From a virus, in IMG/VR virus record IMGVR_UViG_3300032046_000102, positions 1 through 36,537 of that record: a stretch of 36,537 nucleotides of DNA, one strand, 5' to 3'. This document shows positions 1 through 36,537 of the stretch, piece by piece (within the stretch, counting starts at the first letter, position 1; each line of letters opens with the position of its first letter). The translations under genes were made by a program, and so were the position numbers. The notes beneath the pieces were generated by a model that saw only the letters and a program-made list of their open reading frames with translations, was not told the DNA's origin and searched no databases.

Positions 1-299
1 TAACAATTTATTTGTTTGTCGTAAAATACATCAAGCCATTTTTGTTCTGTTGGTACTAAATCATTTTTATTTTGTAAAACCTCTAATATAAAAAAGATAA
101 AATTTTCACTATCATTTTTATTATAATCATTTTGTAAAAATTTATTAATATGACAATTGTTAATCAGGTCATTTTTATGTTCCGAAAATCTTCTAGCCCC
201 ATTTGAGACACTACCAATATAAATTCTATTATTGGTAGTATTTTTAATTGCATAAATGATACTATCATTTTTTATATTTTCTATTAATAGTTTAAGCAT
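1..299 (-). CDS. GIY-YIG homing endonuclease, N-terminal part (cut by window edge)
   Basis: The frame runs open from an ATG at 299 to the window edge, giving about 99 residues. Residues 14-33 hold the GIY-YIG core in the form IIYAIKN...RIYIGSV, followed by the conserved Arg and Glu-His of the family in RRFSEHKNDL. This is the catalytic N-terminal domain of free-standing phage endonucleases of the Seg type, which nick or cut DNA to spread their own gene. The DNA-binding C-terminal part lies outside the window. Its start is one base past the stop of the upstream gene, so the two are probably co-transcribed. Family assignment is good; target site and activity are not visible. Confidence 0.8.
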   Translation of the reverse strand, partial: MLKLLIENIKNDSIIYAIKNTTNNRIYIGSVSNGARRFSEHKNDLINNCHINKFLQNDYNKNDSENFIFFILEVLQNKNDLVPTEQKWLDVFYDKQINC

Positions 300-300
300 T

Positions 301-1185
301 TTATAATGATTTTGTAAGTGCTCTGAAATTAGTAATATCTTCTATTATTGAGTTTGCTTCGTTTATATCTACTTTTAAAACTGAGAACCAATTGTGAAAA
401 TATTCATATAGTTCTCTTGAGCGTTCATGTTTATTATAGTGATACAACATAAAATCTTTATAGTTTTGAATTTTATCAGCTATCAACATTTGATTTACTT
501 CTTCTAGTGGGGAAAGACTAATTTCTTTTATAGAGTTAATTTTTCTAAAAGAAAGATAAGCATTTGCTATATTTCTATATTCTAAAGCAAGCATTATATC
601 TTTTGGGTTTAAGTTATATTTATTTTGATCACCGATTATATCTTTTCCGTGTGTAGCAAACAAGTCATCTACTTGAAAAATAGGATGTAAACAAAAGGCA
701 TTTATAGAACTCTCAGAAAAATTATAATGTTTCATTATAGCGATTCCCTCATCAATATGATTCATATATGGAGTTTTAGATCTAATTGAACTTGTATTCC
801 CATATACTTTTGTTATTAAATTATAAGCCGCAGAGTTTTGTTGAAATTTATTTGTTAACAAGTAAGGTATATTTTTTGTTTTAAAATATTCTTCTAAATT
901 ACAATCTTCTGCTGTTACAAAATTAAACCACTTGTTTTTTATCCACCATTCTTCTATAAATTTATTAAAGGCTCCTTGACCACGTTTATTTTCAAATACA
1001 TAAAAACTTACCATTGGTTTTGAATAATCTTTACTAAAGAAAGTATATGCCCCGAGATCTTCAAACGGAATAATTTTACTATCCCAGTAGTAATTTTCAT
1101 AAAGCATTTGAATTGCTCGTTCCCTATAATAAATTTCTACTTCTTGTAATGTGTTTGCATTGTGATTCAGTCTTATATGTGTCAT
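301..1185 (-). CDS. HD-like domain protein, unknown role
   Basis: The protein has 294 residues. I chose the ATG at 1185 over one at 1206 because GGAG sits five bases before it, whereas no ribosome site precedes the longer form. The middle contains HIDEG (about residue 142) followed some 25 residues later by CLHPIFQVDDLF, a histidine/aspartate arrangement resembling all-helical HD-type metal-binding domains seen in phage proteins. The first 100 residues include KRGQGAFNKFIEEW, which recalls a GNAT-like fold, but too few landmarks are present to claim it. It lies downstream of the sheath terminator and directly before the GIY-YIG gene. No substrate can be proposed. Confidence 0.6.
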   Translation of the reverse strand: MTHIRLNHNANTLQEVEIYYRERAIQMLYENYYWDSKIIPFEDLGAYTFFSKDYSKPMVSFYVFENKRGQGAFNKFIEEWWIKNKWFNFVTAEDCNLEEYFKTKNIPYLLTNKFQQNSAAYNLITKVYGNTSSIRSKTPYMNHIDEGIAIMKHYNFSESSINAFCLHPIFQVDDLFATHGKDIIGDQNKYNLNPKDIMLALEYRNIANAYLSFRKINSIKEISLSPLEEVNQMLIADKIQNYKDFMLYHYNKHERSRELYEYFHNWFSVLKVDINEANSIIEDITNFRALTKSL

Positions 1186-1230
1186 AAATTCTCCAAAGAG
1201 GATCATAGCACAGAATATTTTTCATGCAAG

Positions 1231-1263
1231 CAAAAACAAAAAACCCACAAGAATCGTGGGTTT
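1231..1263 (-). terminator. Rho-independent terminator after sheath gene 1
   Basis: Perfect 8-bp stem (AAACCCAC paired with GTGGGTTT, 1241-1248 and 1256-1263) with a 7-base loop. Read on the minus strand it is followed by a T-rich run (TTTGTTTTTG, 1240-1231). It lies 28 bases after the sheath stop codon and would end the structural transcript before the HD-like gene. Confidence 0.85.
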
Positions 1264-1290
1264 AAGTTAAGTTTTATTTTATTTCTTATT

Positions 1291-4275
1291 TCAAGATATG
1301 TCGAAATTACCTTGGTTGGTAAGAACGAAATCAAGGCTAAGGAATTCAAGTGTACGAACTGGAACAATAAATATTTTACCACGAATTGTTTTATTTTCAA
1401 TATCAACTTGAGTTGTTGTTGTTGTGTCAATTCTGACAAGATATTGGTCAACGCCTTTTTGGTCTTGAATCTTTTTAAGGATAGGTTGAACAAGTTGTTG
1501 GAATCTTGCAAGTGTTGATTCTTTATTTGGTTCAAACAAGAATCTATTTGCGACTCTACGTACTTGACGACGAAGACTAAGCATCAATCTACGAACATTT
1601 ACTCTTTCCAGAGATGACTCAGCATTAAGTAAAGTCTTTTGTCCCCAAATAACAGTTCCCTCTGAGCCTGGGAAAGCTACTATTGGATTTATTCTTGAGG
1701 TATAGAGATCGTCCATGTTTTCTCTTGAGAGTTGCACTGCTGCTTCTTGAGTTGTCGCAAGGGCACCACGAGCAAACCCGGCTGGAGCAAACCAAGGATA
1801 ACCAATAGAGTCATTGTTTGAATATGCACCTAAAGCGACTACTGATGGTGGTACTCTACGAATTACGCCATTAACAGTATCTCTCATGATACAATCTGGG
1901 AAATATACTGAACCGAACGAAGAATTTAATCCTCTGTTTGTAAAGTCATTAATAGTATTTCTTACGCTAACATTTTGGTCATTAGAATTCAAAATATCTG
2001 CATCGGTGGTATCTTTTTCTTCAAGATCCATTATATAAATTGCATCGAATCTATTTTCTGCCACGGCCAAAACTTGGTCTGTTATGTATCTATGACGAAT
2101 GCCAGGCATTGAAATAATTTGAACGTCAAGCTCAGATGTATCATTCAAGATATCCAAAGTCTTTTGATAAGATTGAATAGTTGAACCATTTGAGAAGCCA
2201 CGAGAGAAATTATTCATTTCTTCAATAACTGCTTTGTTGGTTAAGCTATCGGTATCTTTGTCAAATATTCTTGTTCCATCGAACCCACCTTGAATTGGCA
2301 AGGTAAATTTAGCAACCTGTCTTACTGAGGGGTCTGTTAAATCACTTACTGTAAGGGCACGAGTTAAATTGACGACATCAGTTGTTATGTTGCCACTTCT
2401 AACATAAACCCAATCTTCCAAGTTATTTAAATCTGGTGAATTTGATGCTGCCACATAAACAACTTTTACTTTATCCAAAAGGAACAAATTGTTGTTGAAT
2501 TTATCCGCATCAACTATTCCATTTGCAGCAGTATCAGGAGTACCTTGGTTGTTTGAAGCTACAACATTCATCCAGGCTGTTTGATAATCTGGATAATATT
2601 TTGTAAAGCTATTAATAGAACTATTAAATACTGTAGTAGAATTTGGTTCTGTAACAGACATAACTTGTTCAAATTGAATTCCCCAGTAAAGTGATTTATC
2701 AGCAACATTGTTAGGTGCCGAACCACGACTCAAACTCATTCTAAATGGAACAGGTGGTTGTATTAAACTAAACCAAGGATTTGTTGATGTTAGAATAGTG
2801 CTATCAGTATAGCTACCCATTGGGGAAGTACCTGAAGTTACTAAATGCTGAATTCCTCTGAAACCAAATGGAATGGCTGATGGATCAATTTCACTATCAG
2901 ATACAGAAGAGTCCATTTCAATTCTAATATATTTAGATTGATTTGGGTAATCTCCCTCATTTATAATTTTTTGTTCATCTACTGATGCTTGGAAATTATA
3001 AAAATTATTATAGTCACCGATTACTTTTGCAATATATCTAGCCGAGCTAGGATCAAGAGAAAGTTTAGTCCAGCGTTCAATTATTTTTTTATTTTTATCT
3101 GTATCGTTTGTTTCACGAACTACAAGATCAAAAGTACCATAAGGATTTACACCATTTGTCGAAGGAGAAATTGCTTCTATTGAAATTTTGAAAGCTTCAT
3201 TTTGACCACGACCATCACTTAAAGAATGAACTCTAAATAGATTTTGTGGATTTCCGCCAAATTTTTGAGAAATAATCCAGGGTGAAAGTGCTGTACGATA
3301 TCTATCTTCGAAATTTTCAAAGTTAGGTGCAGTAACAGAACCACTATTTCTAACACTCGAACCAGTAAGAATGAAAGCAATTCTTTCAACATTTCCACCA
3401 GAAGGTATTGCAATAATACCCGAGCCTGTCACGGTTGCAACGGCTGGATAAATATCATGATATCCATATAAGTAATAACCAGCATCTTCCAAGTTATAAG
3501 GATCTTTATTTAGAATGTTTCCAAAATAATTTGGAGCACTAGGATCAAAAGAAGCTGTTAAGATATTTGGATATGATGTGTTTGTTGCCTTGTGACCGTT
3601 TAAGAATAAAACGAATTCTTGTTTTCCAGAAGCAAGGTTAACAGAGCCAGTTTGGAAGCCTTTAAGGGTAGCAGCAGAGGCAGTAACACTTGGTGTGGTA
3701 TTATCTCCACCAGAAGAATCTGAAAGCGTTAAAACAACTCCTGAGGCTGCCATGATCATTCCACGAAGCATTGGTACACCTTGACCAGCCAAACCTGCAT
3801 CGTTCAAATATGTTGAACCAGCAGATTGTGACATAAACGCTCCAAGAAAATATGTTCTTCCAAGAGGTCCACCAGTATTTGCAAATAAATTTGTACCAAG
3901 AGCACCTGAAAGTGTCGATTGAGGTTGTTGATCTCCTACTACATAACCGGCATTATTTACTTTGCCAGTATTGTTACCATCAAGCGTTCTTGCGTTTCCG
4001 TCGCCAATACCTAATACTCTAATAAAAGTACAAGCTTGTGCATTGCGGAGCCATTCAGAAACAGCTAAGGGACCATTTGAAGCCCCGTCAGATGGTTTTC
4101 CAAAAAGTACAATGAAATCTTGCATAGTAGGAACAGTAACAGGAACATAAGCTAACCCCTTTTCGGAAGTTCCGACTACTCCTGCTGGTATGCCAAGTGG
4201 ACTTAATGCCGTTGGACCTGTTAAATTTATGACTCTTGCTGAGACTCCTGCTGACTTATAATTTAGTTCTGTCAT
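1291..4275 (-). CDS. gp18: Tail sheath protein 1 (gp18-like)
   Basis: The 994-residue product is a contractile tail sheath subunit, which assembles around the tail tube and shortens to drive the tube through the host envelope. The N-terminus (GVSARVINLTGP... GIPAGVVGTSEKGLAYVPVTV, then FGKP and a WLRNAQACTFIRVLG stretch) and the C-terminus (RRLMLSLRRQVRRVANRFLF, then VPVRTLEFLSLDFVL) are typical of the family. T4 gp18 has 659 residues, so the central variable domains are expanded here. The protein is clearly paralogous to the product of 5126-8161: both share the start, the YPWFAPAGF motif and the end. Preceded by AGGAG about 13 bases and AAGGG about 9 bases before the ATG; followed by a terminator. 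Confidence 0.93.
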   Translation of the reverse strand: MTELNYKSAGVSARVINLTGPTALSPLGIPAGVVGTSEKGLAYVPVTVPTMQDFIVLFGKPSDGASNGPLAVSEWLRNAQACTFIRVLGIGDGNARTLDGNNTGKVNNAGYVVGDQQPQSTLSGALGTNLFANTGGPLGRTYFLGAFMSQSAGSTYLNDAGLAGQGVPMLRGMIMAASGVVLTLSDSSGGDNTTPSVTASAATLKGFQTGSVNLASGKQEFVLFLNGHKATNTSYPNILTASFDPSAPNYFGNILNKDPYNLEDAGYYLYGYHDIYPAVATVTGSGIIAIPSGGNVERIAFILTGSSVRNSGSVTAPNFENFEDRYRTALSPWIISQKFGGNPQNLFRVHSLSDGRGQNEAFKISIEAISPSTNGVNPYGTFDLVVRETNDTDKNKKIIERWTKLSLDPSSARYIAKVIGDYNNFYNFQASVDEQKIINEGDYPNQSKYIRIEMDSSVSDSEIDPSAIPFGFRGIQHLVTSGTSPMGSYTDSTILTSTNPWFSLIQPPVPFRMSLSRGSAPNNVADKSLYWGIQFEQVMSVTEPNSTTVFNSSINSFTKYYPDYQTAWMNVVASNNQGTPDTAANGIVDADKFNNNLFLLDKVKVVYVAASNSPDLNNLEDWVYVRSGNITTDVVNLTRALTVSDLTDPSVRQVAKFTLPIQGGFDGTRIFDKDTDSLTNKAVIEEMNNFSRGFSNGSTIQSYQKTLDILNDTSELDVQIISMPGIRHRYITDQVLAVAENRFDAIYIMDLEEKDTTDADILNSNDQNVSVRNTINDFTNRGLNSSFGSVYFPDCIMRDTVNGVIRRVPPSVVALGAYSNNDSIGYPWFAPAGFARGALATTQEAAVQLSRENMDDLYTSRINPIVAFPGSEGTVIWGQKTLLNAESSLERVNVRRLMLSLRRQVRRVANRFLFEPNKESTLARFQQLVQPILKKIQDQKGVDQYLVRIDTTTTTQVDIENKTIRGKIFIVPVRTLEFLSLDFVLTNQGNFDIS

Positions 4276-4299
4276 TTGGTTATACCCTTATACTCCTAT

Positions 4300-4307
4300 T
4301 AAGTATT
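4300..4307 (-). promoter_or_regulatory. AATACTTA element upstream of sheath gene 1
   Basis: Minus-strand AATACTTA 25 bases before the sheath ATG, in the context ATTTAATACTTAATAGGAG. The same octamer lies 25-33 bases before the capsid and portal genes. Possible phage promoter element; inferred from recurrence and spacing only. Confidence 0.3.
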
Positions 4308-4335
4308 AAATAATTTCGAATTTTAATTTTGATTT

Positions 4336-5097
4336 TCATTTATTATTAGAGAATTTTCTTGTTAACTCTTCTTTTATTATTTTTCTAACAACATTTCTAA
4401 ATTCTTTGATGGATGTTTTTTTATCTTTATTGTCTAAAGCTAAGTCTGCATCTTCCCAATTATCTTCAGTAACATCAACTTTTTCTAAAGTATCTTGTGA
4501 TTCTGATACGATTCCCGCTAATGCCATAAGTCTTGCTTTTTCAGAAACATTTTCCGACAAAACACCACTTTCTTTTAGTTTATCTTTAACATAAGAAAGT
4601 TCGTTGTCATCAAGACCTGTAATTTCAAATCTATAAATTGCATTTTTACTTTTATCATCAAGGCTCATGCCTAATTCTAAAGCTTCCTCAGGAGTATAAT
4701 CTTTTAGTGTATCAACTTCAGAATTTGAAATATAGTTTTTTCCATTACCAATAGCTTTTAATTGTACAGCACCATATCGTTTTACTACCGAAGTAAGTTT
4801 ATCTAAAACTGCTTCAACATAAGAACTATCTACTTCGTCTTCCATGGGTTCTTTTAAAACCAAACCCATGCCGGTTCCTTTGTTTGTTGTAACCATCTCA
4901 ACGTCAGCAGGAAACATAGCTTCTCTTTCAAATTCTCCAAATCCATCAATTTGTGGATCGAAATATTTTGCATAAACTTTAATAATAGGAACAGGTCTAT
5001 CTTTTCCTTTATCATTCATAAAACTAGTTTTTACTGGTGAATTTAAAGAATCCAATTCATCTGCTTCTTTTAATAATTTAACTAAACTTTTTTCCAT
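4336..5097 (-). CDS. Unknown protein between the two sheath genes
   Basis: The product has 253 residues and is acidic in its last third (EDNWEDADLALDN near 216-228). No family is recognised. Its N-terminus begins SLVKLLKEADEL, and its C-terminus ends SIKEFRNVVRKIIKEELTRK, which matches the IIKEE segment found at the N-termini of other proteins here, but at the opposite end. A good ribosome site (AAGGAA, eight bases before the ATG) supports the start. It lies in the same transcription direction between two sheath genes, so a virion or assembly role is likely but not shown. No transmembrane segment or signal peptide is visible. Confidence 0.75.
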   Translation of the reverse strand: MEKSLVKLLKEADELDSLNSPVKTSFMNDKGKDRPVPIIKVYAKYFDPQIDGFGEFEREAMFPADVEMVTTNKGTGMGLVLKEPMEDEVDSSYVEAVLDKLTSVVKRYGAVQLKAIGNGKNYISNSEVDTLKDYTPEEALELGMSLDDKSKNAIYRFEITGLDDNELSYVKDKLKESGVLSENVSEKARLMALAGIVSESQDTLEKVDVTEDNWEDADLALDNKDKKTSIKEFRNVVRKIIKEELTRKFSNNK

Positions 5098-5125
5098 TTT
5101 TATATTCCTTTATATCTTATTTCTA

Positions 5126-8100
5126 TCAGGTAAATTGAATGCCGCTATTTGTTATGATGAAGTCTATAGCAATAAATTCTGCTACTCTTACTGGAACGAA
5201 TTTGATTTTACAATTCATTTTGTTATTAAGAACATCTAGTTCGGTATTGTTTCTTTCATCACAAACAATATCAAATCTTTCAATTCCGTCTTTTATTTGT
5301 ACGGTGGACATTATTGTTTTAACAATATTTACCCAGCGTTCTCTTAGGGCAGGAGTCAACTGTTCCCAGATAATGCCATTTCCGGCTTGAGAAATTTGTT
5401 GCTTCAAGGAAAGAACCATGCGTTGAATATTCAAGCTTTGTAGTGCCGTTCCTGCTTGTTCAAGTGTTTGCTGTGAAAAGATTACATAGCTTTCGCCTGG
5501 TAATTTAATAACAGGATTAATACGAACCGTATATAGTCTATCTCTTTCGGGTTGTTTTACTTTAACTTGAGTCATTTTAACAAAATCAAGAGAAGCACGA
5601 TTGAAACCTGCTGGGGCAAACCAAGGATATGCTACTTTGTCATTATACGAAATAGCAGCCATTGCAGCGATAGAGGCAGGTAATGTTACTCTTCTATTAT
5701 TTGTAGTATCATCAATAATAATATTTGGGAAGTAAGCAGCACCAAATTCGCTATCGACAGTTCTTGTTTCAAATGAATCTGCTGTTTTAGTTACAGAAAT
5801 ATATCTTCCTTTTTCGCCATCAAATATACGAACTTGATCGGAATCATAATATGGAATATCCATTATAAATTCTGCTAAGGCATAATCTGTTGCTTTTTGT
5901 ACGGCATAATCTGTAACAAGAGGCTCACGTTGTCCTGGAATGGAGAAAACATTTACATTTGATAAAAATGAATCCGTCATTAGGTCTGTGGCTTTTTGAT
6001 AACTTACTATTGTATTATTTAACTTACCTGAACCATTTTGATTGGTAGCAAATCCTGGTGATGTATAAGAAACATTCGCTCCACCATTTGCTTCATTTGA
6101 AGAAGCTTTATCAGTCATACGACCAGTTTCTTTATCTAGAATATTTAAACCATCAAAACCACCATAAAACACAGTAGTAAATTTAGCAAAGTTTCCAAAT
6201 TTATTAAAGTTGGTTGCAGTATCTTTTTGTAGAAGGGTAGCAAAGGTTACACGATTTATAATACCATCATTTATGGTATAGTCGCTTGGATTTGGAACGC
6301 CATCACGAATATATGCAGTGGCTTTCATGTGTTGTGGAATTGAAGCAGTTATATCTGATAATGAACTATTTCCCAAAGCAACTCTTGCTAGAGAGAATTT
6401 GTTATTATTAAATGTATCAGCTGACGAGCCAGTTACCAACATGTCTAATTTGTTAAGACCGGCAAATTTAGTATAAGCTTCAACTATATTATTAATCTCA
6501 GAATTAATGTTTACATTCAAAACATTTGAATTGTTTCTACTAAACTTAACACCCCAGAAATATCTGGTATCTGCAACCTCAGTAGGACCAGGATTACCAA
6601 CTGGACCAACGGATGTTGTTATTTCTCCTCTTGTTACTTTAAATCTAAATGGAAGAGGTGGAACAATTGCGTTAATTAAACGGCTTTCTGTTGAGTTTGC
6701 AGAACCAGTAGCACCAAGACGTATAATAGAAGCATCACTGGGAACAGCATCAAATAATGTTGCATTTGTCTTTAATACTTCAATTCCTCTAAAACCAAAG
6801 GGCAAACAATTCAAAGGAATAGATTTTTCTTCTACTGAGGTATTTACAACAACTCTTACAAATCTTGAACGATTACCGTAATTTCCATTACGAATCAATC
6901 TACGATCATCCGTGTTTTCAACGTCAAAGTTAAAGTAAACTTTTCTATCGCCAATAACTCTTCCAATATATTTATCACTATCAGGATTTAAGTTACAGTC
7001 GGTGAATTGTTCTAATATCTCAGGATTCAAGTCATCATCAGAGAAATTTCTAATCAATACAGTAAAAGAACCATAAAGATTTTTAGGATCTGTAGAAGCT
7101 TGAATATTTGCAATTGAAACTTTTATGTTACTATTTGGTTGCGCACCATCTGTTAATGGTTCAAAATAGAACAAGTCATATTCTGTTAAACCAAAAGGCT
7201 GAGATATTATTGTTGGTGTTTTAGCAGATGTGTATCTTGTATCATAACGACCAAATGCATTTCTAAATGGCAATGTAGTATTACCAGAATTCAGAGATGT
7301 ATTAGCTGAACCCGATGCAATACAAACCGCATTACTACCTGTGAAAAGCGTTGCTATTTCATCATCTACTGCAAAATTTAAATACAATAAGTGTTTTTGT
7401 TCTGCGAATTTTTGAGGATCAGTATTAAGTACTTTACCAACATAATCATCATTTGTGGGGTTTAAAGAAGCAGTAACAATCTTTATTCCGTTATTTCCAT
7501 CAGAAGTTCCAAAGGTAGAACCAGCCGAAGAAGAAATTACTATTTTAAATTTACCACTAGTATCTGGCGTTGCAAAATCGTCCGATGCATTAGAAAAAGA
7601 ATCAGCAGCTCCCAAAACCATTATTCTTGAGTCTGATGTAGAAAAAAGAACACCACGAACTAAGTTTACTTCATTTGAAGAACCAGTTGTAAAATATGAA
7701 GAATTGTTAGAAAACAAAGGCATACCATATGTTTCATTATTTGAAACAATGTGTCGTGCAGTAAGAAATTGAACAGTTTGGTTGTGTCTATTGTCAACAC
7801 CTGCATTAACAACCGAACCACTTAATTTAAATCCTGCATTAACAACAACCCCTTGTGTTCTGGTTGTGTCTATATCTGAAATAGTATTATTTGCCCCAGC
7901 CCCCAATGTTCTTATAAAGGTTAATGCAAATTTGTTTTTCAAAAATGCATTAACTGCATAAGGTGCAGGCATAGTTGGATCTAGTGAACCAAACTTGGTT
8001 ACATAATCATTAAAAGAGCCTACGGTTACTGGAACGAAAGCTGGCCCCTTTTCAGACATTCCAATTACACCACCGGGAATACCAGTTGGTCCTTGTACCT

Positions 8101-8161
8101 CAGTGGTTAAATCTATTTCTCTTTCGTAAAACCCTGGCGATTTGAAAATTTGTTCTGCCAT
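5126..8161 (-). CDS. gp18: Tail sheath protein 2 (gp18-like paralogue)
   Basis: The product has 1011 residues and the same plan as sheath 1: N-terminal KSPGFYEREIDL...GPTGIPGGVIGMSEKGPAFVPV, a central variable part, YPWFAPAGFNRASLDF, and a C-terminal domain ending RVAEFIAIDFIITN. The conserved C-terminal domain forms the inner sheath ring in this family, while the insertions face outward. AGAGGAA precedes the ATG by about six bases. It is separated from sheath 1 by one unknown gene. The two proteins are similar but far from identical, so the duplication is old. Whether both build one mixed sheath, or one replaces the other, cannot be read from the sequence. Confidence 0.92.
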   Translation of the reverse strand: MAEQIFKSPGFYEREIDLTTEVQGPTGIPGGVIGMSEKGPAFVPVTVGSFNDYVTKFGSLDPTMPAPYAVNAFLKNKFALTFIRTLGAGANNTISDIDTTRTQGVVVNAGFKLSGSVVNAGVDNRHNQTVQFLTARHIVSNNETYGMPLFSNNSSYFTTGSSNEVNLVRGVLFSTSDSRIMVLGAADSFSNASDDFATPDTSGKFKIVISSSAGSTFGTSDGNNGIKIVTASLNPTNDDYVGKVLNTDPQKFAEQKHLLYLNFAVDDEIATLFTGSNAVCIASGSANTSLNSGNTTLPFRNAFGRYDTRYTSAKTPTIISQPFGLTEYDLFYFEPLTDGAQPNSNIKVSIANIQASTDPKNLYGSFTVLIRNFSDDDLNPEILEQFTDCNLNPDSDKYIGRVIGDRKVYFNFDVENTDDRRLIRNGNYGNRSRFVRVVVNTSVEEKSIPLNCLPFGFRGIEVLKTNATLFDAVPSDASIIRLGATGSANSTESRLINAIVPPLPFRFKVTRGEITTSVGPVGNPGPTEVADTRYFWGVKFSRNNSNVLNVNINSEINNIVEAYTKFAGLNKLDMLVTGSSADTFNNNKFSLARVALGNSSLSDITASIPQHMKATAYIRDGVPNPSDYTINDGIINRVTFATLLQKDTATNFNKFGNFAKFTTVFYGGFDGLNILDKETGRMTDKASSNEANGGANVSYTSPGFATNQNGSGKLNNTIVSYQKATDLMTDSFLSNVNVFSIPGQREPLVTDYAVQKATDYALAEFIMDIPYYDSDQVRIFDGEKGRYISVTKTADSFETRTVDSEFGAAYFPNIIIDDTTNNRRVTLPASIAAMAAISYNDKVAYPWFAPAGFNRASLDFVKMTQVKVKQPERDRLYTVRINPVIKLPGESYVIFSQQTLEQAGTALQSLNIQRMVLSLKQQISQAGNGIIWEQLTPALRERWVNIVKTIMSTVQIKDGIERFDIVCDERNNTELDVLNNKMNCKIKFVPVRVAEFIAIDFIITNSGIQFT

Positions 8162-8232
8162 CTTTTATTCCTCTTGCTAAAAAATTTACCTAGCTTCTGG
8201 TAATTAGGGATATAAAAGACCGTTTTTACTTA

Positions 8233-9459
8233 TTATTTTGTTTGTTCTATAAGAAATTCTTCTAATGTGCCCAAATCAGACGCAGAATAAGCGGTTTCTC
8301 CTTTTTTTTGATTTGAACTTAAAAATTTAACATATTTTATTGTCTTTTTACCAGTGATGGGATTTAATACTTCTTTTTTAGTTAAAAACTTTTGTTGTGA
8401 AGATTCTTTTTTTACATTTAAAGTATTTTGAACATCTGATAAAATAAATTTATCTCCATCTGGATTTACTAAAGGAGGCACGTCTGCATCTCTTGTTCTA
8501 ATTATATCTGTATTGTTTGTTTCATATGTTTCAAAAACAATCATCGGAGCAGAAATATATTTTCTTATAGGAACCATGTTTGCTGGACCATTTGGAGCTA
8601 ATATGAATCCCTTTACTGATAATTTGAAATTATATCTTATAACACGCTTGTCTTCTGTGAAATCTTCAAAATTATCTTGACTATTGAAAGTTTCATCAAC
8701 ATATCCCAGAAACCAGTAGCCTTTGTCAGTTCCTAATTTAAATCCTCTGGTTTGTGGTAACATTGAAGAAATTAATGTTTCTATCATATAATTAATGTGT
8801 TGAGTATAAGATGTCCAAAAAATAACTTCATATGTTGCTGTAAAAAATTGTGGTTGAGGTATAGTATAAATTTCAAACATGTTATTTGAAATTTGTGGAT
8901 CTAAAAAAGCTCCTTGTGTTTTTGCTGTAGAATGTTCTAATTCTCCTTGATTTCTTTCTGTAGAAATACCAGGGGCTAAATTTTTAAAAGCAAACTTGTT
9001 TATAATGTTTTGGAAGTTTGAATCATCTTCTGATAGTTTCTTTTTAATTACAAGATCACCAGTGAATTGATTCATGCCTCTACCAGTGATGTCATCAGAG
9101 GTTTGTTCTAAACTAGTTCTTCTAATAGAAATTGCTGGTAATATTAATACTTGATTTTTATCTCTTGGAGGTCTAAGTCTTTTAGCAACAGCAAAACGCT
9201 CACCTGTCGCAAAAATAACAGTTGGTTTTTTAATATCAACTGATTGATTGTTTCCGGTTTTTGATCTGGTAGACCATTTTATTGTTTGGCTGAATAGTTT
9301 ATAAACAGAAGTATCACAATCCTCAATACCACAAGAAGGTATGTTGAATGTTGTACTAACCGAACCGCCATCATTACCATATCCAGACGCCAGATGCCCT
9401 AAGTCATCCTCGGAGCCTTGTGGGATATTTTGCCTAATAACATTGTTTTCATCAGTCAT
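8233..9459 (-). CDS. gp15: Tail completion and sheath stabiliser (gp15-like)
   Basis: The product has 408 residues. The order of motifs follows T4 gp15: an IFATGERFAVAKRLRP strand, LILPAISIRRTSLE, then PQPQFFTATYEVIFWTSYTQ with HINYMIETLISSMLP, and RVIRYNFKLSVKGFILAP. T4 gp15 caps the tail tube and sheath and joins the tail to the neck. It is longer than T4 gp15 (about 270 residues), with an extended polar C-terminus. Gene position beside the sheath genes and the neck genes supports the role. No clear ribosome site precedes the ATG. The assignment rests on motif order recalled from the family, not on an alignment. Confidence 0.7.
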   Translation of the reverse strand: MTDENNVIRQNIPQGSEDDLGHLASGYGNDGGSVSTTFNIPSCGIEDCDTSVYKLFSQTIKWSTRSKTGNNQSVDIKKPTVIFATGERFAVAKRLRPPRDKNQVLILPAISIRRTSLEQTSDDITGRGMNQFTGDLVIKKKLSEDDSNFQNIINKFAFKNLAPGISTERNQGELEHSTAKTQGAFLDPQISNNMFEIYTIPQPQFFTATYEVIFWTSYTQHINYMIETLISSMLPQTRGFKLGTDKGYWFLGYVDETFNSQDNFEDFTEDKRVIRYNFKLSVKGFILAPNGPANMVPIRKYISAPMIVFETYETNNTDIIRTRDADVPPLVNPDGDKFILSDVQNTLNVKKESSQQKFLTKKEVLNPITGKKTIKYVKFLSSNQKKGETAYSASDLGTLEEFLIEQTK

Positions 9460-9488
9460 TGTAATTATAAATATTCAAACAATAAATT

Positions 9489-10199
9489 TTAATAGTATTG
9501 TTTGTTAACATTTACATCATAACCAGAATCAAACAATACTATTCTGCCATCTTCTGTCTTGCCAAAATGGTCATATGCAATATCACCAGGAATTAAATCG
9601 TTATTTAATACCAATTCAGATAATTCATTAAAAAAATCTTTTGAAGAACCAAAGAAAGCATTTTCATAATTTGAAACGAAATTTTTGCTTCGTAAAGTAT
9701 TTAGTTGTTTCTGTTCTTCATACTCTTGTTTTAAAGCTTCTTCGCCATTTTTATTTGTTTTAAAAATAGTTTCAATAAATTTTCTGGTAAACGCAGAAGA
9801 TAATCCTGTTTGTTCTTGAAATTCTACTGGACTCTTAAATGGGATAACACGCTCTGATATTATCCACCAGTAGTTTTTATGATAATCATAAATTTTAGAA
9901 ACAATGTTTTTTGTCCTTGGGTTTGTGTAGACACTAACCTCAGTTTCATTTTGTCCTAAACCAGCCCCTATATCTGCTTGATCCCCACCAGCTACTTTAA
10001 TAACTCGGTTAGTAGATATTCTAAAAACAGTTCTAGATGAACCCTCACCTAGTTTTTTTACACCATGATTTTCTAAAATTTCAAATACATGATATACATC
10101 CTCTGCACTTTTTAATTCCTGGATTATATCTTTGCCAATGAAATTCTCTGATAATTTCTGCTTAACAACTTCTTTTATAAATTTTTTTAAATCACTCAT
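9489..10199 (-). CDS. Kinase-like paralogue A, tagged N-terminus
   Basis: The product has 236 residues. Residues 2-16 (SDLKKFIKEVVKQKL) form an amphipathic segment carrying I-K-E. A protein-kinase-like N-lobe follows: glycine loop GEGSSRTVF (51-59), VIKVA with Lys68, Glu87 in QNETEV, then KIYDYH and a hinge-like WIISERV (112-118). The C-lobe is short: PGDIAYDHFG (204-213) and a DFG-like FDSGYD (223-228). No HRD motif is visible, so it may be an atypical kinase, a pseudokinase or another nucleotide-binding phosphotransferase. It is the last of four tandem paralogues. Function is inferred from motifs only. Confidence 0.75.
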   Translation of the reverse strand: MSDLKKFIKEVVKQKLSENFIGKDIIQELKSAEDVYHVFEILENHGVKKLGEGSSRTVFRISTNRVIKVAGGDQADIGAGLGQNETEVSVYTNPRTKNIVSKIYDYHKNYWWIISERVIPFKSPVEFQEQTGLSSAFTRKFIETIFKTNKNGEEALKQEYEEQKQLNTLRSKNFVSNYENAFFGSSKDFFNELSELVLNNDLIPGDIAYDHFGKTEDGRIVLFDSGYDVNVNKQYY

Positions 10200-10200
10200 T

Positions 10201-10851
10201 TTATGACCAATTAGGATCTGATAACCCTGGATCTAAATATCTTAGTTCGCCAGAAGAATTCTTTCCCCAATGTATTATAATTCCCATATCTGCTATATCT
10301 AGACCTCTATTAAAATACTGTAATATTTTTTTAATAAACGGAAGTTCTTTAATTTCATCAAATTCATCCGTTTCATCTATATTTGTCAAAGTTGCTTGTA
10401 AACATAAGTCTGAAAATAAATTAAAATCTTTTATCCCTGTAAATTGTTCAAATTCTTCTTTTGAAACTGCTCTTACTGCTTCTGATAATATCCATTTATA
10501 TCCTGGGTCATTATCATATGTCTTTACAACCAAATCAGGAAATTTCCTGGAGGCAAAAATCTCAGCAGAATTTTGTTCTACTCCGTAGTCATTTCTAGCT
10601 ACTTTTAATACTTTTCCAGTACCAAAATGAAAAACAAGTCTAGAACTTCCAGAATTTGGCCCATTGTCACTTATTGATAGTGGCGGCAAAGTAGATTTGG
10701 CATAAAAAATTAATTCCTCTAAGTCTTCTATATCTTTCATATGTGAAAAATTAAATGTTTTTTTGGATTTTTGTCCATTTTTTTCATAAGTTTGAGTTAT
10801 AACTTTCTCTACCATGTTTTCTATTATAATATTTAGATTTTTATTTTTCAC
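10201..10851 (-). CDS. Kinase-like paralogue B, GTG start
   Basis: The product has 216 residues and starts at GTG, overlapping the TAG stop of the upstream paralogue (TAGTG); GGGAAA lies about ten bases before. The glycine loop is GSSRLVF (68-74), the lysine is in VLKVA (81-85), the glutamate in EQNSAEI (92-98), and the hinge-like stretch is WILSEAV (120-126). The C-lobe reads IADMGIIIHWG (186-196), GELRYLDPGLSD (201-212). The DFG position is DPG, which together with the lack of HRD makes classical kinase activity doubtful. Its N-terminus is the least tag-like of the four (NLNIIIENMVEKVI). Same tandem array as its neighbours. Confidence 0.72.
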   Translation of the reverse strand: MKNKNLNIIIENMVEKVITQTYEKNGQKSKKTFNFSHMKDIEDLEELIFYAKSTLPPLSISDNGPNSGSSRLVFHFGTGKVLKVARNDYGVEQNSAEIFASRKFPDLVVKTYDNDPGYKWILSEAVRAVSKEEFEQFTGIKDFNLFSDLCLQATLTNIDETDEFDEIKELPFIKKILQYFNRGLDIADMGIIIHWGKNSSGELRYLDPGLSDPNWS

Positions 10852-11609
10852 TAGTAATATTTCCCTATCACTTCATTTGATGCACCATAATCAAGTAATA
10901 CAAGATTTCCATTAACTGTAATTCCCCAATGGTCGGAATATGCTAAATCACCTGGAAAATGTCCAATAAGCAAGAGATTGTCAATTCCGATTAAATATTT
11001 ATTATTTGAAAGTTCTTCATAAAAAACTAAATCCTTTTTTAATTCATTTAATTTTAAATTAAAAATATCTTCTTCGTCTTCGTCCATATCTTTTTGTTTA
11101 TATAATTGATATTCTTTTATATCTTTATTAACAGATTTTTTTTCTTTATTTAAAAGTTCTTCTATGCTTTTATATCTTTTAGTATTAATTTGTTCTAAAA
11201 ACGAGTCCAGTTCATTAATAGTGAATCCTGTTATCATCTTAAATTCGTTATCGTTAGATACCCCACGAACAGCTTCTGAAATAAGCCAAGTATATTCTGG
11301 AGAATAATCATATATTTTAGTTATAATATCTTTAACTCCTGGTGTGGTAAACATTCCTACTTCTGCTTCATTTTGAGCGATTCCGCGAACCTCAGCGTCT
11401 GCTAATGCTAATTTTAAAACGTACTTTGTATTAGGTAATAAAAATGCGGCCCTTGACGAGCCTTTGCCTAATAGTTTTAAATTAATTGTTGCATAATCAT
11501 AACGTTCACTAGAGGTTTTTAAATTTTTAAAATAATTTATTTTAAATTGTGTTTTATATTCACTTAAAACCAATTGTTGTATATATTCTTTTAATAATTT
11601 TTTATTCAT
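10851..11609 (-). CDS. Kinase-like paralogue C, tagged N-terminus
   Basis: The product has 252 residues. I start at the ATG at 11609; a TTG at 11615 overlapping the upstream stop would add two residues. The tag-like N-terminus reads NKKLLKEYIQQLVLSEY. Kinase-like landmarks are GKGSSRAAF, YVLKLA, QNEAEV, KIYDYSPEYTWLISEAV, then a highly charged insertion of about 80 residues, PGDLAYSDHWG and LLDYGAS. The DYG triplet matches the DFG position; HRD is absent. It has the longest charged insertion of the group. It most resembles paralogue A in C-lobe motifs (PGD-AY-D-G). Likely co-translated with its neighbours, since the genes overlap. Confidence 0.75.
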   Translation of the reverse strand: MNKKLLKEYIQQLVLSEYKTQFKINYFKNLKTSSERYDYATINLKLLGKGSSRAAFLLPNTKYVLKLALADAEVRGIAQNEAEVGMFTTPGVKDIITKIYDYSPEYTWLISEAVRGVSNDNEFKMITGFTINELDSFLEQINTKRYKSIEELLNKEKKSVNKDIKEYQLYKQKDMDEDEEDIFNLKLNELKKDLVFYEELSNNKYLIGIDNLLLIGHFPGDLAYSDHWGITVNGNLVLLDYGASNEVIGKYY

Positions 11610-11611
11610 TT

Positions 11612-12274
11612 TCAAAACCCATAATCTACCAAAACCAATTCGTCACTTCCTTGTTTTGTACCTAAATGAGAAGGAACTAAGATTTCCTCAGCACCCACAC
11701 CAGCTTTAATAGCTTTAAATAGTTTTAATACATTTTTATTTGTTCGCCAATCGGAACCAAAATCTGTTAAATCTTCTATTTCATCTTTTAGTTTTGGATA
11801 TTTTTGTGGATTCAGAATTTGTTCTGGAGTATATAGTCCAAACAATTCATAAAAAACAATCTCCATTTCATCCCAATAAAGTCCAGTAAAATTAAAAATT
11901 TCATCTCTGTTTTCAAAAGATAAAACATTTATCTTCTCAGTTAAAATCCATTTAAATTTTGCGTCATAGTCATAAATTTCTGGAACAATACCAATTGAGT
12001 GTAATTTCGTATAAAGTTTTAATTCTTTTTTGTTTTGCTCTATTCCATTAGCATATCCAGTATGTGCCTTTGCTATTTTCAAAACTTTGTTTGTATCAAA
12101 ATCAAATACAATTCTACCGCCACCTTCTCCAACAATAGATAAAAACTTTGAACAATATTCTATTTGTTCTTCTAAAGTTTTAAGATTTTTAAATGTATCA
12201 AAATCAAAAGAATTAGATAAACTCAAGTCAAGTTCTTCTTTTATTAATTGCTTTAATAGGTTTTTATTTAACAT
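11612..12274 (-). CDS. Kinase-like paralogue D, strong LIKEE tag
   Basis: The product has 220 residues from the ATG at 12274, one base after the stop of the pentapeptide gene; an ATG at 12298 would add eight residues but has no ribosome site and would place the tag internally. The N-terminus [18 protein letters not shown] is the best form of the recurrent tag and is nearly identical at DNA level to two other genes. The lobe motifs are GEGGGRIVF (50-58), VLKIA with Lys66, EQNKKEL (79-85), WILTEKI and a terminal LVLVDYGF. The chain stops right at the DYG, so everything after the DFG position is absent. Probably a minimal kinase-like fold. Confidence 0.75.
   Translation of the reverse strand: MLNKNLLKQLIKEELDLSLSNSFDFDTFKNLKTLEEQIEYCSKFLSIVGEGGGRIVFDFDTNKVLKIAKAHTGYANGIEQNKKELKLYTKLHSIGIVPEIYDYDAKFKWILTEKINVLSFENRDEIFNFTGLYWDEMEIVFYELFGLYTPEQILNPQKYPKLKDEIEDLTDFGSDWRTNKNVLKLFKAIKAGVGAEEILVPSHLGTKQGSDELVLVDYGF
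12235..12258 (-). repeat. Tag-coding DNA repeat, copy 1 (paralogue D)
   Basis: Encodes LLKQLIKEE. Differs by a single base from the copies at 13664 and 17354 over the shared 23-24 bases, although the rest of these three genes is unrelated. Confidence 0.7.
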
Positions 12275-12275
12275 T

Positions 12276-13712
12276 TTATACCCAGTAAATCCTATCATAA
12301 CTTGAGATAGAATCTTTAAATGGTTCTATAATTTTAATTTGATTTTTAGAAATAATTGCTCCTTCAAGATTTGCTCCTGCAAGATTTGCTCCTTCAAGAT
12401 TTACTCCTGTAATATTTGCTCCTGCAATATTTGCTCCTGTAAGATTTGCTCCTTGAAGATTTGCCATTGAAAAATTTAAATATTGTAAATTTGCTCTTTG
12501 AAGGTTTGCCCCTTGAAGTTCTGCTTTTTCGAGACTTGCTCCTTCAAGATTTGTTCCTTCAAGATTTGCTCCTGTAAGATTTGCTCTTGAAAGATCTGCT
12601 CCTTGAAGATTTGCTCCTTGAAGATTTGCTCCTTGAAGAGTTGCTGCTTGAAGAGTTGCTGCTCGAAGGTATACTTTTTGAACATTTGCTCCTTCAAGTC
12701 TTGCTCTATAAAGATTTGCTCTTGCAAGTTTTGCTCTATAGAGATTTGCTCCTTGAAGATTTGCTCCTATAAGATTTGCGTCCTCTAGATTTGCTCCTTC
12801 AAGATTTGCTCCTTCAAGATTTGCTCCTCGAAGGTATACTTTTTGAAGATTTGCTCCTTGAAGATTTGCTGCTTTAAGTTCTACATTATTTTCGATTGCC
12901 TCTATTATTGCTTCTTTTATATTATTTGCCGTTTCTGAGGAATAAATTTTATTACCATCTATATCAAAAATACTTAATGTTACACCTACTGCTTCAAATC
13001 CTATTTTTGAATTGATTATCTTAATAATATTTTCTGGTAATAAATTTCCTAACATGTATCGTTCATATTTCGCATCCTGTTCATCAAATATTTCAATTTC
13101 ATTCGAATCAGGCACGTAAGAAATAGCATATTTTTTATTGTTTTGTTTATTAAAAACAAATATAAACCTAGTTCCTATTGAAGAATAATTATCAAATGCA
13201 TTATTGCCTTTTGTAGCACTAATACACCACTTTGTGTTTGAACCAAGTTTACATGATGCTTCCATAGAATTTGGTTGGGTTACTAACCAGTCTCCATCGC
13301 TATAAATGGTTTCATATTTTTTTTCTTTTTTTTTGTTTAATTCTTTTGATTTTAATTGATCTTGTGAAAATTCAACTAGATTTCTTAAATCATATAATGA
13401 TTTATAAGAATTTATATCCTTGTTTTTAACTACATTTTTTTCTGAAAGATTATCAAAATTATTCAATAATTCAAGTAAATCTTCTTTATCAATTTCTTGT
13501 TCGGAAAATCCATTTACTATAAATTGTTTAGCAAGCCACTCAATATATTTCGAGTTTAAATTGTTTTCTTTAAACCATAAAATTGAATCTTTAAATTCGG
13601 GAAACTTGAGAGCAACATCCTCAAATCTTCCTTCGTTTAAATTATTTAAAACAAGATTAATCTCTTCTTTTATTAATTGTTTTAATAGAGTTTTGATATA
13701 ATTTAATTCCAT
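12276..13712 (-). CDS. Pentapeptide-repeat protein with KWC domain and LIKEE tag
   Basis: The product has 478 residues in three parts. Residues 6-19 carry the tag ([14 protein letters not shown]). Residues about 30-215 hold a domain seen in diverse phage proteins, with [21 protein letters not shown], then [10 protein letters not shown] (156-165) and [13 protein letters not shown]; its function is unknown to me. Residues about 279-455 are some 35 pentapeptide repeats of the A-N-L-x-G type, which fold into a right-handed beta helix; in QnrA/MfpA-type proteins such a helix mimics DNA and binds gyrase. The linker and C-terminus are homologous to the next gene. A gyrase or DNA-binding target is only one possibility. 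Confidence 0.85.
12348..12878 (-). repeat. 15-bp-period repeat coding the pentapeptide array
   Basis: Around 35 degenerate 15-base units, plus-strand form close to AGATTTGCTCCTTGA, in frame in the 478-residue gene. Contiguous and without spacers, so it is a coding repeat and not a CRISPR array. Near-identical units suggest growth by slippage or unequal exchange. Confidence 0.85.
13664..13687 (-). repeat. Tag-coding DNA repeat, copy 2
   Basis: Start of the 478-residue pentapeptide gene, coding LLKQLIKEE. Shares its 23-base core with 17354-17377 without a mismatch and with 12235-12258 with one mismatch. Confidence 0.7.
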
Positions 13713-14278
13713 TCAATAGTTTCATACCCAACAATTGAGTCTTTATATTTATCCACAGTATTTTGATGTTTTTTAGACATTACAGCATCTGTAAGATTTG
13801 CTCCTTCAAGATTTGCTCCTTCAAGATTTGCTCCCCAAAGATTTGCTCTCCAAAGATTTGCTCCTTGAAGATTTGCTCCTTGAAGAGTTGCTCTTGAAAG
13901 ATCTGCTCCTTGAAGATTTGCTCCTTGAAGATTTGCTTCTTCAAGTCCTGCTCTATAGAGAATTGCTCTAGCAAGATTTGCTCCTGTAAGATTTGCTGCA
14001 TCTAGATCTGCATCTGAAAGATCTGCTCCTTTGAGATTTGCTCCTTGAAGATTTGCTACTTGAAGATCTACATATAAAAGAGCTGCTATTTCGAGATCTA
14101 TTTTTTTAGAAACTGCTTCTTCTAGTGCTTCTTTAATATTTTTAGCAGTTTCTGATTTATAAATAATTTTTCCATTGATATCTTTAATTGAAATATATTC
14201 ACCTTCATCTCCACTATTCATTATAGATTCAATCTCTTCTTTTATAATTCTTTTAAGATGATTTGTTGTTATTTTCAT
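13703..14278 (-). CDS. Pentapeptide-repeat protein, short paralogue with IIKEE tag
   Basis: The product has 191 residues. The N-terminus [17 protein letters not shown] is tag-like. Residues 30-62 ([22 protein letters not shown]) match the linker of the 478-residue paralogue ([22 protein letters not shown]), residues 65-165 contain about 20 pentapeptide repeats, and the C-termini align ([14 protein letters not shown] against [14 protein letters not shown]). It lacks the KWC domain. AGGAAT repeated three times precedes the ATG. The gene overlaps the next by ten bases. The beta-helix fold is secure from the repeats; the target is unknown. Confidence 0.85.
13784..14086 (-). repeat. 15-bp-period repeat coding the second pentapeptide array
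   Basis: About 20 units of the same 15-base type as in the neighbouring gene, in frame, coding A(N/D)LxG repeats. The similarity of units between the two genes could allow recombination between them. Confidence 0.8.
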
Positions 14279-14360
14279 ATTCCTATTCCTATTCCTATAA
14301 TAAAGTCACATATTTGAACAAAACCTATAAGAAAGATAGAGTTTTCATACAATCTAAATA

Positions 14361-15041
14361 TTAATCATCTGAATAAAAGGTAGAAGCTTTCTTTGATTCG
14401 TCAACAGTTACTTCTCTTGGGCCTTCTCCGAGAGCAATATCAGGCATATCTTCAGTGAGTCTATCACGCATCTCTCTAAAGTCTCCAGTTGTCCCTTCTT
14501 TGTTCTCTGGCAATCCTCTTTGTTGAACAAATTCTTTTTGTACATTTTTTTGAATATATGTTTCAATGCTATCTTTTGTTGGATTAACAAAAATTTCTGG
14601 ATCAAATTCTCCAATACGAGCAGGATTTCCTAGAATTTTATACCCTACTTCATATTCTACTTGACCATATAAGTTATTTAAATAAGTAAAATTTGAAACT
14701 TCATATACTTGAGTGCCGTAAACAAAAAAGTCACCTTCATTAACAGTGAAACCTTTGTCAATTAAATCACGAGCCTGTACAAAGACTTCCAAAGTAGTAA
14801 TTTGTTCCATTCCAAATTGAAAATATTTGTTTGTTACTTTTGGTTGAGCAGCCAAAACATCTAGTTTTATTGGATTTTCAAATATCTTTTTAACAGCTTC
14901 TTCGTAAATTGGATGTACTCTTGTCTTAAGAGTTGTAATTGGAAAATAAACAATAAACTGACCAACAATGTCCTTTATGACTTCTTTGGTAATGTCATTA
15001 ATGAATTGAATCTCCCGAGATGTTACAAATAAGCGCGACAT
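14361..15041 (-). CDS. Neck or head-closure protein, possibly gp14-like
   Basis: The product has 226 residues. It begins SRLFVTSREIQFINDITKEV, contains FIVYFPITTLKTRVHPIYEEAVKKIFENPIKL, then LEVFVQARDLIDKGFTVNEGDFFVYGTQVYEVSNFTYLNNLYG. The GDFFVYGTQVYEV stretch resembles the GDLIYF...FEI strand pair of T4-type neck protein gp14 and of other head-closure rings. T4 gp14 forms part of the neck that seals the filled head. The neighbouring gp13-like gene supports this. No LIKEE-type tag is present at the N-terminus. The assignment to gp14 is tentative; a virion neck role is more secure than the exact homologue. Confidence 0.5.
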   Translation of the reverse strand: MSRLFVTSREIQFINDITKEVIKDIVGQFIVYFPITTLKTRVHPIYEEAVKKIFENPIKLDVLAAQPKVTNKYFQFGMEQITTLEVFVQARDLIDKGFTVNEGDFFVYGTQVYEVSNFTYLNNLYGQVEYEVGYKILGNPARIGEFDPEIFVNPTKDSIETYIQKNVQKEFVQQRGLPENKEGTTGDFREMRDRLTEDMPDIALGEGPREVTVDESKKASTFYSDD

Positions 15042-15169
15042 AAAATTAATTATTGATTCAATGTTCTTTTTATCTTATATCTGGCTGATTTGATTGTTCG
15101 TTATAATATGTTTTCATAGCTTATCTTCTTTATATAGAGATAAGTACGTTGGTAGGGGACGTAATTCCA

Positions 15170-16441
15170 CTAACCCATTTTTATGCAAAATAAGGGAGAA
15201 ATTGGCAGCAAAACCATTTGCTCCATTAAAAGCTTAGCTTTATTGGTTTCCATTTCTTGAAGTTTGTCATAAGACAGTGCATCAAGTTTAGTTTTTATAC
15301 CATTATCTCCGACAGTAAGGTCTTTAATAGTTTCTTTCGCTTCATCAACAAGTTCTTGGCCATTTAGAGTAACTTCGCCACCTGGAACTGGAAGGGGTGA
15401 TTTAATTTTACCACGGATCAAACCAAGTAAATGTGTTGATCTTGCTAGAGTATATTGAAAGATCCAATTTCTAGCCCAAGGATTTAAAGATTTATAATCT
15501 ATTAGACCATAAGGAATATTTGCTGGATTGCTTGCACCAAAAATGGTACCATCTGGAATACCAGTAGACGAACCTCCAGCACTAGAACTATTATATACAA
15601 GACTACCAGAATCATTTAATTCGTAATTTAAAAGACTAGATTGTGGATATCCGACTCTGATCCATAATTTATCATTATAACCTGGGATAAGGTTACTTGG
15701 GACTGGATATAATCTTATGTGACGACCTGATATTTTATATGAATAGTGAGAGCGCCTAACTCTTTGTGCTGCTTCAAGCATTCCGGCTCTTAATACATCT
15801 TCAAAGAGTGGTAAAACATAAAATCTTGTATCAGGAATATAAGATTCTACTGGTAGACCTTGAGCTACAAAGTTTGATGCTAAGTTTGAATTAAAAACAT
15901 ATTGGATTGGAGCCTGGTGAAAGACTTCGTGTATTTTTAGTTTCCCGGCTGAACCCGAAGGCATTAAGGACGCTATAGGCTGTCCAGCGTCGTTTTTAAG
16001 CTCTGTATAAATATCATAGTCCTGTTTACCCATGGTTAGAGTTATAGAGCCAGAATAAGTATCCTGGACGCCTCCATAACCCACCTCGGCTGCATAGGGC
16101 TCAGCTTGTCTAACAAGAAACTCTAAAGTTGGTCTTACGTATGTATTTTGTAAGTTTATTGTTGAATAACCAGTTTGAGAATTCCAGGAACCAGTAGGAG
16201 AACCAAGAAGTGAAGTTAAATTACTTTTAGCTTGATATTCAATCATAAAAGCATTAAAAGCCAAAGTTGCTTCTTCAAAACATTTCCAAACCTGTTTTTT
16301 TGTTAATTCAACAGACAGAACATCTTCTCCAAGACTTCTAAAAACATAAGTAACGATTTTATCAGCATCAACTTGAAAAGCAGGGTCTGCATTCCAGTAA
16401 CCCCAAATTGTTGGGTTAAGTGTTGTCATAAATGTGGACAT
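15170..16441 (-). CDS. gp13: Neck protein (gp13-like)
   Basis: The product has 423 residues from the ATG at 16441; a TTG at 16507 would extend it by 22 hydrophobic residues without support. Near the N-terminus VFRSLGEDVLSVELTKKQVWKCFEEATLAFNAF matches the LG-x-P-V-x-E-I-N-I...ALQFF start of gp13 proteins, and near the C-terminus PWARNWIFQYTLARST, GKIKSPLPVPGGEVTLNG and QELVDEAKETIKDL match the conserved W-x-x-x-Y-A...L-P-G-G-V-x-x-N-G-Q end. In T4, gp13 joins gp14 in the neck that connects head and tail. The central part has a low-complexity SSSAGGSSTGIPDG loop. No ribosome site is obvious. Confidence 0.72.
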   Translation of the reverse strand: MSTFMTTLNPTIWGYWNADPAFQVDADKIVTYVFRSLGEDVLSVELTKKQVWKCFEEATLAFNAFMIEYQAKSNLTSLLGSPTGSWNSQTGYSTINLQNTYVRPTLEFLVRQAEPYAAEVGYGGVQDTYSGSITLTMGKQDYDIYTELKNDAGQPIASLMPSGSAGKLKIHEVFHQAPIQYVFNSNLASNFVAQGLPVESYIPDTRFYVLPLFEDVLRAGMLEAAQRVRRSHYSYKISGRHIRLYPVPSNLIPGYNDKLWIRVGYPQSSLLNYELNDSGSLVYNSSSAGGSSTGIPDGTIFGASNPANIPYGLIDYKSLNPWARNWIFQYTLARSTHLLGLIRGKIKSPLPVPGGEVTLNGQELVDEAKETIKDLTVGDNGIKTKLDALSYDKLQEMETNKAKLLMEQMVLLPISPLFCIKMG

Positions 16442-16508
16442 GTTGTTAAATAGATTTAAACTATATAAAATTGGTTTAAAACTTAACCAAAGATGATATC
16501 TTTCCAAT

Positions 16509-17060
16509 ATGAAAGAAGATTTGTATAAAAATCCTATCTTTATTTTTGATTTTGATAATACCTTAATAAAACCAGAAGCAAAAATTATTGTTAAGAAAAA
16601 GAACGGAGATATTGTATTATTACAAAGCCATGATTACGATCAATATATCTTTGACAAAGATGACATTGTTGATTTTAGAGAGTTTGAAACTAGTAACAAA
16701 TATGAAATAATTAAAAAAACTTTTTCTAGACTTAAATTACTTTATAAGTTTTATTCTCCAACACAAATTTTAATACTTAGTGCAAGACAATCACCTGTTG
16801 AGATTTTTCAATTTTTATTAGATCAAAATCTTTTGAATATAAAAGTATCTGCTCTAGGAGTTCCGCTAGGAAAAAATAATGGAATTTATAAAGCAAATGA
16901 AATTGAAGAAATTCTGAATACAAAAAATATAGATTATGTTGAATTTTATGATGACAGGAACGACTGTATAAAAGAAGTAAGTAAACTAAAAACAAAATAC
17001 AAAACCTGTAAATTTAAAATCTTTCAAGTTATAGATTCTTCTTACACAGTAGAGATTTAA
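16509..17060 (+). CDS. HAD-superfamily phosphatase
   Basis: The product has 183 residues with all four HAD motifs: FIFDFDNTLI (11-20; DxDxT nucleophile), ILILSARQ (Ser, about 89-96), a Lys in IYKANEIEEI (about 125-134) and VEFYDDRNDCIKEV (about 142-155). Phages use such enzymes as nucleic-acid end or nucleotide phosphatases, as in the 3'-phosphatase half of T4 Pnkp; the substrate here is not determined. It is the only plus-strand gene within a 33-kb minus-strand block, divergent from the gp13-like gene and abutting the 109-residue gene tail to tail with no gap. No strong ribosome site is visible. Confidence 0.82.
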   Translation: MKEDLYKNPIFIFDFDNTLIKPEAKIIVKKKNGDIVLLQSHDYDQYIFDKDDIVDFREFETSNKYEIIKKTFSRLKLLYKFYSPTQILILSARQSPVEIFQFLLDQNLLNIKVSALGVPLGKNNGIYKANEIEEILNTKNIDYVEFYDDRNDCIKEVSKLKTKYKTCKFKIFQVIDSSYTVEI

Positions 17061-17390
17061 TTATTTATCTCTTATTTGAGGACGTTTGCCAAAATAAGAA
17101 TAACTTAGAATACTTTTAGGAGTTACTGTAGTTCTAATAACTTTATCCATTAAATGTCTAAATTCAACTTTTTGCAAGTATGGGTCTTGAATGTTGATAA
17201 TATATTGAATATCTCTTTTATGTAAACCCAACATAGCCATTGCTCCTGTGAACATTGCTAATTTTGTAGGATCTTTTGCGATATCATCTAATAAGCCTGC
17301 TGCTTTATCCTTTAAAGAATCCATTAATCCTTCATTTAAAGCATTTTCAACTTCTTCTTTTATTAATTGTTTTAATAATTCTTTACTCAT
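17061..17390 (-). CDS. Small tagged protein (LLKQLIKEE)
   Basis: The product has 109 residues, beginning [20 protein letters not shown]. The rest (LKDKAAGLLDDIAKD, then TKLAMFTGAMAMLGLHKRDI, then a basic end FGKRPQIRDK) is not recognised. A short hydrophobic stretch at 42-56 might be a helix or a weak membrane segment. The start overlaps the stop of the upstream gene (ATGA), so translation is probably coupled. The tag is followed by a plausible processing point in the IKE, leaving a mature domain of about 95 residues if cut. Confidence 0.75.
   Translation of the reverse strand: MSKELLKQLIKEEVENALNEGLMDSLKDKAAGLLDDIAKDPTKLAMFTGAMAMLGLHKRDIQYIINIQDPYLQKVEFRHLMDKVIRTTVTPKSILSYSYFGKRPQIRDK
17354..17377 (-). 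repeat. Tag-coding DNA repeat, copy 3
   Basis: Codes LLKQLIKEE in the 109-residue gene, with the same 23-base core as 13664-13687. The genes are otherwise unrelated and 3.7 kb apart. Confidence 0.7.
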
Positions 17391-17695
17391 GAATCACGCT
17401 TTTTTGTAAAAACAGCATCGGGTGCTGAAATGGCAACTCTTTGAATTGGGTTTTTAGCAGCATGACTATAAATTTCTGGATTTGTTTTGTCTCTAGAAAT
17501 TTGATCACCAGCACTTGTTATTTCAAAATTCTTTTCAATGAAGTCCTCATATGGAACACGGTCTGCATCATCATCATCATTGTCTTTTTTTGATTTATTG
17601 TTATCTGCCAAAGCTTCTAGTTCTTCTTCCATAACTTCATAAATCAAATCTATTATTTGTTCTTTAAATTCTTTAAGAGAAATTTTGTTGTTCAT
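17387..17695 (-). CDS. Small protein with duplicated N-terminal module, C-terminus type 1
   Basis: The product has 102 residues from the ATG at 17695; an ATG at 17725 is possible, but the shorter form matches its neighbour exactly and has AGGGA before it. The first 35 residues (starting NNKISLKEFKEQIIDLIYE and running to ALADNNKS) are identical to those of the gene at 17755-18093. After that the two are unrelated: here an Asp-rich stretch (KKDNDDDDADRV), then YEDFIEKNFEIT and a basic end. LIYE fits the [L/I]-x-E rule. No family is recognised. Confidence 0.75.
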   Translation of the reverse strand: MNNKISLKEFKEQIIDLIYEVMEEELEALADNNKSKKDNDDDDADRVPYEDFIEKNFEITSAGDQISRDKTNPEIYSHAAKNPIQRVAISAPDAVFTKKRDS

Positions 17696-17708
17696 TTTTT
17701 CATCCCTG
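17591..17708 (-). repeat. Module duplication, copy 1
   Basis: About 118 bases that cover the ribosome site and the first 35 codons of the 102-residue gene, nearly identical to 17989-18108. I see one substitution inside the coding part and a small length difference just before the ATG. Confidence 0.9.
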
Positions 17709-17754
17709 TTTCTATTTGTAAGCATATAAATCTATGAGTTTTTCAATTATTGAT

Positions 17755-18093
17755 TCAATCAAGTGTGCCAGCTATATTGCCTAAACTGTCTCGGTATAGA
17801 CCCGATGGAACTTCTCTATCATCTCTTACTTTACCATATCCAGAAGTTTTAGCCTTTTCTCTATTTGCGTCTCTTTTTCTTTGGGCATATATTCTACGTG
17901 CTTGGCTATTTAGGGAATTCTTATCCCAAGGTCTGTTCGGATCTAGATTAGCCTCTGCTTCAATATCTTCCTCGGAAACTTTATTAAGTGATTTATTGTT
18001 ATCTGCCAAAGCTTCTAGTTCTTCTTCCATAACTTCATAAATCAAATCTATTATTTGTTCTTTAAATTCTTTAAGAGAAATCTTGTTGTTCAT
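17755..18093 (-). CDS. Small protein with duplicated N-terminal module, C-terminus type 2
   Basis: The product has 112 residues. Its first 35 residues equal those of the 102-residue neighbour; the remainder (LNKVSEEDIEAEANLDPNRP, then a basic QARRIYAQRKRDANREKAK stretch and a REVPSGLYRDSLGNI end) is unrelated to it. The basic middle suggests nucleic-acid contact, but no known fold is visible. ATGA overlap with the 555-residue gene implies coupled translation. The N-terminal module is also loosely similar to that of the 555-residue protein (ISKQSLREHIKKTILEIM). Confidence 0.75.
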   Translation of the reverse strand: MNNKISLKEFKEQIIDLIYEVMEEELEALADNNKSLNKVSEEDIEAEANLDPNRPWDKNSLNSQARRIYAQRKRDANREKAKTSGYGKVRDDREVPSGLYRDSLGNIAGTLD

Positions 18094-18108
18094 TTTTCTT
18101 CATCCCTG
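17989..18108 (-). repeat. Module duplication, copy 2
   Basis: Second copy of the leader-plus-35-codon module, offset by 398 bases from copy 1. High identity means a recent duplication or gene conversion, because flanking sequences do not match. Confidence 0.9.
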
Positions 18109-19757
18109 GTAATTGTTGCTGATTTTATAACTCTTCTTATTCTTGGTTTAAAATCATTATGTTTATTATTAATAAACCATAATAATAAATCCGGATCTGC
18201 TGTTTCCAAATCTATTTCTAAACTTTTATTTTGTTTTTTAGATTCCCCGAGTTGGTCTTCTTTTTGAGAAGGAATTTTTTGTCTATACTCTATTTGAATT
18301 TCATCTACAATATTTTGAGCACGAACTTTTGCATTATTAAGTAATTTGATTAAATCAACTGATATGCCTTGATTGTCTGAAATATTATTTTTAAATATCG
18401 TACTAAATTTATTGGAAATGTCACTTGACATATAATCATCTAAAATAGTCTCTGCATCTAGTTCATCAGGTGTGATATCAGACTTTTTATATTTATATAC
18501 TAAAAAAGAGATTAAAGATTGTGAAAGTTTATCTAATTCTGTTGGTTTGAAAAAATCATTTTCTATTGTTTTAGATTCTTTTTTTACTTTTTTGTTCTTT
18601 TTGTTTTCTTTGTTATATGTTTTCCAAGCAATGCCATAAGCTACATTAAGAGGCATTCCTTTTTTCTTCATGCTCTGAATTAAGTCTTTATACTTTTCAC
18701 CAGGAGGAGCAAATTCTTGTAATTTTATTTCCTTGCTTTCTTTTTGCATTTTGCTAATTAATACAGAATTTGCTTGTTGAATAGCAGCATCTTTTAATTC
18801 TTCGGCAATTTCTGGATTTTCTTCAAGATAGTCTACTTCACGAGAATTAAGTTCGTCCATAATATCATCAATGAGATCTAAAACATCCCAATCTTCTGGT
18901 TTTGTACCATGAACAGCATGATGTAATATGTGGTCTTTCATTGCTGACGTAATTGAATCTTGAATTATTTCTTCGTTGGGATCATGATTTTTTTCAAAAT
19001 AATTTCCATAATGTTCATCAAAATCTGGATCTTGATCTGAAATTCCAAAACCATCATGTTTATCTTTATAAAGTCTTCTTCCAAACTCATCATGATTTTC
19101 TACTAAGGATTCATTTACTTTTTTTGCATTTAATGCAAAAGTAATTTTTTGTAAAAGTTTTTTATCCGAGGCTGCCATAATTTTATCCCCTTCTCCTTTA
19201 TCCATGAGTTCTTTTTTCTTTTTCTTTAAAAGGCTAACAGGAATTTTTTCATCTTCTGGTATTCCCAAAATCTTATGTAAAGAGCCGGGTTTTTTAACTG
19301 CACCTTGCATCCACTTATTAGATTTCTTTGATTCACTCATTGAATCTCCACCATCACTGTCACTATCACCGCCGCCCTCGCCTTCATCTTCTTTAATAAC
19401 AGATTCGTCTTGTACTTTATAAGATTGACGAGAACTTTGAGCTGAACGCTTTTGTGCAGAAAATTTATCAGTTTTTCTTTCTTCTTTTCTTTTATCAAAA
19501 ACATTATCACATTTAGAAGAAAGAGCTTTTAATTGATTGATTATTTTTTCTCTTTCATATTTTGGAATTGAATTAATGATATCCATAGTGCTTAAAACAC
19601 CATCAGGTTTTTTAAAAAAGAATTCATCTCCTACTTTACCAGCACTACAATCAGGAGGAAGGCTATTCTTATCAGAATCAGACGCTTCCAGCATTATTTC
19701 TAAAATAGTTTTTTTAATATGTTCACGCAATGATTGTTTAGAAATTTTACTATTCAT
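18090..19757 (-). CDS. Large charged protein, probable virion or head-core protein
   Basis: The product has 555 residues, highly charged. It begins KISKQSLREHIKKTILEIMLEAS, similar in position and pattern to the small neighbours' tags. Further on are SVIKEDEGEGGGDSDSDGG (about 119-137), a WMQGAVKKPGSLHKILGIPEDEKIP segment (about 149-173) and YKDLIQSMKKKGMPLNVAYGIAWKTYNK (about 367-394); the last two resemble short motifs I associate with uncharacterised phage proteins. IKE and other [L/I]-x-E sites occur in the linkers. AGAGGA precedes the ATG. It is the first gene of the run 19757 to 17061. Role unknown; an internal head protein would fit. Confidence 0.65.
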   Translation of the reverse strand: MNSKISKQSLREHIKKTILEIMLEASDSDKNSLPPDCSAGKVGDEFFFKKPDGVLSTMDIINSIPKYEREKIINQLKALSSKCDNVFDKRKEERKTDKFSAQKRSAQSSRQSYKVQDESVIKEDEGEGGGDSDSDGGDSMSESKKSNKWMQGAVKKPGSLHKILGIPEDEKIPVSLLKKKKKELMDKGEGDKIMAASDKKLLQKITFALNAKKVNESLVENHDEFGRRLYKDKHDGFGISDQDPDFDEHYGNYFEKNHDPNEEIIQDSITSAMKDHILHHAVHGTKPEDWDVLDLIDDIMDELNSREVDYLEENPEIAEELKDAAIQQANSVLISKMQKESKEIKLQEFAPPGEKYKDLIQSMKKKGMPLNVAYGIAWKTYNKENKKNKKVKKESKTIENDFFKPTELDKLSQSLISFLVYKYKKSDITPDELDAETILDDYMSSDISNKFSTIFKNNISDNQGISVDLIKLLNNAKVRAQNIVDEIQIEYRQKIPSQKEDQLGESKKQNKSLEIDLETADPDLLLWFINNKHNDFKPRIRRVIKSATITRDEEK

Positions 19758-19790
19758 GAATCCTCTTGTATTTACTATCTTAAATAGTAT

Positions 19791-21473
19791 TCAGTTATTC
19801 AATTTTAATAAGTAAATTTTGTTAGAACATCCATATATTTTATAAACACCAGCTTCTTCTGCTACTTGTTTTTCTGGTTTGCCAGGTTGTGCTCTAAATT
19901 TAAACCTATCATATCTAACAACTCCGTCTGTGTACCAGTAATTTATTTCCGTTTCTCCCACTAAATTAAATCCAGATTTCAAATAAACATTTCCAGTTCC
20001 AAATCTTAAGTCACAATAACTCAACATATTATCAAAGTTATTTTCTTTGGCCCACTTAATGGCTTGTTTCAGTAATTTACTAAATCCCCCTTGTACATTC
20101 GTAAATGCTTTTGATGAGAATCTAGCTATTTCAACACAATTTTTGTAGTGTGAATGAAATGGCTTTCTTAAAGATAAGGCACATTGAATTTCATTTGTAT
20201 TTGGGTCAACTAATGAAAATACTTTTAAACAAGGAGTATATCCTGAAATATGCGTTGTTTCAAAGAAGTCTTTATAAGATGAATTTTTCATGCTATCAAT
20301 TAGTTTTAATTTTCTAGCACCAACAACATTGGCTTTTCCTAATCTGCTTGCCAACATAGACTTTAATAAATCTTCTTTATTTTGCCACTCATCAGAAAAA
20401 ATATGGAATAATTGAACGTTTTTTTCTTTACAGTTTGTTGTTTTTTCTTTGTGGTAATTTTTATTAAAATCTTCTTGTCCCTTGTTCATGTGCCAATATA
20501 ATCCATTATATTCTATAGCAAAGTTTTTTTCTTCAATAACAACATCTATTTCTTTTGGAGATATTATTTTTCTATCATTTCTCACTATATTGAATCCCAA
20601 AGATTGAACATAGTCTCCTATATCAACCTCTGCTCTAGAGGTTGTAAACGGATAACAATAACCACACATAGAACCTCGCTCTATAGCAACCAAAGTTTTC
20701 ATCCATTTTTTACTACATATATTGCATACGCATTCTATTTTTTGATTCTGTCTTGAATGATATTTGTTATGATCAAAATTAAAAGAAAAATCCTTGGCTC
20801 TTTTTAATAATCTTAATTCTATTTGTTCTTTGGTTAATAGTCTTTGTTTAGACAATAAAGCAACAGTTTCTTCTGAATGTGTTTTTCCATAAAAATGATT
20901 TCTTTCTCCGCTTGCCTCCAAAGATTGTTTAAGAATTCTAGGATCATCTAATTTTGTTTTTCCTTTATTCCAGGCTTCACTTATTCCACCAAGTTTACCT
21001 CCTACTTTCATAGCTTCTTTTGCATGTTCTTTACAAAATTCTTTAAAAGAAAACGAAGTATATCTTGTTATATTATTACATTCATCAAACTTACAAATTG
21101 GTCTTGTGTTTTCATATAAACCCAAAACAGTATAATCTTCCGAAGTCATTTTGTGATCAAATTGAATATGTGAAGAAAGTCCTTTAGACGTAAAATAAAT
21201 TTGATTACACAAAAAACACTTGTTGTTTTTTGCATTATTTAACTCTTCTAAGAATAAAGCAGCATTTTCTTTAAACCAATCTTTTTTAAAAAAAAGATAA
21301 TTGTTTCTGTAAGAAAATTGAAATTTCTCATTTTCTTCTGTAGCTTTTAATATTGTTTTGATTCCTTCGTTTTCATTGGCTTGTTCAATTGAATTGAATT
21401 CGTTTTCAATAAACAAACTTATTTTTTTATCATAGTTTAATTTAATTTTTAGTATCTTTATTGCTTTATTCAT
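19791..21473 (-). CDS. Vsr-like (EDxHD-type) homing endonuclease
   Basis: The product has 560 residues. It carries a C2H2-like finger (CFLC...SHIQFDH, 86-107), a NUMOD3-type DNA-binding stretch (NHFYGKTHSEETVALLSKQR, 192-211), a zinc ribbon (CNIC...CGYC, 250-273), and a Vsr-like nuclease core: SRAEVDIGDYVQSLGF (279-294), EIDVVIEEKNFAIEYNGLYWH (308-328), YHKEKTTNC and LFHIFSDEW (355-363). The last 150 residues look GNAT-like (EIARFSS, QGGFSKLLKQAIKWAKEN, VYLKSGF). Free-standing enzymes of this class cut cognate sites in related phages to spread. It sits immediately downstream of the capsid gene and its terminator. A TATAAT-like box lies just before the ATG. Confidence 0.85.
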   Translation of the reverse strand: MNKAIKILKIKLNYDKKISLFIENEFNSIEQANENEGIKTILKATEENEKFQFSYRNNYLFFKKDWFKENAALFLEELNNAKNNKCFLCNQIYFTSKGLSSHIQFDHKMTSEDYTVLGLYENTRPICKFDECNNITRYTSFSFKEFCKEHAKEAMKVGGKLGGISEAWNKGKTKLDDPRILKQSLEASGERNHFYGKTHSEETVALLSKQRLLTKEQIELRLLKRAKDFSFNFDHNKYHSRQNQKIECVCNICSKKWMKTLVAIERGSMCGYCYPFTTSRAEVDIGDYVQSLGFNIVRNDRKIISPKEIDVVIEEKNFAIEYNGLYWHMNKGQEDFNKNYHKEKTTNCKEKNVQLFHIFSDEWQNKEDLLKSMLASRLGKANVVGARKLKLIDSMKNSSYKDFFETTHISGYTPCLKVFSLVDPNTNEIQCALSLRKPFHSHYKNCVEIARFSSKAFTNVQGGFSKLLKQAIKWAKENNFDNMLSYCDLRFGTGNVYLKSGFNLVGETEINYWYTDGVVRYDRFKFRAQPGKPEKQVAEEAGVYKIYGCSNKIYLLKLNN

Positions 21474-21538
21474 ATTAACATATTATATCAAAAAAATGTT
21501 CTTTAAACCAAGTTCCATACCCAGTCAAGACACCTTCT

Positions 21539-21546
21539 TAAGTATT
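21539..21546 (-). promoter_or_regulatory. AATACTTA element after the capsid terminator
   Basis: Minus-strand TAAATAATACTTAA, same core and flanks as the copy before the capsid gene. Lies 66 bases before the endonuclease ATG and downstream of the capsid terminator, where a new transcript would start. Confidence 0.3.
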
Positions 21547-21579
21547 ATTTAACAAAATAAATTAATTATTATAGTTTAA

Positions 21580-21628
21580 TTAAAAAAAAGAAAAAATAAA
21601 GGAGAGCTGGCATTCCCGGCTCTCCTTT
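21580..21628 (-). terminator. Strong rho-independent terminator after capsid gene
   Basis: Stem of 13 pairs with one G-U (21598-21610 with 21616-21628; core AAAGGAGAGC / GCTCTCCTTT), five-base loop, then a long T-rich run on the minus strand. It begins 31 bases after the capsid stop codon. The rest of the 185-base gap 21474-21658 shows only AT-rich sequence and the putative AATACTTA element. Confidence 0.92.
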
Positions 21629-21658
21629 ACAATCTATCTATTTTTAAGGCAGTTTCTA

Positions 21659-23566
21659 TCAGATGGTGTTCATATCCATGATAGTAATTGTTGCGTAATA
21701 ATCTGCACGAACCATCTTTTTGCCATAACGGGTCATTATTCCCTTCCTAGGGACGAAATCCTCTTGACTGTAAATAACAGGTGTTAGGATAAGTGGAACG
21801 TATGGTGCATACACATAACCAGTTTCAAGGAATGTATTACCCTTAAGACCGACTAGGATCTTGTTTTCTGGGAAATATGGATCTTTGTATACTGTGTATC
21901 TGTTGTTCAAGGTACCAACTGATTCTGCGCCAATTGCCATTGTGTTTGAAACTTGGCCATCGCCATCAATCTTAAATTGAGCCTTGTATGTTGTTAAGTG
22001 TTCAAGAATTGTACAAACTGCTGGTGAAGTTACGACAAAGTTACCTGAACCACGAAGGGTTTTCTTGTAGATGGTGTTGGCAGCATCTGTAATTGTTTCA
22101 AGTAATGTTTGATACCATTCTTGAATGTTCACATACGCTGTTGGACCAGGAGAAAGAACGTTTGAGTGTTGTGATTCTGAACCAGTGTACTTGTTAACCA
22201 TTTTACCAGGAGCGCGCGACCAGTAAAGGTTTGCAGCGGTAGCTTGGGTAAGAAGATCATTAAGAATTTCTCTATCGATTTCAAGAGTAATCATTTCTGA
22301 TAAGATATTTGTTAATTCAACTTCGATGTCGATGTTGAAATAAGCAGTCATATCTTGTGCCATTTCTGGCGACCAACGAGCACGTAGTTTACGAGTTGTT
22401 GCTGTTACTGCAACTGATTCAATTTTGATATCAACTTCGGCCATTCTTGGAGAAGCATCGAAATTGAAATCAGTTTCGAAGCTTGGAATAGTAAGAGTTG
22501 AACCATCGCTGTTGACCGAGAGTGCATCAGAAATAGCTGCTGAAGCTGTTACTCTGGTTGATGCCGAACCTACAGGAGCAGGAACTGTACCACCATTTGC
22601 AATTTTAATAACAAACTGAACGTGGGTTCCGCCTAGTGGATCTGGAGCAAAGATGCCTGTGGCCGAATTGAAACTACCGCGTTTATTATATTTACGTAGA
22701 TTCAAAACCCCAGTACCTTGTTGATATCCAGTTCCCCATTCTAGGGCACTTCCGATTCCGTTACCAAAACCAGTTAGAGCAATTTGTTCAACTGAGTTGA
22801 GATCTGCTCCACCAATATTGGCTGTGAATTCCGAAGCCGAAACGTGAACGAAACAATAATCAAGTACATTTAAACTTAGATCAGTTTGAACAGCCGAGTC
22901 GAAACCAGCGAAACGAGCATTGTATCCTGTGAAGGATGTTGCTGTATCGACTGTTGCACCAGCAGTCCAGATTGAACCTGATGCCCAATAACCGACTGCA
23001 TCAGCAGTTGAGTTAAGTGCAAGAGATTGTTTGTGGACTTTCGAGAATCCTGTTCCTACCAAGTCATATTGACCACCAGTGGCAAACGAACCACTGCGAA
23101 CAGCGGCACCAGCTGGATTGTTATAAACTGATTGACCTCTGGTGTAGGTTTCGTTAGCCGATGCAGCTGAGAGATTAACTCCAGCATCACCACCAACGTT
23201 TGAACCATAGGTGTAATCAAGATAAAACAAAAGTCCGTTTGGAAGTGACATTGGTTGTACTGAGACGATATCGTTGGCGATTAGACCAGCGAAAACTCTA
23301 CGTACAATTGGAAACGCCACGTTGGTAAATCCAGCGACTTGACCCGAGCTAACTAATCCTGCACCACCAGTTGAAAGAGAATTTGACTCTTTGATTAGTT
23401 CTCCGCATTGGTTTTCAAGAAGACGAGCCATGTTATCTTTAGTCTGGCCGCGAAGACCTTCCAAAAGACCTGTTTTTTCCCATCTATTTGAGATACGAGG
23501 CATATCTGAACCAAGCGATTTAGTTTTCGCCTCTAACATTAATTGTGTAATTGAAACTTTTGACAT
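21659..23566 (-). CDS. gp23: Major capsid protein (gp23-like)
   Basis: The product has 635 residues, against 521 for T4 gp23. Family landmarks are an N-terminal propeptide with NRWEKTGLLEGL (27-38), then VAFPIVRRVFAGLIANDIVSVQPMS, LLFYLDYTYG, the RARWSPEMAQDM segment, ELTNILSEMITLEIDREIL, and a C-terminus with PYVPLILTPVIYSQEDFVPRKGIMTRYGKKMV. Residues 57-60 read LIKE followed by SNSLSTGG. T4 gp23 is cut after Glu65 at an [L/I]-x-E site, so cleavage after Glu60 is a reasonable prediction. It follows the scaffold-like gene, has AAGGAA ribosome sites, and ends at a strong terminator. Confidence 0.95.
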   Translation of the reverse strand: MSKVSITQLMLEAKTKSLGSDMPRISNRWEKTGLLEGLRGQTKDNMARLLENQCGELIKESNSLSTGGAGLVSSGQVAGFTNVAFPIVRRVFAGLIANDIVSVQPMSLPNGLLFYLDYTYGSNVGGDAGVNLSAASANETYTRGQSVYNNPAGAAVRSGSFATGGQYDLVGTGFSKVHKQSLALNSTADAVGYWASGSIWTAGATVDTATSFTGYNARFAGFDSAVQTDLSLNVLDYCFVHVSASEFTANIGGADLNSVEQIALTGFGNGIGSALEWGTGYQQGTGVLNLRKYNKRGSFNSATGIFAPDPLGGTHVQFVIKIANGGTVPAPVGSASTRVTASAAISDALSVNSDGSTLTIPSFETDFNFDASPRMAEVDIKIESVAVTATTRKLRARWSPEMAQDMTAYFNIDIEVELTNILSEMITLEIDREILNDLLTQATAANLYWSRAPGKMVNKYTGSESQHSNVLSPGPTAYVNIQEWYQTLLETITDAANTIYKKTLRGSGNFVVTSPAVCTILEHLTTYKAQFKIDGDGQVSNTMAIGAESVGTLNNRYTVYKDPYFPENKILVGLKGNTFLETGYVYAPYVPLILTPVIYSQEDFVPRKGIMTRYGKKMVRADYYATITIMDMNTI

Positions 23567-23592
23567 TTTTTTATTTCCTTTATTCCTTTATT

Positions 23593-23600
23593 TAAGTATT
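23593..23600 (-). promoter_or_regulatory. AATACTTA element upstream of capsid gene
   Basis: Minus-strand TAAATAATACTTAA, 27 bases before the capsid ATG and overlapping the stop codon of the scaffold-like gene. A dedicated promoter here would allow extra capsid expression. Confidence 0.35.
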
Positions 23601-25836
23601 ATTTAGTTTTCTTAATTCCAGCTAGCGTTGCCCATCTACTTACATCTACTGTGTTTTCACGTTCGACCGATTCTTTAATCATCGAAGAACTACCAGAAGA
23701 AACTGATCTAGCTGACGATCCTGTTTCTTTTCTTGTAGTAGCCGATTCATCAAGTACAGATTTTATTTTACTGTAGGTCTCTTTGGCTTCTGTAAGTGTT
23801 GATGCCCTATCAAGGTACTCGGCAATTTTCTGCTTCTGTTTTCTCGAAAGGTCTTCTCTCATAGAGAATTTATTTAAATAAAGAGCTTTGGCTGTCAAAA
23901 GTTGATTTTCAACAAGTTGTGCCTCAAGAACTCTTATAGCTTTTTGAGCATTTTCTTTCAAAGCCTTGGTCATTTTGTTTTTTCTAGAAACAGACTCCCA
24001 AGCCTTTTCTTTAACGGACTCATCATCCATCAAAATTTTATTTTTGTCATCGTCTTCATCAGAATCTTCATCTTCTGAATCTTCGTCCGAATCTTCTTCT
24101 TCATCTGAATCTTCGTCGTCAACGATTTCAAGTGTATCATCTTCGTCTGAGTCTTCGTCATCAGTGATTTCAAGTGTGTCGTCATCATCTGAATCTTCGT
24201 CGTCTTCTTCGGATGCCATATCAGCAACATTGATATCAACTTCACCATCATCTTCAGCATCAGCTAAAAGTTTTTCAAGTGTTGCAATATCGATTTTAAA
24301 TGTTAATTCTACTTCGCCATCATCAGAAACGTCTACGTCTCCTACTTCAAGCGAATCATCATCTCCCATTAAACTTACATCGTCATCCATCATGTCACAT
24401 TCTTTTACCATTGGTTTTTTAGCTTTTGGGTTATTTGCGTCAACAGTTTTATGTGCTTCGGAAGCTTTTTTCTTTGGTGCGCCTTTTTCAAGGCCAGTAT
24501 CTTCTTCGTCTGCTTTTGTGTTATCCAGTGAAGCATTTTCACGAAGAGCTTTTACTTTACGAAGGATAGATTCTCTTTTAAGTTTACGAACAGCTTCTTG
24601 TAGTTCTGTGTCGTTAATTTCAAGAATTGAATTATCTCCTTCTTCATCAGCGAGGGCATTAGGGTTGTGAACATCTGGTGATGCTGTTTGAGCACCAGAA
24701 GCTTTTTTACCATCTCCAAAAGCTGAAGACGCTGGAGCATTTTCAAGAATTGAATTATCTCCTTCTTCATCAGCAAGTGCATCTGGGTTATGAACGTCTT
24801 TTGATTCTGTCTCAGCGCCAGAAGCTTTTTTACCATCTCCAAAAGCTGAAGACGCTGGCGCGTTTTCGCCTAAAAGATCTTCCTTCATGGTTTGATATTT
24901 TGTTTTACCTGCTGGGGTTGTTTCTTCTTCAAAAAGTTTTGCTGCGAATTCTTCTAGTCTTTTAGACATTGTATCTCCTTCTATTACCTCATAAATATTA
25001 GCTGTTTCGGCTTCTTCCAATTTTTGGAACAAAAAATTTAATTTATTTTCAACTAATCTTGCTTGTTTTGGATTTAAAATGCAGTTTTCCTCTAATAAAT
25101 CTAATTTTTCACATAGATTAAATAGTTTTGACTTTATATTTTCCTTAACAATTGATGGAACAGATTTTCTAAAATATACATATCCAATCTTTTCCGCCAC
25201 TAGTCCTATTTCTTTTTTAAATAAATCAATCGCAACAGATTCTCCAATAGAAGGAGTTTGTTGAGGTATTTGAGCAGAAGCATCTGTGGGCAAAGAAGTA
25301 TCTGGTGGAAGCGCAGGATTTTCTTCTCCTGGTACCAAATCTGTCACTGGGGCCTCTGGCGTTTGTTCTAGTGGGTTTATTGGAGGAACTTGTCCCGATG
25401 TGTCAGTAGCCATTGAAATGTCGTTCAGTGGTTCGCTATTGTTTCCCATCGCAAACAATTGATCAAAACCAAGAATTAATCCATCTGGACCAGGCACGGG
25501 AAAATCCATCATATTACCGCCAGTTGGAGTTATAGGTAATGCTGAATTTGTTTCTGGGCTTACTGTTGGCACTATAGAAGGATCTGTTGAGGGAACTGGA
25601 TTTGGGCTAGTTGCCGTAGGATCAACAGGTGCAGGAACCGCTGGTTGACCACTTAATGGTTGTTCATCTTGTTCTTGAAATAGAAATTCTGCTTTATCAA
25701 CACCAGAAACTTCTTCAGCTATCATTTTTTTTATAACAGGAGAAATAGCTTCTATAACTCGATTTTTTGCATCAAGTTCAGCTACTTCTTTTAATTTTTT
25801 TGCTTCTAGTACGGCTTCTTTTAAAAGTTCAGACAT
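23599..25836 (-). CDS. Acidic prohead core/scaffold-like protein
   Basis: The product has 745 residues and lies just before the capsid gene, the position of scaffold gene 22 in T4. It starts with a helix (SELLKEAVLEAKKLKEVAEL), followed by a Pro/Thr-rich linker (60-190), a helical region (200-305), two 41-residue tandem repeats (324-405), a strongly acidic stretch (about 544-597, mostly Asp, Glu and Ser) and a C-terminal coiled-coil-like domain. IKES at 720-723 precedes the tail DVSRWATLAGIKK. Many [L/I]-x-E sites fit the known digestion of T4 core proteins by gp21. Sequence homology to gp22 is not evident; the role is inferred from position and composition. Confidence 0.7.
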   Translation of the reverse strand: MSELLKEAVLEAKKLKEVAELDAKNRVIEAISPVIKKMIAEEVSGVDKAEFLFQEQDEQPLSGQPAVPAPVDPTATSPNPVPSTDPSIVPTVSPETNSALPITPTGGNMMDFPVPGPDGLILGFDQLFAMGNNSEPLNDISMATDTSGQVPPINPLEQTPEAPVTDLVPGEENPALPPDTSLPTDASAQIPQQTPSIGESVAIDLFKKEIGLVAEKIGYVYFRKSVPSIVKENIKSKLFNLCEKLDLLEENCILNPKQARLVENKLNFLFQKLEEAETANIYEVIEGDTMSKRLEEFAAKLFEEETTPAGKTKYQTMKEDLLGENAPASSAFGDGKKASGAETESKDVHNPDALADEEGDNSILENAPASSAFGDGKKASGAQTASPDVHNPNALADEEGDNSILEINDTELQEAVRKLKRESILRKVKALRENASLDNTKADEEDTGLEKGAPKKKASEAHKTVDANNPKAKKPMVKECDMMDDDVSLMGDDDSLEVGDVDVSDDGEVELTFKIDIATLEKLLADAEDDGEVDINVADMASEEDDEDSDDDDTLEITDDEDSDEDDTLEIVDDEDSDEEEDSDEDSEDEDSDEDDDKNKILMDDESVKEKAWESVSRKNKMTKALKENAQKAIRVLEAQLVENQLLTAKALYLNKFSMREDLSRKQKQKIAEYLDRASTLTEAKETYSKIKSVLDESATTRKETGSSARSVSSGSSSMIKESVERENTVDVSRWATLAGIKKTK
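24622..24867 (-). repeat. Two tandem 123-bp repeats in scaffold-like gene
   Basis: Codes two 41-residue copies (residues 324-364 and 365-405) beginning ENAPASSAFGDGKKASGA and ending ALADEEGDNSIL, with only a few substitutions. A degenerate third copy may follow at about 433-472 (ENASLDNTKADEED...APKKKASEAHK). Confidence 0.88.
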
Positions 25837-25859
25837 TATAAACCTCGATAGTAATTACT

Positions 25860-26339
25860 TCATTCACTGGTAGATTTACCGAAAATTAAATCACCAATTT
25901 TTCTTTTCCCTATTTTTTCTGATGTTTTGTTTGGAGAAAGAAGTCCGTCTCCTAGAAAAGCACCACCACCACCTTGGCGTTTTTGTGTAATTTCTGCACC
26001 AGCAGCAGGTATATTTCGTGGATTATGTGGTTCTGTAGCAGCAACCGCTATGTTTGGAGCATAAGGAGAACCAGGCAAACCGCCACCACCTACAATAACC
26101 TCTTCAAGATTTGGTGAATCTTGATAATCACGATTTACCGTACCAAATGTGTGACCGCCATCATTTAAAACAGGTGCTTGATTCATATCTTCAAACATTA
26201 CCTCTGTTATAGCGTCCGACAAGGTTCCATCATTAACAGGAGAACCTGGATATAATATTTTAAGATCACCAGTATCACTGCTTCCCATCTTGAATGTACT
26301 AGCAGGTGGCTCGACTTTTATTTGTTTGTGTGTAGGCAT
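25860..26339 (-). CDS. Small Gly/Pro-rich protein of the head module
   Basis: The product has 159 residues, rich in Gly, Pro and Asn, with few predicted helices: PGSPVNDG, VIVGGGGLPGSPYAPN and KRQGGGGAFLGDGLLSPN. The basic C-terminus reads KIGKRKIGDLIFGK. No family is recognised. It lies between the 127-residue gene and the scaffold-like gene, in a run of head-assembly genes, so a minor head or core protein is likely. AITE at about 43-46 would fit the prohead protease rule. Confidence 0.65.
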   Translation of the reverse strand: MPTHKQIKVEPPASTFKMGSSDTGDLKILYPGSPVNDGTLSDAITEVMFEDMNQAPVLNDGGHTFGTVNRDYQDSPNLEEVIVGGGGLPGSPYAPNIAVAATEPHNPRNIPAAGAEITQKRQGGGGAFLGDGLLSPNKTSEKIGKRKIGDLIFGKSTSE

Positions 26340-26385
26340 TTTTTCTTTTGACCCTTTTCAATTAGATAAATATTAGTGTTTCTAA

Positions 26386-26769
26386 TTAATTTCCTTTTTT
26401 ATTAAATGCTAAATGAGCCCACTTAGAAACATCTCCACCACTTAAAGTATCTAATTGGTTTTCTTCTACTTTAATTTGCTGTGGTAATGCGTGTCCTTGT
26501 TCTAATAACATTTTTTCTGGAAGCCCCTCGGCAACCTCTAACATTGCTGCTGCCAAAGCATTATTTTTTGGTACAACCATATCTTTAATAAGCTTTTGTG
26601 CAAAGGCTTTTCTATCGGACGCTTCTGTTAATGAAAGAACATTTGATTTAGAAGAACCAACTTTTGATTCAACTATTTTTTCTAAATGTTTATCAAAAGC
26701 TCCTTCTGTGATAAGATCAGACAAACATTCTTTCATTAAACTTTTAAATTGTGATTTTGAAAACTTCAT
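26386..26769 (-). CDS. Small head-core candidate sharing C-terminal tail with scaffold
   Basis: The product has 127 residues. The N-terminus KFSKSQFKSLMKECLSDLITEGAF is tag-like and contains LITE-G, a fit to [L/I]-x-E. The middle is helical. The C-terminus ENQLDTLSGGDVSKWAHLAFNKK resembles the end of the scaffold-like protein (ENTVDVSRWATLAGIKK). Its ATG overlaps the TGA of the protease gene. In T4, genes 67 and 68 code small prohead core proteins near gene 21; this is a positional analogue, not a proven homologue. Confidence 0.7.
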   Translation of the reverse strand: MKFSKSQFKSLMKECLSDLITEGAFDKHLEKIVESKVGSSKSNVLSLTEASDRKAFAQKLIKDMVVPKNNALAAAMLEVAEGLPEKMLLEQGHALPQQIKVEENQLDTLSGGDVSKWAHLAFNKKGN

Positions 26770-27893
26770 ATTTTTTTAATTCCTAACAAATCATTTGCTA
26801 TTCTATTAATTTTGTCAGTTTTACTTAAACTGTCTTGAAGTTTTTTTAATTCAAAATTTGATAATTGTCTTGCTTCCGCAAACATGAAAGCTCCTGGTGT
26901 GCTTGGCTCAGATACAAAGTCCCAACAAATTAATTGGAGATCTTCTTGAACATAATTTACACCACCCATTGTTTTAACAGATCCAATTGCTCTTGATGAA
27001 ATGCCGACTTTGATTCCATTTTTAAATAAAGTTTTTATTTGTTGTCCTTGAATCATGTCTTCAAGTATTTCTATTTGACCCCAAACTTCATTTCCTTCCC
27101 ACCAAATATCTGTTATTACATGAGAAGTATGTTTTAAGTTAACCACGGCTTCTTCAGCATGATCACAATTTCCGGTCCAAGACATTTTTCCATTTCTTCT
27201 CATCATCCAAGTTCCATTTGGAACAGTTACACAATATACTTTTCCTTTATATGGGACTGTTTCTACTTTCAAATTTACATGTTCTATATAATTTATCTGA
27301 AACCTGTTTGTGGATTTTGTTTTACAATGTGAAAATTCTTCAACATAAGAATGACTAAAAATGGAATTTTTATTAAGATTATTTTCCATAGCATCTTTTG
27401 CTAATATTTTATATGGTTTGTGTTTCTTATCCCACACAATCATTTTATGATTTGGTGTAAGTTGCATATCAATTTTTTCATCATTTGAAAATCGAATCAT
27501 TTTTCCATTAAAATCCATTTCAACTTTTCTTTGAATTTTTTGAAGCTGTATTTCTTCGGTTTGGAGATTTAATGTATAAATTTTTTCATTAGAAGAAATA
27601 TCTTTTATTAATTTCCATCCATTATATGTTAAAATTTCCGTTTGATCGTCTACACATTCTCCTAGTGCTCGACGTTCCTTAATAAGTTTTCTATAGTTTT
27701 CTACTTCTTTTTCAAGAATATCCTTAGGATAAATTCTTCCATTTTGATTTAAAGTATCTGCTTTTTGCAAAATTCCCTTAACCAACATATTTCCATAAGA
27801 AGAAACTTTAGGACTTCCCTTTTCATCTGTTTCTTTTACGAAATTAAATTCCGCTGTTTCTTTTAAAAGATAAATCTTTTTGTCTTCAGACAT
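26766..27893 (-). CDS. gp21: Prohead protease (gp21-like) interrupted by a mini-intein
   Basis: The product has 375 residues, of which 80-242 form an intein, leaving a 212-residue protease. The extein shows GNMLVKGILQKADTLNQNGRIYP, RRALGE, then after the intein CDHAEEAVVNLKHTSH (the catalytic His region, usually GELDHP...SH) and KVGISSRAIGSV (catalytic Ser), with DFVSEPSTPGAFM later. This is the herpesvirus-type serine protease fold that matures T4-like proheads by cutting after [L/I]-x-E. It overlaps both neighbours. Splicing must occur for the His and Ser regions to come together. Confidence 0.93.
   Translation of the reverse strand: MSEDKKIYLLKETAEFNFVKETDEKGSPKVSSYGNMLVKGILQKADTLNQNGRIYPKDILEKEVENYRKLIKERRALGECVDDQTEILTYNGWKLIKDISSNEKIYTLNLQTEEIQLQKIQRKVEMDFNGKMIRFSNDEKIDMQLTPNHKMIVWDKKHKPYKILAKDAMENNLNKNSIFSHSYVEEFSHCKTKSTNRFQINYIEHVNLKVETVPYKGKVYCVTVPNGTWMMRRNGKMSWTGNCDHAEEAVVNLKHTSHVITDIWWEGNEVWGQIEILEDMIQGQQIKTLFKNGIKVGISSRAIGSVKTMGGVNYVQEDLQLICWDFVSEPSTPGAFMFAEARQLSNFELKKLQDSLSKTDKINRIANDLLGIKKI
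27168..27656 (-). mobile_element. Mini-intein in prohead protease
   Basis: 163 residues (80-242) starting CVDDQTEILTYNGWKLIKD, with block-B LTPNHKMIV (TxxH, 146-154) and ending MSWTGN before the +1 Cys243. No HNH or LAGLIDADG motif and too short to hold one, so it looks like a mini-intein. The penultimate residue is Gly instead of the usual His, which occurs in some active inteins. The site lies within the catalytic GE-x-DH motif. Confidence 0.92.
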
Positions 27894-28764
27894 TTTCTAA
27901 TTCCTTTTGCATTTCAGTTAGTTGCATATAAAATGTTATAGTGTTTTCATCTAGTTTTGTTGTGTCTTTGTATTCATTTAATAAAAGATTTTTTATTCCA
28001 ACAAGTTTTTTACTAAGACCCTCTTCTAATTTTTCTTTACCAATTAGTTTTTTAGCATTTACTTGTTCTATAAGTGCTAAAGTTTTTGTTCTTAATGTTG
28101 TAAGCGACTCGACAAGAGTTAATTTAGAAGTACCATAATCCGACAAAACATAATTTGAAATTATAGTTCTTTGTTCCTCGGATAATAAATCAAAATATTT
28201 TTCATTAAATTTTTCAATCATAATATTAACGACTAGCGAATCAATATCTTCATTAGTCATTTCAAAAACATCTTCATTTAAAGATTCTACTTTATTCAAA
28301 GTTAAATGTTCTAATAAACTATCTTCTAGTTTCGCAACATCAGACAAACTTTCGGAAAATGTCGTTTCTCTCCAGGTATTTAATAAAACTTGAATTGTTG
28401 CCTGTGTTCTGAAATCTGGAATAAGTTGTTCAAAAAAACTTTTACTTTGCAAATTCATATTTATTTCATGAATAAATTTTGTTTTTTCTTTGTTCAAGTT
28501 TTCAACGTTTTGTTTTTTACAGCGTTCTTTGACTTTTTCAATTAAAGAATATGCAGTTTGCTTGTTGGAAACGTTTGTTGTATATAAAACACCAAACAAA
28601 TAGTTTTCTGTTGCCAGCTCTGAACCTTCATAAAAATATTTTTTATATAAAGATTTAGCTTTATTCATTGCTTCATAATTTTTATCAATAATATTCTTAG
28701 CAATTTCCCTTGCAAAGAATTCATTGATTAATCCAACGTTACGTTTTTTGTTATGATGCAACAT
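27886..28764 (-). CDS. Unknown helical protein between portal and protease
   Basis: The product has 292 residues, almost entirely helical and charged: a REIAKNIIDKNYEAMNKAKS start, LYKKYFYEGSEL, a middle rich in Glu and Leu (SLSDVAKLEDSLLEHL), and a coiled-coil-like end (FYMQLTEMQKELENV). GGGAAAG precedes the ATG by about eight bases, and its end overlaps the protease start by eight bases. The position between the portal and protease genes is that of T4 prohead core genes 67 and 68, but this protein is much larger. Prohead core or portal-associated role is inferred from place alone. Confidence 0.7.
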   Translation of the reverse strand: MLHHNKKRNVGLINEFFAREIAKNIIDKNYEAMNKAKSLYKKYFYEGSELATENYLFGVLYTTNVSNKQTAYSLIEKVKERCKKQNVENLNKEKTKFIHEINMNLQSKSFFEQLIPDFRTQATIQVLLNTWRETTFSESLSDVAKLEDSLLEHLTLNKVESLNEDVFEMTNEDIDSLVVNIMIEKFNEKYFDLLSEEQRTIISNYVLSDYGTSKLTLVESLTTLRTKTLALIEQVNAKKLIGKEKLEEGLSKKLVGIKNLLLNEYKDTTKLDENTITFYMQLTEMQKELENV

Positions 28765-28821
28765 AATTTAACTTTCCCTACAAGCTAATTAGATTTTAGT
28801 TTCAGTGTTTTATATAAAAAA

Positions 28822-31800
28822 TCATTTTTTTAATTCAAAAAACTCATTATTAAACTCATTTTCCAATTTTTTATCAATTTCTTCAGTTAAAAGTTTGTTT
28901 TTAGTTTTGTCCAGATCAGGAAACATTTCATCTAATCTTTTAAATATCTTTTTCATTTCCTTTGAAAATTCTGGAATAACACGTAATTTTGAATAATCAT
29001 TGCTTTCTTTAAATGGGTTTTTCAAAAACTCACTATCAGTCGCGTCATTAAGAGATTTAGATTTATTATAGTTAACCATTCTAGCAAAATCTGGCATGGC
29101 TAAATTCTCAATTCCTCCCATGCCTACTCTTCTCTTGCTATTTCTTTTCATTCTTGTAGCTTGTGGAGTTGCATTAATAGGTGTTTTATTTGGAGGCAAT
29201 TCTAGTCTTATAACATTTCCATCTAAATCAAATTTAGAAATACTTTTAAGTAATTCTTCATCGTTTAAGTCATTATAATTTGTTTTTTCTTTTGGAATTT
29301 GTTTGCCTGGTACATCGTAATTTGTCCCATCAAAAGGATCTGTGGTAGACTCTCTTGGTTGTTGTTCTTGTACTGCAATAGATTCTAGTTCAGCCAAATA
29401 AAGTTTTTCTTCTTTTCGTTTAATTTTACTTGAATTTATTTCTTCTTTTGTCATTCCAAGAATTTCTTGTTGCAACCATTCTTCAGTTACAATGCCGCTT
29501 TCTTTCGCTTTTGTTACAATATCAAATCTATCTGCCCACAATGCTAATTTTTGTTGCAGAGCTATTGAAGAAGGATTTGAAAGAAATAATTCAAAATTAA
29601 CAAGATCTTCTCCGTCAAATCCTTTTGAATATAAATGTATCATGGCCATCTTATTCAGTTCGGCTATGATAATTTTTTGTAAAATATTAATAGTTCTAGA
29701 AAACCTTATATCTTCTTGTGCCAATGTAGCTTTACTTCCAATTGCTTCGTCATAACCCAAATATGCCCTTGGGACTTGTAACGCTGAAAACAATTTCTTC
29801 TGTATATATTCCACATCCTCTGTAGCTGAAACATGTTGGCCACCAGCTAATGTTTCAATTTTAGTTCCTTTCGCTTCTCCTCTTACTGGTATGAAATAAT
29901 CTTCATCAATAGCAACGGGATTATATCTATAATCTTGTCTTCCGTTTATTTTATCAATTTGAGAATTTGATCTCAGGGCAGCTTTTGCTGCCTCCATATA
30001 AGTAGGAACATCATTTGGAGCAATATTACCTATGTCAATATAAAACACTCTTCGTTCTGGCGACCTAACGACGCGATATGTTAACATTGCATCTTCTATC
30101 ATTGTATTATGAGTTACAATTCCATTAGCAACAAAATTATGCAATTCATGATCAACTTCTAAATCAAAAGTTTCGTCCCTTTCGTCCTCAGTTACAGATA
30201 TAACCTTTTCAAAGATAGTCTCTTTATTTAATTTTTCCCAATTAATATAAATCGCATATGAATCTTTTCTGTCAACAATTTTATCAAATGATTTATCATA
30301 AGCAATGCTTCCTTCAATTTTTCTAATTTTTCCTACATGAAGGCCAGATTGTTGACACAACACATGTAAATCTTTTATTAAATCTTCGTTGGCTAATTGT
30401 ATTTTTCCGCCATTACGATGACCATCTGCATCATATAATCCTTTTATTAATTCAATTTTACTTTCTTGGTCTAAATTATAAACCCACGAAGGTATTCGTT
30501 TATTAGCAAATCCGGTTTTAAATCCTAGATCTCTAAATAATTCTGCCGTCTCTTTAGAAGAAAACACAACTTTAGAAGACAAGGTGCCTTTTTTATTCGT
30601 TTCCACTCCTGTCATTCCAAGTGTCTCGTTAAATAAATTAATATAGTAATCGTTTTGTTCGGGATAAACAGACAAAGCAATTCCGGTAGAGCATTTATTA
30701 ACCCAACCATCTCCAAGCATGAATCCAAATAATCTAAAAAATGATTTATCTAATGTTATTTCCATAACATCGTTTTTAAATAAACATGATTTTTTAAGTG
30801 ATTTTTTTACAAATACTTCTTTTTCAACATTCGAAAAATCAATTATATTTTTTAATTTTAAATAATCACTATATAATATTTTTTTATTTCCTTGCAAGAA
30901 ACTATGAGTGTTTTTAATTGAGGTATTTAATTTTAGTAATTTTAAACTAGAAATAATACCACTGGACTCATAATCGCATTTTTCATTAAGTTTTATTGAA
31001 TATTTTTGCGGATCTAGAGCATGTTTAATGCTGGTATTTCCATTTTTTATAATTGGTAAAATAAGCGAATCACATGTTGTACTTCTAAATCCGCCCTTAC
31101 CCAATGTGCAGATTAAATCCTCTGCTTTTTTATAATATTGATTTCCCAGTTTATCTTTAACCATTAATCCATGATTTGGCGTTACAAATATTGTTCTGTG
31201 CGTTGTTTTTACTTTTACAATTCTTTGTTCTCCCATTGGAACAGAATGTTTTACTTTTGTTTCTACAAGACTTCTTGTATCTGCATTATAAGAATAAACA
31301 ATATCTCCTTTTACAACATCTTCAATTTTTTTATATCCAATGTTTTTTACCCAAACAAGAGTTCCCTTTTTATGACAAAGCTGTCTCCATATGCGTCTAG
31401 CAGGATCTAACAAGGATGTCCCATAAGGCAAGAACAGATCATTGCCCATTATTCTAAAATGAGTCATCTGCCAATTTTCTAAAATTTTATTACCTCTTGT
31501 TAGCCATTTAAATCTAATTGCGTAAGGATCGGCTTGACTCCAACCTTCTTCTCTTTCAATTTGATCAACAGGTATTGGATTTGCATTTATAATACCAACC
31601 TCTGGTACTACTTCGTTATATAAAAACAAGTCTCCGTATTTTACTAGATTTCTAGTCCAAGATCTTAAATTAAATTCTACATTTAAAGTGTCATAAAAAA
31701 GTTCTTCAAGAGCTTTTCTAACATTGGCATCCTCAGAGAAAATATGAAAACATCTTCCTTTTTCATCTGTTGCACATGTTTCATCAGCATAAATATTTAG

Positions 31801-33189
31801 GGCAGTAGCTATCTCGGGAGTATTGTGAGAAACAACAGTATCAGTCGCGAAGTTTTTGTATTTATCAACAGTTAAATCATAGACAGGACCGTATCCATAA
31901 TATTCAACAGATACCACTTTCATATTTTCATAATTGTTTACAAAAGAATTCCAAGACGAAAACCCATTAGAGGCCAATCTGTTTTTAATAGCAACGTTTG
32001 AAACATTAAACACGTCAGCTAATTGTTTATTTGTCATATTTGGAGTATAAACATTACAAATATTCTCAAAAGTTAAAGATTTAATAAATCTTGGATTTTT
32101 ATTTCCATTATTATTTTGTCCATTGTTTTTCCAATTTTGTACATAAGACGAGGCAAAAACAGTGAAATTATTATACCCTTTGGATTTCAATCTATTATAT
32201 ATGACATTACTGTCTGTGTTGAATGCGATAGATAATTTATCTAAATTAAATTCATTTTCTTCACACCATTGCAAAATTCTTCCAAATGTAATATCTTTAC
32301 GCTCAGCAGGATTATTTTCAATCATGAACTTTGAATGTTCTTTTTTAAATTTTAAAATCCATTCAATATTATCATTTGACCATTTTTTTGTATTTAATAT
32401 TTTACTATGATAGTCATCATGATCATTTTTTTTCATAACTGTTAAGTTTTCTAAAGAATTATCATTTGATATAAAATTTATATGATGAACTACCTCATCC
32501 CAATTTAAATTTCTTTCCAAAGCAAACTCGGCTAATATTCTATGTTCTGGTTGCCATCCTGTTTTAAACCTTGAATCCATAGTATAAATCATTTCATAAT
32601 AATGATCTTTTTTATCTTGATCTCTAACATAATGCTTTTTATAAAAAGGCATCATGGCATCACCGGGATTTAAATCTTTTATTCTACAATAAATTCCACT
32701 ACGCTTCAAAAGCTTGTGATCTTCTGTTCCTATAATATGTTTACCGTTGTCGAAAACAACTTTAAACATATGTTCTTCACGAGTTTTTCTAGCCTGTTTT
32801 GCAGTTGCTGCGACTATTGATTTTTTGTTATGATCGTATGAATAAACAACGAATTCTTTTTCAATCCCATATTCATCAGATAATTCTTTAATAGTTTTAA
32901 ATCCTCCAGGAACCGCAATTAGTGTATCGGCATGTAAACATTGTTCCATTTCCGAAAACTCTGAGTATCTTGCCATTCTATCCATAATACCATATGCACC
33001 AAGAACACTAAAAGGAGAGGATTCTTTACCAAAAGGAGATAAGCTTCTGTAACCTAAATTATTTTGAATTAAATTTTTATCATAATAATTTTTATAATCT
33101 AAACCTTTTATTTTTCTTTGAATAGCTGGTCCAGAACGGAATAATCTTGTTAATCTTTGAAAAAATAAATTTTCTTTTTCATTTGCCAT
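28822..33189 (-). CDS. gp20: Portal protein (gp20-like) with two inteins
   Basis: The precursor has 1455 residues; removing inteins at 84-456 and 605-1028 leaves a 658-residue portal (T4 gp20: 524). Extein landmarks are FGKESSPFSVLGAYGIMDRMARYSEFSEME, joined to TPEIATALNIYADE; LRSWTRNLVKYGDLFLYNEV; PYGTSLLDPARRIWRQL, joined to TMIEDAMLTYRVVRSPERRVFYID; and LSNPSSIALQQKLALWADRFD. The portal forms the dodecameric vertex through which DNA enters and leaves. The C-terminal tail is extended and charged. The gene starts the leftward head operon and faces a divergent plus-strand set. Both inteins lie in the most conserved portal stretches. Confidence 0.95.
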   Translation of the reverse strand: MANEKENLFFQRLTRLFRSGPAIQRKIKGLDYKNYYDKNLIQNNLGYRSLSPFGKESSPFSVLGAYGIMDRMARYSEFSEMEQCLHADTLIAVPGGFKTIKELSDEYGIEKEFVVYSYDHNKKSIVAATAKQARKTREEHMFKVVFDNGKHIIGTEDHKLLKRSGIYCRIKDLNPGDAMMPFYKKHYVRDQDKKDHYYEMIYTMDSRFKTGWQPEHRILAEFALERNLNWDEVVHHINFISNDNSLENLTVMKKNDHDDYHSKILNTKKWSNDNIEWILKFKKEHSKFMIENNPAERKDITFGRILQWCEENEFNLDKLSIAFNTDSNVIYNRLKSKGYNNFTVFASSYVQNWKNNGQNNNGNKNPRFIKSLTFENICNVYTPNMTNKQLADVFNVSNVAIKNRLASNGFSSWNSFVNNYENMKVVSVEYYGYGPVYDLTVDKYKNFATDTVVSHNTPEIATALNIYADETCATDEKGRCFHIFSEDANVRKALEELFYDTLNVEFNLRSWTRNLVKYGDLFLYNEVVPEVGIINANPIPVDQIEREEGWSQADPYAIRFKWLTRGNKILENWQMTHFRIMGNDLFLPYGTSLLDPARRIWRQLCHKKGTLVWVKNIGYKKIEDVVKGDIVYSYNADTRSLVETKVKHSVPMGEQRIVKVKTTHRTIFVTPNHGLMVKDKLGNQYYKKAEDLICTLGKGGFRSTTCDSLILPIIKNGNTSIKHALDPQKYSIKLNEKCDYESSGIISSLKLLKLNTSIKNTHSFLQGNKKILYSDYLKLKNIIDFSNVEKEVFVKKSLKKSCLFKNDVMEITLDKSFFRLFGFMLGDGWVNKCSTGIALSVYPEQNDYYINLFNETLGMTGVETNKKGTLSSKVVFSSKETAELFRDLGFKTGFANKRIPSWVYNLDQESKIELIKGLYDADGHRNGGKIQLANEDLIKDLHVLCQQSGLHVGKIRKIEGSIAYDKSFDKIVDRKDSYAIYINWEKLNKETIFEKVISVTEDERDETFDLEVDHELHNFVANGIVTHNTMIEDAMLTYRVVRSPERRVFYIDIGNIAPNDVPTYMEAAKAALRSNSQIDKINGRQDYRYNPVAIDEDYFIPVRGEAKGTKIETLAGGQHVSATEDVEYIQKKLFSALQVPRAYLGYDEAIGSKATLAQEDIRFSRTINILQKIIIAELNKMAMIHLYSKGFDGEDLVNFELFLSNPSSIALQQKLALWADRFDIVTKAKESGIVTEEWLQQEILGMTKEEINSSKIKRKEEKLYLAELESIAVQEQQPRESTTDPFDGTNYDVPGKQIPKEKTNYNDLNDEELLKSISKFDLDGNVIRLELPPNKTPINATPQATRMKRNSKRRVGMGGIENLAMPDFARMVNYNKSKSLNDATDSEFLKNPFKESNDYSKLRVIPEFSKEMKKIFKRLDEMFPDLDKTKNKLLTEEIDKKLENEFNNEFFELKK
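30106..31377 (-). mobile_element. Portal intein 2 with LAGLIDADG endonuclease
   Basis: 424 residues (605-1028), starting CHKKGTLVWVKNIGYKKIED, block B VTPNHGLMV, the two dodecapeptides LFGFMLGDGWV (820-830) and ELIKGLYDADG (913-923), and ending GIVTHN before Thr1029. All splice and both endonuclease motifs appear intact, so it is probably a full homing intein. The +1 residue is Thr. Confidence 0.95.
31822..32940 (-). mobile_element. Portal intein 1 with HNH endonuclease
   Basis: 373 residues (84-456), starting CLHADTLIAVPGGFKTIKEL, block B IGTEDHKLL, an HNH core (EHRILAEFAL, EVVHHINFISNDNSLENL, DHDDYH, about 215-261), two tandem helix-turn-helix-like units (VIYNRLKSKGYNNF and AIKNRLASNGFSSW) that could bind DNA, and an end in VVSHN before Thr457. 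Confidence 0.94.
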
Positions 33190-33236
33190 ATTTATACTTT
33201 ACCATTATTTATATCATTGTATAAGTATTTATTGTT
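33190..33236. promoter_or_regulatory. Divergent promoter region between portal and plus-strand genes
   Basis: A 47-base gap serving genes on both strands. On the minus strand it holds AATACTTA (33222-33229) and two copies of TATAAATA, the T4 late promoter octamer (33206-33213 and 33189-33196, the latter touching the ATG). On the plus strand TATAAGTA lies at 33220-33227. Given the AT content, chance matches cannot be excluded. Confidence 0.4.
33222..33229 (-). promoter_or_regulatory. AATACTTA element upstream of portal gene
   Basis: Minus-strand AATAAATACTTATAC, 33 bases before the portal ATG; fourth copy of the octamer in intergenic sequence. Confidence 0.3.
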
Positions 33237-33572
33237 ATGAATGATTTATTGACAAAAGATATAAAAAACAAAATTCAATTTGTTGCTTCTTATATTGAAG
33301 ACAGTACAAATGATTGGTTTAGAATAAAAAAAGAACTTATAAATTGCTTGCCAATCGAAGAAAGACACAATTTTTCCAGAAGACACAAGACTAGTAAAAA
33401 GTTTTTTATAAATGATTTCGATAATTCAGTTATAAATTATTGGGAACAAATAACAGGTGTTGTATTATTTATAGACAAAACAAGATTACATAAAACCGAA
33501 GACGAACGGCCACCAAGATATTGGGCATTAATGGAATATAATGAAAAAAGAAAAAAAACAATCAATAAATGA
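33237..33572 (+). CDS. Unknown small protein
   Basis: The product has 111 residues: LTKDIKNKIQFVASYIEDST, a WFRIKKELINCLP helix, a basic SRRHKTSKKFF stretch, then NYWEQITGVVLFIDKTRL and a basic C-terminus. No family is recognised and no membrane segment is seen. First gene of the plus-strand set, 47 bases from the portal start and overlapping the next gene by 32 bases. The overlap and the basic end suggest a genuine short gene, but the coding evidence is mostly length and position. Confidence 0.6.
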   Translation: MNDLLTKDIKNKIQFVASYIEDSTNDWFRIKKELINCLPIEERHNFSRRHKTSKKFFINDFDNSVINYWEQITGVVLFIDKTRLHKTEDERPPRYWALMEYNEKRKKTINK

Positions 33573-34602
33573 ACAAGATCTTAAAGCTTATATTGATTTA
33601 ATTACCGAGGATACCGTCGCGGGTATATTTCTTGATCCACTCAAAACCGTACTCAAAACAGGAATGTACTCTGCTGAAAATGCATTTGCCTCAGCAAAAG
33701 AATTAGCAAGAGGAATAGTGGCACAAATTCCTTCTTTGCTTATACCTGGACTAAGATTTAATTATGAACAATTTATGATTGACTGGAACAACAAATTAGG
33801 TTCGGTTGAAAAAAAATATGAAAAAGAACTGAAAGATGTATTTGATGCTTTGAAAAGTAGAGACTTGTGGGGAATGATGTTCTTGTTGCATCCTGAGCTT
33901 ATGTTAGGACAAAAATTACTATTTGCTGCTCCCGAAACTGCTTTAAGAGCTATGGAAGTAATATCAGGAGGTGATCCAAGGCTCACTTCAATTAGGCAAC
34001 GATATTCTTCTGCTACTGCGCCATTAGCAATGCCACAAAGTCCATATGGCTGGCAAGGTGGTGGTGGAGGTGGAAGTTATGGTGGTGGCTATGGAGGTAT
34101 TGGAGGTGGTGATTCTGGTGGCGGCTATGGTGGCGGAATGGGAGAATCTAGATATAATAAAAGCAAACTTCTAGAACAACCAGATCAAATGCAAAATATG
34201 ACTGCTGAATTGCAGCAATTATTACAAGATCCTAGTTTTGCAGCCAAACTACAATCAAGTCCAATTTTATTGGATATTAAAAAAACAGGAATGCAAACCT
34301 GGGTAGAAAAAATAAAAAAAATAGATTCAATTACATCAATAGATGATCCTGAACTTACTGCTATTTTGGGTGGAAATCAAGTTGTTGATAAAATCAAAAA
34401 TAGCATTAATATAGATATTAATAAAAATAAAGAATTAAAAACTCCCAAGGAAAAAGATGCAGGTTTGAAATCTGCTTATGAACAAGCCTTGGTTGAAATA
34501 AAAAAAGATTATAAAGATTTTTATAAAAAAGAACTTGAAAAGTTGGCAGCTAAAGATCCTCAAATTAAAGATGAAGTTGCTATTATTTTAAAACAATCAT
34601 AA
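33541..34602 (+). CDS. Unknown protein with Gly-rich linker and tag-like start
   Basis: The product has 353 residues. The N-terminus SINEQDLKAYIDLITEDTVAG contains LITE followed by Asp, matching [L/I]-x-E. A helical, partly hydrophobic domain follows (GIVAQIPSLLIPGLRF, LWGMMFLLHPELMLGQKLLFAAPETALRAMEV), then a Gly/Tyr-rich linker (about 172-203) and a charged helical C-terminus (KKDYKDFYKKELEKLAAK). No family is recognised. The hydrophobic helices may contact membrane or pack in a core. It lies beside the head module but on the opposite strand. A virion protein is possible. Confidence 0.68.
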   Translation: MKKEKKQSINEQDLKAYIDLITEDTVAGIFLDPLKTVLKTGMYSAENAFASAKELARGIVAQIPSLLIPGLRFNYEQFMIDWNNKLGSVEKKYEKELKDVFDALKSRDLWGMMFLLHPELMLGQKLLFAAPETALRAMEVISGGDPRLTSIRQRYSSATAPLAMPQSPYGWQGGGGGGSYGGGYGGIGGGDSGGGYGGGMGESRYNKSKLLEQPDQMQNMTAELQQLLQDPSFAAKLQSSPILLDIKKTGMQTWVEKIKKIDSITSIDDPELTAILGGNQVVDKIKNSINIDINKNKELKTPKEKDAGLKSAYEQALVEIKKDYKDFYKKELEKLAAKDPQIKDEVAIILKQS

Positions 34603-34673
34603 GCCAACAAACAACAAGGTATATTGGTTTTTTCCGTGTGTTATAGTTTACTCTATTAAACGGAGAAAAAAAT

Positions 34674-34934
34674 ATGAGCAAAAACACAGACATCTTCCCT
34701 TCATCAATCACAGATTTAAAACCAATAGTTAAAGATTTCATTGAAAAACTTGAATCTCTTGAGCATGAAATTGAACTTTTAAATGAAAATCGCAAAGAAC
34801 TATTTGAAGAGTATGAATCAAAAATAGATATTAAAGAATTAAAAGCAGCTTTAAGAGTTCATAAAATAATGAAAAAAGTATCCCACAAGGATGCCTTTGA
34901 AAGTTATTGTGTTATCTTAGAAGGAGATTCTTGA
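34674..34934 (+). CDS. GapR-like (DUF2312) DNA-binding protein
   Basis: The product has 86 residues. The pattern FIEKLESLEHEIELLNENRKELFEEYESKIDIKELKAALRVHKI follows GapR/DUF2312 proteins: a coiled coil, a short break, then an L-R basic helix. GapR of Caulobacter binds overtwisted AT-rich DNA and stimulates topoisomerases; phages of various groups carry homologues. GGAG lies nine bases before the ATG. It is followed two bases later by the next gene. Family call is by recalled pattern. A role in phage DNA topology or gene regulation would be the first guess. Confidence 0.65.
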   Translation: MSKNTDIFPSSITDLKPIVKDFIEKLESLEHEIELLNENRKELFEEYESKIDIKELKAALRVHKIMKKVSHKDAFESYCVILEGDS

Positions 34935-34935
34935 T

Positions 34936-35145
34936 ATGATAATAATGAATAGAACATATTATGTTAACGTAGAAAAGGTAGCCTCTAAAGATATTCCAAA
35001 ATATATAGAAGATATTAATCTTACTCTAAAAAGAGAACCACCACTATTTCTAGAAAAGGAAAATATAAAAGATTTAATTTATATAATTCCTGTTACAAAA
35101 TCTGATAATCGTCTTGATATTACATTTTATAATACAAATTCCTAA
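34936..35145 (+). CDS. Unknown small protein
   Basis: The product has 69 residues, or 66 if started at the second ATG (34945). The sequence RTYYVNVEKVASKDIPKYIEDINLTLK, then DLIYIIPVTKSDNRLDITFY suggests a small alpha/beta domain. GGAG lies about ten bases before the first ATG. It follows the GapR-like gene with only a one-base gap, so the two are likely translated together. No family is recognised. Confidence 0.62.
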   Translation: MIIMNRTYYVNVEKVASKDIPKYIEDINLTLKREPPLFLEKENIKDLIYIIPVTKSDNRLDITFYNTNS

Positions 35146-35166
35146 AATCTATTAAAAATAAACTTA

Positions 35167-35185
35167 TTGATAAAGCGTTTATCAA
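35167..35185. repeat. Perfect inverted repeat TTGATAAAGCGTTTATCAA
   Basis: Eight-base arms around GCG in the 80-base gap 35146-35225. No T run follows on the plus strand; on the minus strand a weak T-rich stretch does. Could be an operator for a dimeric regulator, or a weak terminator. Confidence 0.5.
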
Positions 35186-35225
35186 CAAAATTTAAAAAAA
35201 TTAAAATAAGGAAAATAGAATCAAT

Positions 35226-35609
35226 ATGGCAAAAAATCAAGAAAAGTATGATATTCCTCATATAGTATATGAAGAACCACAACCTGGAATGAATCCAAAC
35301 CCAATTCCTTTTATAGAAATTCAAAAAGATAAAAAAATGCCACCAGTAATATTCATTTTCGAATATAAACATTCTGGAGAAACCGAACCTGGACCAAATG
35401 GCGAACCAGTACCAATAGTAGATCAAATTCCTCATAAGTTTGTTGATTTAGAATTGTTAAAAGAAAAACTTACCCCTGAGATAAATGATATTGTTAGAAT
35501 GTCAATTGGTATGGAGCCATTAAAACAAGCTGCCGTAAAAGGCCAAAAGATATTAGACAAAGTAAGTAAAAATATAGAAGCTAGTAAAATCAAACAAGAA
35601 AGAAATTGA
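35226..35609 (+). CDS. Unknown small Pro-rich protein
   Basis: The product has 127 residues. The N-terminal half is Pro-rich (YEEPQPGMNPNPIPF, SGETEPGPNGEPVP) with a MPPVIFIFEYKHSG strand; the C-terminal half is helical and charged (LKEKLTPEINDIVRMSIG, GQKILDKVSKNIEASK). No family is recognised. AAGGAAAA lies about twelve bases before the ATG. It is the first gene after the inverted repeat and overlaps or abuts the following gene, so it may start the transcript leading to groEL. Confidence 0.62.
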   Translation: MAKNQEKYDIPHIVYEEPQPGMNPNPIPFIEIQKDKKMPPVIFIFEYKHSGETEPGPNGEPVPIVDQIPHKFVDLELLKEKLTPEINDIVRMSIGMEPLKQAAVKGQKILDKVSKNIEASKIKQERN

Positions 35610-35617
35610 GTAAAAAT

Positions 35618-35815
35618 ATGAGGGTACATAAAAACGTAATAGAAAAAATTCTTTATATGGTAAGAACATATGGTGGTTATGAAAATGAAACTAAGTTAAA
35701 AAAACATTTAGAATCAATGGATTTGACTCCATATGATAGGAAAGCTACTGGAGAAACAATTCTAGTTTTAACAGAAGAATATATTAAACAACTATCTGGA
35801 AATAAAAATTCTTGA
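35618..35815 (+). CDS. Unknown small protein
   Basis: The product has 65 residues from the ATG at 35618; a TTG at 35606, overlapping the previous stop (TTGA), would add four. The sequence RVHKNVIEKILYMVRTYGGYENETKLKKHLESMDLTP looks helical and basic, ending LTEEYIKQLSGNK. Such short helical proteins are often regulators, but nothing specific is visible. Same direction and tight spacing as its neighbours. Confidence 0.6.
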   Translation: MRVHKNVIEKILYMVRTYGGYENETKLKKHLESMDLTPYDRKATGETILVLTEEYIKQLSGNKNS

Positions 35816-35826
35816 TTAGAGGTTAA

Positions 35827-36270
35827 ATGAAAAAAAATTTTGAAATAGGACAATTGGTTTATATTTTATCTGATAAAAAAGAATCCATTATTCCAGGAAT
35901 TGTAGTAGAAAAAGCAATAATAGAGACCCTAAGTGGAAATTCTGTTTCATGGAAAATGAAAATAGGACCAGAGGGCAATGCTCAGATTATTAATACTAAT
36001 GAAATTAATTCCGAGATTTATGGAAGTCTTGAAGAAGCTTCAAATATCTTGAGAACAAGATTGAATGATTATATACAACAACTTGTTGTTCAAGCCCAAA
36101 ACAGATCTTTAGATTGGTATAAAAAAGAATCAGTCGCAATGAAACAACCCGATGAAGCTTCAAGTGCTTTAATAAAACAACAGATGGAAAATGTCACTTC
36201 TAAAGAAGAATTCAGAGATAGACTTAAAGAATTAATGATGTCACCCGAACAAGAAGAAATAGTTGAATAA
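35827..36270 (+). CDS. Unknown protein upstream of groEL
   Basis: The product has 147 residues. The N-terminal part (FEIGQLVYILSDKKESIIPGIVVEKAI and WKMKIGPEGNAQIINTNEI) resembles a small beta-barrel; the rest is helical (EEASNILRTRLNDYIQQLVVQAQNR, KEEFRDRLKELMMSPEQEE). AGAGG lies five bases before the ATG. It sits two bases before the groEL start, the place where a groES-like partner might be expected, but I see no GroES mobile-loop signature, so no co-chaperonin role is claimed. Confidence 0.68.
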   Translation: MKKNFEIGQLVYILSDKKESIIPGIVVEKAIIETLSGNSVSWKMKIGPEGNAQIINTNEINSEIYGSLEEASNILRTRLNDYIQQLVVQAQNRSLDWYKKESVAMKQPDEASSALIKQQMENVTSKEEFRDRLKELMMSPEQEEIVE

Positions 36271-36272
36271 AC

Positions 36273-36537
36273 ATGGATAAAGAACAAAAAAATATACAAC
36301 AGGTTCATTTTGGTTCTGATGCTCAAAAGGAGTTATTAAAGGGAGCAAAGATTTTATCGGATGCAGTACGTTCAACAATGGGTCCAAGTGGACAAAATGT
36401 AATAATAGACTCTGGGCAAAGTTCGCCAATCATAACAAAAGACGGGGTAACAGTTGCTCGTTCTATTAATTTAAGAGAAAAACTTCCTGCTGTTGGCGCA
36501 GAATTAATAAAAGAAGTAGCTAATAAAACAAACGAAT
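36273..36537 (+). CDS. groEL: Phage GroEL-type chaperonin, N-terminal part (cut by window edge)
   Basis: Eighty-eight codons are present. The sequence VHFGSDAQKELLKGAKILSDAVRSTMGPSGQNVIID, then PIITKDGVTVARSINL, then VGAELIKEVANKTNE aligns by eye with the start of bacterial GroEL (VKFGNDAR...LADAVKVTLGPKGRNVVLD...PTITKDGVSVAREIEL...GAQMVKEVASKTND). The P-loop-like TLGPKGRN and TKDGV segments of the equatorial ATP site are kept, with Met for Leu and Ser for Lys in TMGPSGQN. Virus-coded GroELs help fold phage proteins such as the capsid protein. The ATP-site DGTTT lies beyond the window. Confidence 0.93.
   Translation, partial: MDKEQKNIQQVHFGSDAQKELLKGAKILSDAVRSTMGPSGQNVIIDSGQSSPIITKDGVTVARSINLREKLPAVGAELIKEVANKTNE

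Follow-up and report, generated by a model that had tools for sequence, protein, structure and literature searches.

In phage T4 the internal proteins IPI, IPII and IPIII and the Alt protein, unrelated as they are, start with a short peptide of about 10–20 residues, the capsid-targeting sequence (CTS), which ends in a psi-x-E site for the prohead protease gp21 and is removed by it (PMC9026906; PMC5694885). In IPIII some 10 residues suffice, residues 4 and 7 acting mainly in targeting and residues 8 and 10 in processing (PMC9026906). The prohead protease of phages of the phiKZ/SPN3US type likewise cuts head propeptides after a Glu motif, and their paralogues gp53 and gp54 have identical N-terminal 15 residues (PMC5694885). 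In phage P1 the N-terminal 30 residues of DarB are enough to bring a reporter into the head (PMC9024508). The Far-T4 phages, described from metagenomes and with RM378 as reference isolate, have been presented in a paper where gp21, internal proteins and a shared N-terminus go unmentioned (PMC4360716). Which proteins a phage packages and injects is normally established by mass spectrometry, phage by phage.

Tagged proteins in the window

The window, i.e., the whole 36.5-kb stretch analyzed here, is a virus record that similarity searches identify as a fragment of a Far-T4 myovirus. We found in it gp20, a protein in the position of gp68, gp21, a 127-aa protein, a scaffold in the position of gp22, gp23, neck and tail genes and two sheath proteins. 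The best matches of the major capsid protein gp23 (21659..23566, minus strand) among cultured phages are Flavobacterium phage immuto, Microcystis phage Mel-JY01 and Rhodothermus phage RM378; its maturation site is predicted, by comparison with T4, at ELIKE60↓S61 (here and below the arrow stands for the point of cutting). A gp23 nearest to the RM378/immuto type, together with a T4-like order of head genes, points to a phage of the Far-T4 group. The gene of the gp21-like prohead protease (Peptidase_S77; 26766..27893, minus strand) is interrupted by an intein; once this is removed, His245, Ser299 and Asp325 align with the catalytic triad of T4, so that the triad is intact. The homologue in immuto has no intein.

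A preliminary description of this DNA had reported LLKQLIKEE near the start of the products beginning at 12274, 13712 and 17390 and LKRIIKEE in the one at 14278. All are present in the translations, the LKQLIKEE codons being located at 12233–12256, 13662–13685 and 17352–17375 on the minus strand. The motif [LIVMF][KR]x[LIMFY][IVL][KRTQ][EQ] was matched within the first 26 residues by 6 of the 35 called genes, when three nulls (whole-protein shuffles, N-terminal shuffles and internal segments) gave means of 0.04–0.16 and a maximum of 2 (p<0.0005). With a PSSM trained on relatives alone, the window being excluded from training, five N-termini scored as strong (p≤0.0008), those at 12298, 13712, 14278, 17390 and 26769. 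These strong tags, all on the minus strand, are found at 12233..12274 in a kinase-like gene (11612–12298, with its start at 12274 or 12298; p=0.0004), at 13632..13712 (p=0.0008) and, as LKRIIKEE, at 14234..14278 (p=0.0004) in the genes of two pentapeptide-repeat proteins (12276–13712 and 13703–14278), at 17331..17390 in a small gene (17061–17390; p=0.0004), and at 26704..26769, as MKFSKSQFKSLMKECLSDLITE↓GAF, in a conserved gene in core position between gp21 and gp22 (26386–26769).

The looser forms that had also been proposed fared unequally. That at 26769 is strong, as just mentioned, and two others are moderate, MNSKISKQSLREHIKKTILEIMLE↓ASD at 19686..19757 (gene 18090–19757; p=0.002) and MNKKLLKEYIQQLVLSE at 11559..11609 (kinase-like gene 10851–11615; p=0.008), both on the minus strand. 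By PSSM score alone the remaining ones were indistinguishable from chance: the weak candidate MSDLKKFIKEVVKQKLSE at 10146..10199 (minus strand; kinase-like gene 9489–10199; p=0.07), which does match the motif, the candidate MNNKISLKEFKEQIIDLIYE, present in two copies at 17636..17695 and 18034..18093 (minus strand; genes 17387–17725 and 17755–18093; p=0.02 each), and the weak candidate MKKEKKQSINEQDLKAYIDLITE at 33541..33609 (plus strand; gene 33541–34602; p=0.06). The two genes that carry MNNKISLKEFKEQIIDLIYE are identical at 104 of 105 nt of their 5' ends, and their bodies beyond are unrelated. As for the proteins said to lack the tag (sheath, gp13-, gp14- and gp15-like and HAD), this is the case in the window and does not extend to its relatives, where the HAD-type proteins of L031, L041, L019 and L060 are tagged.

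Distribution in relatives and link to gp21 and gp23

We compared the window with 80 loci of uncultured relatives. The consensus in the related IMG/VR phages is MKITKxQLKxIIKEE, and it opens dozens of proteins; the tag is thus a short N-terminal peptide common to otherwise unrelated proteins. In a set of 84 sequences, made up of the window, three short fragments of the window and the 80 related loci, we counted 41 motif matches among the first 20 residues and two outside them, and the 3,147 pooled proteins of the relatives contain 118 matches in the first 25 residues vs. 2.6 expected per 25-residue window, which bears out the N-terminal enrichment that had been put forward as a check. Single genomes contain 24, 20, 9, 8, 6 and 6 tagged proteins vs. 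0.4–1.9 expected, the richest being one of 273 kb (24 vs. 0.9). Tagged genes often follow one another in tandem, as many as six within 9 kb, and their bodies are unrelated. We considered that the tag could be internal to longer proteins that start further upstream; this is disfavoured by an in-frame stop no more than 30 codons upstream in 129 of 146 tags. Copies at the C-terminus (6 vs. 2.6 expected) are not significant as a set, three or four of them seeming genuine.

At the DNA level, a pattern for MKITKxx[L][KR]x[IL][IV][KR]E gave at least 120 matches in IMG/VR and its reversed-codon form none. The same search over 257 Gb of bacterial and archaeal genomes found ten stretches, every one in a metagenome-assembled genome; two of the six such genomes examined also have gp23, resembling binned phage. 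Reversed-codon matches were almost absent from the bacterial genomes. A tblastn search of tag peptides against cultured phages provided no tagged isolate, only weak matches in an uncultured 484-kb record and in one tail fibre, and a search of open-licence full text for the letters of the tag found no paper. Immuto, the nearest cultured relative with tags of its own, has 13 N-terminal psi-x-E starts vs. 1.1 expected. Its tags are found on several unrelated proteins: two begin with MENFDLKKFLVEN and another with the similar MADNFNLRSFLTEN, two with MKKQILSEQFxRMQxLAGIITES and one with MKKSQLRQIIKEA. T4 served as positive control, a T4-type motif counted in the same way giving 15 hits vs. 2.8 expected, among them IPII, IPIII, gp21, gp22, gp24 and Alt; the Far-T4 motif is not enriched in T4 (2 vs. 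0.9).

Co-occurrence with gp21-like proteases, the other check that had been suggested, was also found. A comparison with mostly small contigs (gp21 in 2 of 29) would be unfair on size, and for this reason contigs of at least 60 kb were used. Among these, gp21 was present in 19 and gp23 in 17 of the 23 tagged contigs vs. 7 (p=2e-5) and 6 (p=8e-5) of 31 random ones, and the tag was absent from all 31. When only contigs of at least 100 kb were considered, all 14 tagged ones had both genes, the random ones having gp21 in 6 and gp23 in 4 of 16. Since T4-type proteases are common in large phages, what the tag marks is a subgroup of large phages. The link to gp21 reflects in part shared ancestry, and the tag may be a mere marker of the Far-T4 lineage. 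Within the 50 kb read of RM378, though this is a Far-T4 phage, we found no convincing tag; not every Far-T4 phage shows it.

Putative cut sites and the tagged gene beside gp21

To locate putative cut sites we used 187 non-redundant tagged proteins, selected on residues 1–14 only. A psi-x-E peak with its Glu at residue 21 or 22 appeared in 102 of them, when each later position had about four, and the conservation of the tagged proteins ends at residue 21/22. A hydrophobic residue 20 is paired with Glu22 (odds ratio 17, p=7e-17) and a hydrophobic residue 19 with Glu21 (p=6e-4), the association of 20 with 21 being negative. The Glu is seldom replaced by Asp, Gly is favoured after the cut, and Asn, Ser and Lys at P2. 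The psi-x-E motif is short. We counted 145 sites against a shuffle mean of 95; as composition alone supplies many of them, the argument rests on register and coupling. Examples of this second site in the window are LITE↓GAF, ALNE↓GLM and NLNE↓GRF.

The IKE near the end of the consensus was among the cut sites originally proposed. We placed the capsid-protein maturation sites of Far-T4 relatives by comparison with T4 FLTE↓AEIGG, and most of the 62 sequences have [LI][KRN]E↓[STA]. At P3–P1 the tag IKE agrees with these sites, but the residue after it is usually Glu, which is not seen at that place in the capsid-protein sites and makes IKE itself doubtful as a cut site in most tags. When the next residue is not Glu it is mostly Ala, Ser, Val or Thr, and this happens in 28 of the 85 tags that have no later site vs. 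3 of the 102 that have one. The difference is sharpest in the R-type tags (22 of 32 vs. 0 of 29, p=3e-9); in the K-type ones the same tendency does not reach significance. Both an obvious later site and a good IKE site are missing from some tagged proteins. Our analysis indicates that the usual cut is probably LxE↓, located 7–8 residues after IKE (at residue 20–22 approximately or slightly later), and that IKE↓ seems to serve where Ala, Ser or Thr comes next and no later site exists. The simplest reading would be that each tag keeps one good site, in most cases LxE↓ around 21/22 and otherwise IKE↓A/S/T. Either would match the maturation site predicted for the capsid protein of the same phages.

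The gene located between gp21 and gp22 (26386–26769 in the window) has the tag at its start in 22 aligned relatives, and a variant of the tag adjoins gp21 in larger marine genomes as well. Only Met1, Glu14 and Glu22 are invariant at the N-terminus of these 22 proteins, and the two Glu are the P1 residues of two psi-x-E motifs, xIIKE and ELITE↓G. The C-terminus of this protein (KWAHLAF in the window) resembles that of the scaffold in gp22 position (RWATLAG; 23599..25836, minus strand), and the motif common to both, WAxLA[FG], had 73 C-terminal matches in the gene set vs. 2.2 expected. From its position and this C-terminal motif we infer that the protein is a component of the prohead core.

Probable cargo, alternative explanations and known systems

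Most tagged bodies have no known family. Among 64 of the larger ones we found single matches to DnaJ, WGR, phosphatase and DUF families, three to a polynucleotide-kinase PHROG and two pentapeptide proteins, and no recognisable replication gene. Two tagged proteins of the window are pentapeptide-repeat proteins, and four tandem genes (9489–12298), one with a strong and one with a moderate tag, make up a single family, phrog_4301. The phrog_4301 profile has relatives in 8 of 39 genomes. The strong tag was in none of ten listed N-termini of these relatives, several of which start with another psi-x-E↓S/A such as FWLLE↓S; the tag is therefore not bound to this family. For one kinase-like protein, a close-relative search and a PDB sequence search with its alignment gave nothing. 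An AlphaFold model (mean pLDDT 82, with residues 1–20 at 58–59) found protein-kinase-like or small-molecule-kinase folds in all 50 PDB matches listed, with a best E of 4e-4 and low TM-scores (about 0.2–0.35).

We consider it likely that in Far-T4 phages the tag acts as a capsid-targeting sequence, located at the N-terminus and cleavable, and is the counterpart of the T4 CTS. The amphipathic stretch, MKITKxQLKxIIKEE and its variants, would bind the prohead core, as would be expected also of the core protein encoded beside gp21, and unrelated accessory proteins would in this way be built into the prohead. The gp21 protease would then remove the tag at psi-x-E, usually at LxE↓ around residues 20–22 or at IKE↓A/S/T without a later site, and the freed proteins would remain in the mature head and probably be ejected with the DNA like the T4 internal proteins and Alt. 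By analogy with these, it is plausible that the proteins are ejected into the host and act there as effectors. This is largely what the preliminary description had supposed, and the occurrence in phages with gp21 and gp23, the tag of the core gene, the capsid-type sites and the T4 control favour capsid targeting and trimming by gp21. Two of its points call for correction: the usual cut is probably not at IKE, and several of the looser examples are not established.

That the tagged proteins are parts of the prohead core or scaffold rather than cargo of the head is suggested by the best conserved of them, which is encoded next to gp21 where a core gene would be and has a C-terminal motif in common with the scaffold, and in T4 gp22, gp67 and gp68 are degraded and lost (PMC5694885). 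Nevertheless, scaffold parts would not be so many and so variable as the accessory tagged proteins, which are often folded domains (kinase-like, pentapeptide repeat, HAD, DnaJ, WGR), and conservation ends after the tag, so we regard this explanation as improbable. We give still less credit to a docking helix for another target in the infected cell, such as the ribosome, the host polymerase or a compartment resembling a phage nucleus. Many partners are conceivable for a short amphipathic helix at the N-terminus, but docking unrelated to the head would not be expected to put the same N-terminus on the core protein adjacent to gp21, nor to come with capsid-type psi-x-E sites and the link to gp21 and gp23.

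Upstream bases are also common to the tags on some contigs which, with the nearly identical 5' ends of the MNNKISLKEFKEQIIDLIYE pair, could indicate a DNA or RNA element, for translation start or expression, that is coding by accident. This is very improbable: the same tag peptide on different contigs agrees at 87% of nucleotides (13% differ on average), so that the peptide is kept while the codons drift, and conservative substitutions (K/R, I/V) are frequent. Chance deserves hardly any credence. The window is AT-rich, which would give N-termini rich in K, I, E and L, and some of the loose examples are not significant; yet the shuffles and internal segments stay below the observed count, the null tests refute chance for the strong tags, the reversed-codon pattern is absent from IMG/VR, and the tag is clear in G002, a relative with 42% GC.

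Should the tag be an address for the capsid, sequence would suffice to list what a large uncultured phage group packages. Up to tens of mostly uncharacterised proteins per genome would then enter the host ahead of all phage gene expression, a natural place for anti-defence and takeover functions. On a broader proposal we are evenly divided: that Far-T4 phages, widespread in water, practise modular delivery, in which an exchangeable N-terminal cassette of lineage-specific sequence, swapped between genes by recombination, loads dozens of lineage-specific proteins per head for injection, the cargo being kinase-like, pentapeptide-repeat, HAD, DnaJ and WGR proteins and many of no known kind. The tagged proteins would also offer a set of cases on which to test how cargo is recruited by T4-type cores, and the tag might serve as a new means of loading phage heads with proteins to be delivered.

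The phiKZ/SPN3US-type propeptides differ from this tag in that most exceed 100 residues, the motif is A-x-E and the phages belong to another group (PMC5694885), and the Dar proteins of P1 have no consensus and no visible gp21-type site (PMC9024508). The Far-T4 phages of the literature (PMC4360716; PMC7198788) are, to judge from their capsid protein and the order of their head genes, the group to which the window belongs. With the T4 CTS the tag has in common a short N-terminal peptide on unrelated proteins, a psi-x-E motif at its end, here a putative prohead-protease site, and a phage with gp20, gp21, gp22 and gp23. By sequence it is not an IP-type CTS (MKTYQEFIAE in T4 vs. MKITKxQLKxIIKEE...LxE), and the resemblance is probably in the way of working, not in sequence family. 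Unlike the T4 CTS, the Far-T4 tag has two alternative putative sites, is carried by up to 24 genes per genome rather than a few and is found also on a conserved core protein.

Intein and intein-like insertions and a shared C-terminal motif in the head genes

The gene of the gp21 protease (26766-27893) is interrupted by an intein (GE|C...N|CDH), directly behind which comes the catalytic Asp-His segment, and judging from this position the protease should become active only once the intein has been spliced out. Two intein-like insertions were also detected in the gp20 portal protein (28822-33189). The scaffold (23599-25836) and the tagged core protein (26386-26769) have in common the C-terminal motif [RKH]WAxLA[FG], for which 73 C-terminal matches were found in the relatives when 2.2 were expected. 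This shared C-terminus is possibly a contact with the capsid shell.

Sheath-like and kinase-fold genes

The same contig carries two long tail-sheath-like genes that differ from each other (1291-4275 and 5126-8161). Four divergent kinase-fold paralogues (phrog_4301) are found in tandem at 9489-12298, a family also present in the Rhodothermus phage RM378 and in 8 of 39 related genomes.

Tag-like C-termini and tags in other lineages

The product of the gene at 4336-5097 bears a tag-like sequence, VRKIIKEELTRKFSNNK, at its C-terminus, and similar C-termini appear in three relatives (L008, 13551-14618; L039, 13575-14183; G033, 43830-44876). Tested as a set, C-terminal copies of the tag were not significant.

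Clusters of tagged genes were found on NHDW01000006.1 (loci L245, L249 and L251) and PBIO01000025.1 (L246 and L248), labeled as Methylococcaceae and Halobacteriovorax MAGs. The genomes of these contigs encode a gp23 of Far-T4 size, and the contigs themselves are probably of phage origin, binned together with bacteria. The cultured Flavobacterium phage immuto (loci L122, L443 and L444) has tag families of its own, MENFDLKKFLVEN and MKKQILSEQFxRMQxLAGIITES, so that the tags look lineage-specific.
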